Shown piece by piece: positions 1-64,000 of a DNA stretch of 64,000 nucleotides. The notes under the pieces were generated by a model that was given only the letters and a program-made list of their open reading frames with translations, did no database searches and was not told the origin of the DNA. Every line of letters begins with the position of its first letter. Position 1 is the first letter of the stretch. A program made the position numbers and the translations under genes. The stretch lies in contig BDIU01000130.1 of the NCBI GenBank assembly GCA_002118135.1, positions 1 through 64,000 of the forward strand. Direction: 5' to 3'. The DNA is from Trebouxia sp. TZW2008. Lineage: Eukaryota; Chlorophyta; Trebouxiophyceae; Trebouxiales; Trebouxiaceae.

Positions 1-60
<60 letters not shown>
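1..60. repeat. (TG)n dinucleotide microsatellite, cut by the window start
   Basis: Thirty uninterrupted TG units occupy the first 60 bases and stop at the GG of 'tggatggtgg'. The run touches the window edge, so its true length is unknown. The short open frame through it (Cys-Val repeats) is a product of the repeat and not a gene. Confidence 0.97.
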
Positions 61-61
<1 letters not shown>

Positions 62-2018
62 ATGGTGGCCTGTTGACCTTCATAGCTACTGTCAATTGCA
101 ATTGTCGCTATGGGGTCGCTGCCTTGTATGTTCTGCTTTGTACGTTCAGCTGGGCTTGTAGCTCTGATTGTGAAGTTGAAATTGGCCCCTGTGGCTTCTG
201 CTTGTATGCTGTGCACTATTTTGATGCATTTTGAAGCTTTCAAGCTTGTCGGCAGCAAAGCTTATTAAAGTAGATTAGCAGTCCCTACAGCCATTCTTAT
301 GTAACAATCCACTGACAGTCAATACTGTTCCTGACTTGCTGCATTGCACGTTCACAATGCATGCACAACAAAAGGTGCCACCTTTTGTCAAACTCATGCA
401 CACTCTTGAGTGCCAGTTTTGAACATCCTTTGGGTCAGGCTGTTCATGTTCATGTGTGCATTTGGCAGTGTGGTGCAGCTGGTGCTTACGCATGTCTTCA
501 GAGACCCCCTTGCTGGTGAGTGTGCTGCAATGTCACATCCTTGCCCCACTTGCACTGCTACTTTGATCAGGTGGGCTGCAGGGTCCTTCTAGGATTATGC
601 CATAAAGCGCAAAGAATGTCACTTGCATGACAGTTTGGGCTGCTAAAGGTCCGGCTGACTTCTTATGTGAAAGCTGCGCACATGCAGATGCCTCACATGT
701 GCAATGTACAGCTACACTGACAGACTAGATTGCATTGCCCTTAGCTCAGAAGGCACCAAGTCAACAAACTGCACAAAATTGTGCTGTGCCTTTGCTATTT
801 GCAATGCCTGGCTTTGTGGAACCAGCTAGGTCATGGCAGACAAAAGTGCTTCAATAACAAATTGGAATTGCTTTCTGCGGTTTGTTCCTGTTATCAAGGA
901 CTGAGTCCAATGTGCCACACAGCATAACATATGCAACTGCTCTATGATCAATCGTCTGAACTGCAAGACCTGCAGCCCTATTGATGTGGTAATGAGGCTT
1001 CCAACAACAGTCTTGATAGGAAGCATCAGAAAGCTTGGCCATGTATGTGCTGCATATTCACAGCCAGCCAGGTTGCCAAATTTAGAATGGCACCAGAAGC
1101 TAACACTGAAATCTGCAATCTGCAGCTGCAGCTCATACAAGCAGCTGCAACAGCCTTGAGGAAAGCATAGGCATGTGCAGCACAGATCACTTGGTCTGCA
1201 GACCTGATCATCACATGAAGTACTGCACTGCAGCAAACAGCTGCCTGACAGCAGAATAAAACATGATGTGCATGTTAGCCTGCCTTTTGCGCCTACAGTA
1301 TAGCATGAAGTCAGCGTTTTCAGACAGTCAGGTAGCAGCCGATGCACCATACACGTTTGGTGCTGCAGCCTGAGCAATGAATGCACTTGTGGATGCCAAC
1401 ACTACACTCCTACTCTGGGTCCTCTGCTGGTGCTTGCTGACTCAGCTGGTCTAGATGATGCAGTCCAAAGTGCCTTCCTGCAGGCGAGGCACTCTTTTTT
1501 GCTACAACGCGTTGCGTGCATACCGCCACACATGCAATGGCCATGGCTTCACTGCCAGCATGCCATCTGGACTTGCTTACTCAGATTGCCTAAATGCTGC
1601 AGTCCAAAGTGCCTGTGGGCACGTGAACCACTTCTTCCTTCTTTCTTCTGCATTGCACTGCCCAGATGCTGCCTTCTGCTTTATGCTGTATCAATTTTCT
1701 ATGTCTAATCATGCCGATAAACACTTATGCCATGGCACCAGCGCATAGTGCACACTGTGTGCCACCTGTGCTGTGTGCAAGGTTGGACATCAAGTGCTGC
1801 ACTTGTCCTGCTTCAGACTTCTGGTGCTTCACAACCATATGCAATACAGGTCCACATCTGTGCTGATAGACTTCTGGGACTGCACAATCATATGCAACAC
1901 AGGTCACACCTGCGCTGATATAGCTTTGTTGAAACTCATTCATACGGTCAGAAATATGACAAAGCACAAAGCAGCAAAATTTGCCATTGGACATTGTGCT
2001 TGCATTGCCTGAACCAAG
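61..2018. other. No supported gene; contains a short tandem duplication at 1816-1921
   Basis: I find no convincing exon here on either strand. The longest open frame (minus, 826-1386) is rich in Cys, Ser and Leu in the way random CA/TG-rich sequence is, and lacks a domain or a flanking exon. Two imperfect copies of a 53-bp unit beginning 'gacttctgg' lie at 1816-1868 and 1869-1921. A looser duplication around 'gatgcagtccaaagtgcc' occurs near 1456 and 1593. These resemble the local duplications seen in introns elsewhere in the window, so part of this stretch could be an intron or decayed gene margin. Confidence 0.5.
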
Positions 2019-2728
2019 TCAGCACAGGTACATGCAAGCTGCAGCCTTGCATACATATTGCTGCCGCTGCTTAAGCTTGTCTACGTGCAAAAGCTGAATA
2101 CATGCATGACCGAAGGTGCAAGAGGCAAGCTCATCTGCCAAGAGCATTGGCACGCTCACCTTCCCTGTGGAAAGGTCTGGTGATATAGTTGGTGATTGGC
2201 TGGTCCGCTCATCATAGCTATTATGAATGGCCAGAACTCGCCAGGTAGATATGCGCAAGTTGCCCTGCCTGAGCACAGTTGAGCAATGGCCACCTGTATG
2301 GTTTGTGGTGTCATCAGGCAGCAGATGCAGGATAGTTCCCACTGGCAGCTTGACTGTTGATTACATTCAAGAACATTGCGTTTGCAACCTGTTGCCAGGG
2401 TGAGGTTATCTACCCTGAGGCTGCCAGCATTGAGGCCTCTGAAGCATGTCTGCCACAGTATGCTGAACAGCAGGCCATCTCTTAGCAACAGCAGCTGCTC
2501 CTGATCAGTTGACTGGCCAAGGCAGCTGAGCACACTGCGCAGCATATATATGTCAGCCTCTGTCGGTGGCACAGCCCCTTGATTCTGACAGCCAAGGTCC
2601 GCAGCAACATTTGCACACCCTTGACCTGTGTGCTGTACATAGGGTCGCCTGGTTGGGCTGCTCCATCCCAGGTGCCTGTCCTGCCATGCACTTTCACACT
2701 GCACCAACATCTGCATGATTAAATGCAA
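2019..2728 (-). pseudogene. Degenerate tyrosine-recombinase-like mobile-element fragment
   Basis: A minus-strand open frame (2728 to 2156) contains the stretch RDGLLFSILWQTCFRGLNAG followed by S-L-R-V-D-N-L. It resembles the region around the first catalytic Arg of tyrosine-recombinase-type integrases as found in eukaryotic mobile elements. Near 2340 the similarity changes frame: the next recognisable part, LLPDDTTNHTGGHCSTVL, is in another minus frame (2342 to 2019). One frameshift therefore splits the conserved core. No catalytic Tyr region, terminal repeats or intact 5' end could be found. I infer a decayed element copy. Family assignment is by motif resemblance only; a host gene remnant is the alternative. 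Confidence 0.42.
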
Positions 2729-2729
2729 A

Positions 2730-5211
2730 TCTTTTTATGCTTGCCTGGTCATAGCTGTGTGCAAGCTGCAGATTTTGATGCTAGCATCTGCCACTGTCCA
2801 TGTACACACAAAGCCTGCCTGCATGTTAAACTGCATTTGGCTTACTTGCAAGGTCTGACTATGAGCCAGGTGCAGAAGGCAAACTCACCTGCCATGAGCA
2901 TTGGGACAACTCTGCAGGAGTTGTCAAGCTCAATAACTTTTGCTACATCGCCTGGTTTGTCATCCATTGCTCAGGCTGCAGCCTTGAGTACGGTGCCCCT
3001 GTTATAAAGATCGAGCAGACTCCAGGTGAGATCATTGCCATGATTGCCTGCACCTTGCATTCCTGTCAGACATCTGAGCTCCTCATCTGATGCTTCATTG
3101 AGGCGGGAGGCATAATGCCGAAGATACACAGCTTGTTGATGTCTACATTTACTACGACTTGGCTAGGTTTGGACGCCATGTTGCCCTCAAAACTGAGGAG
3201 GTTGACATTGCACGCCATCAAAGGATGTCAGGCATATGTACATGTACATCATCAAGGGTTGTGAGCTCTTGATAGTGTTTTGAATGGACACATACCCTGA
3301 GCTGCAGTGAATGCATGCACTAGTGGCACAAGTACAGAATAGCACTGCCCAAAGGCAGCACTAAGCCCTGCTGTAGCAGGACTAAGGTCCGCTCTTGGGC
3401 CCTACCGTGATGTTTTATGCTACATAAATACAGGGGACACAAGCATCTTCGGGGTCTCTCCTGCTCAACACGGCTACTTGACAATCGGGGCCAGCCAGGC
3501 CAATGTGACAGCGCAGAACATGCTAGCAGCAAATCTGAGTCCTGATGCCCTCAATGAGACGTTTGCTCAAGCAGTCCTGCAGGCCAGTGAGTCATTATAA
3601 TCTCCATTTCAGTGTTTGAATCTCTGCATATCTTGTCAATACTTGCACAGCGCGTGTGATGCATCGGCCCCATTGTGTTGCGCCTTTCACAATCTAAAGT
3701 GCATGTCTTTGATCCATGCTCTAAAGTCCTTCCATGTTGCATACAATGTATTACATATTGCTTTTGTATGGTGAGATCCAGTGACTTCTCTTTGTAAAGA
3801 TTGCTCCTGTCACCAAGACAAGTATCCTTACATCAACTTGTCCCTGCTCAGAGTGATCATTGCAGTTGGAAAGCAGTGATTGGCTGCCAGAGAGAGAGAT
3901 TACATGCTTTGGCCAGCCAACAAGTCTGATCGCGTGTGTCAAAACCTGATCAAATATTGAGACAATCAAGGCAATCAAGAAGTTGCATTGCGCTGACATC
4001 AAGAACGTCTTTACATCGTGTGTCCTTACTAAGGGAGATTACTGAGTCTGTTACGTATTGCATACTGAGCATTGAGTGTGAATTACTGCTGCAGGCCTGG
4101 CAGCAGCTAGATGCTGGTGACTTGACACTGCCATTCTGGTTGCTGCTGATGTGACAGCCTCAAGCCCTGCTGCTGTGGCTGCAGCATTTGCCCAAGTAAG
4201 CGTTACTACTTTGTGCAGCTCGTTTGCAATTGCTGTCAAGTTTGCGTTGTGCGTGGTTGTTCATTGGACCATGCATGCAAGCCAATTAGTACTGTCAAAT
4301 GCATGAGACTCGCTCAAGACTGCTGAGCATTCAGACTTGGAGCAAGGACACAAGGCTTCTGTAAATGGAAAAACATCGAGTTTCACTGCAGAACTGCACA
4401 TCAACTGTTCATAGATCTAGCTGTGAGTAAGCAATTTCATCCATGCAGATCACTAAACGCACCAATAGTTGCTCTGTCATCATGGCTTTGCACAGCACAG
4501 ATAGCAAATGACAAATGGTCTGACAAGGTGTTCAAATAATTCTGGGTTCACAGCATGACTGTCTAAAAAGCATGTGCAGCCAACATGAAGCAGAGGCACT
4601 TCAGGTCAGATTGAAACAAAGCACCTCAAGTCAAAAGAAATACTTCACGATTGTGGCAGACAAGTAAAATCTACATCCTCTGGCCTTTTCAGATGGTCAT
4701 AATGGGTTTGTGTTGCATTAAACTGCCACCGTCTAACATCTGCACTGGACGTCCCTACGCTTGCAATCTTTGACTGTCCCTGCAGCAGCCAAAGCAGCAC
4801 TCAGCCTCACCAGAGTAGAGCCACGACTCCTGTGAGCAATGCACCAGTGTACACATGTCTGATTCTTGCTTCATAGCACAACTATGCCAAGGGAGAACCG
4901 TAAGGTAAAAGTCTGCTGAACATGCTGTGAGAAAGAACAATATAGAAAGTATCTTTGCAGCATCAGCGCTTGAGCCTGATGGTAAGAATGCATGTGAGAT
5001 GTGAGATGAATAAAACTGGCAGGCTACCAGCCGTGCCCAGGGGCGCCAAACTGTTGTGCTGAGCTGTCAACACACACCTTCAGAAACACGCAGCAACATG
5101 ACACACTGCCATGCTTACAGGGTGCACTCTGTGGTATCTGTGCACCTTCTACTCAGCAGCAACCCAGTGTTTCAGGTCAGCATGCATTCAGCAGTTCAAA
5201 TCAGCATTGGG
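2730..5211. other. Unresolved stretch with one plus-strand exon candidate (3435-3583)
   Basis: At 3435-3583 (plus) an open segment is bounded by an acceptor ('taaatacag') and a donor ('gccagtgagt') and reads roughly GDTSIFGVSPAQHGYLTIGA..., phase 1 on both sides. It has coding-like composition, but no partner exon in a matching phase was found, and I do not recognise it. A plus-strand block at 2866-2920 resembles 2112-2160, suggesting another local duplication. The rest (3600-5200) is CA/TG-rich with no exon I can support. Confidence 0.3.
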
Positions 5212-6989
5212 TCAGGTACACAGCATGTCCTGCTGGCAGGGGAGTGACTTTTCAAACTGAGACTGCTGACTGTTGCCTGTTTGACTGCGACTTGTGTTGC
5301 ATGTCTGTCGCATCATGTAGACAAACCTTGGATTGTACACACCTAGCACCTGTGCTAGAGAGTGTGAGCTATGATCACCGATGTGTCACCTTGTAGGGCT
5401 GATAATTGCAGGCATGCTTAAGCCGTGCACTCACCTGTGGCTTGGCTGACTTGGGTCTTGGGAGTGTGGAGGGCAGCATGTCTGGCCAGGCAGGCTGATC
5501 CTGATGCTGCAGAGCTGTAGCATGAGACTGAACCAATGCCATGAACTGCGGCTGTCCTACAAGGTGCTCCAGCACTTGCTGCCTGCAGTCGCACATGCAG
5601 ACATGCATAAGCGCTTACAGAAGACAGACTGCAGCCACATGACAATGCTGCAATCCAGAACCTCAGCAGCTGCATTCACAATAATGCCTCAACGGTTTGC
5701 CGATCTGCTGGAATGGCTCAGGAATTCTTGTTTTGGCCTGAGTCCCAACATGCACCCTTTGATAGAATACCAGGCGCATGCTTGACAGCCTACCTTTCTT
5801 GCTCTGACAAGGATGAAGCCTCCCCCTGTGTCTCACATCCCTGACTGTGCTGGCCTGATGAGGAAAGCACTTGTCCTGCTTCAACAGCCGCCTCCTCATT
5901 TAGTCTTCCTTTGTGTTCATGACTTGTACCAGGTGCTTCACGCTGTTGCAGAAATTCATCTGACTGCAAATGCTGCCTGAGCACTGAACTATTCTGCTGC
6001 ATACTTGCTGATGCTGCTGCTTCCTGCTGACGACCATTGCTATGTTCGCTGCACTCTGCAAATTTGTTGGTACCTGCTGCGCCGTTCTGACCGGTTTTGG
6101 GTTGCAAGGCTGTCAAAGCACCTGTCCTGCCCTCCGCTGAAATGCCCTGCTCAGAGTACCCCATCTGCAAAGCTGCATCACTGTCTTCTGGAACTGCTGG
6201 CAGCCCTGAGCCAGGCCTGTTTGGTGCAGCCCCTGTACTGAGGTCTTGCTGAGTTTGACTCAGCTCAGGTGACTCAGGCCTCGCAGGAGAGCGCCTCTGA
6301 GCTGCAGAGCTGGGACGCCGCAAAGAGCCTTGCCTTGACTGGGACCGCTGCAGGGTGCCCTGCCCTGACTGGGGCCGCTGCAATGTGCCCTGCCTTGACT
6401 GGGGCCGTTGCAAGGTGCCCTGCCCTGACTGGGCCCGCCACAAAAGGCCCTCGTCTATCTCACGAGAACCCATGCTCTCTTGATCTGAACCCATCTCTTG
6501 CATATGCCCAGTCCAGAATGGCGGCTGGGGTGACACAGGGCGTTGCAATGTATTTGCAGTCTGTTGTGGACTGCTTCCAGCAGACTGAGGCCGCTGTCTA
6601 GTGAGATGTGGCGCTTGTGAAGCACCTGACTGTAATCTGGCGAAGCTGTTGTTGCTCTGCTCAAATTTTGCTGTCTGTTTCACAACAGCACTCATGGGTC
6701 TCTGCCTTGCTTTAGTGCCAGCTGTCTGTGCATCAGTCTGAGGCTGCTCACTGCTTTGCCTTGCCTTGGTGCCAGCGGTCCGTGCATCAGTCTGAGCCTG
6801 CAAGGCTGCAGGCTGAGGAGAAGAAGACAGGGCAGCGAGTGAAGCCAGGCCTGCTCTGAGTCCTCTTGGTGAAAGCTTGACCCTGGGTGATGTATTGCCA
6901 GAGACAGGACGGGAAGGGTTTGAGCTCTCAGCGCGTTTGAAGTCTGTAGCATCGGGTCTGGAGGGAATGCTGAGTGAGGTGCGCAGCAT
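5212..6989 (-). CDS. Unrecognised Ser/Gln/Arg-rich low-complexity protein
   Basis: Exon 1 runs 6989-5794 (ATG start MLRTSLSIPSRPDATDF), donor AG|GTAGGC. Exon 2 is 5582-5435 and its phase matches (phase 2 to phase 0, donor CAG|GTGAGT). A probable last exon is 5349-5212, in phase and ending at TGA; it is the least certain part. The roughly 490-residue product is dominated by Ser, Gln, Pro, Arg and Ala. Residues about 180-230 hold tandem units of about 12 residues (QGTLQRPQS type), encoded by a 36-bp repeat at 6340-6450. Exon 2 has an amphipathic segment (QQVLEHLVGQPQFMALVQ) and is the only part that looks folded. No signal peptide or membrane segment is seen. The function is unknown; disordered-region composition would fit a nuclear or cytoskeletal scaffold, but that is a guess. 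Confidence 0.62.
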
Positions 6990-7311
6990 GGCGCTGCTGA
7001 GTCGTTCGACAGCAGCCTTTGAGGTGCTGCCAGGACCCTGCAGACATGTGTTCTGTTGCTGTCAGCAGCAGGCAATGGACTGCTTTCTCAAAGCTTCACA
7101 TCACACCAATATGCATGGTAGATGGCAGCCACACAAGCCCACAGCAAAAGCTGTGAGTGCCATATGAAGCATGGATGAAGAGCCAGCCCTGGCCTTCTGC
7201 CACAAAGTGCGTCCACAAAGGCTACAGACCGCAGCAGCTTTCATTTTGCGGCAAAAACAAGAAAGAACATGCAAAAAGGTCGCGGACTGCATCAGCCTCC
7301 ATGGTAACAAC
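6990..7311. other. Intergenic: upstream region of the 6989 gene
   Basis: This stretch separates the start of the Ser/Gln-rich gene from the tRNA. It is moderately CG-enriched next to the ATG at 6989 and presumably holds that gene's 5' leader and promoter. No TATA-like element or exon could be identified confidently. Confidence 0.45.
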
Positions 7312-7330
7312 AAAAAAGAAAGTGTAAAAC
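7312..7330 (-). terminator. RNA polymerase III T-run terminators of the tRNA-Lys gene
   Basis: Downstream of the tRNA 3' end on the minus strand are a T4 run (plus 7327-7330, aaaa) and a T6 run (plus 7312-7317, aaaaaa), the usual polymerase III stop signals. Confidence 0.75.
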
Positions 7331-7338
7331 ATAACTGC

Positions 7339-7411
7339 CACCGAAGAAGGGGCTCGAACCCTTGACCACAAGGTTAAGAGCCTTGCGCTCTACCAACTGA
7401 GCTACTCCGGC
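7339..7411 (-). tRNA. trnK-CUU: tRNA-Lys (anticodon CUU)
   Basis: The minus strand folds into a standard 73-nt cloverleaf. The acceptor stem GCCGGAG pairs with CTTCGGT (two G-U/T pairs). The D arm is GCTC-AGTTGGTA-GAGC. The anticodon stem CAAGG/CCTTG has loop CTCTTAA, giving anticodon CTT (Lys, AAG codons). The T arm is AAGGG-TTCGAGC-CCCTT. The discriminator is G, CCA is not encoded, and there is no intron. The intragenic A box (TAGCTCAGTTGG) and B box (GGTTCGAGCCC) for RNA polymerase III are intact. Confidence 0.97.
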
Positions 7412-7541
7412 CCGTTGCTTGGGAACCCAAGCCTTGGGGAATCCAGGATGATCTGGGAAGGGGTGACTTGTGCTGACAAGCCAATTTTAAAAATATATCA
7501 ACCATGCCAATGAACGAAGACATACGGCATGCAGCCAATGC

Positions 7542-10500
7542 TCAGGGTGCAGGCGTAGGACATCTCATTGCCCTTTGAGAGCTGTGTGTGGATACCTGCT
7601 GTGCCTGCCTGGCATGTAGGACTGCCTGTACTGCTGCTTGCATCAACTCCTGCAGCTGCTGATGATTGGCTAAGCTCGCTTCAGCTGCATGCGCTCTCTG
7701 CTGCTCTGTTGCAAGCTTCTGCCTCAACAAAGCCAGCTGCAATGGCAAAACAACATTTTTTCAGTACATTTCGGATCCTTGCTTGCTTTGTCTGACTCAG
7801 CATATGCCACACCTCAGTTTGTCACTGCAGTGTAGCTGACAGAAAGTAGCAAAACGCTCAACACATACAAGATCTGCCATGCTACAGCTTTGATGGCAGC
7901 AGAAAGTGCCGTCGTCCGCTGATGCGCTTGCTGTTACAGGCCGGCTTACCAAGGTCTCAAGCATTGATTAGCTCCCAGCAGCAGGGTATGTGGCATCACC
8001 TGAGGCAGTTGTCTAGCAAAAACTTTCTCTGGACTCTGCCTCTTATGGGAGACGTTCTTGGACGCTGCACTCCTCCTGCTGTCAGCATTGCCAGTGTCTT
8101 GTCCTGATGTGCTTGGGCCCTCTGGGTTGCCTGTTTTGACAGGGCCCTTTTGCTCACTTGGCGCGGCCCCATGAGGGCTGTCTGGCGCATCCTGATTAGG
8201 CCCTGAGTAGATCCGCTTGAGTGCAGTGGTCTCTCTCTGCATGGTCTCATACCAGCCTGCCAACTCTGCTTCTGCTGCTGCTAAGTCTTCCTGCATCATA
8301 TAGTGCCTGCGTTTGTGGCTTTGCTGATGTTCGTGATCAAGGAGGGAGTCAGAAAAACGGAGAGGGAAGTGCACATTGTTGAAACGGCTTGGGAAGGTTG
8401 GTATGGCGCATGGCATGTTTCTCTGCACACACCAGTTATGTGCAGAGAACATCCTGTCCAGCATGCTACGGGGGTTGTGCACAAGCCTTGCTTTGCCAGG
8501 CTGAAACTGCTATGTGGTTTGGCACTCTCAGCTTGAGCAGATGGTTCTCCCTTTTCAAAGGTGCCCTACCTCAGCAGATGTTGTGCCCGTTTTTGCTTCA
8601 GCTGATGGGCCTCCTCCAGAGATGCTGCCTCAGCATAGAAAACATTGCCACTGCAGGTTTGCTCTGAGTCAACTTCATCTCACACTGGATGCCAGTGCTG
8701 GCCACAGTCCTACCCGGAGCAGATGACCTGATCTCATACTGCAAGATATCATGATGTTCCTTTTTGCCAGCATCTACTGTTTCACCTTGGGCAAACGGTT
8801 TTCCCTTTCCAAGACAGCACTCTGCTTGAGCGGGTGCTGTGCCCGACCCTGCTCCAGCTGATGGGTCCCCTTCAGAGACCCTGCCCACATGTAGTCAACT
8901 TATCCTTGTTCAAATGGTTAAGGCTGCGACCTATATTGTACCTTCAGCAGATGGTTTTCCCTTTTCAAGGCAGCGCCCTGCTTGAGCAGGTGCTGTGCTT
9001 GGCCTTGCTCCAGCTGATGGGCCTCCTTGAGGGAAGCTACCTCCGCAGCCGCCTCTCTGTGCAGCCGCTCAAACTGCCCTGCTGCTGCCCTCATGGCCTC
9101 CAATTCCTCCCTCAAAGCTGAGCTGCGCTGCTTGTATACCTCATCTTCCTGCACAAGGCAAATCCAGATTTCAAAACAAGCTGTGCAAAGGTTAGAGTCT
9201 GTTTGCAAAAGGTGTAACCAATTTGCACAGCAAGATGTGCAAAGTGTGTAATTCCATGACTGTTGGCTGCCCTTGCAACTTCTAATTTCTCCTTGAGCAC
9301 TTGGCTGCGCTGTTTGTACAACTCACCCTCCTGCAGTAGGAGAATCCAGCTTGCATACCAAGGCGCTGGGCTGCATGCTCCAACCCATTGTTCTCTGTAA
9401 GTCATGGTTGACTACACATCTCAGGCTCCTGCATGGCTGTCACAGCCAGACCAGCTCGGAACAGGGACCAATGCATTGCTGACTTTGCAACAAGAGTCTG
9501 CATTGCTGATTGCTGCTTTTGAAACTGCAGGCGTAGGCTGCTACTGCTGCAGAGGCTGCGTACAGAATGCCTGACAGCAGCTACTTGTCTTGTGATGTGT
9601 GTCAAGCTTGGTGGTCCTATGAGCTGCCATGTGCCAACAAGGCGTGAACTACACCAGTGTGAAGGCAATATTGTGAGTTGAATGATCAAGCTGTGTCGGT
9701 GACCAGGGAAGAGCTGCAATGTGCTTCTCTAGGTTTTCACCTGCCGCTGCACATCTCGTCTTGTGTGTAGTGATCAAGCTCGATTGCCCTATCAGCAGGT
9801 AGGATCTGCAATGTGCTCGTCAGATCTCTAATGTGCCACTGCAATTGGAGTCTTGAGTTCAACAGTCAAGCTGTGTTGTCCTATCAGGGGCAGCTCCTAT
9901 CAGGGGGATCTGAAAGGTGCTGCTCAGCCTGTCTGACATGTCATAATAAGTCCATCAAGCTGCACAGCCAAAGTGCCTTGACCCTGGCAGCTCGTTCAAC
10001 AGGTGGCTGCTGCATTCCTACATCCTGCCCAAATCCCTTCTGGTTCAGACCACCATGCTATGATCTGTTGCACATCATGCTGGAGGCTCAGGCTGCCACA
10101 AATGGCTGTCTGCACAGATAATGTGAGCTGCACAGCTGCTGATAGAAAGACATGATGTTGGACCAGCCTAAGATCTGGTGCACATGCTGCTGGAGGCTCA
10201 AGCTGTCATGCATGTGGCTGTCTGCACAATCAGTGACCTGCAAGGCTGTCACCAGAAGGCATTCTGTATGGAGTCAAGTGACACAGGCCCTGTTCTGGTC
10301 TGCAGCTTCATCAAATCTCAACATGACTGCAGATGGTATGCGCCGCCATCTAAAAGTATGTGAGACACATGCCTGAGCTGCCCAGGCTGCAATGCTGACG
10401 GTGCAGATGCTGTGCCTCTGCATGCAAAAGCTGCTCACACAAGCTGCCAAACACTGTTTGATGGGTCTGTGTACTGCTCTTCTGATGGTTTTGTGAGTGA

Positions 10501-13500
10501 GATGCCTGAGCTGCCTAGGCTGCACTGCTGATGATGCAGGTGCAGTGTCTGTCCATGCAAACGCTGCCCACACAAGCTGCTAAACATTGTTTGCTGGCTC
10601 CATTTGCAGCTCTTCTGATATTTTCGTGAGAGAGATGCCTGAGCTGCCCAAGCTGCACTACTGACAATGCAGAGGCACAGCATCTGCATGCAAAAGCTGC
10701 CCAGACAAGCTGCCACACACTGTTTGCTGGCCCTGTTCACTGCTCCTGTTCTAGCTGTGGTAAACTCTGTTTGCTGGCCATGTTTGCTGCTCCTCTTGCA
10801 ACTGTGAAGGGCATGTGCATGTTCCTGAATGTCTGCAGTCACCTCATCATAAACCCTGCAACTCTGCACTGGTTTTAGGTACGGCTGTAGCTGCAGTCTG
10901 TGACCAGGCTTGTAGCTGCACTATTGCAACAGCACCTCTTTTGCTGCATTGTTTGCTGCTGCCTGGCTGCACCTCTGTGGCTCATGTGTTGCCCTTAAGC
11001 AACAGGACCCAATGACCAGCAGTACTTGCCATTTCATACATAGCTGACCAACCAAGCACCGCTAGCAACAGCAAGAGATTTGATGTTAGAGTCACCATCG
11101 GAATAGTCATGATTGCTGTCATGGCAGACCAAGCTTGCAGGTGAGTTGCTAGCCTTTCTTGAGCTGCACTTCTGAACGCCACACCAATCGCTCACAAGAG
11201 TTTTATAGCCGCTTTGCACTTTTGTAGCCAGACTATGAACTAGTTTTGTGCAGGTACTCTGGGCAGAGACAAAGTGTTGCCACATGTAGGACGACTGTAT
11301 GTTGCTCAATAAGGTTGATGTCAGGGCGCACTGCGAGCTGCTTGGTCTTGTCTGTGACTTTGAACACTCAAGAAGAAAATGTTGCTTCTCACATCTCTCA
11401 AACCAGATACCATCGCTAACAAGCGACTGACAGCATTGATGCCAGAGGTTCCCTTGCAGCTCTAGACACTCAACATAACAATTTCGCAGCTGCATGCTTG
11501 AGACCCTGGACATTTGATGCCAAATGGCAGTGCTGATGTCAGAGCTTACCGTGAGCTGCTTGGCCTTGTCTGTGACAATCTGCAGCTCCAGGGCGTTGAC
11601 CCGCGCCTTGATCTGCTTCAGGGTGAGCAGGTCCACTTTGTCAGTCTCCTGAGCGTGGCGCGCCATGGCTTCGTCAATGCCAGCCACCACCTCCTTGTGC
11701 AATGCCCTGCAACACAGTGCACAAGACTTAGGAAGAGAACAAACCGAAAGAAGAAAGGAAGCCTTCTGAGCACAGCGGGTCATCATCATCTGCAGCTCCA
11801 GGGTATTGGCCTGTGACTTGATCTGCTTCAAGATCACTTTGCCAGTCTCCCGAGCGTGACGTGCCATGGCTTCATCAATGCCAGCCACCACCTCTTTGTG
11901 TAGTGCCCTGTCAAAACAATGACACACATTAGGTGCTGCACTGCACGTTCAGCAAATGCAAAGACTCACATGTCTGCTACAGGGATTCAGGCCAACTGCC
12001 TGTGAAGCCATGTTGCCTTAGCTGCATCGTTGTGCATAAACAATCTTTTTTGCACGCAAAGCCGTGTAGACTGCTACCGTCTTTCCAAGCAAAATGCAAG
12101 CTTGTTGAGACTCTGTCAAAGCAATTTAGACCAGGTGTATCAGGCTTCCCAATACAACCAAGTCTCAGACCTGATGGTGTTGAGCTATTTGGCCTAACGC
12201 TGAGCAAGTGTCATCAGGCTTTACTGTAGAACAAACTCACAGCCATGATGGTAGTGAGCTGTTTGGCCAGGTCGACGCTAAAAATGATACGATCTGCCAT
12301 GTGCCATTCACATTAGGCTCTGACTTATGTATGCTGGCCGCCCAAAGCACCAAGACACGCGCTGATCTTGGGAAATGCAGGTATGATGATGAAGTGCTCA
12401 AGACCACAGACCTGATGGTGTTGAGCTGTTTGGCTTGGCCCTCAGCAGCGTCCTGGGCGGCCTTGTGGCTGGTCTCCCCTTTGAGCTGGGTGAGCTGCTG
12501 CTGCAGGCGCGCCACCTGCCCCTCCCACTTCACCTCTCGCCGCATGTATGACTCCTGCCGCCTCTGCATGTTGCACACATTGTTGAGCTGGCAGTGCATC
12601 AGCGTGTTGCACACATTGTTGAGCTGGCAGTGCATCAGCGTGTTGCACACAGAGTGCAGTTGCTTCTGCATGTACGACTTCTGACACCCCTTCAAAAGGC
12701 CTGCGCTGTGGAGCTGCTGCTGCAGGCGCGCCACCTGCCCCTCCCACTGCACCTCCCGCTGCATGTATGAACCTGCAGCCTCTACAGAGTGCACATAAAG
12801 CATGACAGGCAGTGTCACTGCATGCATAGCCCCTGCTGCTTCTGTGCATTGCTGTTGGCTGCTATTGTATGGGCCGCTACATGAAACACGGTGACAGGCA
12901 GCCCATCTTAGTTCACTTCACGTGACGTGTAAAACTCCTGCGCCTCTGCACATTGCTGTTGCTATTGCATGTATGATGCCTGTGGTCACTTCACCTCCCG
13001 CCGCATATATGACTCTGCACAGGGTATGCACAATGCAGTTGTTATTTCAGTCGACGAGTTATTTCAGATGGTCCTGGAGTAGGTACAATGTCATAGCTCT
13101 CTTGTCATGTCTCTTGCTCACAGTGACGATGCTACCGCAGTTGAGCATGTTGACTTCTGATTTTGCTGCGTGCATGACTTCTGATGTCTCTGCATTGGCA
13201 CATACAGCGTGACCAATGCAGCTGAAGATATTGACAGATGAGCACATGCAGTGCTGCTGCTGATGCCCGTGAGCTTGTTGACAGGTCACCCTCAAGAAGA
13301 AACAGTATTGTCGCTGATGCACATGAGCATGTTGACAGAAGATGAGGTGCCTAGCGGAAGTCAAGGACGATTGTCATGTGCACCTGGTGCCGCTCATGAC
13401 TGTCAGATTGCACATCACGCCAAGCAAATAAACCTCTATGCTGGCAATACTGGGAATACAAAAGCTAGGCTCATCTTCACGAAATGAGTGAAGTGGAACA

Positions 13501-14479
13501 TCGAAAGACACAGCTACACAACACGCGTGGAAGGATTCAGGCCGTACCCTCGACTCCTCATGCAAGGTGGCACACTCTTCGTGCATACGATCCAGCTCCT
13601 CCAGCATATCCTGCTCATGCTGCTCTGCATGCAAAATCACTTTATTGAACATAAATGCTGGACAACTATGCAAAAACCAGTGCTGCTTCTGGAGGTAATG
13701 TACATCAAGCTGATCCTTTTGAGCACTACAGATGCTGCAGAAGCAGTTGACACGGTCACATGCATTAACTGAAAGTACCTTGAGCACGCCTTGCTTTGTC
13801 TGATCTGCCTGTACTTCTGCTGAGCTGTGTCATGGACATCGTGGTCTGATGCTTTGCTTGCTTGGGTGTGACTGGCCGCATCGTGTTGCCCATGATCTGC
13901 ACTGTACTTAGGGGCAGCGCAGGCACAACAGGGGCCTCGCGCTTCTCTGCATTGTCAGTCATGCTCAGTGAGACTAGTGCTCAGCTACAAGACGGGCTTG
14001 GAGCTGCGACGTGGTGCAGTATTAGGAGCATTTCAGCGCGTGACGCCGCACGCTACAGCAAATGATTAGGAGAAGTTCTTGACGTTGGTCACAGAAGGGT
14101 GTTGGCTCTACAGACCTGAAGACACCTCTGCGTTCAGCATGAAGGCTTGCTTTGGTCTGGTGGGTTGTCTGAGCAGAGTCGACTTGCTCATATCGAGACT
14201 CGAGCTGGTCGAGGCATGACGCAACGTGCTATTAGCAGCAAACGTTGCCTGCTGCTCCATATCCGCAGCCTGAGAGACCAGGAGAGATTGGTATCGCTTG
14301 AGTCAAAAACTGGCCTTCAAACAAGCGGTAAGGCGCAATCAAAAGGAACTACCGCGGCTGGATCAGCTCACCTTGTCTTGCATACGCTGAATGAGGCTGT
14401 ATGTCCGGGTCATGGTTCGCGCAGGATATGCCTGCTGCAGCTCCTTTATGTCAACCGCTCGGCTCTTGGACCTTTCCAT
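7542..14479 (-). CDS. Long coiled-coil protein, nine exons
   Basis: Exons: 14479-14372, 14296-14116, 13973-13779, 13624-13548, 12563-12412, 11706-11550, 9148-8942, 8290-8000, 7736-7542. All junction phases agree, giving a 520-residue product that starts MERSKSRAVDIKELQQAYP and ends at the TGA at 7542. The N-terminal about 160 residues are basic and Ser/Thr-rich. Residues about 160-400 are a nearly continuous charged coiled coil (for example EEQ/EELDRMHEE, REVKWEGQVARLQQQL, EELEAMRAAAGQFERLHREA). The last 150 residues are less ordered. There is no signal peptide or membrane segment. I do not recognise the family; centrosomal, ciliary or cytoskeletal proteins share this build. The intron between 11550 and 9148 is 2.4 kb and full of tandem repeats. 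Several introns carry extra partial copies of exons 5, 6 and 7 (separate entries). An additional small exon between 13548 and 12563 cannot be excluded. Confidence 0.8.
8526..8880 (-). repeat. Two donor-side partial copies of coiled-coil exon 7
   Basis: Downstream of exon 7 (end 8942) lie two truncated copies of its 3' half. Copy B (about 8880-8786) is open and in frame, reads SLKGTHQLEQGRAQHPLKQS and beyond, and has a donor-like AAG|GTGAAA. Copy C (about 8640-8528) starts SLEEAHQLKQKRAQHLLR, then carries an in-frame TAG and a one-base shift. The intact exon reads SLKEAHQLEQGQAQHLLKQG. Confidence 0.85.
9258..9330 (-). repeat. Acceptor-side partial copy of coiled-coil exon 7
   Basis: Upstream of exon 7 (start 9148), position 9330 begins a second 'ctgcag|gag' acceptor followed by EGELYKQRSQVLKEKLEVAR, matching the exon's own start EDEVYKQRSSALREELEAMR. 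The copy is open but runs into unrelated sequence without a donor. The distance between the two acceptors is 182 bp. Confidence 0.88.
9400..10810. repeat. Tandem repeats filling the long coiled-coil intron
   Basis: At 10371-10800 a 133-bp unit starting 'gcctgagctgcc' occurs about 3.2 times (unit starts at 10371, 10504 and 10637). At 10049-10260 a unit of about 110 bp ('ctggaggctca') occurs twice. At 9710-9920 short imperfect repeats built on 'gatctgcaatgtgctc' are seen. Open frames across these blocks are repeat artefacts. Confidence 0.85.
11325..11907 (-). repeat. Partial copies of coiled-coil exon 6 on both sides of the real exon
   Basis: The intact exon is 11706-11550. An acceptor-side copy begins at 11907 (201 bp upstream) and is open for about 45 codons (RALHKEVVAGIDEAMARHAR and on) before it diverges without a good donor. 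A donor-side copy at about 11395-11332 repeats VTDKTKQLA and the first intron bases, with a GTGCGC donor in place of GTAAGC. Confidence 0.88.
12150..13025 (-). repeat. Partial copies of coiled-coil exon 5, plus a 36-bp tandem duplication
   Basis: Around exon 5 (12563-12412), acceptor-side copies lie at 12790-12690 (SYMQREVQWEGQVARLQQQL) and about 13020-12985 (ESYMRREVK). Donor-side copies end near 12240 (LAKQLTTIMA|GTGAGT) and 12172 (LNTIR|GTCTGA, with two in-frame stops). A perfect 36-bp duplication (12569-12604 and 12605-12640, starting 'tgttgcacacattgttgag') sits against the exon 5 acceptor. Confidence 0.82.
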
Positions 14480-14823
14480 GGCCAACAGTTCTGCTAGCTT
14501 CGGCTCAACCGCTGCCTACGCGTTGTGAAGTCTCTAGTCTATGTTCGCTTAGATGGCTATAAGCTCAAGACAATCAGGGACTCTGCGAGCAACCAGGTCA
14601 ACTTCTTGAGCGACGCTGTACTAATAAGCGAGGAATTTAAATGATGAGTCATTTAGCATCTTCGGATTCCCAGGGGACAGAGGAATCGAGGAGAGGCGAT
14701 AGCATGAGCGGTGCCCGATCTGGTTTTCGATAGGGCGCAGATTTTACTGTTGCTTCACGTCAAAAGCCTGCGCAACAGTCAGATCCCTTTGACACATTTG
14801 CCACTCTTTTCGCCACATTCAAG
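14480..14823. promoter_or_regulatory. Divergent promoter region between the coiled-coil and LHCII genes
   Basis: The two start codons face away from each other, 344 bp apart. The interval is richer in CpG than neighbouring intergenic DNA. It contains a perfect inverted repeat, AAATGA-TGAG-TCATTT, at 14639-14654, about 170 bp from either ATG. Its core resembles bZIP (AP-1/GCN4-like) sites; this is resemblance only. No clear TATA box was found. Confidence 0.5.
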
Positions 14824-17800
14824 ATGCAGTCCACCCTACTGCAGCGAAGCAGCCTTGCGGGCACCAGCCTTGTGAACAGGCACGCTCAGCAAACTCGTTC
14901 CGCTCAGGTCAGCAAAGTGTTTTCGCGCTCGGATGCATCATCGGCGGCACCGATGCCGTCGGCTACGCGCTGTACATCACAAAATCGTGATGAATGCGGG
15001 CGACAGCGCACAGCATGGAACCCGTCCTGCGCTGATCGGGCGATGACACGCTGTGATGAACGTGCAGACTTTCCAGGTCAACGCCAGGCTCGGCGGTACC
15101 CAGGGCAAGAAGGCACAGAAGACTATCAAGAAGACCGCCAGCAAGGTCGCTGGAGGAGCCAAGAAGACTCAGAAACAGGCAAAGTCGACCGTCAAGCAAA
15201 GCAAGAACAAGGCCGTCACAAAGTCTGGTGCAGGCAACTGGTACGGCCCTGACAGGCCAAAGTTTCTAGGTGCGCAAGTTCAAAATGAATCCAGCCTGGG
15301 AGCTGATCCTATGCTTTGTGCAGAGTACAGCTTTTTGCTCTTTGACTGAGCCTGAAAGCTTGATCTTACCACGCTCAGTTTGAACGTTGCAGGTCCCTTC
15401 ACACAGCCACCATCATACTTGAACGGTGAGTTTGCTGGCGACTACGGATGGGACACAGCTGGTCTGTCAGCAGACCCAACCACATTCGAGAAGTACAGGA
15501 ACATTGAGGTCATTCACGCCAGATGGGCCATGCTAGGAGCTCTTGGTAAGCTGCTTTACATGCACCTTTCCTGTGGCTGCCTTTGGCAGCTATAGTCTGC
15601 ATGCTTACACATGCCTTGCTGCATGCTGTGGTCATCATGCAAACACCCACCACCCTCCCTTCATCCCTGGTTTGCATGCAGACATTTCCTATCTTTGTCA
15701 CTCGTATGGGCTTGTGTGCTGACAGCAAAACACACACTTGAGGCAGATTTGCCCAATGTGTGCAGCAGCTTCAGCTGCACACGCCATTGAGCATGCAATG
15801 TTTGTCCTCGGCTTGTCCCATTCCTGTGAAGTTGCCATGCTTACCACATCTGCAAAGAGCAGCGGTCTCCTAAGTCACATGCAGCAGTTGGAGGGCATGG
15901 AACACATGCGTTGCTTTGACATGTGGTTTGATTGCTACAACTGTTGTAACGTAGGGTGCGTCGTGCCTGAGCTATTGGACGGCACAAACCATGTGCCATG
16001 GTTTGAGGCAGGTGCCACCATCTTCTCCAAGAACGGCATCCAGTACCTAGGCATTCCAGGACTCATCAATGCCAGGAGTATCTTGGCGACTCTGATCGTT
16101 CAGGTTCGTGCTTAGCTTCTTGCACTGCAATTTTTGCATGCAATGACTAGGTATCCCAGGACTCGTCAATGCCAGGCATCTTGGCGACACTGATTGTCCA
16201 GGTGTGTGCTTAGCGCCATACACATCACACAATTCCGTGCATTCATTGCCTGAGTATTCAGAGCTCGCCCATGCACTGCAATGGCTGCATCATAGAAGTC
16301 GCCATTTTCTCAAAGCAACCTTCAGTGCTTGGGCAGCCGTGCTGTACCTAGCATTCTGGCAACTCTGATTGTCCAGCTTTGCAGCTGCTTTTATGCATCA
16401 CTGCACATGCGGTGCACCCATCGCGGGCACTGCGGCCACTACATCAGAGAGGTTTTGGGCCGCTGTGCCTTGCAGAATTATGCAATGCAATCTGTGCAGC
16501 TGGCTTCAACACCTCAATCAAGGCATTACAGCCAGTTTGGCACTGCAACTGTTATGCCTGCCTGTATGCACCACAATCAGGGCATTACACAGGTCGTGAT
16601 TTGCTGTGCAGAACTGTGTTCAGCAACAAGTGCAGTTGGCTTCGCGCCATGCGATCAGTTCATGACAGAGGTTGTGATTTGCTGTGCAGAACAATGTACA
16701 GCAACGAGCGTGACTGTCGTTGTGCAATACGATCAATGCATGAGAGAGCACCTTGGACGCTGTGCACGACTCTGTGAGGCACTGTGTCCAGGAACTTTTT
16801 CTTGCTCTGATTGCATTGCAAAAGCCAGCCACACTTGTTACATTGCATTCCACAAGGTCTGCAGTAATCACTGCATCACTTTGAAAGCACAGCAAACCAG
16901 ACTACCTGTAAAGACCCTCAGCAACGCACTGCTTCTCCTCTCAGTGCTGCAGTGCGGCAAGTGAACCCGGTCTTTCCAGTGAAGCCCTAAGTTGTGCTGG
17001 TGTCCGTGAAGTTGATGAAACTGCTGTACGCTTCACATCTTAGCGCAGTTGTCTTGCGTGTGCGTCTCCTAACTTTTAACTTCAGCTGTAGCTGACCTTG
17101 CTTGAGCATTAGATTTATGCATGCCCCTCCAAAGCTCAGCCTGAAGCTGACATTGCGGGTGTTTGTTCGCATGCATGCATTTGGGGCTGACCCAAATTGA
17201 TCTTTAACGTGATGCATATCACCTTGAAAGCTCACACTGTGTCTTCAGGTTATCTTGATGGGAGATATTGAGGGTTACAGATTCCAGGGTGGAATCAAGG
17301 GTGACGAGGGCTTTGACCACTAAATGCATTTGGGGCTAACCCAGCTTTATGTCTAATGTCGTGCATATCACCTGAACTTTGAGCTCAACCTGACACACGG
17401 TGTGTTCAGGTCATCTTGATGGGAGCCATTGAGGGTTACAGATTCCAGGGTGGAATCAAGGGTGATGAGGGCTTTGACCGCCTATACCCAGGAGGAGACT
17501 ACTTCGACCCCCTCAGCTTGGCTGATGACCCAGACTCGTTCGCTGAGCTTAGAGTGAGTCTTCCTACACTTGTGTGTCAGGCTGTCACCTGCAACGCTAC
17601 CGGCAAGGGGGGGGGGGAAATGCCCCAGTTTTTTGACATGATTATGACGCACCCTTTGCAACATGCTCAGACGCTGACCCATCAGCTTGCTCATCAGCAA
17701 AAGACCCACTGCTGACTCTGCCTGAATTTCTTGGCATCAACATGCATCATGGCATTGGCATTGCTGGCAAGGACCTTCAACAACAATCTTTCAAGCACCT

Positions 17801-18265
17801 TGCCATAATTGCGGTGTTGTGGTTGCAGGTGAAGGAGATCAAGAATGGCAGACTAGCCATGTTCTCCATGCTAGGTTTCTTTGTCCAGGCCATTGTCACC
17901 GGCAAGGGCCCTGTTCAGAACCTGCTAGGTGAGCCTTACCTGCTTTCTGCATTGACGCCTTTCTGCACAGTTGTTCTTATGCAGCTCATCTGTCTTGGCG
18001 TAACGACTTTTTTCTGACTTGCTGATTGTATCTGTTGCTGATCTACATGCTCGTGCAATGCTTCCTGTTGTAAATGGCCACACAAACTCAGGCAATTGGC
18101 TGTTCAAGGCTGCAGTGCTGCTGTCTACATTGGGCACACAAAGCCTTTTGAAATCTGGCAAGATCACTGTGCTCAGTAACTTTGTGATGCTTTGCAGACC
18201 ACGTTGCTGACCCAACACACGTCAACGGACTTGCCACATACGCCACCAAGTTCACCCCACAATAA
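14824..18265 (+). CDS. LHCII-type chlorophyll a/b-binding protein
   Basis: Exons: 14824-14907, 15068-15269, 15393-15545, 15955-16103, 17410-17553, 17829-17928, 18198-18265; 299 residues, all phases agree. The N-terminus [18 protein letters not shown] is transit-peptide-like. It is followed by an unusual Lys/Ala-rich segment (about residues 36-77) and then the LHCII trimer motif WYGPDR. Helix B carries [15 protein letters not shown], helix [20 protein letters not shown], and helix [21 protein letters not shown]; the ExxHxR and ExxNxR chlorophyll-ligand motifs are intact. The C-terminus ends ATKFTPQ. The product binds chlorophyll a/b in thylakoids as photosystem antenna. It is longer than the usual roughly 250 residues because of the basic segment, while the B-C loop is shorter than in typical LHCII. 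The exon 2 start could be 9 bases later (15077). Specific Lhcbm or Lhcb number not assigned. Confidence 0.93.
16147..16376 (+). repeat. Two donor-side copies of LHCII exon 4 inside intron 4
   Basis: The end of exon 4 (CCAGGACTCATCAATGCCAG to the donor at 16103/16104) recurs at 16147-16201, followed by GTGTGTGCTTAGC, which also copies the intron start GTTCGTGCTTAGC. A shorter, more diverged copy is at 16345-16376. Copy 1 has a small deletion that changes frame; copy 2 lacks GT. Confidence 0.9.
17170..17324 (+). repeat. Acceptor-side copy of LHCII exon 5 inside intron 4
   Basis: The 75 bases before the exon 5 acceptor and the first 76 bases of the exon occur twice, 161 bp apart (acceptors at 17248 and 17409). 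The upstream copy reads [20 protein letters not shown] and then hits TAA directly after GFDH, so using it would truncate the protein. The downstream copy continues into the real exon. Confidence 0.93.
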
Positions 18266-18470
18266 GCTGTATGATGCTCCAGTTCCGACATCAGAGTACT
18301 ATTGCAGAGAAGACTATGCTAGGCAGGGATGGTGGCGCACCGTTCTAGGCAGAACAGTCAGCTGTGCCCAGTGTTGTTCATGAAGCAGCTTTTTGCTGCA
18401 GCCTTTTCATCTGTTGTGTGTAGGCAACACATACATGCTCTGAACCGTTGTATGACGTTGACTTCTGTTT

Positions 18471-18475
18471 TGTAA
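18471..18475 (+). promoter_or_regulatory. TGTAA polyadenylation signal of the LHCII gene
   Basis: TGTAA, the usual poly(A) signal of chlorophyte nuclear genes, lies 206 bases after the LHCII stop codon. Cleavage would be expected 10-20 bases further. The interval to the convergent pyruvate kinase stop (19115) has no other feature I can support. Confidence 0.55.
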
Positions 18476-19114
18476 TGTACTGACGCTTGTGCTGCAACAT
18501 TGCATGCCATTGATTGGGTCTTTTGCTGGTGCTACACCATTTGTCCAGAATGCAAGCATGCGATGTAACAGATCAAGCCGTTCACCAACTGCAGACGAGA
18601 ATTGCGGAGCATGATTTCAGGAGCCGGCAGCAGCATGGCATGGTACTGGTCACCCACAGAAGACAATGTCTTACAATTGAAAGCTCTTGATGCAACAACA
18701 GGCAACACAGCTATGCAATGCATTTCGTCCTGACTTTGTACCAATTTGACAGTTGGCATGCAGTACCAGCTGAAGCGAAGGGCAAGAGTATCTATAGTAC
18801 ATTCCAGGTCGCTGCAGCTCAGCACTAAGCGAAAATAGGGCTGAGATCTCATGTCTTGTGCTGCTGATGCCCGTTTATCCTGTCGAACAGTGATATTCCC
18901 CGCTCTCTCAACACTCGCTCTAACTACTACTATAACACTCTCAATCCAGGGGAGCTGCCAAGCTGCAGCCTTCAGCACAAGCGTGCACAGATCAAACACC
19001 CAAGCAATAGATCTAGATCTGATATTGCTGTGTCTGTCTGGCTCTGCCTATTCTTGTATTGGCTCTCATACAAACAAATTCCAACTAATTCGCTCTCTCT
19101 GTCTGGCCTGTTCT

Positions 19115-20522
19115 TCAAGGCACGCGCCTGATTTGCACAGAGCGCACGACAGATTGGTCATCTGGCCTGATGTCGCTGACAACAATGACCAGGTCTCCCT
19201 CTTTCACCAGGTCTCGCCTCTTCAGCAGCCTGCAAGGTGTGCAGCTTAGTACCAATCACTCTCAAGATTCAGTCAAAGCAATGACTCTGCTTTCGCTTGA
19301 TGCCCTAAGTGTATCAACAACGTATGCAAGCTGGAGCTCCTTGAATGGTGTTTACAGCGTGGCTATACAGATATGACTGCATCTTGTGAACAGAGTGACA
19401 ATGCTGACCATGCCTCATGTGACCAAACGTCACTGCACATCGCTCACTTATACAAGGCACGGCAGGAACTGTTTTGCATTTAATGCCATGATTGCCCAGC
19501 AGAGCAAATCAGTTTGCAGCTTTCTGCAGGCTACAAAACAGGTGTGTAACATGACAGGGGCAACAGGCATAATTGCTGTGTGATGCACGTGCCTAGAGGG
19601 TTTTGCCTCCAGCACATGGTTTGGGGCAGGCAGAGACATTTGCAGAGTACCGCTTGTTTCAAGGTGATGTCAATGCATGAGCAACAAGCAATGCCTGCTG
19701 TGGAAGAAGCTTACCTAAATGTGATGTCAACATTCTCCTCAGGGTTGTTTGCAAAGTCCAGCCGGAATGGCATGACGCCCCACCGCAGATTCATCCTTGT
19801 CCGCACATCTTGCTGATCTGCAATTGTATGGCAAACGGATCAGCACATGCCAAAAACAAACACAGCTTGTGCTTGTCATATCACAACTGCATCAGCATCA
19901 GCAGAAGCATGTGCACCCTTTTCAGCTGATCCATTGATTCGCATGACAATTGCAGATACATCTCGTGTGGCTGTTGGTGGTCACATGGCACCAGCATCAT
20001 CAGAAGGGGTTCAGCTAATTGACCCATGCAAAGTTATAAAAAAAACCACCAGTCAAGCCTACTGTACCTGTGAAGGCAAATATGGGGCAGTCAGGCCGGC
20101 ATCTGGAGAGGAAGTTGGCCATGTAGCCTCTGCGCGTGTACACAAAAATGGCGGCTGCTCCCAAGGCGTTAGCCATGGTGGACGCGCTTGCACACAGCTC
20201 CTCACTCACCCTGCCGTCTGCGTGGGGGCCAAGCTCTGGAAGCACTATCTGCCCATATTTCTCCTGCCTGCATGCCGCATGAGTACTTATCAACACCTAC
20301 ATGCAATGTTATTTTTGAGTCGTCAGTGTATGTTGCCAGCAGCAGCGCAGCGCAGCGCAGCACAGCTCAGCTCAGCCCAGCCCAGCCAAGCACAGTCCAG
20401 CAGCAGCAAAACAGCATAGCAGCAACATCAGCACAGCCCAGCACAGCGCAGCAGCAGCACCAGCAGAAACATCATAGCAGCAACAGCACAGCAGCAGAAT
20501 CACCTATGCCAGCAACTGCACA

Positions 20523-20554
<32 letters not shown>

Positions 20555-23500
20555 TTGAACGCACTGACTTGCAGCTTTAGCACAGCAGCAACAACAGAGC
20601 AGCAGCAGCACAGCAGCAGCATGAAATTTGCTGAGCAAAGGAGCACTGACCTGCACCATTCCTCAATGCGGCTAGCAACAGCTCTGAGCACTGCAACTGC
20701 CTTGTCTGGGTAGGCCCCAGCAGCAGATTCTCCCGACAGCATCAAGGCATCAGCCCTTTGGCGAACCACATCTGAGATGTCTGCTACTTCTGCCCTTGTG
20801 GGTGTGGGGTACTCGATCATGGACTGCAGCAGGTGTGATGCAACAATGACTGGCTTGCCCATCTGCCGACATCGCATCACAATCTCTTTCTGCACTGAAG
20901 GGACGTCCTCCAGAGGGATTTGTGCACCTGTATAGCAGCAGCAGGAATTGAGCAATTTACCACTGATAACATTTGTGTGAATGAAGTCATCAGCAGAATG
21001 ATCTCTTTGGGGACTGGAAAACGCCTTGTAAAGAAATCTGGGCACCTGTGCAGCAGCAGCAGCAGGTGTGCTGCAACAATGACAGGCTTGCCCATCTGCC
21101 GACATCGCATCACAATCTCTTGCTGCACTGAAGGGACGTCTTCTAGAGGAATCTGGGCGCCTGTGCAGAGTGAAGAAGACGTTTAGCACTTGACAGTCAA
21201 CAGTCCTCATGTAAATTCATGAAGTAATCAGCATCACGGTCTCTTGGGGTGCTCAATCATGGACTGCAGCAGGTGTGATGCGATGATGACTGGCTTGCCC
21301 ATCTGCCGACATTGCATCACAATCTCTTTCTGCACTGAGGGTATGTCTTCTACAGGAATCTGGGCACCTGTAGAAGGGGATGATTAGTTGACTGTTGACA
21401 GGGCTCATAGGAGTTACGGGAATGACAAGTGTCACGATCTCTTTCTGCACTGAAGGGATGACTTCTAGAGGGATTTGTGCACCTGTATAGCAGCAACAGC
21501 AGTTGAGCAATTTACCATTGCCAGGACTTGTGTAAATGCCATTATCAGCATCACAATCTCTTTCTGGATTTGAGGGAGGTCTTCTACAGAGATTTGGGCA
21601 CCTGTGCAGCAGCCAAGGAAATTAAATCAGTTGACATGCAACAGGCCTTCAAATTGACGAAGTGATCAGCATCAGAAGCTCGTTCTGGACTGAAGGGCCA
21701 TCTTCCAGAAGAATTTGGGCACCTGCACAGCAGCATGAGAAGTTGACACAGTTGATCATGCAGAGAGGTGAAGAGGAATGGTACCTACACCACATGCAAT
21801 CATGACGCCGTCTGAAGCCTCAATGATGTGCTGTGCATTGGGAACACTATCTTGACTCTCAACCTTGGTCACAGAAAATCTTGGCCACAATCTCAAGCAA
21901 CAAACACAAAAGTCTGACCTACCAAACATGTGGCAACAGTACAAGCTAGGCATGAAGAGGAACAGCACCTAGGTCACCACATGCAATCATGACGCTATCT
22001 GACGCTTCAATGATGTGCTGTGCATTGGGAACACTGTCATGGCATTCAATCTTGTAGACTGTCTCAAGCAGCAGGGTTCTGATAGTACGCACTACCAACT
22101 AGGTGGCAATAGTGCAAGCCACAAGTGAAGAGGACTAGTACCTAGGTCACCACGCGCAATCATGACGCCATCTGATGCTTCAATGATGTGCTGTGCATTG
22201 GGCACGCTGTCATGGCTCTCAATCTTGGCGACGATCTCAATGGTCTTGTCACTGCGTGAGCTGAGGTAGCTCTTGAGGTTGTTGATCACATCTGGAGTCT
22301 TGACAAACGAGACAGCAATGAAATCCACACTCATCTGTATGGCAAAATCGATGTCCAGCCAGTCCTGCATGAAAGTAAAACAGATTGAGTTTAGCAAAAC
22401 TGGACACAGCTTCTGCACTATTGGCATCAAATTCTGTAGTACAGTGGGCATCACTTGTACGTGCTTAGGAGCACTGAGACTACAGCTGGGTCTGTGCAGA
22501 GATGAACAGCAGCTTTGACACTTGTTTTGCATGCAGCAATTGCAAGAGCAAGCTTCAGCGGAGTGTACAGGGCGTGTTGCAAAAATGCTGCTGTACACAG
22601 TGCGCGAATGCTATACACATGCATGCTGACAGCAGCTCATACTGAAGGTGCCCTGACAAATGCAGTCCATGCCGCGTGCGGCTAGCTGCACGGTGGATGC
22701 AAAAGAAGAGTCAGTCAGTTCAGTCCGTCTCAGGACTGACTGAAGGCTGTTTGCATATGCCACTAGAATCTCTTGGCAATCATGTCATTCAGCCCACAAG
22801 TATTGAAAGCATGCGTCGCGTAGCTACTGCTGCAAGCCTGTCATTGCATGAAGACAAGTGCCTGGGCGAAAACACATGGCCTGAACATTGCAGCCAGTCT
22901 GCATCAGGACACAAAGGTCAAAGCTGCCTGAAGTATCTCGAAACCCTTTGGGCTGCTCAGACCTAGTGGTGCAGCTGCAGACTGACATGCTGCTGATGGT
23001 GTATGTGTGTGCATGCCTTGCATCAGCCTGGCTGCTGTATTTGTGACTGCATGATTGTATGCATGACTACGGTTGCGGTTCAGGAACACATTCACGTTGA
23101 GGTCAAGAAGGCGCAGCAATATCACAGTACAGTGATCTCTCTTTATAACAACTGCATTGGTTACCAAGAAAAATGTCATTACATCGAATCGTCCTGACTC
23201 AGTAACGCTGCAGTCAGAATGCAGTGCTTGGTTCCTAACTGCATTGTCCTTACACCCAGGATGTTCTTATAGCGAGTGTCCTTATGAAGCGAGTTTACTG
23301 TACCAGCTGGGTCACAACTGCAGCTCCTGGCTCAGAAGCAGCTTTGCTTGCTGCTACAGGCTGTAGCTGTTGTGCCTGAGCAAGCAGCATGATGAGGCAC
23401 AGCTCACTTGAGACCTGAAAGTCTAGATTGTGCTTGGGTTACAGTTTGACACCTGCTCGGCTTTGCACTGCAGGCCTGGGTGGGTCAGGCAGCTCACCTT

Positions 23501-25342
23501 GGAGGAGAGTACAGGCAGCATGGAATTACGGGCTCTGACAATGGTGCCATTTCTTCTGAAGGTAAGGTTGGCTCTGGACAGGATGATCCCTGGATCAGCG
23601 ACTTTGCAGCAAACATCAGGCCCTGCCTTCTCCAGCACGTTCAGGGTTACCATGCCGCCGTCTACAACCACATGATCACCAACCTGCAATACCGACCAAA
23701 GTTTGACTTGCTTTCTGTAGCCATTCAAGCACCCAATTGATAACCATCAGCCAGATTGACGCCCCAATTGGCTTTCTAGCCATTGACAAGGCCGTTGCCA
23801 GAGAATGTGACTGCACATGTGTCAGTCATGCCTGTGTGCAAAGCATTGTGCAAGCAGGCGCTGTCTGTTGAGCAAATGCCCTGCTTCTTGCTTGATTAGG
23901 GTACAGCGAATGTGAGAAGTAGCATTGTGCCAGCATGCAGTGGGACAAAAACAAGTCTTCTGTGCAATCCGATGCTGTCAGTTGGGCATATGGCCTGGTA
24001 GCATTGTGCCAGCATGCATTGCCTATGAGTCACCTGTACATCATCTACAAAGGCCTCATAGCTGACACCCAAGGCCTTCTTGCCCTCGATGACTGCTGGG
24101 TTCCTGATTGTTAAAACAAACTCCTCTCCAGCCTGCACAGAAATGCCATGCCATGTTGCACATGCTGCGTATATATCTCACAATGGCACCATCATGTGTG
24201 TACTGCTATAGGAGAGATCGGCGGGGCAGCACATGGTGCGACACTGTACGCAAAGGATGCCCACGATTGCAGCAACACAGTAGCAAGGTATTTTGCAGCA
24301 AGCTTGACGCTGATTGCCATGTCCAATCTTCTGGCAGCATCTTCATGGTGAGTGCCAAATTGCACACAGCATTAGTCATGAGAGCAATCCTGTTTGATGT
24401 GAAGCTAGGAAGCAATGCAGGCGAGCAAGCTTAGGCAGGTGCTCCTTCGTATACATTGGATGCCAACAAATGAAAAGGTACTGCCGTTACAGGCCATGTA
24501 TGTTGATGCCTGAAGGGCTCAGACAGTTACCTCGGCTTTCTGCGGCTGAGGCAGCTCATTCAGGTGTACTTCACTCCCTTCAGTGTCCATCATGATGGCA
24601 ACAGAATAGCTGCAAGCAGAAGTGGCATCAGTTGCAGCGGGTAATGTTGTCTGACATGGGATGCAAGGGTAATCTTGTTCATGTGAGCTTTGTGCTTGTC
24701 AGTCAAAACTTACCCTTTGTCTTTGTTGAGCTGCCGTATGCGCTCAATCACAGTTCTGTGCCATTCATGGTCCCCATGTGACATGTTCAACCGTGCACAG
24801 TTCATGCCACCGGCAGCCAGGGTTGCTAACATCTGTGTCGAACAAGACTTTGGGCCAATCGTGCATATGATTTTGGTTCTTCTTGTACTTCTGAACCCTG
24901 CCACGAGTAAAGCAATCATGATCAACACATTGAGTTCCGAGGAGATGTGAGTGTCGCGAAAGACAGGGACTGTCAACAGGTCGAAGTGATGGTCGACAGA
25001 GGCTACTCTACCATTTTCGCGCAGCTCCTGCGACAGCACAGTGTCGACTTCAAGGTCTCGTCCTGAAGCTTGATTGCCATTTGCCACATGATCAGGATCT
25101 GTCGGCGCGCCGGTTTTGATCGGGACATGGGTTGTGTCTTCGGACGCTGTCGGCTGCTTTGACGCGGTTTCCGTGGCTTCCTTCTGACGAGCAGTCGTGC
25201 TCGCGGCCTGAGCGGCTATGCGCAATGGCTTTCTGTGGTGTACGCTACGACGAGGCAGCGAAGCAATTTGACGACAGTCCGAGACAGAGCATCTGTGCGG
25301 CGTCAGCACTTTGCCGTTCAGCAGCATCATGCTGGCGCACAA
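19115..25342 (-). CDS. Plastid pyruvate kinase, alpha-type
   Basis: Ten exons: 25342-25012, 24897-24714, 24609-24531, 24132-24034, 23683-23498, 22364-22142, 20927-20651, 20267-20068, 19817-19715, 19229-19115; 598 residues, all phases agree. The first about 100 residues are transit-peptide-like and disordered. Conserved pieces in order: [33 protein letters not shown] (the plastid alpha-subunit variant of the substrate loop), [18 protein letters not shown] with the catalytic Lys, [44 protein letters not shown], then the C-terminal domain to [10 protein letters not shown] and VQIRRVP. The enzyme makes pyruvate and ATP from phosphoenolpyruvate and ADP, in plastids feeding fatty-acid synthesis. 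The gene is convergent with LHCII. Intron 1 (25011-24898) is 114 bases and open in frame, so retention would add 38 residues between ELRENG and FRSTRR. Introns 6 and 7 contain junction copies and CAG repeats (separate entries). Confidence 0.95.
20336..20640. repeat. CAG/GCAGC-rich simple repeat in pyruvate kinase intron 7
   Basis: Imperfect CAGC, CAGCAG and CAACAG runs, including a pure (CAG)n block at about 20526-20551, fill the intron between exons 7 and 8, right after the exon 7 donor. On the minus strand these supply CTG-rich pyrimidine tracts. Confidence 0.9.
20928..21730 (-). repeat. Array of six acceptor-side copies of pyruvate kinase exon 7
   Basis: The exon 7 start (acceptor CAG|GTGCACAAATCCCTCTGGA, first base 20927) recurs upstream at about 21045, 21164, 21368, 21483, 21602 and 21723. 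Most steps are 115-121 bp; one is about 204. Each copy keeps an acceptor and 30-120 bases of exon (PLEDVPSVQ(K/Q)EIVMRCRQM type). The copies at 21164 and 21368 extend to GKPVIVAAH or similar. None has the remaining exon or its donor. Confidence 0.93.
21784..22110 (-). repeat. Two donor-side copies of pyruvate kinase exon 6
   Basis: The end of exon 6 ([20 protein letters not shown], real donor after 22142) recurs with donors after about 21970 and 21785, 172 and 185 bp further on. Both retain GT (CTAG|GTGCTG and GTAG|GTACCA). The reading frame is close to intact in each ([13 protein letters not shown]). Confidence 0.92.
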
Positions 25343-26054
25343 GTATGAATTTCTGGCAAGGCAAGCACACTGCAGACACCTCCGAGACAGCCGAGAACGT
25401 CTTCGCTCACGTCAAACACCACGGCTTTGCTGCACCATTGTTTGACTGGCGTTTCGCTCACGGCCTTGCTCGTTCGTCTGCCAGTGGAAGATGCCACTGA
25501 GCCCTGGGCTCGGGCTGGGCGAGTAAGTCCTGCTGGCCTACAGTTGAAGCCTGCAGGTGAGCGAAGCTAACAAGCCTGTGCTTGTTATTACAATATACAC
25601 AGTGGAGTATCCAATTGTAGTCTTGTACAAGCAAGCGACAACCGTGCAGTGATACAGTCTTTTGTCACTGCAGCGTCTTGGGCGTACTGTCTGCACCACC
25701 CAGAGTCTGTTGCAGGCCGTCAAACTCAGTCAGCTGCTGAGGCACAAAAGCAGTTTACAAGCCTTGGAAGGGAGTGTCATTATCTTTGCAGCAGGCTCAC
25801 CAAACCTTGAGCAGCTGAACAGGAGGGAGTTGGGACTCCATACTTTACTAAGCCGAAGGAAGCAGGTTCGCTTTTATTGAACTGTTATTTCAGGTGTACC
25901 TGCACAAAGTTGCTGCTGATCCCAATGCTGCAATATCCATTTTCAAGCAATGCTGTTCTGTTGTGCGTGCCAATTAAGAAAGTGCTGTGATGGGCCAATC
26001 TCATCTTGTGGAACTGATTAAAATCGCTTGCAATGTTTGCGCAGGATTACAAGC
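25343..26054. other. Upstream interval between pyruvate kinase and the Crinkler-type gene; possible 5' exons
   Basis: The part next to 25342 is CpG-rich and should hold the pyruvate kinase promoter. On the plus strand, 25662-25870 is open (VIIFAAGSPNLEQLNRRELG...) with a donor-like CAG|GTTCGC near 25867. A second open piece starts after 'ttatttcag' at 25895 (VYLHKVAADPNAAISIFKQ). The two join in phase 0 and could be 5' exons of the next gene, but I could not connect them to it. Confidence 0.35.
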
Positions 26055-29000
26055 ATGACTTGCTTTGCAACTGTAGCAGAACTAGCTGTTTTCCTTGGCA
26101 AGCTTGACCCAGACTATGCTGGGTATGCAGCTGCATTGTGGCAGAAAGGAATTTAGGACTTCACAGCAGCTTGCATATGCCAGAGAGCAGATCATGCTCT
26201 CTGCTAATGTACCAGAGCTGCACGTTGATGACATCCAAGCAAGATTTGGTGACACTGGTGAGCAAGTGGCCCACAGCAATTTGTTGCAGCATTTCTGTGT
26301 AACAACCCTGAACTCCTCAACACACAGCAAGTGAAGTCACTCTGGCAGCAACAACACCATGTCATGCAGGCAAAGGTGGTCCTGACACCCTGGACCAGCG
26401 ACGTTCATCCAAGAAGGCGCGCACAGGTATCTGAAAGGACAAGCAGCTTGGTGGCACAATGATGGGTGTCTAGGATTTGTAGGCTGTACACAGCAAGATC
26501 ATGTCCATCAGTGCAATCATGACTATGCAGATGCTCAAATTGCGCTTGTCAAGGAGTGTCTGAAGCCGGTACAAAATTTCCCTGCAGCCAGTGACTTTTT
26601 AGACTTTCTTATCCACCAGGATGGCCGCAGAATCCCTGTGTCATTGCAGGCCTCTAAACAGGTATGAGGTTTCATGCGGCATGTGTATGCCTGATTGTCA
26701 ACCAACCTGCTATGTCTGCACACGAAGACCAAATTTGATGCAGCAGGGCTGATCATACGCTTGCTTTGTGACTGTGCGCCCGTTAGGTTTGTGCTGAATG
26801 GCTTGCAGGCTAATTTGCCAGAAATTTTGATACCAGAGCCCTCTGGAGGCCTCTCACACATTAGCAGTCTTGTGGAGGAAGTGCCGTTCCACGGTGGAGA
26901 ACGACTGACTACTGCAATGATGAGTGCATTCATTCCTGGTGCTATGCGAGCTTGACTCAAGGTCTGCCTCTGTTTGTTGTGTGTCATCTTGCACAGCCTT
27001 TTTTACACTGCAGCTGTTGTCCTTATCCCCTTTCTGCCGATTAAAGCTCATGGTGCTCATGATCATTGCCTATCATTGTGGAGAAGCGCTTGACATGCAT
27101 GATTGCATACTTGGCCATTGTAGAGCTGCTATCTGCATGTCTAAAGTAACTCCATCACTGCAGCACCAAGCTTTAGTATTGGCTTGGCTCATGCTGCAGA
27201 AAGTTTCCCTTCCAGGCTCTGAATACTATCTCAGATTTCACTACTCAGGCAATGAAACTGAGAAGAGAAGCGCTAATTCCTCCAGCGTGCTGAGCCAAAA
27301 GCTTGACAGGCCAGACATGCTGCTTACAAGCAGTGGTGCAACTGTGCTGGTAGGCGAGGACAAGGTCAGTGTAGCTATCTGGCAATGCTGATTCAGTAAA
27401 CGCATTGTCAATATATTGGGATGTCAAACTTTTACCTGAAGTTGGGTTGCAAAACTGTTTTTGCAGGCAGAGGGTCACCTTCATGAAGCTGCTCAGGACA
27501 TTGTAAACTATGTCCGAGGAGGTTTTTCAGCACTCCAGTATGGCGTTGTCAACTATTTGCCCTGCTATGCTGCTGCTGGTCTTCTTATCAAGCTTGGCAT
27601 CTTTACTTCCCTCGGCGAGGTGGGCTTGTGTTATGCACTAGTGACTCTCAAAATATGTCCATAGTATTGCAACAAAATTATCAATAATGCACATCTGTGA
27701 TAGACGACAGGCTTGTTTGATTGATTTCTGCAATGCTAAGTCACAGTCATTGCATGCATTTTGTGCACAGCATTTGTACTTATAAGCTGTCTGTATGCTA
27801 CTTACAAGTATGCCATTACGCCTTGCGATGCAAGACTTTTATTGCAGACATTATGTTGTTGCCTGTATACATGTTGCTCATGCGTGTGTGGCTGAACTGT
27901 ACGTAGGTGCATTGGATGAAAACCGAGTTTGACATGTCCTCTTGCAAGCATAGAGCAATCTTCTTGTTTGTAGTAAGCAACCTGACCCGCTGGTTCACAC
28001 TGGTGGCTCAGCAACCTCCAGAGTCGGCAGTCAGGACGCTGCTGTTTCTGAAGCCTTGGGAAATGAATGCACATGTGACAATTACTCTCCAAAGTGCTGG
28101 CAGGTGAGAATTTATGCGCAATCACATATGTTTATGTCGATCGGCATTTCTTGTGCATTGCGAGAGGCTGTTTTGGCTAGCCCATACCTCTTCAGCATGT
28201 CGATCCAGTAGTGAGCCAATGCGCACCTCGCTTTGCAGGGTGTACAAGCAGATCAAAGGTTTTAAAGATTGGGCGGAAAATCACAGCCCTGGCAGTGATT
28301 TTGATTTTGTTGCCAATGTTTACAAGATTGCCAATTGCCATCCAAATCTGGTTCACACTCGCAACTTTCCGCAACTTGATTTGAGGAAAGGGGATTACAA
28401 AGTCACTCTTGAGCAGTATGGGCCTCCAGCCAATCCTCGGACGCTGCAGGTGATGCTTTCAAGCCCCAAGTTGATTTTGTGTCACAACAACAAAATTGAC
28501 AGGTCCAGGTGACTATAACCCTGTAGAGAAGACCCATGGGCGTGGCCCAAATGTTGTATTTGCAGATGGCACAAAAGGAAAAACGTTACCTTTGTATGAT
28601 GACTGCAGATGTTGTAGACCTTTTTTTCAGATGCCTTCTGCTATGAGTGCCTTCTGATTTATCACCTTGTTGTACTGCAGGACGTTCACGGTCTATGTCG
28701 TGATGGCTGTGCTGCTGCTGCTGCCCTACACGCAGAGAATGTAGTCATGCGTGATTTCAGACTTCCAAATGTGTTGACCCGTCATGGCGTTGAAGGGGAC
28801 TACGTTGTTGTGGACATGGAATGTGCAGGCCCTGACGGCGTTGAGTGGTCCCTCAACCTGTTGGACAAGTGGGATGTGGACACACTGAATGAGGTCAGTG
28901 TATGTGCCAGTTGCTACTAAAGCAGTTGCAGGCCTTGTTGCATGCACACTTGCAATGTCGAGCAATAGCCTTCGCTTTGGGCTAGCAACATATTATTAAG

Positions 29001-29229
29001 TCTTGGCTTGAAACTCACATGTGGTTTTTGAATGATGCAGATGCACCAGTATGATAAAATGTCAGACATGCATCAAATTGGCTTGATGATAGACTCTCTC
29101 CCTGTTAGCAAGCCTGAAGTTTTGAACGAATTTTTGGACTTGCTTGTTAAAAAGCAGCTGTCAGCCTCAGAAGCATTGCAGCATCAGTGGATAGTACAAG
29201 GAGTGGATGAGCTGTGCCCATTGCATTGA
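26055..29229 (+). CDS. Crinkler-type nuclease-kinase protein, N-terminal part damaged
   Basis: Well-supported phase-consistent exons: 26277-26426, 26494-26661, 27200-27364, 27467-27619, 27907-28103, 28239-28449, 28681-28893 and 29041-29229 (TGA). An intervening exon at 26728 to about 26938 has an uncertain end. Exons 27200-27619 carry LDRPDMLL...VLVGEDK followed by HEAAQDIVNYV, the PD...ExK pattern of PD-(D/E)xK nucleases. Exons 27907-29229 are protein-kinase-like: VMRDFRLPNVL (catalytic loop), YVVVDMECAG (DFG replaced by DME) and SASEALQHQWI at the end of the lobe. This nuclease-kinase pairing is known from Crinkler (CRN) proteins. The 5' part (26055-26276) resembles a SAM-like helical domain but is broken: a TTT run at about 26151-26155 shifts frame and another shift occurs before 26277. 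Either this copy is decaying or the assembly has indels. The true start is unknown. Confidence 0.62.
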
Positions 29230-30382
29230 CAGGCAAGCTCATGACGAAGGGTTGCTCAGGCATGGGTGTTTTGCTGCAAATACCACCTGCCACAAGATGG
29301 AATGTGACATTGAAGTAAAATTACAGCTGTGTGAGAGTGAGTGATTAGCTGTTTTGCCCTTGCCAAACTGAGATAGTCCGCTGAAACAATCATATTTGGA
29401 ATACCTCACTGTTAATTGCAAGAAGCAACAAGATTTGGCCCCCTTTTGCATGCTGAAGATGATTGGCAACGAGCTGTCGATCCTGGTGGTATTCGTGCTG
29501 CAAAGCACTGCAATAGTGGCTTGGCTTTGGCAAGTGCTTGGGAGACACAAGAGCTGACGAGGTCTGAAGCATGCACATTTTTCAACACTTATGACCTGGC
29601 ATGTCAAGCTTGCATGCAGCCCAGGAGATAGTGACAAGTTGTGCTTCCCGCTTCCTGTCCAGTCGTGTGCAAACGCTGTACGGACTGCTCGTTGTACTTA
29701 CAGGCAAGCAACCAGGTTTGCAAAGCCCATTTTGTACGCAGCCAGCACGCAAGACTCAAAGGGAACCGTGGTGGTCACAGTGAATTCAGCGCTGAGTCAA
29801 GCAGGGTCATGATGAGAAATGCAGCCTTTTCATCACCCTAAAAGACTACTGTGACCAAATTTGCACGTATGCCTACACCTATGCCTCAGCACAAGTGATT
29901 AGCCAAAACTGGTCTAGGTGTGTAAGAGCAATGCTGCTCTCTGAGGTGGCGTGCTCAACTTGTAATTGGGCTTTGTGCTGTTGGTGACTCAATTGTATCT
30001 TTGTGTCATCCAATGCGTGCCATTTGGGCATGTTGCTTGTGAAAACATTGGCACTTTGATTCTCTGCGTCGCTTTTGCAGTGCAGCCAGGCGAGCAAATC
30101 GATACAAGACTTAGTGGCGCCGTATCATTGTAACACATTTGCATCTGCAAGTTCTCAGCATTAGTCTTAAAATGCAGTGTCATACAGGGTGGCAACGTAT
30201 TTGATCTCATACCTACATTGGTATACATGTACAGGCAAAATCTTCAACATCTAACACTAATGCAATATTGAGTGATTCTCAGTATGCAACCTTATGGCGA
30301 ACACCTACTGTTTCAAAACTTGTGTACATGCACATGCTACAGACGTAAGTTGTACAGCTCGAGGACAAGGGCAAGATTGCAT
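29230..30382. other. Convergent intergenic interval, no supported feature
   Basis: This lies between the stop codons of the Crinkler-type gene (plus) and the PARP gene (minus). It should contain both 3' untranslated regions. Short open frames on both strands (for example plus 29416-29631) have no partner exons or recognisable motifs. Confidence 0.5.
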
Positions 30383-33300
30383 TCAACGCCTTGATGTTGT
30401 GGTGAAGTGCACAATGTACTCAGGATAGGCCTGTGAGTTGTCAAACACCGCAAAGATGCCCGAATGCAGTGCTTGCGGGAATGCCACCGCATGGCCTGAA
30501 GTTACTGCATCAAAACCACTTGGAGGGAGTCTCATGCCAGGGCCTCCTATTGTCAACCTGCCTAGAGCTACTCTACACAACAGCATTGTTTTTGTGTCAG
30601 GCAAGAAGTCAGGCTTAGAAATGTCTTCTTCCCTGTGTAATGCTTTGGACTTGGCTGAGCGTTTCCTGACTGGGTTTGCTATGCCTTGACCGCTTGGATG
30701 TTGCAAGATGTTCATGTTGGAAGGGTAAAATGCACCCCCAAAAGAAGGACCGTAAGCAGGGACTTGAGGCACGGCACCTGCACTCAGCAAACGTGCACTT
30801 GTTAGCAGACCAGCATTAGAATGCAGTGCCAAATGTTCTTGCATGTCTGCCAGATGAGTTTGCTTTGATTCAGAATCAGTAGCATCAGCTAGTCAACAGT
30901 CGCCAATTGGTTTTGACAGCAGAAACGCAGTGTTGCCATCTAGTTCTTATGTGCAGTTTTGCCATGCAAATCTGCTCTGCATGTCTGGCCAACTTTGCCT
31001 TCATGACTGATCACCCAGTAGATGCCACACTGATGTGACACTCGTGCAGACAACTTCATGATGATATCACAGTGAGCAGCAGTCAAGGACTGGGCAGTTG
31101 CAACCAAGTAACCAGCAACCTCAGCAAAGATGCGTACCTTTGTCTACGTAGCTCAGGCTATAGCTGCTGTTGCCTGCAGACATTTAAAGCATTTGAGAGT
31201 CTGCAGCACGCACTCAGCATTTGTCACTACATGCAGTGAACCGTGACCAACGTCTGAGTCAGTGTCAAACGCCGTCTCAAGATTGTTGTCTGACACAGTA
31301 AACAAGGCACGCAATGGAGTAGAACGTGAGAGTCTCTCCAAATTGACACGTCAGACACAATATGTTTCATGGGAAGCCCTACACAGATGACATGACCTCT
31401 CAGCAAGATGCAGCAAGCTCGATCGATATGCATGCTATGCAACAAGCAGAAGCCAACATGGGATGCTATAATGTAAGTCATGACACTCTTGATCAGTGCA
31501 CCTGTAGTGGTTCAGCCTGAGCACACACTGGATTGCTTGAAAACAGCTGCTTGGCAATCACAGGTACCTAGCAAGGCCTTTAGGCCTATTGAGCATGTGC
31601 TTTGAGTGAACAAATGAATTATCAAATGAGTGAGTGACTGAGTGAGTGAGCAAGTGAGTGAGTGAGCGAATGCGCGAGCGAACAAAAGCAAGAATGAACG
31701 CATGGATGAACGCATGAATAAATGAATGGGTGAATGCACAAATGAGTGAATGAATGAACGCATGAATGGATAAATGCACAAATAAATGAATGAATGAATA
31801 CATCAGTCAACTCATGAATGCATGAATGGACAGACGAATGAGTGCATGAATGAAGCACACCTGCAAAGTAGGTGCCTGTGCCCAAGGCACAACCCATGCC
31901 AGAAACTCTAATATCAAACCCCTCCTGTGTTATCACAGCCATGGTGTCTTTGCGGCAGCCATGAAACAGCATCTGCTCATTGAGCAAGTGTGCGCCTGCT
32001 GCTAGCTCAATCTCGTGTCGTCGCAAGCAGTATTTGGTCCAGAGATGTAGATTCTGCACGCGCTCTATGCGTCTCACATCTGACAACCTGCAATCGTTAC
32101 ATGCGCTGAGCATATGCGTCTCACATCTGAAAGCCTGCAATAATTACATACACTGAGCATTTGCGTCTCAAGTCTGACAGCCTGCAGTCGTTACATACAC
32201 TGAGCAAAGGTGAAAAGCAGAAGAGCCAGGTCAGCTTGCAGTTTAGATGGCAACTTGGCACTTACCAGGATGTGTTATGGTCAGCACGGCACATGCAACA
32301 GCAGTCAGAGATCAAAGACTGAGTCAGCATAATCAACGTCAATATCAATTGCAAGTAGCTTGCGTGCAGCAAATCAATGCCACCATCCTACTGTCTACCA
32401 AGTTAGACAAGCAAAGCGACTGTGTTGAAGCAGCGGCTTGAAGCTGGGGCATCATTACAATCGCTCAACATATCCCGTCACATTCCATGCAGCCGTCTTG
32501 CAGCTTAACAAGCCTATTGGCATATCAGCTGTGATGTGTCAAAGCAAGGGAGAGGGCGCGGAATCTTGCGAGCGCTTACTGTATTGAGCCCTGGTTCTCA
32601 GTCAAACGGTGCAAAATCTGCTGAGCCTCTAGCAGTGCACTGTCCTGCAATGCTTGCTCAGCAGCAGCTCTGGCATCGTCATCAGTAGAACCATCAGCTG
32701 CATCTGCCAAGCTCCTTGCAGCACAGGCTGCTGCCCCGCCATTGTCCATGCACTCCATTGCATACAGCAGAGCCTCGTCACCATCACCATTGCAGCGTCT
32801 CAAGGCTGCCTCTGCATCTGCCTGTGTCAGGCCCTGAAGGTACAGACAGAGATTTAGAGGCCATGTTGAGGATTGTGTTGTCTGAGGGCTGCTTCTACAT
32901 CTGCCCTGTCCAGAGCCTGAAGGTACAAAACGGAGAGTCTTGTCAGCATTGAGATGACTGAATGACAGCATTGTTGTATACATAATGCTGACATAATCAC
33001 CGAAACCAGCAATCATGTATGCAAAATACAGTCCCCACATGGTCCATGTACTCAAGTGCATACAGACAGAAGACAGAGTCACAGAACATTGAATTGAATG
33101 AATGAGAGCAGTCTTGTATTCATAACGCTGCCCCACTGTGGACCGTACACTCCAGAGCATACAGCAGAATCTCATCGCCGTCGCATTTGCTGTGCCTCAA
33201 GGCTGCTTCTGGATCTGCCCAGTACCACTGCAGCCGGAGTATAGTGACTGGTCCCCAATGGCACTGTCCTCACAAAGAGATTGTCCAAGTCTAAGTATAC

Positions 33301-35615
33301 TATAAGGAGAAATGACTGTACCTGATGCATCATGGCTTGTAGAGTTTCCTGGTCTAGGGGTGGTGACTGGGGTCTCATGGCTTGGTCCCCAGCAGCAGGG
33401 CTACAGCCCTGGGGCAGGGGCAACTGCACATACATGACATGCATATCCTCTGGCATGGGGGCCCAGTGGGGTGGGGTGGGGGCCCTCAGGGGCCTGCTGG
33501 GGTGGCTGGACTGCTTGCTTGCTAGAGCTGCCTGCATCAGCAGCCGGTCTGTCAAACTTTTGACAACAGTGGGATAGGGATAAGGATCTGATTGCTTCAG
33601 CAACACTGAAGGTAGCAACAGGTCAGAACTCAGTACAAATGGACTGGACAGCAATTTTGCCATGTTCATAGCTGTTCTTATGTACTACAGATTGCAGCTG
33701 TGACAGATGCAGCTGTCACACATTGTACTTGGCACAAAGGGTACCAATTGCACTGTCAACAGACCAATGAATGATCAACATGCTGTGGATTTGGCTTTGC
33801 TGAATGCATAGCATCCTTTGTACAACGGTATGCACTGAACATATCAATGCATCAAACGCACCTTCAGCTGCCTCTCAAGTTCTTGTTTCTCAGCCAGCAA
33901 TTGTGCCAAAGCTGCGTCACTGCTGGCGCGTTCAATGCGCTCATTGGCTGTTCTCATGGCACCAGAGTAGTTTGCAGTCACATCTATCACGTCTGTCAAG
34001 CTAGCGACCCTAAGTGAGGCCCTTGGCGAACCTCTTGGTGATTGCCTGGGTGATTGCCAGGGTGAAGAAGAAAGTGAACTAGAGGCCGGTGACACTGAAG
34101 GGGGCGAATATGCGTAACTCCCTGATGCCTGCAGCATCATTGCGTCTGTCAGATACTGTTGGAGGATGCATCTCATTTCGCAAGTATTGTTGCCGCATGC
34201 AGCCTCACTTATGGGAGGTGCTTGAGCTTACAAAGACTAGAATTCAGGCATGGTACAGAACAGCATTGCTCAACTGTAGATGCAGCCAAACACCAGTTGT
34301 GCAAAGATGCACCACGGATCAGGTGTATAGAGATGCATCAAGAACGCATGCTGTATAGAGTTGCCGTGTGTAAGTTTTAACAGTGAAACTGCTATGCTGG
34401 CATCAACCAGTTCAGCTGTGATGGGACACCTTTGATCACACGCAGCGTCCATCACGTGCAACAAAAATGGGCGCTGATGCAGCAAGAATGGATGCTGATC
34501 ACACTTCAAGGACTAGTTTTACATCTGAAGCTGCAGAGGAAATGCGTACCTGAGAATGCTTTGATGCATTGGGCCTGGTAGCATTGAAATGCTGCACAAG
34601 ATCATCACCTATCAAGCCAAGCACTTGCCGCCTGAAAGTGCCTTTGCTCCAGTTCTGCAGATCACGCCATGATTTGAGACGTCCATAACTGCTCGTGAAA
34701 ACCCATAGCAACAGTGTTGCAATCTTCAAACGTGCAGTCACTCAGGAATAGACAGTGAAGATACAGGACAAGGCCAGCACCATGTCCGGAACGGCTGCAC
34801 GTGGGAAACAGATCCATGCAGATGAGTTCAAATCTCATTATGCCTACAGCCTATTCCTGCAGCACGTTCGTACATAGTTGCTGCACATGTCTTGTGCAAG
34901 GTGCAAGTTTTGATGCAATTTTCTGGCACTGTATCATGGAAGCAATTGATTTGCAGGTTGCTTTGACCAGGGATATTGCCCTAGAAGGTGGGGTCAACTC
35001 ATTGCTTGCAGACCTGTTGCTTCGATTCAACATACAGCTTTTGAGTCCTCCGCAGCTGGTTCTGCTGACCATTCTGCTCCCAGATCTTGGTGGCAAAGGC
35101 AAGGAGCTGCTCAGTTTCCACGTGCCTTGGTTGAGTAGGTGTGGTGCCTGTCAGGTCAATCTCTGCTGCATCTGTGTGCGCATCTGCAAACCCTGACTGC
35201 AGCCCAGCTGGTGTAAAGCTGCTGTCAGCCTCTGACAGATGCTTGCGCCTCCTGGTAGATGTTGACTGCGGCCTGACGCTGTCATGCAGGTTGATGACAC
35301 CTTGAACAGTGCCAGTGGTGCTCAAGTTCAGGACAGGATCACACAGGCTCCCATCACACAGGTCGATGACATCAGCATCAGAATCAAGCTGGTAGGTGCA
35401 GTCTAGGCTGCGCTTGCTGGCCCTTCTGCCAGTTGTTGGGGATGCATGGCCGACACTGGCGCTAGTACCTGTATGCACAGGGTGTGCAAGACGTTCTGAG
35501 TGCAGATCTTGGTGGTTATTGAAAGGCAGATAGCAGTGTGTGACATGAGCAGGTGCATATGCACAACAGAGTCGTTACCTGTGTCATGCTGTTGACCATC
35601 GCCCTGACCTGCCAT
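30383..35615 (-). CDS. PARP-family ADP-ribosyltransferase with UBA-like and SUMO-interaction-like motifs
   Basis: Exons: 35615-35579, 35468-35014, 34723-34550, 34128-33862, 33594-33322, 32833-32580, 32087-31861 and 30846-30383; about 717 residues, all phases agree. The last exon could instead begin at 30888 (same phase). Exon 2 has three hydrophobic-acidic patches like SUMO-interaction motifs: DVIDLCD, GVINLHD and EIDLTG. Exon 4 is Ser-Pro-rich, then a coiled coil. Exon 6 opens with a UBA-like helix set (LTQADAEAALRRCNGDGDEA). Exons 7-8 hold the PARP fold: VQNLHLWTKYCLRR, LFHGC (catalytic His), GTGTYFA (Tyr), MLLCRVALGR and AYPEYIVHF (Glu), so the H-Y-E triad is present. The usual segment just after YFA (AxYS) was not found, so a small exon may be missing. 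Expected role: NAD-dependent ADP-ribosylation, probably nuclear and linked to ubiquitin/SUMO signalling by inference. Confidence 0.82.
31590..31858. repeat. TTCA/TGAA tetranucleotide-type minisatellite in PARP intron 7
   Basis: About 270 bp of imperfect 'aatg/gagtg/gaatga' units start almost at the exon 7 donor (31860) and run into the intron. On the minus strand the first intron bases are already CATTCATGCACTCATTCGTC. Frames through it encode artificial HSFIHAFI-type repeats. Confidence 0.93.
32088..32205 (-). repeat. Two acceptor-side copies of PARP exon 7, 46-47 bp apart
   Basis: The sequence 'cgattgcag|gttgtcagatgtgagacgca' at the exon 7 start (32087) recurs with acceptors at about 32134 and 32180. 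Each copy repeats the preceding branch/pyrimidine region and about 20 bases of exon (LSDVRRI), so the intron ends in three successive look-alike acceptors. Confidence 0.9.
32857..33215 (-). repeat. Acceptor-side copies of the PARP UBA-like exon
   Basis: Upstream of exon 6 (32833) there are a short copy near 32930-32890 ('ccttcag|gctctggacagggcag', ALDRADVEAALRQH) and a longer one at about 33215-33125 (ADPEAALRHSKCDGDEILLY then ALECTVHSGAA). A third fragment near 33060-33010 resembles the AMECMDNGG part. All lie intron-ward of the full exon. Confidence 0.82.
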
Positions 35616-36378
35616 GCAGCTTGCTGCCAAGCCTTGCTACTTCTGCCTGCACAGGTGCATGAGGCGTCATGAGCGTATCATGAGCCTTTGGAGCATGTGT
35701 CAGCATCACACAATGCATGCAGGAGGAGGTGAATGGCACACATTGTAGATAGGGCTCAATAGGGAGTTCAGTTGAAGTTCAGGCAGCAAAATAAGAACAC
35801 CCTTGTGACTTCAGGATGCGGCATTGTGTACGGTATTGTCAAGACAAAAGCATGCTGAATTTGTAGATAGTAATTCAAGACCTCTACATAAGAAGGGATT
35901 GTGAGGTTGTGGGTGCAGCAGTACCTGATACAACAGCCAGTGCTAATAAAGCCACATCGGAAGGTGAAGGCTCGCTGATCCGACGTCAGAGCTGTGCCGC
36001 CTGTCCTTGACTGAAGTATAGTTGTCCGTTCACGACTTCAACCGCCGAGCAGTCGACGCTCTGTTTTTGGCAAGTCTTGTTAAAGCCCTCAGCACGTTCT
36101 TCAGCGAGCAACAGGGTTATCCAGGACTAATGCTTAGTATCACTTGTCAGCACCGTGGAGATCTTCGGTGGCAAAGTGCATATCGTCCGACATGCGGACT
36201 AAACAGCGCAGACCCCATCCAGATCTCCGATGGGGCTCTCGGAGCAATCTCGTGCTGCGCCTGCTTTGCTGCGATGAGTAAAGCAAAGCAGCACAACTCA
36301 TGCATGGCAGCGATGCTTCTCACATCGGACCGGTCTGCAGCGCTGCGCTTTGCAGCGTGAGCAAGTCGCACACTGCGC
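35616..36378. promoter_or_regulatory. Divergent upstream region shared by PARP (minus) and EAPP-like (plus) genes
   Basis: The start codons face outward 763 bp apart. The half nearest EAPP (36000-36378) is CpG-rich, unlike the surrounding CA/TG-rich DNA. It contains an upstream open frame (36022-36360) that ends 19 bases before the EAPP ATG; it could be leader sequence. No TATA box was recognised. Confidence 0.45.
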
Positions 36379-37024
36379 ATGCGTGCGCTGACAAGCTCTG
36401 CAAAGCCGCCACAACCTCAGGGGCAAACACAACGGCCTCAACGGTCCTCACAACCTCTGCAGAAAAAGCCTGACAATGACTTCGACGTCGAGCTCGAAGA
36501 CGATTTGAGTGACAGCGAAGAGGATGGCGCTCTGAAACTAGCAGCGCAACAGCACGCTGAGTTCTACGACTCTCAAGAAGACGACAGAGACGAACATTGG
36601 GTACAGCAACAGCGGCAGGGACGCCGTTCAGACGCTATTCTGAGCTGTCCAGGGTGTTTGACCACTGTGTGCATAGATTGCCAGAGGCATGAGTATATCA
36701 CCACGCAGTACAGGGCCATGTTCGTCACGAATTGCAGGTATGAGCTGTGCAGCTGAGCCCATCTGCTGGCCTACAGCAGGCGATGGTGACACTTATGGGT
36801 CTTGGGGCTGCAGAGTGAGTGAAACTCCTAAGGCAAGTTCAACAAGCAGGCCTCAGAAGGCAAGTGGCAAGAGGCAAAGAGAATCACAGCAGGCATTTCC
36901 AAAATCTTCCAGTGTTCAAGACCAGGTGTTTGCGGTGTTTTGCCAGACATGTGATGCAGAGCTTGGAGTGCAAGATTCAGATGAAGTCGTCCATTTCTTT
37001 AGTGTTTTCCCCAGCACAGCTTGA
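36379..37024 (+). CDS. E2F-associated phosphoprotein (EAPP) family protein
   Basis: Two exons, 36379-36737 and 36814-37024 (phase 2), give 189 residues. The N-terminus is Gln/Pro-rich, then acidic (DVELEDDLSDSEEDG). The family hallmark follows: CPGCLTTVCIDCQRHE, then TTQYRAMFVTNCR, then after a basic linker CQTCDAELGV and VVHFFSVFPSTA at the C-terminus. The CxxC, CxxC and CxxC pairs suggest zinc binding. EAPP proteins in animals bind E2F transcription factors and occur in plants and algae with unclear roles. The 76-bp intron is the shortest in the window. Possible TGTAA poly(A) signals lie at about 37205 and 37211. Confidence 0.9.
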
Positions 37025-37959
37025 GCCTGCGACTTTCTTGTGACAGCCCAATGCACTTGGTTCCTGGAAGACAGAGCTCTATTTTGCCGTTAAGCTCAGT
37101 AGACACATCTTGGCAAAGCATGCCAGCAGTTTCATGAATGCCCACTGCATAGAAGCGTGCAATGCTGTTCGGTTGGTCATGGCATTAGTCAACAGCTATA
37201 CATTCTGCATGATGTAAAGCTGTAAGCCTCACCAGCAGTAATCACATTGGTCTGCCTTGATTGAAAGGGCATTTAGTTGAGACGCACTGAAATTGTTGTG
37301 GCGGCTTCTGAGATTGTCTCACATGTCAGCCCTGGGCCTATTCAAGTCTTGGTCTGTAGTTCTACAGATGCAAAATACGATGCAGCATGATCAGGCTTTC
37401 AAGGTGATCAAAGTGCGTTGGTGAGTGTAATCAGCATGACATCTTGAGGAAGCTACTGCTTTGCTGCTTTCCTGTTTGTTAATCGAAAAATGCTCAAACC
37501 ACCACGTTGTGTATCATCTGTGGCAGCAGATGCTCATCTGCATGTGAGCCACAACTGACTGATTGTGTCGTAACACGTACAGTCAATGATGCAGTCGAGG
37601 CATGCCTGTGCATGCCAATTGATGCAGACGTTGGCTCGCAGAGCAGGTCATGCTGAAGGCTTCAGCGGCGACATGAAGGTGCACGCAGCATGAAGGCTGT
37701 CAGCGACAGGTGAGGCTCGGCCTTTTCAACCTGACACGCGTGGCGACTGACGTTAGATCTCTTTCTGATCAGTCCCTTGTCATTTAGCTTCTGCCATGAT
37801 CACAGCCCTGCGGTGAAGCCATCAGCCTTGAGGTATACGACGTTTCTGATCACGCCCTCGCGAAGCGATCCTGCGTGCCTGTATTCCTATTGCTGCAAGA
37901 TCTCTCTTCAGTTTTTCGAAATACGCCCAAGCTTTATATATCGTGCTGCAAAATTGACT
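37025..37959. other. Intergenic interval with an AT-rich core promoter-like element near its end
   Basis: The first part should be the EAPP 3' untranslated region. No exon is seen. 'gctttatatatc' at 37931-37942 lies only 18 bp before the ATG at 37960, so it is either leader sequence or argues for a later start codon in the next gene. Confidence 0.45.
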
Positions 37960-39788
37960 ATGCTCGGTCAGTTTCTTGTTCACTTGCAGCGACCGGTGGG
38001 ATTTTTTGCTGACTCACTTGGTGCACTGCAGAGCATTGCCGTAGAGGTGGCAGCACCTTGCCACAGAATGCCATGCCCGGCTCGCAGTGCACTTCAGAGA
38101 GGTCTAGCATGCCAGGCAGCAGAACCGACTTCTAAGGACTGGTACGCCTTGGCTTGTGGCAGTCCCACACCCTATGGGTGTCTCCCTCCTCCAGGATATT
38201 TGGCTGGGCCTTTGCCTAGCAACAGCACTTTGGGCAAAAGTGAGCAGGTACCAGAAAGAGACTTGTTGGGGTGTACAAGCTGAAAGCATTTGATGTGTTG
38301 CTCCGTAGTTCTGCTCTGGAAGCCAGATGCACAACATGGCTTTATGTTTGTTGCTCAAGTTGGCCATGCATGCTTGTGTAACGCCATGTTGTACACAAAA
38401 CAGAAGTCAATAACACAGCCATGCATGAGCTGACGACTATTTGAAGTGTTGTTTTTAACTTGGCTCCTAAAGCCAGACGTGTGACATGATTGAGGCAACA
38501 GTGCCCCAGCCTCTGCTTTTGTGCTATGCATTGGTGCACAGCGATGGTTCTGATGTGTCAAACTCACTTTCTTCTGCAACAAGTGTCTTTTCCTGGTGGC
38601 TCTGCCTGTATGAACTTGACTTGCAAAGGCTGTCTCCCACATTTGCTTGCAAGTGTACAGGGTGATGACTACGGTGTGCTGCATGGTGGCTTTGACAAGT
38701 CATCGACAGACTCAGGTACCAAGTTTGTGTTTACATTGGATAACCTCAGAGACCCTGATTATGTCAGGTAAGCAAGCGTGCTTCCAGTTTCACTGCTTGC
38801 ATGCCCCAGAGATGCTCTGAATGCTCTGAAGTGACAGCCAGCCAGCTGCTCTGCAGAGAGTCTGCTTCAAGCAGCCAACATATGCAATGCATGCTCACGC
38901 GGCACATGCTGCAATTTTGCGTTTTTCTTGAATGTAAGGCAAGAAGGTGACATGCAGGCTAATATATCAGAGATTTGATGAGGGCAGTATCACATCTAAA
39001 TTAATCGCTGCCAAGTTCCTGCAGTGCCCTAACTACCCAGAAGCATGCAATCAGGTGATCAAGCATGTTCCGTGATGCATTGATCCCAGACCAAAACTCA
39101 CAGCAGAGTTTACCTTGTTCACAGCCGTTTGCACCCATATCAAACAAAGCACAGCAATCAGGTTTCTGCCAGCATGACATGTTGACCCCACTTGCCCTGG
39201 GCAGCATAGGTGAAGTCTGCGCCACATGACTGCAGGGAGACTTTTGCCCTTTCACACATTCCCAAATGACAAACCCATGCTGGCACGCTGTTCTAGATGA
39301 GTGCAGTAAGGGCAGGACATGTGGCAAAGGAAAAGTATGTAAGTTCTCTCATGGGCCCTGGCTGAAAGAAGCCTACCCAGCGTTGAGAGACTGGGCACTG
39401 GACAAGGTATGAGCTCATCAATCTCATTTACAGTATTCTTGTTCCTGATAAGTAATGTCAAGCTTTCTTTGCACAACTGAAAGTTCTTGTGCGAGAGCTG
39501 TGTTGCTTGCAATTTTTGTTCATGACAGCTCAATCCCTAGCTGATCAGCGTCAAGTATACACATGATTGCAAGTTGTTGCGCAGAAGCGCCGTGCCGCAT
39601 TACTGGACGGCCGCTCTTTCAAGTGCAGATACCTGTTTCAAGCACATGACGCTAAGCTTTATCACAAGCACATTTTGCAAGGCATGCAGGAATCTTTGTT
39701 CTTGGAGACTGATCGGCAAGCTCTGTCTTGCAGGGCGCAACAGTGTATTGAAGGAGTGACATTAGACTGCCTTGCCCTCAGATTGTAA
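37960..39788 (+). CDS. Small unrecognised protein with a CCCH-like Cys/His cluster
   Basis: Exons 37960-38247, 38661-38767, 39307-39406 and 39585-39788 (TAA) join in consistent phases to 232 residues. The first about 60 residues are rich in Ala, Arg, Ser and hydrophobics and look like an organelle-targeting sequence (prediction only). Exon 2 reads GDDYGVLHGGFDKSSTDSGT and on. Exon 3 has GRTCGKGKVCKFSHGPW, resembling the second half of a CCCH zinc finger. The last exon is Lys/Arg-rich (KRRAALLDGRSFKC) with several Cys. I do not recognise a family. An RNA- or metal-binding plastid protein would fit, without direct evidence. The start at 37960 is the first in-frame ATG. Confidence 0.6.
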
Positions 39789-39911
39789 ACAGAAATTTTG
39801 TATACAGGCGCAGCCCTGGCACAAACACACCAAACTGACAAAGCCTGTATAGACCTCATTAATCTAGAAGTATCTTGGCCGCGGAGCAATTATGATTTAC
39901 ATTGGCTGTGT

Positions 39912-40193
39912 TCATAGGAACCTTGCGTTGCCGTGTCGCTGCTGCTTGGCAGGCCTTTGCAACGGCACATGCCTCTTCTCAGAGGGCGCCTGCTGACTGT
40001 CACTGGTTTCATGCTCCTGCCTGTCAGGACTGTCAAAGTGCCTGCTCCCCTTCTCAACCGGCACCTCTTCACTGATGTTGGCTTCTTGCTGCTGCCCTTC
40101 AGCGTGCACACTCCTCTTTTGATTTGGCACCTTGTGACTACCAATGAGGTCCTGCTGCTGCCTGTCAGGCCTTTCAGAAGGCACACCCTTCTT
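39912..40193 (-). other. In-frame coding-like extension directly downstream of a TGA stop
   Basis: After the TGA at 40196-40194 the same reading frame stays open for about 90 codons to 39912. It continues the preceding Gln/Lys/Glu pattern: units like DRQQQDLIGSHKVPNQKR, GQQQEANISEEVPVEKG and RQEHETSDSQQAPSEKR match GHQQQESKNSQEVPHKR just before the stop. Either the stop is recent, or it is read through, or the repeat expanded into the 3' untranslated region. Confidence 0.5.
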
Positions 40194-42804
40194 TCAAAGG
40201 CACGCCTTATAACTGTCAGTGCCTTCCTGAAACTGCATGGCAGCCTTTTCAGAGTGTGCGCGCCTTCTTTTGTGGGGCACCTCTTGGCTGTTTTTGGATT
40301 CTTGCTGTTGGTGCCCAGACTGGTGTGCCAGAAAACCTATCGCCACCACTGCCACTGTCGCAGCTGCCCCAGCTGCTGCCTTTCGGGGGTTGTTCTTCAC
40401 CCACCTGACAGCACCCTTTACCCTGCCTAGCAAGCCACCCCTGCACAATGCGCAGCAGCTCTTTCAGCAGATTGGCACCATCTGACTTGTGCCGTGTAAC
40501 GGCACACCTTCAATTGCATTGCAACTGTTGAACAAGACAGCACATCAGATGCCAGCAGAATCTGTGCAGCGCAGATTCGCCCATGCCATATCACATGCAT
40601 GTAAGCTTGCATCTCCAACATTTGGCTGGGATGCAGAAGATGTTTGGAAACCGTGTACACTACTGTACTGCATCAGGTTAGTCTGGTATGGCTCACCTTT
40701 GTGGCTGTGTCTCATGCCGCGCATTTTCACCAGCTTGCTCAAAGCCGCTGCTGCATTGCTGCAGAGAATGGACCATCCCTGTCCTTGACTGTCTAGTCAC
40801 TCTCTGGGCTCTGCTTTGCGGCACAGTCTCAGCTTGGTTGACTCGCTGCTGCTCGGCAGGCTGCACATGATCTGAAGGTTGCTGTACCATCGCATGGACT
40901 GCATTGCCCGGTGCCTGCCATGCAGGCTGCGCGTCATGTGCAGGCTGCATATGTGCTGCAGATTGAGCTGCAGCAGAGGTGGCATGATGCTGTGCCCAGC
41001 GATCTGAATGCTGCACAGTTTCTGATGACCCTGCAAGATGAGCTGGCTGCTGTGAAAAGTGCTGCTGGCCGTTTTTGAAGCTCTGTATATGGGCCAGCAG
41101 CCGTACTCCAGTCAAACCTTTGGGCAGGCGCACTTTTGGGCCACTTGTCTCACCAGGGTTGACTTGCTCGCCGTTGCTGCCAATGCTGCAAACACTGCAG
41201 ACAACTGCCACAGGGGCCATGAGAAACGTCCGTTCCACCCTTGTGTATGTGGGCAGTTCTGACTGGGACCTGTGCAAAGGACGTCTGGGCTTTCTTTCGT
41301 CATTGATGACATTGCCGGTGGAAGCCCTCCTTGTGGGGCCCCTTGAAGAAGAGAAAGAAGACGAGGGCAGGGGCTGTTTGCGGCAGCTCTGGTCCCACAG
41401 CTGCAGCAGCAGCAGCTGCAGGTGTGATATGGGCAGACATAGCTTGAGGGTGAGTGACAGCTGTGCTGTGTGAAGTATTGGCAGCAGCGGGGTGTGAGGT
41501 TTGAGCAGGCACAGCTTGGATGTCAACGACCGCTGGGCCTTGTGAAGTGTTGGCAGCAGCTGAATGTGCTGCATGTTGGCCAGACACAGCCTGACTGTCA
41601 CTAACAGCTGTACCTGGGGCTGCTGCTGTAGACTGTGCGTAAGTTGCCATGGCTTTAGGGGGTGCACTCTGAGTCTGCTGTGCTGCAGGAATGAGTGGCG
41701 CATTAGCTGCTGAGGCGGCACTCTGTGCCTGGTGTGCTGCCGCAGATGCTGGTGCAGTGGCCATCGGAGCTACCTTCGGTGTCTGCTGTGCTGCAGCAGA
41801 TGCTGATGCAGTGGCTATTGGGGTTGCCTTCTGTGTGTGAAATGCTGCAGCAGAAGGGGATGCAGTGGCTGTTAGGGCTGCATGCTGTGCCTGGCGTGCT
41901 GCAGCAGATGCTGGTGCAGTGGCTATTGAATCTGCACGCTGTGACTGGTGTGCTGCAGCACATGCTGGTGCAGTGGCTATTGGGGTTGCCTTCTGTGTCT
42001 GAAATGCTGCAGCAGAAGGGGATGCAGTGGCTGTTGGGGCTGCACCCTGTGTCTGCTGTGCTACAGCAGAAGGTGTGGCAGCAGAGTTTGGGACAGCACT
42101 CTGTGTGTGTGCTACGATAGAGGGTGTAGAGGGTGTTGGGTCGCAAGCCCTGTGCAGAGTTTGGCCCCCATTTGCTGCCTTTGCAGGCTGCGGGGCCGTG
42201 CTTGGCTGCAGCATTGAGCCTGAACCTCTGCATTGAGACAGTAACACTGAGCAGCTTGCGATTTCAGCATGAAAGGCGTACACATCACAGATGGACTTAG
42301 ATTGTAAGACACCTTGAGCAAGCTGCTTTTGCAACAATACTGCTCGAGTGCCAATTCAATGCTGTGATGCAGTGACGTCATTGCCAGTGGCAGGGCCAGA
42401 TTTCTGCTCAACTGAAAGCTCGTTATTAACATAGACCTGACAGCAGAAAGACTCACAGCAGCACATACCTGTTGTCCCCAAAGCCACCACTGTCGTTCCC
42501 GCTCTGACCAGCTGCATTTGACGCTTCAGCTAGGCTGTCAGGGTCTGAATGAGCATCTGTGCTGCTGTTGTCGTTACCCATAGGAGATGCAGATGCAGCG
42601 AGCAAAGAAGACGAAAGGAACTTCAGCTTCTGCCTTGTCTCAGCAGCATCTTGCCGCTGAGCTGGCTTTGTCCTGCAAAAATATGAAAGCATATGATCGC
42701 GCCGCCCAGCCATGAATGGATGAGCTGTGAAGTACAACATGATCTGAAGGCACGCACCTGACAACAGCGTTATGTCCATCAGGCTCGCTACCAAGGCTTC
42801 CCAT
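40194..42804 (-). CDS. Unrecognised protein with Ala-rich repeats and C-terminal hydrophobic anchor
   Basis: Exons 42804-42758 (ATG, MGSLGSEPDGHNAVV), 42672-42469, about 42223 to about 41440, 41341-40697 and 40440-40194 (TGA). Junction phases agree except exon 3/4, where a frame change requires an intron of about 100 bp whose donor I could not fix. Exon 3 is composed of about eight 20-residue Ala/Thr/Gln units (QTQKATPIATAPASAAAHQ type). Exon 4 has a basic block (RRASTGNVINDERKPRRP) and a Cys pair (VCSVCSIGS), then Gln/His-rich sequence. Exon 5 has a basic helix and one hydrophobic segment (AAAGAAATVAVVAIGFLA) near the C-terminus, as in tail-anchored proteins. Neighbours give no clue to function. 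A frameshift rather than an intron between exons 3 and 4 is possible. Confidence 0.58.
41700..42110. repeat. About 60-bp coding repeats within exon 3 of the 40194-42804 gene
   Basis: Imperfect units containing 'gatgctggtgcagtggctat' and 'ctgctgtgctgcagcaga' repeat about every 60 bp in frame. Two larger blocks, around 41820 and 41982, are nearly identical, indicating a secondary duplication of several units. Confidence 0.85.
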
Positions 42805-43876
42805 TCTAATACTTGCAGAAACTCAGCTTGATCACGCACAGCGCCTGCGCTTGCTACGTCATGGGACGGCAACTTCGTAAAGCACAACAACACGCCAGAC
42901 AAGCTGTCCGCAGAACAACGGATCGGCGCAGGTGGCTCAAAGGTCAGTCTGTGTCCGACAAGAGCCCGATCGTCGAGACAATTTGTTGAGCGGCACGCGC
43001 CAATCACGAACGCACTATTGCCTTGCGCCAATGTTCGCCTTTATGTGCTGTCGCAACACGCTCACAACGCAGTAAGCATACAAAAGCGACAAAGAGTCTG
43101 CAAGTCGCTCAGGAATCTGGCTGACTCATGTGGAAGGATCGCTGGCACAATTCTGCCAATGTCCAATGGCAATTTCAGTCAGCGCAAAAATAGCTAGGTG
43201 GAACTGTGCAGCACAAATGCTTCATCTGCATGTAAATCCACATGTTCTCTCACACGTAGACTGCAACAACTGCTGCTGCCATGCCTGCTGGTACTCTAGA
43301 CCTGTGTTTGTTTAAGCTCCGAAAGCCACTGTTCCCATTGTCCTAGGTAATGACTTTTATAAGCAGTTCTGAACACCTTGCCAGCTACCTGTGCACGTCT
43401 AACAAGAACTGTGCTCCTGCTTCTACTCAGCTACTTGTCTATCAAGCATTGTATACTGCTCACAATACAAGCAAAGGGAAAGGTGAAACAAAACCCTGCA
43501 TGTTGTACTAAGCTGTGGTGCTAAGCTGAGAAGAAATGGTGTCTGGACATCTTGCACAAGAAACTGTGCATCTAAAGTTCATGAGTTGTGCAGGCTGTGC
43601 ATAGCCCGACTGACATACCACAGGCTGCTCAAACATGCAAGGCTAGCCTAGTGTCAAGCACAAACTTGACCCAAACACACATGATGCATATAGCTGACCT
43701 TTACCGCTGTATGAGTCAGGCGGCTTTGATTCACAGCACAGATCTACGCTGTAGGAAGCCGGTGAGCTAGCAAGACGCAGGGCTCAATGTCAGCAAAAGC
43801 CATGCCAATGTACGCAGCAATGGAAGACCCTGTCACTGTGATGGACGACATTGATGGCGCAGTCTGAGTTGTTATG
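42805..43876. other. Intergenic: promoter of the 42804 gene and 3' region of the ARID/SANT gene
   Basis: 42805-43090 is CpG-rich on both strands and open in one frame without an ATG, consistent with promoter and leader of the minus-strand gene. From 43100 to 43876 I see only CA/TG-rich sequence without exons; it should contain the 3' untranslated region of the ARID/SANT gene's neighbour boundary. Confidence 0.45.
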
Positions 43877-46800
43877 CTATTTTGAAGCTGTGACACTGAG
43901 GCTGCTGATGACAGGTGCCCAGAGAGCATTGCTGCGGGCTTGCATGCCACGGGATATGACTTCTCTTGGCTTGTTCCTGCACATGAAAACATTTCTTGCT
44001 TTGCCCTGTCATGCCTAGCTAGCAGCCATATCAATTGTGCAAATGGGCACCCGAGAATTTGCACTGCCTTGCCTACAAACATTGGCCTTGACATGACACA
44101 GATCCTGTTCAGCTATGCACTTGAGCACAAAGCATGTGCTGCAGCTCATGGATATAGGTGGATGATTGAATGCATGTGTAGTGGCAGTTCTGACCTGTGC
44201 ATGTTGGCATCATGTGGGGTCCTTGCAGCTTGCCGCAGCCAGGCAATGGCATCCCGCAGGGTCTTCCTGCGGTTGCTGTCTCTAACAGCCTCCAAGCGGC
44301 GCAGGTGACCTGCCTCAATCAGGTCACGCTTCAGCTGAGCCTCTGCCTTCTGAGCAGCTTCTGCTTGCAGCCGCTCCTGTATACGCGTGCAGATGTCACT
44401 TGACAAGTTCATTGGAAAAGGAAATTTTACATCACATGAGGAAGATGACATGCATGCAGGGAAAGTAGATATTTTGCCCTGCTAGGTCAAGCTGCTGCAG
44501 CTCACAGAGGGGCCCATCATAATGCATGGCAGCAGTGAGTTTTTTTCCCTTGATTCCTGTAGTTGCTTGTGCCCTGCCGTGCAACTTCAGCTGGTGGTAT
44601 GACATGCCGGGCGGGAGTCAGCTGCTGCTGTTCTGACTTGAGTGCAACAAGTGCATGAGCTTGATCCAAGTCTGCTTTCGTTTGCAGAGCAGTGCTCAAA
44701 CAGACGCACTGAGCCAGATATGATACGACAAATACAAGTTGTATACCTGACAGTTCGGTCAATCAGGCATGCACCGTAATCTGAGGAATAGATGAAAAAG
44801 AAGCCTAACCCTCTTGATGTTGAGTTGAGAGTAGCCAACTGATGTAATGAGCTTCTCAACCATAAATGGCAGACTCACCTCAGCTAGACGTTGATACCAT
44901 GCTTGAGCTCTGAGGGTCATCTGAGTCTTCCACACATTGTAGTAGTACAGCACCAAATGCTCTGTTTCCCGCTGCGGCAGGAACTGCTTCCTGATGGCGG
45001 GAAAATCCCGCCCAAACAGCAGCATTCCCTCCTCAAACTGCTCCTCTTCCTCATGCGTCCAGCCTTCAGCAACTGCGGCGCCAATGAGGGGCAGGCCTAG
45101 GGGCTTGTGGGCCGCCCGGGGCAGGGCATTATGCAGTGCTACCTGCCCTTCCACTGACCATTGCACCCTGCATGGTTGCCAACCTTGTTGTCAGGCTGCA
45201 CCAAATCACTTAAAATTGTAACAGTTGCATTCTGCTCACAAGCAAGGATATGTGCATGAGTATACATGCATATAGATGCCAGTGTGTGATTACAAGTACA
45301 TCGCAAATGGTGACGAAATGAGTTTGTGGCATGTTTTGTATACCAACACCGCAGATGCAATGAATGCGGAAATTTTTATAGTCATGCACTTCAGATGAAC
45401 TGTAATGCTTAAGCAACAACAGCAACAATGCATCCTCTCAAAAGCTGCTGACACTGTTTCTTGCTGTGCCTTGAGCATCTCAAGGCATCAGAAACGAATG
45501 CACCATGTTTGATCATATTTATACTTGAACCTACCATGCTGCAGTACAGCTTCCCTAATGCAGGAGCATGCTTTGCACAGACGCAAGTCCAGCTGCTGCA
45601 GAACAAAGCTCAGTCTGCATCGTACGACACAGCAACAAGTGTGTGGCAAGATGGGATTTCCACAGCTCAGAAGAAGCTCGTTACCTTTGCTGAAGCGTGG
45701 CGCCATCAGGCAAAGGTGGGGGGTGACAAATTCTAGCCTGGCTGTTTGCAGCACCTGCAGAACAAGCAGAGCATGAAATTGAGTTGCAACAGGTACAGAA
45801 GCTGTGCTTGACTACTCTTGTGCACACCAAGAGACTGCTTGCAGTGATTTGGAGTTTATTTAGCCCAAGACATCAAACAGCAGACAGCAAACATTGTTTG
45901 AGGCACAGCCAAGGAAGCAAGGACTAGCTAGGAGTTCTGGCCTCGCATTGCTAAGTATGCTGTATGGAGTTGGGATGCCATGTATGCCATGTTGACGGCA
46001 TACAGGACCATTGGAGTAGAGTTAGAAGACATGACTGAAGTGATAAGCTATAATGCATACAAGGCATAGTATCATATTGTGCATTGGCTCTATTACCAAG
46101 ACAAGTGCAATGAGTGCTGTGGCAACAACATGATCTGATTTGATGGCCACACACTATGCGATAGAATCACAGCCTGGCCAGTGAACATGTCTGACAAGGG
46201 CTGCTATTGCCAATGTGTAACCACTGTGGTCACCAGCATTGCATGGATTGCTTCAGGCACACCAGACAAAGCTGTCAAGCATGCAAACCATGCATGCAGA
46301 CACATCACATGCAGCACAGTCACAGACACGCTGCAAGTTGTACGCCTTTCTGTAATCAACACAGGGCAGCTCAAAACTTTACCAATCCCAAGAGAGTATT
46401 TCCAGACAGCTTCCTTGCGATCATACCAGAGGCAGCATTCAGCTGATTGACCGTACGCTGATGCTGGTAGCTGACCGGTTGTAACAATTGTAGCAATTGT
46501 GATTGGCATGTAGTTGCTCATCTTGTCTACCTGTGACAATGCGGGGCTGCATCCAACGCTGCTCATCAGCCGGTGTGTTTGGCAAATTTTCGTAACCGTC
46601 AGCAGCCAAGCTGAACAGCTATAATGATTGAATGGATGCTGTATAGCAATTACATTCTGAGGCTTGTATAGTCACCTAGTGGCATTGGGGCTGCATTCAG
46701 CTGACTGCTCCTGTCCCCATCAGCTAGAACTGTGTTCACTTGATTGACAGTCATACCTGTGACAATGGGGGGCTGCATCCAACGCTGCTCATCAGAAGGC

Positions 46801-49800
46801 ATTCTGAAGGGGCGAGGCAGGACAGGAGGCATCTGGGCCTGATACTCGCCCCCCTCCCGAGTCTCCTCAACCTCACTCTCCTCGCTGCTCAGCTGTCCCT
46901 GCTCCGAAACCACCCAAGCTGGTCTGTACACTTCAGGTGCAGCCCTTGCTCTTGTGCTGCGCCGCACCACTGCGAGCAGCACACATGCTCTTGAGGACGG
47001 AAGTTTTGGGTCATATACAACTCCTTTTGGTCCACAGGTGTTGAGGCACTTGAATTGGTCTGTCAGAGGTTTTGGGTCATGATGCTGTGTTGCACGTGTC
47101 ACCAGCTTGACATCAGCATGCTTTGTGACAAAATTGACCCGGCTCACTTTGTCACCAATGTCACAACATGGTGAATCAAAGCCCTGTAACAGGCACGACA
47201 CAAGAAATTATGGTTGAATCAAGCTTAAGCGCGACCTTGTGCTGTGCTTGTTTATATGGTCTCATGATCAGGTTTAGCTGACCAGATACTAAGCCCAGCA
47301 CTTGATGAGACATGGGCATGGCCTGACAAAGACCCAATGCAGCAACAGGCAGCAGAAAGCCCTCAATGCCAACAGCAGCTTAGTATCTTGACATATACAG
47401 CACAACAGTAACTAAGGACTGGACTGACTGACATGCAAGGAGGTCTTCACCATCACAAGTGCGTGTGAGTACTGGAACAAATGTCAGACCAACAAGGTGC
47501 TTACCAGCAGCTGGCGAATCCTCCACAAAGTCTGTTGCAGTGTCCTCAAACATGACAACCCGCAGCTGTGATAAGATGTGCATGAGCAGTTGAGGTCTGA
47601 GAAGAGTGACAAAATGACAAGATCCTTACCAGCAACAGGCAACTTCTCTAGCAGGTCTGTTGCGATGACCTCAAACAGGACACTCGAACGGCTGTGATAG
47701 CATGTCCATGAGCACTTGAGGACTGAGAAGCATGACAGAGCGACATGGCAGCAAGCAGATTTTCCAGCAAGTCTGTTGCAGCATCCTCAAACATGATACT
47801 GCCCAGTCTGATCAGCACAAATGCTTTCATGACAAAGCAACAGGCAAGGAGGCCTACCAGCAGCAGGCAGATCCTCCATAAAGTCTGTTGCGACGTCCTC
47901 AAACATGACGCCCCGCAGCTGTGACAGCATGACCATAAGCATTAAAGCACGGAGATGAAGGACAAAGCGACATGCAAGGAGGCTCACCAGCAGCAGGCAG
48001 ATCCTCCATAAAGTCTGTTGCAACATCCTCAAACATGACGCCCCGCAGCTGTGACAGCATGTCCATGAACAAGAACTCCTGCTGAGGGCTCAACCCAGTC
48101 TGCACAGGCAGAGAACTTCCGTCTGGCTCAGCTGCCAGCACAGTTGCAGCCACAGATGAAGCTGGTGGGGCAGTTGATGCAGCTGTCACAGCAGATGCTG
48201 CTGACATGGTTGCTGTTGATGATAATCTGGTTGGTGGTAATTGCTGTGGTTGCTCTCTTTGCCTCAGCCCTGCATTTAGCTCCACGCTGGACGACCCTGG
48301 CTGACTTTGCTGAAGAATAGTTCCCACGTCTCTTGAGGCAGCACCCAACTGCCCTTGATCCTGCATGTCTCGGTCAGGCAGTTGAGCCGGCACAGACCAA
48401 TGGGTATTGCGCTCAAGCTGGTGCTCAGCGTTATCTGCCTGCTGGGCACTCAGAGTTTGAGCTGCATGCTGGGCCTGCTGCGCCTGCTGAGCATGCTGCT
48501 CAATCAAAATAGGCCGCTGTGCCCCAAGCACACCTGTGTCAGCCTGCTGAGCCTGCTGGGCGCGCTGTTCTCTTAAATCTGGCTGCTGATCCTTATGCTG
48601 ATCTATGCAAGTCTGCTGAGTATCATGCCCAGCTGCAGGCGAGTGCTGTGAGTGAGGCTCGTCCATGATGCGCTGCTTCTTATGTTTACGATGCCGGCCA
48701 GACCTTCTGGAACTGTACCTGGCGGGGGCATCATTGGCGGCGGGGCAAGCTGCGGTCAGCCGCAGCCACCGCACCATTGCACTCATCTTGGTGTCTCCCT
48801 GCATGTCACAGATGTTTTCAGTGCCAGACATTAACGTTGTTAGGGAGCTCTTTGAAAGCATTGCAGGATATGCAGCAGACAGAGGGCTGCTGTGTACGGC
48901 AGTCGAAATGCCATCAATTGTTTAAGCTTGACGCTATAATGGTGCTGGGGAAGAAAGAATTGCATGTTCTGACAGGATACAGAGGCACTGAAACAATGCC
49001 TGTGATGGCATGAGGTGTAACACGATCCCTTGCTATGCACAGTAGCGACAGGTCACAGCTTGACACCTTGAGCACAGCTTGATGCAGAATCGTGCCAAAG
49101 ATGCTTCAGCGAAAACGAATCACAAAATGTAGCCCAGAACCCCACGACACGCTGGGTGTGTCAGAACTTAACAAGTAGAAGCAGCCTGTAAAGTGTGCTG
49201 AAAAAATATACAACAAGCAGTGCTGACCTGTGCAACCAGATTGAAGCCTGCACGCCTCCAGTCAGCACTGCTGGTTGCTCTGGTGACTGCTGGCAGGCCA
49301 AGGGGGGCTGGGGAGGGGCGCACATACCCCACCCCCCCTATGGTTTCCCAAGCAAGCTCTGCAGGTGAGGTTGCCTGCATCATCAAACTGTGCTGACAAT
49401 GGAGCTTAGGGAGAACAATCGGCTAGTCATTGTGCTCACTGGTACACTGAACATTACTCATAATGACACTGGATATACTAGTATATATTTTCCACAGGGA
49501 TGCTTCCAGTCTTTGTAATAACATTCATTGGAGAGCATGCAGACTGCAACAGACGGCAGTCAGCAATACATTGATCATTTACCAGTGAGTGCCTGTTGAC
49601 AACAGCTTTACAAAAGAGGTCTCAATAGCTGTGCATGGTCTGACTGTTGCTCAGGCAACACAGGCGTGTCAGGAGACCCAAAGACAATTTCACTGCCATC
49701 ACAGTGAGCTAGCAGTGTTTGAGTTTGGCCCTGAGCTGTGAAGAGAAACATGGCCGTGTGCCCTGTTGCCTAGGAGAAAGAGCGATGCACTATGCCTTGT

Positions 49801-52800
49801 AAGTGCTGTAGACAACTATGCATGCTGTGCTGCAGCAAAGAATCCAGCAGGAATTCATACCTCTGTGCATGATCATGGATGCTGCGGGAACTGCACAGAC
49901 TGTACCGTAAAGCCTAAAGCATCTGCTAGACCTCTGACAGTATCACAGCAATGTTACAGGGGGTGGGAATGCGCTGTATGGGAAGATGCAAATCAAGACA
50001 AAAAGCAATAGCACCAAAGCTTTTTACTCACTCTGTGAGCCTCTGCCTGAAACCCAGACAGGATAGGGTCTGGAAGCAAAGCACCATGAGGGATGACTCC
50101 AGATGCCAAGCCCCTACCCCTACCCCTGCCTCGACCCCTGCCACGGCCCCTACCCCTCCCCCTACCCCTGCCCCGCCCCCTGCCTCTACCCCTCGTCCCA
50201 GCAGAGGCTTCAGAGCCAGCTTCTTCAGACGCAGCAGACCCTTCATCAGCTTCTTCTTCTTCTGACTCCAGAATTCTGCTGCTGCCGCCACCACTGGACG
50301 CCTCTTGCTCTTCTTCTGCTTCAGAGCGCGACTTAGAACTGGCCTCAGATGCTGACTGGGAACTGCCCCTGCCGGTGGCCCTGCCCCTGCCGCGACCCCT
50401 GCCCCTGCCTCTTCCCCTTCCTCTGCTTCTTCCTCTTGATGGAGCAGAAGAAGGGGCCCTGCCCCTGCCCCTGCCCCTCCCACTGCCAGGGGGTCTGCCT
50501 CTTTTTCTTGGGGGTGCCACCTCAGCTCCTGCCCCTGTGACTAGGGCACCTCCAGAGGCAGCCCCTGTTGGGAGGGCTGCATCAGGTCCAGCCCCTGCTG
50601 ATGGAACAGACTCAGCAGCTGGAAGCTGAGTCTCATTTACTTGCTGAGCTGCTGCCTGTGTGTTTTGTGGGAGCTGGGGTACTTGAGGGATGGCAATGGG
50701 TTGAGTTGGGCTGGCAGCATGTCTATGCAATGCTGATTCTGATGTAACTGGATTGACCTGCACGCCAAGCTCCTGTTGCATTATGTAACTCTGAACAAGC
50801 GCAGTGCTGATGCACTAACAAGATGTGTGAGCTTTGATGCATTTCACCATACATGTGGCAAGCGCAACATGTGTATCGACATGAAAGCAAGCATTGTCAA
50901 CAGGTGATGTGTCTGAAGTGACTTCTGTACAAGCTGAATTGAGACAAAATGCACAGCATCGTTTGAGGCATGAAACCAAACTGGAATGGCATTCAATGCT
51001 GTAAAGCCAGCCACAAAAGCTATCTTGGTATGTCAAGATTATCTGCCAGCTGTGCTGATAGAACCTGGCCAATTTCACTGCTTCATCAGAATTTGTCAAA
51101 ACAGAGCAGGGAGCAGAGGTCAATGACTGAGGGTTGCATGAGGACCAACTCAGAAAGGAGAGATCTGAAGACTCTGGTTTGCCAGCTCTGCAGACAAGAC
51201 AGGCATCAAATGAGGGTTGCATGAGGAGCAATGAGAGGTTTAAAGACCTGAAGACTCTGATTTGCCAGATCAGCGAGATCTTGAGGGTCACAGTACCCAG
51301 AAGCAGCAGCTGCCTCAGTAGCTGCCGCCACAAGCTTCTCAGGAGCCATACCATCCACAGAAACCGGGAAGGCCAAAGGGCTGGTCCCCGCATGTCCGTT
51401 ACGTTGCCCACTTGCCCTGCGCTGAGTCACCACACCCATAAGCTTGGGCTGCTGCAGCTGCTGGGGCAACTGCTGCTGCCTTTGCTGCTGTCGCTGCTGC
51501 CTTGACTGCTGCTGCAGCTGCTGCTGCAACTGCAGTGCAGAAGAGCCTTGATACAGCCTTGAGGGTGTTTGAACAACTGCAGGACTTGCTTGCAGGGGCT
51601 GGTAGCCGCCCTGTTGCGGCACTGCCCCAAGCGGAACTGCCCCAACAGGCACATCACTGCGCATCATGAGCTGCGGCTGCTGCTGCTGGTGCTGCTGCTG
51701 CTGCTGATGAATGTGTTGCTGGTGTTGCGTGTGCTGCTGCTGTTGCATGTGCTGCTGCTGCTGCTGATGAAGCTGCTGCTGCTGCTGCTGAGGGATGTGT
51801 GACCATGATTGCTGCTGTTGAGGCTGCTGCCAGTTCTGCTGTATGGCAGGTTGGGCCTGGGGCAGTGTCAAGCCAGTGACAGGTTTGACTGCTTTCTGTT
51901 GCTGGTTCACAACCTCAGATGAAGGACTGCGAGCACGCTTTGGCCTGCCACGACCTGTCTGAGACTCGACCGCCTGATTGCCTGTAGAACCCCCCTGCTT
52001 TGCGCCATTTGCCAGCTGTGAAGCATCGGGCATCACAGCCTGTACATGCCCTGACTGCCCAATTGTAGCCCCAGCCGCTGGCATGGTGCCAGGCTGAGCA
52101 GCTTGTGACCTAGGCGCAGGGTGTGATAGCGCTCGGTACGCTGCTGCTTGCTTCATCAGTGACTGGTCAAAGTCCATGAGCTTAGTCCTGTAGAGTGACT
52201 CAATTTGTGCAGCTGGATCTTGTCGCCAGGCTGGGCATTGCAGCAATGAACTGGCTATCAGGTTCCAGGGGAAGACACTGAGGGTTGGCTGCGCTGAGTG
52301 GCATTCATGCACTAAGCGCCACAGCTGATACAGCCGAACAGATCTGCCCTCGCACCAGGTCTCCAAAGCTGGCAACTGTCCTTTAGCAGACACAGCAAGA
52401 CTATAGTCAGCTGCACACGCCCAGTAAAGGTTGCAATGCTTGGTGAGTTACATCAACATGCAGAGATTGAATTATGCATAAATACAGCTGAACAGATTTG
52501 CCTTCACAACAGGTCTCCAAAGCTGGCAACTGTCCTGTAGCAAATATCTGAAGGCTACAGTGATTGTGCCCTAAAAGAAACGTTTGATGCAAGCACATTC
52601 CCAATGTAGGACAGCGCAATTGAAAACCATCACTGCATTTTGACTGCAGAAATGTCTTTGAGTGAGGACAGTTCTTTGTGAGGACAATCTTCTGGTTGAC
52701 CAACGCATTCGTTCTAAAGATGAAACGCTGTGTAATCAGCTGCGCATGTGCAGTGAAAGTTGCAATGCTTAGTGAGCTGTGCCACCATGCAGAGATCGAA

Positions 52801-53400
52801 TCATGCCAGTCACATCAAAGGAATTGAAATTCACTTCAACAGCAGACTGCATGAAGTATGCTTTGTGACTTGTGGCTGCAGTAATGTTGTGCACCTGTGT
52901 GGTTGCAGAAGCGTATGTACAAGTCCTCAAAGCTGCTCTCAGGCAGCAGCATCAGCTCTCAGGCCAATGTGTATGGCAGACACAGATTGCACATCCGCTT
53001 GCTGGTTGTCAGCCAACTTTTCTGTAGAAATTGCACCCCTCAACAGCATGTACAAGCTATTCAGCAGCAAGATATTCACATTTGCACAACTTGTGGCTGG
53101 TGGTCGATCTAACAGATGTCACACTGACAGACTGTGCATGGGTTGCAATCCGGAAACAGAGCCAAGAAGCTGAATCACCACCTATAGGATGACACTTTGC
53201 CTTGTGAAAGTTCAAGAAAATTTTGTTACAGAAGAAGTAGGCTTCATGCGCCGAACATCCAAAATCTTCAGAAAATAAAGAAATATATCTACCTGCAACG
53301 AGAGTGGCTCGGGCTGTTTATTGTGCGTATGTGTTCACGAGCGACTCACGTTGACATTGTCGCTGGCAGCGATGAGGTCAGACAGCGGCAGGAGGCTCAT
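43877..53400 (-). CDS. ARID / AT-hook / SANT chromatin-associated protein
   Basis: Exons: 53400-53350 (ATG, MSLLPLSDLIAASDNVN), 53292-53230, 52380-51297, 50788-50032, 49356-49228, 48798-47988, 46969-46757, 45167-44879, about 44690-44520, 44376-44195, 43976-43877 (TAG). Most phases agree. Three joins (exon 2/3, 7/8 and around exon 9) do not, so small exons are missing or boundaries are wrong; exon 9 also needs a shift at an A7 run near 44540. An ARID domain spans exons 2-3 (FLYFLKILDVRRMKP, LPALETWCEG, VRLYQLWRLVHE). Then follow long poly-Gln and Gly-Arg tracts with an AT-hook (RKRGRPPGSGRGRGRGR), a Gln/Ala-rich exon, an ELM2-like end (GGEYQAQMPP), and a SANT domain (GWTHEEEEQFEEGMLLFG, LVLYYYNVWKT). 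This combination is known from plant ARID-ELM2-Myb proteins and points to a nuclear DNA-binding corepressor-type role. Confidence 0.78.
46535..46580 (-). repeat. Donor-side copy of ARID/SANT exon 7
   Basis: About 190 bp downstream of the exon 7 donor (46757), the exon end DEQRWMQPPIVTG recurs as DEQRWMQPRIVTG, again followed by a GT (CACAG|GTAGAC). The frame is intact. Confidence 0.85.
47504..47987 (-). repeat. Four donor-side copies of ARID/SANT exon 6
   Basis: The exon 6 end (LSQLRGVMFEDVATDFMEDL plus PAAG, donor after 47988) recurs with donors after about 47857, 47745, 47629 and 47504, spacing 112-131 bp. Copies 1 and 4 keep the frame and a good donor (GTAGGC, GTAAGC). Copies 2 and 3 are more diverged; copy 3 has a stop. 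The first intron bases (CTCCTTGCATGTCGCTTTGT type) are copied too. Confidence 0.92.
52480..52546 (-). repeat. Acceptor-side copy of the ARID exon
   Basis: A second 'ag|gacagttgccagctttggag' lies at about 52536, 156 bp upstream of the exon 3 acceptor (52380). It reads GQLPALETCCEGKSVQLY and then diverges. Confidence 0.9.
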
Positions 53401-53895
53401 GCGCCTTTGCGGTGCGCTCGTCGGTTGAACAATGATGTGTGTCCTTAGCGACTCATTAGGCGAATGCTTTACCCCCCTCGATGCATCGTATATGTAAAGT
53501 TCCCCTTATACATTAATTCAACACATTACTTTGCACCAATCGCTACACTGAGCCTCGGCTTGTTTTCTGCTTGCAACGCCGGGCATACACATGGTCGAAG
53601 GCGCAGACAGAAATGCGTTCTGATCAGGCGGTGTCACAGTCTTGCACAGTGCAAGAAGGTAAATCTCGTGAGTCACTTGAACGACTGCAGGTGCACCATG
53701 CAGAATTATTTTTATATTTCAGCCCTCATCAAGATGGCGCGAACTGATTCTGAGAGCCTGAGAGAGTGTTGTGTAGAAAAGAAATGCATGAACTCAAGCA
53801 GCTGGAGCAAAGTCATGGATGATCGTTATGAGTCATCCAGATGATCATCAGAGAGAGAGAGAGTAATTTTACGTGTTTTAGCCAGCCAACAAGGC
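53401..53895. other. Upstream region of the ARID/SANT gene
   Basis: A CpG-rich block (about 53330-53470) surrounds the minus-strand ATG at 53400 and is the likely promoter and first-exon region. The plus-strand open frame 53464-53844 across this interval has no supporting motif. A short (GA)n run occurs at 53851-53862. Confidence 0.45.
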
Positions 53896-54760
53896 TAATC
53901 ATGCATATGGCATGATGCAGCATGTGCACATGCTGCGTCAATGACTTGAGCCAGCATTGCGCCATACTCATCATCAATGGACTGACCAGCACGAATAGCA
54001 AAGGAGTTTTGAAGCCTTGCAACAACACCTGCGGAATGATGCAATCAGTGTATACAATAGCAAAGCTTTTCGGGCAATTGAGATATGGTGGTGAATCAAC
54101 ATGAACGATAGCAGAGGATTTTGACCAGTGGCTTTTTGGCAATAGCAGAATCACACTTTGAGCACAGGAGCATCTGTCTTTTCTTAATCGGTCCAAGCTT
54201 ATCTGATGTTATGCTGAAAGTGCTATCTGGGCTTGCCAGCTGAATGACAACTCTTTCACAACAGCCAAGTCTATCGTTGTCATACCTGCATTGCATGAGC
54301 CAGATAAACTTGCCGGGAGTCATGTCCGATCTAGCAGGATTGTAGCATTGCAAGTCTTGGGCTTCTCCTATTTGCAGAGGTTCCTGTCATGCAAGCAATC
54401 TACGTTTCCTTTCTTTGCTTTCTGTAGCGCTGTGTGCAAAATGACACACAGAGCAGCAGCATGGCCAACCACGTAGACTGTGATTTGCCAATTTGGGCTG
54501 CTGAGAGCCATAAATCAGTGTGGCCAAGTCATGAAATGCCCTGGATGCTGCCATATCTGAGAGCGCCTCAACTCCTTCAATTTCTCTGCCAAGCCCAGTC
54601 TGACTTGCCTGTAGGTGTGCACTGGCCTACCGCACAGGGTGCACAGGGAAGCATTTGAAGAATGGCCCTAGGCAGTCCTTCAAGCAAACCATGATGGCGA
54701 CTGCTCAGTGCACCAGGGCAACAGGCAATTAAACAAAGATGTTCAGACAGAGGACCTGCA
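53896..54760 (-). CDS. Unresolved minus-strand coding signal with a CxxC motif
   Basis: Three candidate exons are open and bounded by splice-like sites. First, near 54730-54632 (GLLEGLPRAILQMLPCAPCA, donor GTAGGC). Second, about 54285-54140 (after 'atgcag'; RYDNDRLGCCERVVIQLA ... MLLCSKCDSAIAKK). Third, about 54030-53896 (VVARLQNSFAIRAGQSIDDE ... HMHD, TAG). They have protein-like composition but I could not join them with matching phases, and I do not recognise a family. LLCSKC resembles zinc-ribbon CxxC sites. The start codon was not found; a CpG-rich stretch at 55000-55260 may be the promoter. Confidence 0.35.
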
Positions 54761-55653
54761 ATGCTGTGTGATTGCAAACACCTGCAGCAATGCAGTGAAG
54801 ATGGGCGTTGTGTTGTGCATTCTGCTTGTTGAAAAGAGGAGTGTCCTAGCCACAACTCAGCGACGGCAACATGAGCACCAAGTATACACAGCTGCAGCAC
54901 TGACAACATCAAGTGTCCACAAATATAGCCAGCGAACACCGCCAGAAAGACAGTTTAGATGATAACATTCACCTTGCAAATGGCCTTTGCAGCTGTATGC
55001 GCCCTTCCCATCGGCCGTCTTGTAGAGACAAGACTGCGTGGGAATAAGGCTGCAAACAGCTAACGCGACTCGGCATTGCTACCAAGCGCAAGGTCAACAC
55101 CTGGAACAGGGCAACAGCGTGAAACGTTGTGAGACGACTGCGGCGCTTTGTGGCTGTCAGACGACCGAAGGCAGATGGCAGCGAGCTTGCAAGCTACAAT
55201 GGTAAGAGGTGCTTGCAGCAAGTGCTTTGAGTGTGGTCTGCAGCAAATGGTTAGCAAGTCATAAATCGAGCGTTTTCAGGTTTCTGTCCTGGAGTCACGA
55301 TGAGGCTCATTCATTGCTTGAACCGTTGCCAGGAGGTAGACGCCAGCACTCTGCGGTGCTCGCTTGTTCAGCTTCACGCGCTTGTTGCGCTTTCCTCGCT
55401 GCACGCATTGCTATAAAATTTGCACGTCATCGTCTGGCAGCAGCCAACTAGTACATGCATCTTGCGGCTGGCCAACACCGACATAACGCTGCCGGCAGAG
55501 ACTGCTAGTTGCTTGTGCTGCGCAAGCAGTGTTTCTTGCCTTGATCAGACTATACGTTTGCCGCACCGACAGTCTGTGTAAAGGCCTTGCACAGCACAAT
55601 CAGACCCGTGAAGCATCAGCTTGTCAGACCTTGTCAACAAGAGTTTGGCCTGC
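54761..55653. other. CpG-rich upstream region of the cyclic-nucleotide-binding-domain gene
   Basis: From about 55000 to 55760 CpG dinucleotides are frequent on both strands, the strongest such block in the window. It precedes the plus-strand ATG at 55654 and probably also serves a minus-strand transcript. No exon could be established in it. Confidence 0.45.
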
Positions 55654-58600
55654 ATGTTAGGGATGGCAGACACACGTGGTCGCCAGGCTCCTCACGGAGC
55701 TGCCAACACCACGACCACACGCGCTCCAGGCCGCCTAAGCAAAGCAGGCAGCTTGATTAACCCAGAGGTGCGGATTTGCTGAAGCGCGTAGCGCCTCTGG
55801 TTTCACCGCTATCCACTGACCGCTTTGCAATTGACTGATATGCTGTGTTGCTGATTTGCTGCCATGTTCACCAGAATGATCAAGACTGTCTTCTGCTTTG
55901 CAGACCGCTGCAGAAGTACAGCCGATGTACCGTAAAGGCTCTGGTCTAGCCTCTTTGGCAAAGCACCTTATGCATGCACAGCGTCTGCATAGTCCTGACG
56001 GCCGCAAATCTGATGGGAGCCCTCGAGGAGCTAATCAAAACGCCAGGCCAACCAGTGCTTCATCAAGGCAAGCTTATGCTTTTGCTGATGCTCTGTTTAC
56101 ATCTGCACCATGCATATGTTCTGTCTGTATGTGATATAAGGGCTTGTGACTTGTGCATACATGCAGTAGCAAAAGTGGTCCCGGTAGCTTCTGCTGCGGT
56201 GATGCTGTTGTATCATGCTGGCAAGAGTGAATGCTGTGAGCATGGCATCAAGCAAGACGCAGTCGATTAAAACTGTGAGATTAGCATGCTGGCATTAGTA
56301 GGCATGCAGACTGTGCTGGAAAATTCAATTGTCTACCTTGTGTAACCCAGCATTCCCCAACTTGTTGCTGCACATCGGGCAGATGCATTTGCCACAGGCG
56401 TCAGAGTCTGTGCAAATGTGATTTGCCATGCCTATTCGACTTCGCATCTGCCCTTCACTTTGGTATCAGCAAAACATGCATGGAATGATGACAAAAGCCT
56501 CGCAGCTTGCAGCACTTCAGCAGGCAAAGCCTGATGCCAGTTCAGCTTTAAGGATCAAAAAATCAACAGAAGCAGATGCAGTGCTGCAACAGGGGTGGTG
56601 ATGGCTCATGAAATGGCGCGCCATGTGCGCTACAACACCAGGATCAACCTCCCTAGGATGCATTTGGATGATGATGTCAATGGGTCACAACAGCCATTCT
56701 CACTGATGCTGCAGATGGAGTGCTGCAACAAAAGTGGTGATGGCACATGAAGTGGCGCGCCATGTTCGTGTTTGCTAGCATTGTCATTGTGCTTGTTGAT
56801 GCTGCAGATGGAGTGCAGCAACAGGAGTGGTGATGGCACATGAAGTGGCGCGCCATGTTCGCTACAACACTCGGCTCAAAGCACTGCAGCGCACCCCTCA
56901 CCACCTGATCATCAGCCGCGTGCGGCTCTTGTTGCAGCGCTTGCATAGCGACGCACCCGCAGCGCCTGCACCTGTCAAGCTAGCAGATGATCAGGTAGGG
57001 CAGAACTCAGCAAGAGTGCATACCTCATCACCTTAGCATCAGTTGTGTGCCCCTCTTGTTGCAGCGCTTGCATAGCGACGCACCCACGGCGCCTGCACCT
57101 GTCAAGCTAGCAGATGATTGGATAGAGCAGAACTCAGCAAGAGGGCATACCTCATCACCTTAGCATCACTAGTGTTTGCCTCTTGTTGCAGCGCCTGCAT
57201 AGCGATGTCCCCACAGCGCCTGCACCTGTCTCGCCAGCAGATGGTCAGGTAAGGCAGACTTCAGTGAGATCACCATCTTGTTATCAACTGCGTGCGCCTC
57301 TTGTCACAGCGCTTGCATAGCAATGCACACACAGCACCTGTGCCTGCCAAGCCAGCAGACGATACAAGAGCACTCAATAAGAGGTCAGCTGTGCCTGCAA
57401 CAGAGGCCTTTCATTGCAACGCAATCCTCACCATTGCATCATCAGCCGTGTGTGCCTCTTGCTGCAGCGCCTGCACCTCCCAGGGCAGCAGCCAATCAGA
57501 TAGGGCAGGAGTCAGTGAGAGGGCAGCTGTGCCTGTGATAAAGAATTTTCATTAGAGGTGCAAGTACTTTTGTTGTAAAAGCAAGACCAAGACCATATCT
57601 TGCCCAAGATGATATGTCTGGGCAAGAAAATGTCTGCAGACATAAAGCAAAGCTGGATTCAATGCGTGTGGCTAGGATTGAGTCCCTTTCTGACACGAGT
57701 TTTAGTATTTATGCAAGTGCTTCAGGACCGTGGTGCATGGCAGCCAGGCACCTTTGGGAGTGAACCATTCTGAGTCTTGCATGTACATCAACAGGCAGAT
57801 GCTGTGTTGCATGCTGCTCATGAGATAGCAGCAGGACAACCATGAATGTGTTTGACAGACCAGCTTCCGAATGAGTTGTACATCAACTAGTGAGCAGTTC
57901 ACTTGGTGTGCTATTCTGCTGCTGCTACAGGAGTTTGAGGTGCCTGCATGGCTCAGGACATCAGAGTTGTCTGGCCCTTTTCCCATGACTGCTCACAAGG
58001 AGGGGCAAGCCCTGCTATACTTCTGTTGCTGCTGCTCAACTACTGACTTCCTGGTTCTTGATTCTCTGGAGCTGAGTTTCTGGTGCTGATTTTCTGATGC
58101 TGCTACAGGAGTTTGAGGTGCCTGCGCTGCTCAGGACCTCCAAGCTGTCTATATTTCCCTTCTGACTGCTCACAAGGAGCAGCAAGACCAAATGCTTTGC
58201 TTCTGTTGCTGTTGTCCAAGGTTTGGTGTTCTGGTGCTGGTTTTTCGCTGCTGACGTCGTGTTGCTGCTACAGGAGTTTGAGGTGCCTGCGTGGCTCAGG
58301 ACTTCCAAGCCGTCTGGCTCTCCCCCCATGACTGCTCACAAGGAGGGCCAAGCCCAACTGGCCAAAATAGGCTCCTTGAAAAGGGTTGACAGCCTCAAGA
58401 GAAGCGACAGCCAGATTGACAGAAAGAGCAACACAGGCTCTGCTAGGTCAGACCTTGCTACCAAATCCTTTGTGTTCTGTATGCGTCGTACCACCATCTC
58501 TTTGGTTGTCCTCTTGGACATTCCACTGCATCATCAAAGTTTGTTCTGTGCATGGGGTTCAGCCAGGACCGAGCGCTTTCACGGTCACAAGCATTGCCTT

Positions 58601-61600
58601 GGCTAACAGCATATAACAAGCTTGTCGTCACAGCTTGCATGCTAGGAAGAGGAGACCCCCAGGAACACCTGCAAGACCTCGCTGTGGATGTAATCAACAC
58701 TTGACCAACCATGTCCCATCCTGCTGCTGATTTGGCATGGCTTGCTGTAGCCTGTCTCCTGCAATGGTTGAATTTTGTGCAGCGGATGAGCTGTCAGTCA
58801 ATCTCATGTTACTGTGCATGTCATCAGTGCTTGCAGCTATGCCCTTATGATTGCTGATGAAACACAATGTGTTGTTGCAGTCTATCTTCTGCCATGGACG
58901 AGTTCTCCATCGTGGATGAGCTGTCAGTCATCCTCATGTTTCTGAACCCCTTCCTGGCTAAGTTGCCTGATGAGGCAAGGGAAGGGCTTTGCCGGCGCAT
59001 GGCCCTGGAGAGCATCAACCGGGACCAGAGCATCTACAAGCAAGGGGAGGAGGTGCCTTGCTTCTTCCTCATACTGAGTGGTGAGATTTCCCTGCTTTGC
59101 ACATGTGTTTCAGTTACTATGCATGCCACATTGCTTCTAAATGAGCATAGGCATGCCTTTCTTGGTAAGAAAGCACATGTGTCGTGTAACCAGCACATCT
59201 GTATCATCATCACAGGTCAGCAATGCATGAGCTTCATGAGGGCATATGCATTCATGCAAAGTGTCAGCAGACAGGCAGATGGACGAGCAGGCAGCCAGAC
59301 AGGCAGGCAGGCAGGCAGGCAGACAGACAGACAGACACTTCAGCACTGGGCCACACAGTGCAGATGATGAAACATGGTTCAGCTGAAGGACATGCTGTCA
59401 CATGCGCTGCAGCATTGGGACAAAACAATTTGGAGGCAGTTCATTGCTTCTGTATGCACCTTCCTGGATCGTAGAAGCCCACTGGCATGTATTCAAATGA
59501 TCATGATGTTGACAACAGTGACGGGCTGCAGGTCAGCAAAGCTAATGAAATGGCTATGTCAACTTTTCGTTTTGCACAAAACTTTTCCATCCTATTGAGG
59601 AAACTCTTTGGTTGACATGCTTATGAATTTCACAGGAATTGTGGAGGTGTCGTCAAGGCGCATGGGTAACCGAAGCAAGGCCCTGGTGAAGAAGGGGCAG
59701 TGCCTGGGGGAGCGGGCCATCCTTGAAGGGGAGCCTGCAGCTGAGTCCTGCTCAGCTGGCAGCCCTGTCATCGCCCTCACTGTCAAGAGGCATGGTTTCT
59801 CTTCCCTTGCTTGCTGTTGTCTAGATCTTCAATCGGCACAACCTTGTTGCCTGTATTGTCAGCACGCACAGGCTTGTTTTTCATACTTCTGTCAGCACCA
59901 TCATTGTTGACCCCACCCACCATCAATGTCCCTACTGCTATTGTGCACATGCTCAATGTCCTGACTGTCAATGCGTACAAGGTACACCCAATCACAGCAC
60001 CTTACGGCTTGCAAACATGTGCTACCTCACAGATGTCCCGCTGATGCATGCATGTACAGGCTGTTTGGCGAAGGTCATTCAGCCTGTGTTGTAATTATGT
60101 GCCAATGAATGCACTGTTTACAGGCATGATTTCTTGGGCATTCTGGAGCCATATATGATGGAGGAGAAGAAGGGGCTGGTGGACTTCCTGCGCAGTAATG
60201 TGGGCTGCTTCAAGGATCTGCCCCGGGGACATATCATCAACCTGGCCCAGCACATGCAGCAAGTATGTGCTCTGGCCCTCATAGAGATCGATTGTTTCAT
60301 TAATTCACTCTCAAATGTTAGACGCTGTTTTGAACCAACTGAAAGTGGACATGCAAGGCAGGTAAGTCCTTGTAGCTTATACAAGGCAGGCAACTCCTTG
60401 TAGCTTATAGGACTAAGGACTTGCCTGCCTTGCATAAGTGACAAGGACTTACCTGCGTTGCATGCGCTTGTGCTTTTTCAGTATGGGGTCATGTCACCGT
60501 GCAACTCTATCCTGAGACAGTTTAAGCTTCTGTTGCTGCACTGTGAGTCATTTGAGCTGCAACCGGGCTTGCAAGGCTCACTTGTTTGCAGATACACTCA
60601 AGAGTCATGCATGTCATTTGCCCATTGGCTTTCGACACAGATTGGGCATCTGTGTTGTACAACACAGCTCATCACCTTGCGTTGTTGCCTAGTCTCGTTG
60701 GGCGCAGAGCCTTGAGACATGCTGTGTGCTCTTGAGTGGAGCATGAGATGCAATGTGACTAACCTGTAAGCTCTGACCCAGTCTGTGAGTTGACTACAAA
60801 CATTGTGATGCTGCTGTAATCGCTCACCTGCCTTGTGAGGAATCAGGCCAATGTGTACCATGACTCTGCTGCAACAGCTCGCCCTACTTTATCCCACGCA
60901 AGTGTCTCCACATGCCATTGTTTGGAAAAGCAACAGGCTTTGAGCATCCTGCGACAGAACACATCCCAGCTGACGCTGATACTAGTTCAAACTGCTTCCT
61001 CATGTTTTCTGCCTCTACAGGTGGAGTACCCTGAAGGTGCTGAGTTTGATTCCAGCGATACCAACGTATATTTTGTGAAGGCGGGCCACTTGCAGCTGAG
61101 GGCGGCCGACAAGCAGCTGCAGGAGATGGAGAAGCACCAAACAGTGGCCCAGGCTGCTGTAGCTGTCCAAACCATGGCGGCCACTGGACCCCTTTCTAAG
61201 GTGACTACCCTCCATCCTGCTCCTGTTCCCAATGTATGCGCAACCCTCATCATATATTCAAGGAGGCAATTTCATTGTCATTCACACGCTCACTACTAAG
61301 GCTTGGTGGCTTTGCTGTGGGTGTGCACATCATGGCAGCCACAGGACACCTCGTCAGGGTGACTTCACACCACACCCTTTTGACGCCTTCAGCATCCAAC
61401 ATGTTTCAGGCACAGAACATGGCAGCCCTTGGGGGCTCTGTGTAAGGGGACTCTACCCAATTCCTGTCTGCAATCATGCACTCTACACCCAGTATGCTGA
61501 AGGCTTAAGTCTGCCTGACATGAGCTTGATTCAAGTATGAGAGACGAAGGTCTTCCTGCAGGTTGAGATTCACAATGGTCAGCTGATTGGCACACTGGGG

Positions 61601-64000
61601 CGGCAGCAGGCGGGCAGGCAGACAGTGCGCAGCTGCAGCCGCTTGCTGTCAGACATGGGCCCTGGCACCTTCTTTGGCAGTGGCAGTCTTCTCAACGGAG
61701 AGGGAGACCTGCAGGTGTGCTTTCACACACCTGTGCTGTCACATCAAGTGGTGTATCCTGATTGTGCTGTCCTATCAAGTGGTGTATCCTGATTGTTTCT
61801 GCACTTTTGCCATTATGCTCCAGTACGTACCTAGCTGGGCCTGCTGAGCCTGCCTAGCATACGTCTTGAATGATTGCATGAACAAACATGCTGCCACTTA
61901 TGCAATGCAACAGCTTGCAGGCCAAGCTTCACAGACATCTGACAAGGTTCAGTGACAGGCCAAGCATTGTTGGCTGTTTTTGCAAACATCCGTATCCTTG
62001 TTGAGCCTGCAGTACAGGGTCTCACACCCCCCGCTCAGCCCTGAGGGCATGACCCCAAATCCCCTTTGGCTGTGCATGGGCCGCCCCCATGTTTTGCTCT
62101 AATTTCATTTTCTGACGGGAGCAAAGAAACTTTGCCAACATAAAGGCCAGCCCCCAATTTTTCAGAGGCCCTGTAAAACCCTGCTGCAGTAGGGGCAAGG
62201 CTGGCCTAACAATGATCAGGGCTATGCAGCAGATTTGTGTGACCTGTGAATGTCTGACAACAAGTTCACGTGATGTGCAGGCGGCCCTAGCAAGCTGTGC
62301 TATCACGCCAATCACTCTGCTGGTCATCAGCCTGGCCGACTTCAGCAAGCATGCCACTCCAGAGGTGCTGCGTGTCATGCGGGATGAGGTGTGTTACCCC
62401 ACAAAGCTTGATGCTGCACAATGTCTCTGTGTTGCACATTGATCATAGCCATGACTGCCTGCCATGTTGTTGAGCTCGAGGCAGTTCAGGTTAGGAGCAT
62501 TGTTGATGGTTGTGAAGTGTTGATGCAGAGGCAGCATATTGTTCAGTTGACAGTAGAACAGTTGTTGTTTGAGCTTTGAGCACAGTGCATCATGTCTGCT
62601 GGGCAGGGTCATGCATGAAGCTGAAGTTGGTGTTTGTCTATCACAGCATTTATCAGTATGGCCTGGTCTACCCTGCAGCAAGACTTGCAGTTGCTATGCT
62701 AGAAGTCCTAGGCTGCTTCCTTGGATTATTGCAAGGCCTGCTTGAGCATCCCATGATTCTTGAGATGCACATCAGGATATCCATGCAACTGTCATCTTGC
62801 GAGCAGACAAAGCTTCTGCAATAGATTCGCACGTTGCAGATACCAATCCTGAACAGCTGTTCCCACATTGTGGAACAGCTTTAGAGCACGCCATAGCACA
62901 GTGACCTCATGTCAAGAGACTCAGGTCGTGGTGTTGCGCAGGTCTGCTTCAGGCTGACATACTATCAGGGCAGAGCAGGGATGGTGGGCATCGATGCAGT
63001 GGTAGGCCACAGCTCTGCCTCCCTTGGCCCCTCCGAGAAAACAGCCAAGAAAGCAAAGGTCAAACCAGCCAAGCGGAAGGCTGCTACACAGAAGTCTGTT
63101 GCAGGTCAACTTTGTCACCTGCCCTGCTGGCCACCAATTATTTGCTAGAAGCTGTCGAGAACTGCATGACAACAATGCTGCTTGCTGTTGATCTGACTGC
63201 TGCGTTATATTTGCTGTTTCTTTGACAACAACTTGTGTGCAGCAGTGACAAGTGGTCCCTGTTTGATAGACCCTGTCTTTTTTCAAACCTAATCTGGCAT
63301 GAGAACAGCTGCATTTGTGACAGACAGCAGCTACGTTTGCTAAAATGCCTGAGCAATACGTCATTATGGCGTGAGATCAGCGTGCATATGAGCTATTTCT
63401 GGTCACGACCCATGTTGTTGACAGCGGGTGTTGCAGGTGACAGCACACAAGAAGGTGAAGTGACTAGCAGGGAGGCTATCATCAAACACTACCAGGGAGT
63501 GCAGCAAAGCAACGCAGTGCTGCAGCCATGCAATGCCACTAGCAAAGACCGCCGTACAGATGCTGGTGAGAGATACTACAGCAGTGGCACCCCTGCTGAA
63601 CGCTACTGGAACAACATGGGTCCAGAGAATAACAAGAGGCAAAACATCAGCAGCCTCTTGCAGACAATCTTCCCTGACGGGTTGGCGCCTTTAGCAAACA
63701 AGGTAGCCAAGATTGAGCGTAAGGAGCAAGCCAGAGCAGCCAAGGCGGCAGCTAGGCAGGCAGCAGCCACTGCAGCTCTTAGTCAGCCAGAGGCTGAGTC
63801 AGGGGCTGAGTCAGCGTGCAGCCCTGCAGACTATGTGACTGATCACGTGACTGGCATTGTCACCAGCAAGAGCAGCGTCGCACTGTCTACCAAAGCAGGA
63901 GACAGGAGTAGAGGTGCTGCAGCACCCAAGACTCCAGCGAGCAGGGATCATGCTGGGTTGATACAGCAAAGAACAAGCAGATCACCTGTGCCTGCAACTG
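55654..64000 (+). CDS. Protein with two cyclic-nucleotide-binding-like domains (3' end beyond window)
   Basis: Exons: 55654-55767, 55904-56067, 56808-56994, 58274-58446, 58881-59080, 59636-59789, 60124-60262, 61021-61200, 61562-61714, 62281-62388, 62942-63104 and 63437 to past 64000, all phases consistent; over 765 residues. The first about 210 residues are basic and helical. Domain 1 (exons 5-7): FLNPFLAKLPDEAREGLC, IYKQGEEVPCFFLILSG, QCLGERAILEGEP. Domain 2 (exons 8-10): VEYPEGAEF, VYFVKAGHLQL, GPGTFFGSGSLLNGEGD, LLVISLADFSKH. The phosphate-binding cassette of domain 1 reads GERAILEGEPAAES, with Ala where ligand-binding proteins have Arg, and domain 2 lacks the motif, so nucleotide binding is doubtful. 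A Lys/Ala tail follows. Introns 2 and 6 appear to start with GC (AAG|GCAAGC and AAGAG|GCATGG). Flagellar proteins with tandem domains of this type exist, but the role here is unknown. Confidence 0.85.
56576..56807 (+). repeat. Two acceptor-side copies of exon 3 of the CNBD gene
   Basis: Exon 3 starts at 56808 with a 'gctgcag|atggagtgcagcaac' junction. The same junction and exon start recur at 56576 (AATGVVMAHEMARHVRYNTR, open) and 56715 (AATKVVMAHEVARHVR). Both read in the same frame as the real exon. Confidence 0.93.
57036..57510 (+). repeat. Four donor-side copies of exon 3 of the CNBD gene, mini-exon-like
   Basis: The final 57 bases of exon 3 (RLHSDAPAAPAPVKLADDQ, 19 codons) follow an internal 'ttgttgcag' acceptor-like site. 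This block recurs at about 57065, 57193, 57310 and 57465. The 57193 copy keeps acceptor, 19 open codons (RLHSDVPTAPAPVSPADGQ) and donor CAG|GTAAGG. The 57065 copy lost GT. The 57310 copy could use GTCAGC after 25 codons. The last is truncated. Confidence 0.92.
57931..58273 (+). repeat. Two acceptor-side copies of exon 4 of the CNBD gene
   Basis: 'gctacag|gagtttgaggtgcctgc' occurs at 57931, 58109 and 58274 (real exon). The first copy reads EFEVPAWLRTSELSGPFPMT and stays open past AHKEGQ. The second hits TGA after IFPF. Spacings are 178 and 165 bp. Confidence 0.95.
58770..58830 (+). repeat. Partial copy of CNBD exon 5 start
   Basis: 'tgtgcag|cggatgagctgtcagtcaatctcatgtt' upstream of exon 5 resembles 'gtggatgagctgtcagtcatcctcatgtt' inside it (58912-58940). 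It carries an acceptor-like AG but only about 35 bases of exon similarity. Confidence 0.7.
59270..59337. repeat. (CAGG)n/(CAGA)n tetranucleotide repeat in CNBD intron 5
   Basis: The run 'gacaggcaggcaggcaggcagacagacagacagac' is a compound microsatellite between exons 5 and 6. A related imperfect minisatellite built on 'aaggacttgcctgcctt' lies at 60355-60465 in intron 7. Confidence 0.9.
61325..61440 (+). repeat. Donor-side copies of CNBD exon 8
   Basis: The exon 8 end TMAATGPLSK|GTGACT (donor after 61200) recurs as IMAATGHLVR|GTGACT ending near 61360, with the following intron bases also similar. A weaker fragment (NMAALGG) is near 61420. Confidence 0.82.

Follow-up and report, generated by a model that had tools for sequence, protein, structure and literature searches.

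How do introns come to contain repeated copies of their own splice junctions, and are such copies of any use to the gene? The question is raised by a 64,000-nt stretch of contig BDIU01000130.1 of Trebouxia sp. TZW2008 (the window). Self-comparison of the window gave 50 similar pairs, 46 of them on the same strand and no more than 795 bp apart; three others were on the same strand but distant, and one was inverted and distant. Segments spanning an exon–intron border were repeated at 17 splice junctions, which bears out the preliminary description of such repeats at more than 12 junctions. They comprise the acceptors 9148, 11706, 12563, 20927, and 52380 on the minus strand and 17410, 56808, 58274, and 58881 on the plus strand, and the donors 8942, 11550, 12412, 22142, and 47988 on the minus strand and 16103, 56994, and 61200 on the plus strand. 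Each carries one to six copies that include 15 or more exon bases, counted on the intron-ward side that the window search covered; the wrong side was tested in the LHC genes and in a 20-chunk sample. Ten of the 17 junctions lie in genes backed by homologous proteins (pyruvate kinase, a coiled-coil protein, and LHC), and the other seven are based on reading frames and a purpose-built gene finder.

In the pyruvate kinase gene (minus strand), spliced alignment of the protein P0121 (594/594 identical) places exon 7 at 20651..20927, with its real, outermost acceptor at 20927, and exon 6 at 22142..22364, with its real, outermost donor at 22142. Six acceptor-border copies lie upstream of the former at 20988..21746 (20988–21062, 21091–21164, 21298–21372, 21432–21507, 21537–21613, and 21669–21746), and two donor-border copies lie downstream of the latter at 21768..22038 (21953–22038 and 21768–21851). 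A 1,911-bp transcript-like contig encodes the spliced pyruvate kinase with 594 of 594 residues identical; its splice uses the outermost site at either end and skips the two donor and six acceptor copies, showing that the outermost splice sites are in use in this gene.

In the coiled-coil gene (minus strand), the exon 12563–12412, with borders set by orthologues, is accompanied by acceptor-border copies of 12563 at 12713..13202 (12713–12795 strong; 12901–12956, 12987–13015, and 13153–13202 weak). The border search also placed two donor-border copies of 12412 downstream (12166..12267), an acceptor-border copy of 11706 upstream (11838..11926), a donor-border copy of 11550 downstream (11316..11358), and an acceptor-border copy of 9148 upstream (9266..9355); two donor-border copies of 8942 lie downstream at 8532..8855 (8784–8855 and 8532–8597). 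Three coiled-coil orthologues align to the outermost borders; at donor 8942, one of the three alignments placed the donor at 8931 instead. These alignments and the pyruvate kinase contig agree with the earlier view that the outermost sites are the ones used. As a separate observation, two acceptor copies in the coiled-coil gene have a frame that is open through into the real exon.

Copies were also placed in genes modelled without homologues. Models made from reading frame only have four donor-border copies of 47988 downstream (minus strand, 47499..47936: 47831–47936, 47748–47796, 47625–47714, and 47499–47588), an acceptor-border copy upstream of the putative acceptor 52380 (minus strand, 52482..52561), and a donor-border copy downstream of the donor at ~61200 (plus strand, 61312..61372). 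On the plus strand, models made from frame and gene finder only have two acceptor-border copies of 56808 upstream (56572..56768), four donor-border copies of 56994 downstream (57067..57525), two acceptor-border copies of 58274 upstream (57917..58179), and one of 58881 upstream (58722..58815). The units 56940–57066 and 57067–57193 stand exactly head to tail with 91% identity.

The LHC gene of the window (plus strand) has a donor-border copy of the exon ending at 16103 (16136..16223; another, weaker one with score 17 is at ~16349–16395) and an acceptor-border copy of 17410 upstream (17233..17318). Nine LHC genes were analysed, seven of 16 alignments (score <480) having been left out before the border tests. 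At p ≤ 0.005, copies were present at 4/55 donors and 6/55 acceptors, compared with 0/55 donors and 1/55 acceptors in the reversed control and 1/46 and 1/46 on the wrong side; five of the nine genes carried border copies. At the same threshold, a copy was found in 5/11 LHC introns longer than 500 bp and in 3/45 shorter ones. Three paralogues differ at one intron position, where a 976-bp intron with strong donor copies compares with introns of 314 bp, which holds one 62-bp acceptor copy, and 354 bp; at another position, a 454-bp intron with an acceptor copy compares with introns of 371, 399, and 301 bp.

In the window, the three homology-supported genes have border copies in six of 23 introns, comprising 6/7 introns longer than 600 bp and 0/16 of 485 bp or less. 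The earlier proposal that local duplications spanning splice sites have made introns longer is supported. That introns are as a rule built from border copies is not borne out: the detectable repeat share is 100% in one of the 23 introns, 15–33% in five, and 0% in seventeen. Border copies account for only part of long introns, none having been found by intron-ward search in pyruvate kinase intron 5 (1133 bp), nor at the above threshold in 6/11 LHC introns longer than 500 bp.

Nor is the window unusual: in a local-pair scan, summed pairs covered 13.0% of 60 kb here and 11.1% of 200 kb elsewhere. The 20 sample chunks came from six long contigs, at positions spread along them rather than drawn at random, and were not read by eye. 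Direct local pairs were present in 16/20 chunks, on six contigs, and 162 direct pairs stood against two inverted ones in 260 kb; 311 matches were found in real sequence and 0 when, as a chance control, the sequence was compared with its unreversed complement. The identity of the middle 90% of pairs is 63–88%, too low for sequence duplicated in assembly, and this, with the spread over 16 chunks and over five of nine LHC genes, leaves almost no room for an assembly artefact. We give equally little credence to a derivation from introner-like mobile elements or from retroposed pieces, for which only the repetition in introns itself speaks: in the three arrays tested, the own locus was the sole scored match in the 68.5-Mb assembly, and within the copies exon DNA runs on into intron DNA without a break and in a single orientation.

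A diagonal scan resolved 166 independent duplication loci, 142 of them with units of 40–260 bp. A BLAST-based spacing histogram had given a sharp unit size near 150 bp, which was rejected when the scan gave a broader range including shorter units; a nucleosome idea was dropped on the same ground. Among 87 nearest pairs, the aligned length was at least 0.8 of the spacing in 53% and below 0.4 in 18%, so that about half look head to tail, and some of the others may be spaced or decayed. Exon positions in the sample come from the gene finder. At eight LHC loci, which had also supplied borders for its splice matrices, it recovers 35/50 donors and 38/50 acceptors; because no single predicted border can be relied on, only tallies were used. 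An earlier, self-trained gene finder called too many exons, taking copies for exons, and was replaced. No stray algal contigs turned up when prokaryote genomes were searched for them.

By these tallies, border copies that include 15 or more exon bases occur at 27/218 predicted acceptors and 22/205 predicted donors (49/423 borders), compared with one and one in the reversed control and 4/199 acceptors and 3/186 donors on the wrong side; without the exon-base condition there are 31 and 24. The invariant order given in the preliminary description is in itself no sign of anything special, because when a segment spanning a donor is duplicated in tandem, the additional copy necessarily ends up downstream of the complete exon; with an acceptor, it ends up upstream.

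Is duplication targeted to exon–intron borders, for example by paired nicks via transcription, R-loops, or exon-bound nucleosomes, which would make exon edges hotspots that build introns? Exon–intron pairs number 72, compared with 43.9 (SD 5.8) under random placement, a 1.6-fold excess reached in 0/500 shifts; it is present in all three identity classes (youngest, 21 vs 14.2, p = 0.02). The LHC tally, merged by judgement from 11 exon–intron and eight intron-only separate matches, gives eight border and two intron-only loci, above the uniform 37% (p = 0.007). Nevertheless, 67 of the 166 loci have 90% or more of their length outside predicted exons, and another 16 are within exons (the remaining 11 are mixed), which argues against a process acting on junctions as such, and border and non-exon loci do not clearly differ in unit length (p = 0.07). 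Moreover, the divergence of exon sides is lower than the third-position rate, by a factor of ~1.6 in the homology-supported genes and of 1.2 in the sample, a slower decay that can account for a large part of the excess. Targeting is thus unlikely as the main cause, although the 1.6-fold excess at exons leaves mild targeting possible.

The copies might also be functional, as alternative or recursive splice sites or sometimes as coding sequence, and be kept by selection. The junction AG was kept in 23/23 acceptor copies of a first set, compared with 82/122 other AGs, a tally in which the copies of acceptor 12563 were judged at the wrong base (the border was then set at 12554). Promising as a mark of function in that set, AG retention was lost on replication in the sample (29/36 vs 167/229, p = 0.42), and GT was not above background in either set (13/18 vs 40/53; 21/29 vs 67/105). 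In a few copies, such as the pyruvate kinase donor copies (11/45 third positions; 3/92 first and second) and the LHC donor copy (9/22 and 2/44), nearly all differences from the exon are at third positions, a pattern compatible with a period of coding use. The open frame of the two coiled-coil acceptor copies also speaks for function. Across 29 copies at homology-supported borders, however, mismatches at codon positions 1, 2, and 3 were 61/491, 56/493, and 125/486. The mismatch rate at third positions is thus 2.2 times that at the other two (1.4-fold in the sample, where frames were predicted). This is close to the factor of two expected when an exon varies at silent sites but its copy varies everywhere, and is what silent copies next to a constrained exon should show. 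Ten of the 29 alignments contain a frame-shifting gap, and the transcript-like contig and the three orthologue alignments skip the copies. A functional role is accordingly very improbable, and the copies inside introns are apparently spliced-out debris.

Taken together, we consider it probable that frequent, untargeted small tandem duplication in the nuclear genome, filtered by selection on the protein, lengthens introns. Small duplications, mostly of 40–260 bp units, arise often and fall apparently anywhere. Selection at the protein level removes out-of-frame duplications inside exons, where the unit is a multiple of three in 14/16 cases (20/67 in non-exon loci). A border-crossing unit need not be a multiple of three (19/72 are), because splicing drops the extra copy; such duplications would be tolerated through outermost-to-outermost splicing, as the transcript-like contig shows for one gene. 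Some introns would grow over repeated rounds, keeping border copies that decay with time. The seeming preference for junctions probably comes from geometry, typical units being about half an intron in length, together with the slower decay of the exon half, which was measured roughly and which we infer to account for the whole border excess. By published mechanisms, staggered breaks were likely filled in and their ends then joined, or a related route of repair synthesis was at work.

Intron lengthening is usually blurred by transposons or age; in Trebouxia, a lichen alga, the copies can still be read and come with an internal frame control, giving an unusually clear view of one route of intron growth. 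Intron growth rates, tolerance of decoy sites, and use of outermost sites could be measured across Trebouxia strains. The copies are also a warning that ab initio gene models may mistake them for exons. No account of such intron growth in an alga was found in titles and the starts of abstracts, a search that left subscription literature largely outside, and the passages available from two Trebouxia genome papers (PMC11523091 and PMC12712428) make no mention of it ("tandem" occurs 0 times in both; "intron" occurs 0 times in PMC11523091 and once, in a reference, in PMC12712428).

The repeats are same-strand and local, with one exact head-to-tail array, as in local tandem duplication. Dispersed copies in other genes, as introners would leave, were absent for the three arrays. 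Mutually exclusive exons are also tandem exon copies in one gene, consisting of whole exons with both sites intact. Unlike these, the Trebouxia copies are exon edges, often broken or frame-shifted, and skipped in the transcript-like contig. In pyruvate kinase and the coiled-coil gene, a single intron spans the copies, and no intron was added at a formerly intronless position. In Drosophila, new introns arose from tandem duplication of coding proto-splice sites (seven candidate introns; PMC2891723); common to both is that duplicated coding sequence turned into intron, the Drosophila introns being new. Vertebrate repair-mediated duplications are local, with a mean of 162 bp, and sometimes include splice sites (PMC2671141), but that set dropped pairs within 50 bp as tandem, whereas about half of the nearest Trebouxia pairs look head to tail, and 4/824 of its donors were "partial exon/intron", compared with 72/166 exon–intron loci here. 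At staggered breaks whose overhangs are complementary, fill-in by CST and Pol alpha-primase gives small direct tandem duplications (PMC8355091); it was described for induced breaks in mouse and human cells, and the likeness lies in the direct tandem duplications. A potato RdRp gene carries a tandem duplication across an intron–exon boundary, including branch site, pyrimidine tract, and AG (PMC4974935), a crossing like those in Trebouxia. One event there gave a new intron and added exon sequence, whereas in Trebouxia existing introns have been lengthened repeatedly in many genes, and the copies are skipped in the gene with transcript-like evidence. What Trebouxia presents is a known kind of event at high density.

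In a self-comparison of the window, 46 of 50 similar pairs lay on the same strand and less than 800 bp apart. Together with a base-by-base reading of the main repeat loci, this bore out the preliminary description, in which segments of exon edge with flanking intron are repeated inside the adjoining intron. Copies were placed at 17 junctions, of which 10 belong to genes that homologous proteins support. Four smaller repeat loci (approximately 32.7–33.2, 39.9–40.3, 41.6–42.2, and 46.5–46.8 kb) were left out of the border assignment; one comprises about eight 54-bp tandem units (41607–42155) and is possibly a coding minisatellite, and another is a 42-bp repeat (46528–46569 and 46754–46795; 97.6% identity, step of 226 bp, no further similarity reported) that looks like a templated insertion rather than a head-to-tail duplication. 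Mutually similar stretches lying far from one another, in both orientations (3779–4044, 23130–23300, and 52591–52731), are perhaps an old mobile element. The first 60 bases of the window, which begins at base 1 of its contig, are 30 TG dinucleotides.

Intron 6 of the pyruvate kinase gene (1214 bp) contains two donor and six acceptor copies. P0121, a 594-residue protein encoded by a 1,911-bp contig whose source label 'lgn' we infer to mean an assembly of read archives, equals the product of the spliced window gene at 594/594 residues, yet the gene spans 6,216 bp; the contig must therefore originate from a spliced transcript or from a processed copy of such a transcript. In the alignment, P0121 passes directly from donor 22142 to acceptor 20927, which are the outermost sites of this intron. 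Three orthologues of the coiled-coil gene annotated in other Trebouxia, which are gene predictions and not RNA, matched its outermost borders; in one of the three, a single donor was displaced by 11 bp. KEV.GID, the single motif locatable in these orthologues, occurs once in each. The proposal that the outermost sites are used thus agrees with both genes. Within 11550–11940 and 12412–12876 (minus strand), acceptor copies of the coiled-coil gene lie in frames open into the real exon; a longer in-frame exon is conceivable there, but none of the three aligned orthologues includes one.

Border copies occurred in six of seven introns longer than 600 bp and in none of 16 introns of up to 485 bp in the three homology-supported window genes. 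The link was weaker in nine LHC genes, where 5/11 introns above 500 bp and 3/45 shorter ones held a copy (p ≤ 0.005); one intron is common to both sets. Strong donor copies went with a length of 976 bp at one LHC intron position, where the intron lacking them measured 354 bp and the one carrying just one 62-bp acceptor duplication 314 bp. At a second position, the intron bearing an acceptor copy was 454 bp long, versus 371, 399, and 301 bp for the others. In the supported window genes, detectable local repeats covered 100% of pyruvate kinase intron 6 and 15–33% of the five further introns that bear border copies; in the 17 introns left, coverage was 0%. Border copies are thus a source of intron length, and the sole one only in the clearest case. 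The suggested growth of introns by local duplication accordingly stands as a contribution, accounting for the whole length only in that pyruvate kinase intron; the rest must come from older, unreadable copies or other sources.

The genome comprises 68.5 Mb in 527 contigs, which fits the 63–74 Mb given for published Trebouxia genomes (PMC11523091), and the window LHC protein is 89% identical to that of Trebouxia sp. C0006 and 88% to that of C0009. Local direct duplications covered 11.1% of twenty 10-kb chunks elsewhere, four of which had none, versus 13.0% of the window. A diagonal scan of 260 kb gave 166 independent duplication loci, with units of 40–260 bp at 142 of them and no control matches. 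Outside the window, counting only copies with at least 15 exon bases at borders from a rough gene finder, intron-ward copies were found at 27/218 acceptors and 22/205 donors, compared with one of each in the reversed-sequence control and 4/199 and 3/186 on the wrong side. At the homology-based borders of the nine LHC genes, copies were present at 6/55 acceptors and 4/55 donors (p ≤ 0.005), and no exon-to-exon match was found.

Exon–intron pairs numbered 72 against 43.9 predicted under random placement, an excess that would favor duplication targeted to junctions. However, loss of events within exons, units about half an intron in length, and slower decay of exon halves raise this count without targeting. 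The exon side differs less than the third-position rate (1.6 times in the supported genes, 1.2 times in the sample), close to the observed excess, although decay is not proven to account for it fully; targeting thus appears improbable. The invariant intron-ward order described earlier recurred in all 11 LHC exon–intron matches but says nothing about targeting, because tandem duplication forces it.

Reading frame was consistent with a selective filter on the duplications. Duplications were in frame in 14/16 cases wholly inside predicted exons, 19/72 exon–intron pairs, and 20/67 cases outside exons, as expected if border copies stay out of the protein. If the exon is constrained and its copy silent, third positions should show about twofold more mismatch; a coding copy should show much more. 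Mismatch to the exon at codon positions 1, 2, and 3 was 12.4%, 11.4%, and 25.7% in 29 copies of homology-supported borders and 16.7%, 15.8%, and 22.6% in the sample, using predicted frames. A few single copies, of pyruvate kinase donors and an LHC donor, were far more biased. In the donor copies at 21768–22038 (minus strand, pyruvate kinase) and 16136–16223 (plus strand, LHC), differences from the exon fall almost entirely at third positions; we cannot explain this bias beyond the silent-copy expectation, other than by small numbers. Judged by retention of AG and GT, function of the acceptor or donor copies is unproven. Among copies from the window and the LHC genes, donor GT did not exceed background (13/18 vs. 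40/53) and acceptor AG was intact in 23/23 copies versus 67% of other AGs; the latter, unexplained if real, was not replicated in the independent sample (29/36 vs. 73%, p = 0.42), where donor GT gave 21/29 versus 64% (p = 0.51).

Introner-like elements were rejected for three tested arrays, which are local only. Earlier reports include single cases of tandem duplication over an intron–exon boundary (PMC4974935) and local repair duplications taking in splice sites (PMC2671141); a mechanism that produces small tandem duplications has also been described (PMC8355091). Relative to these published cases, what is new in Trebouxia is the density of the duplications and their repetition at splice borders.
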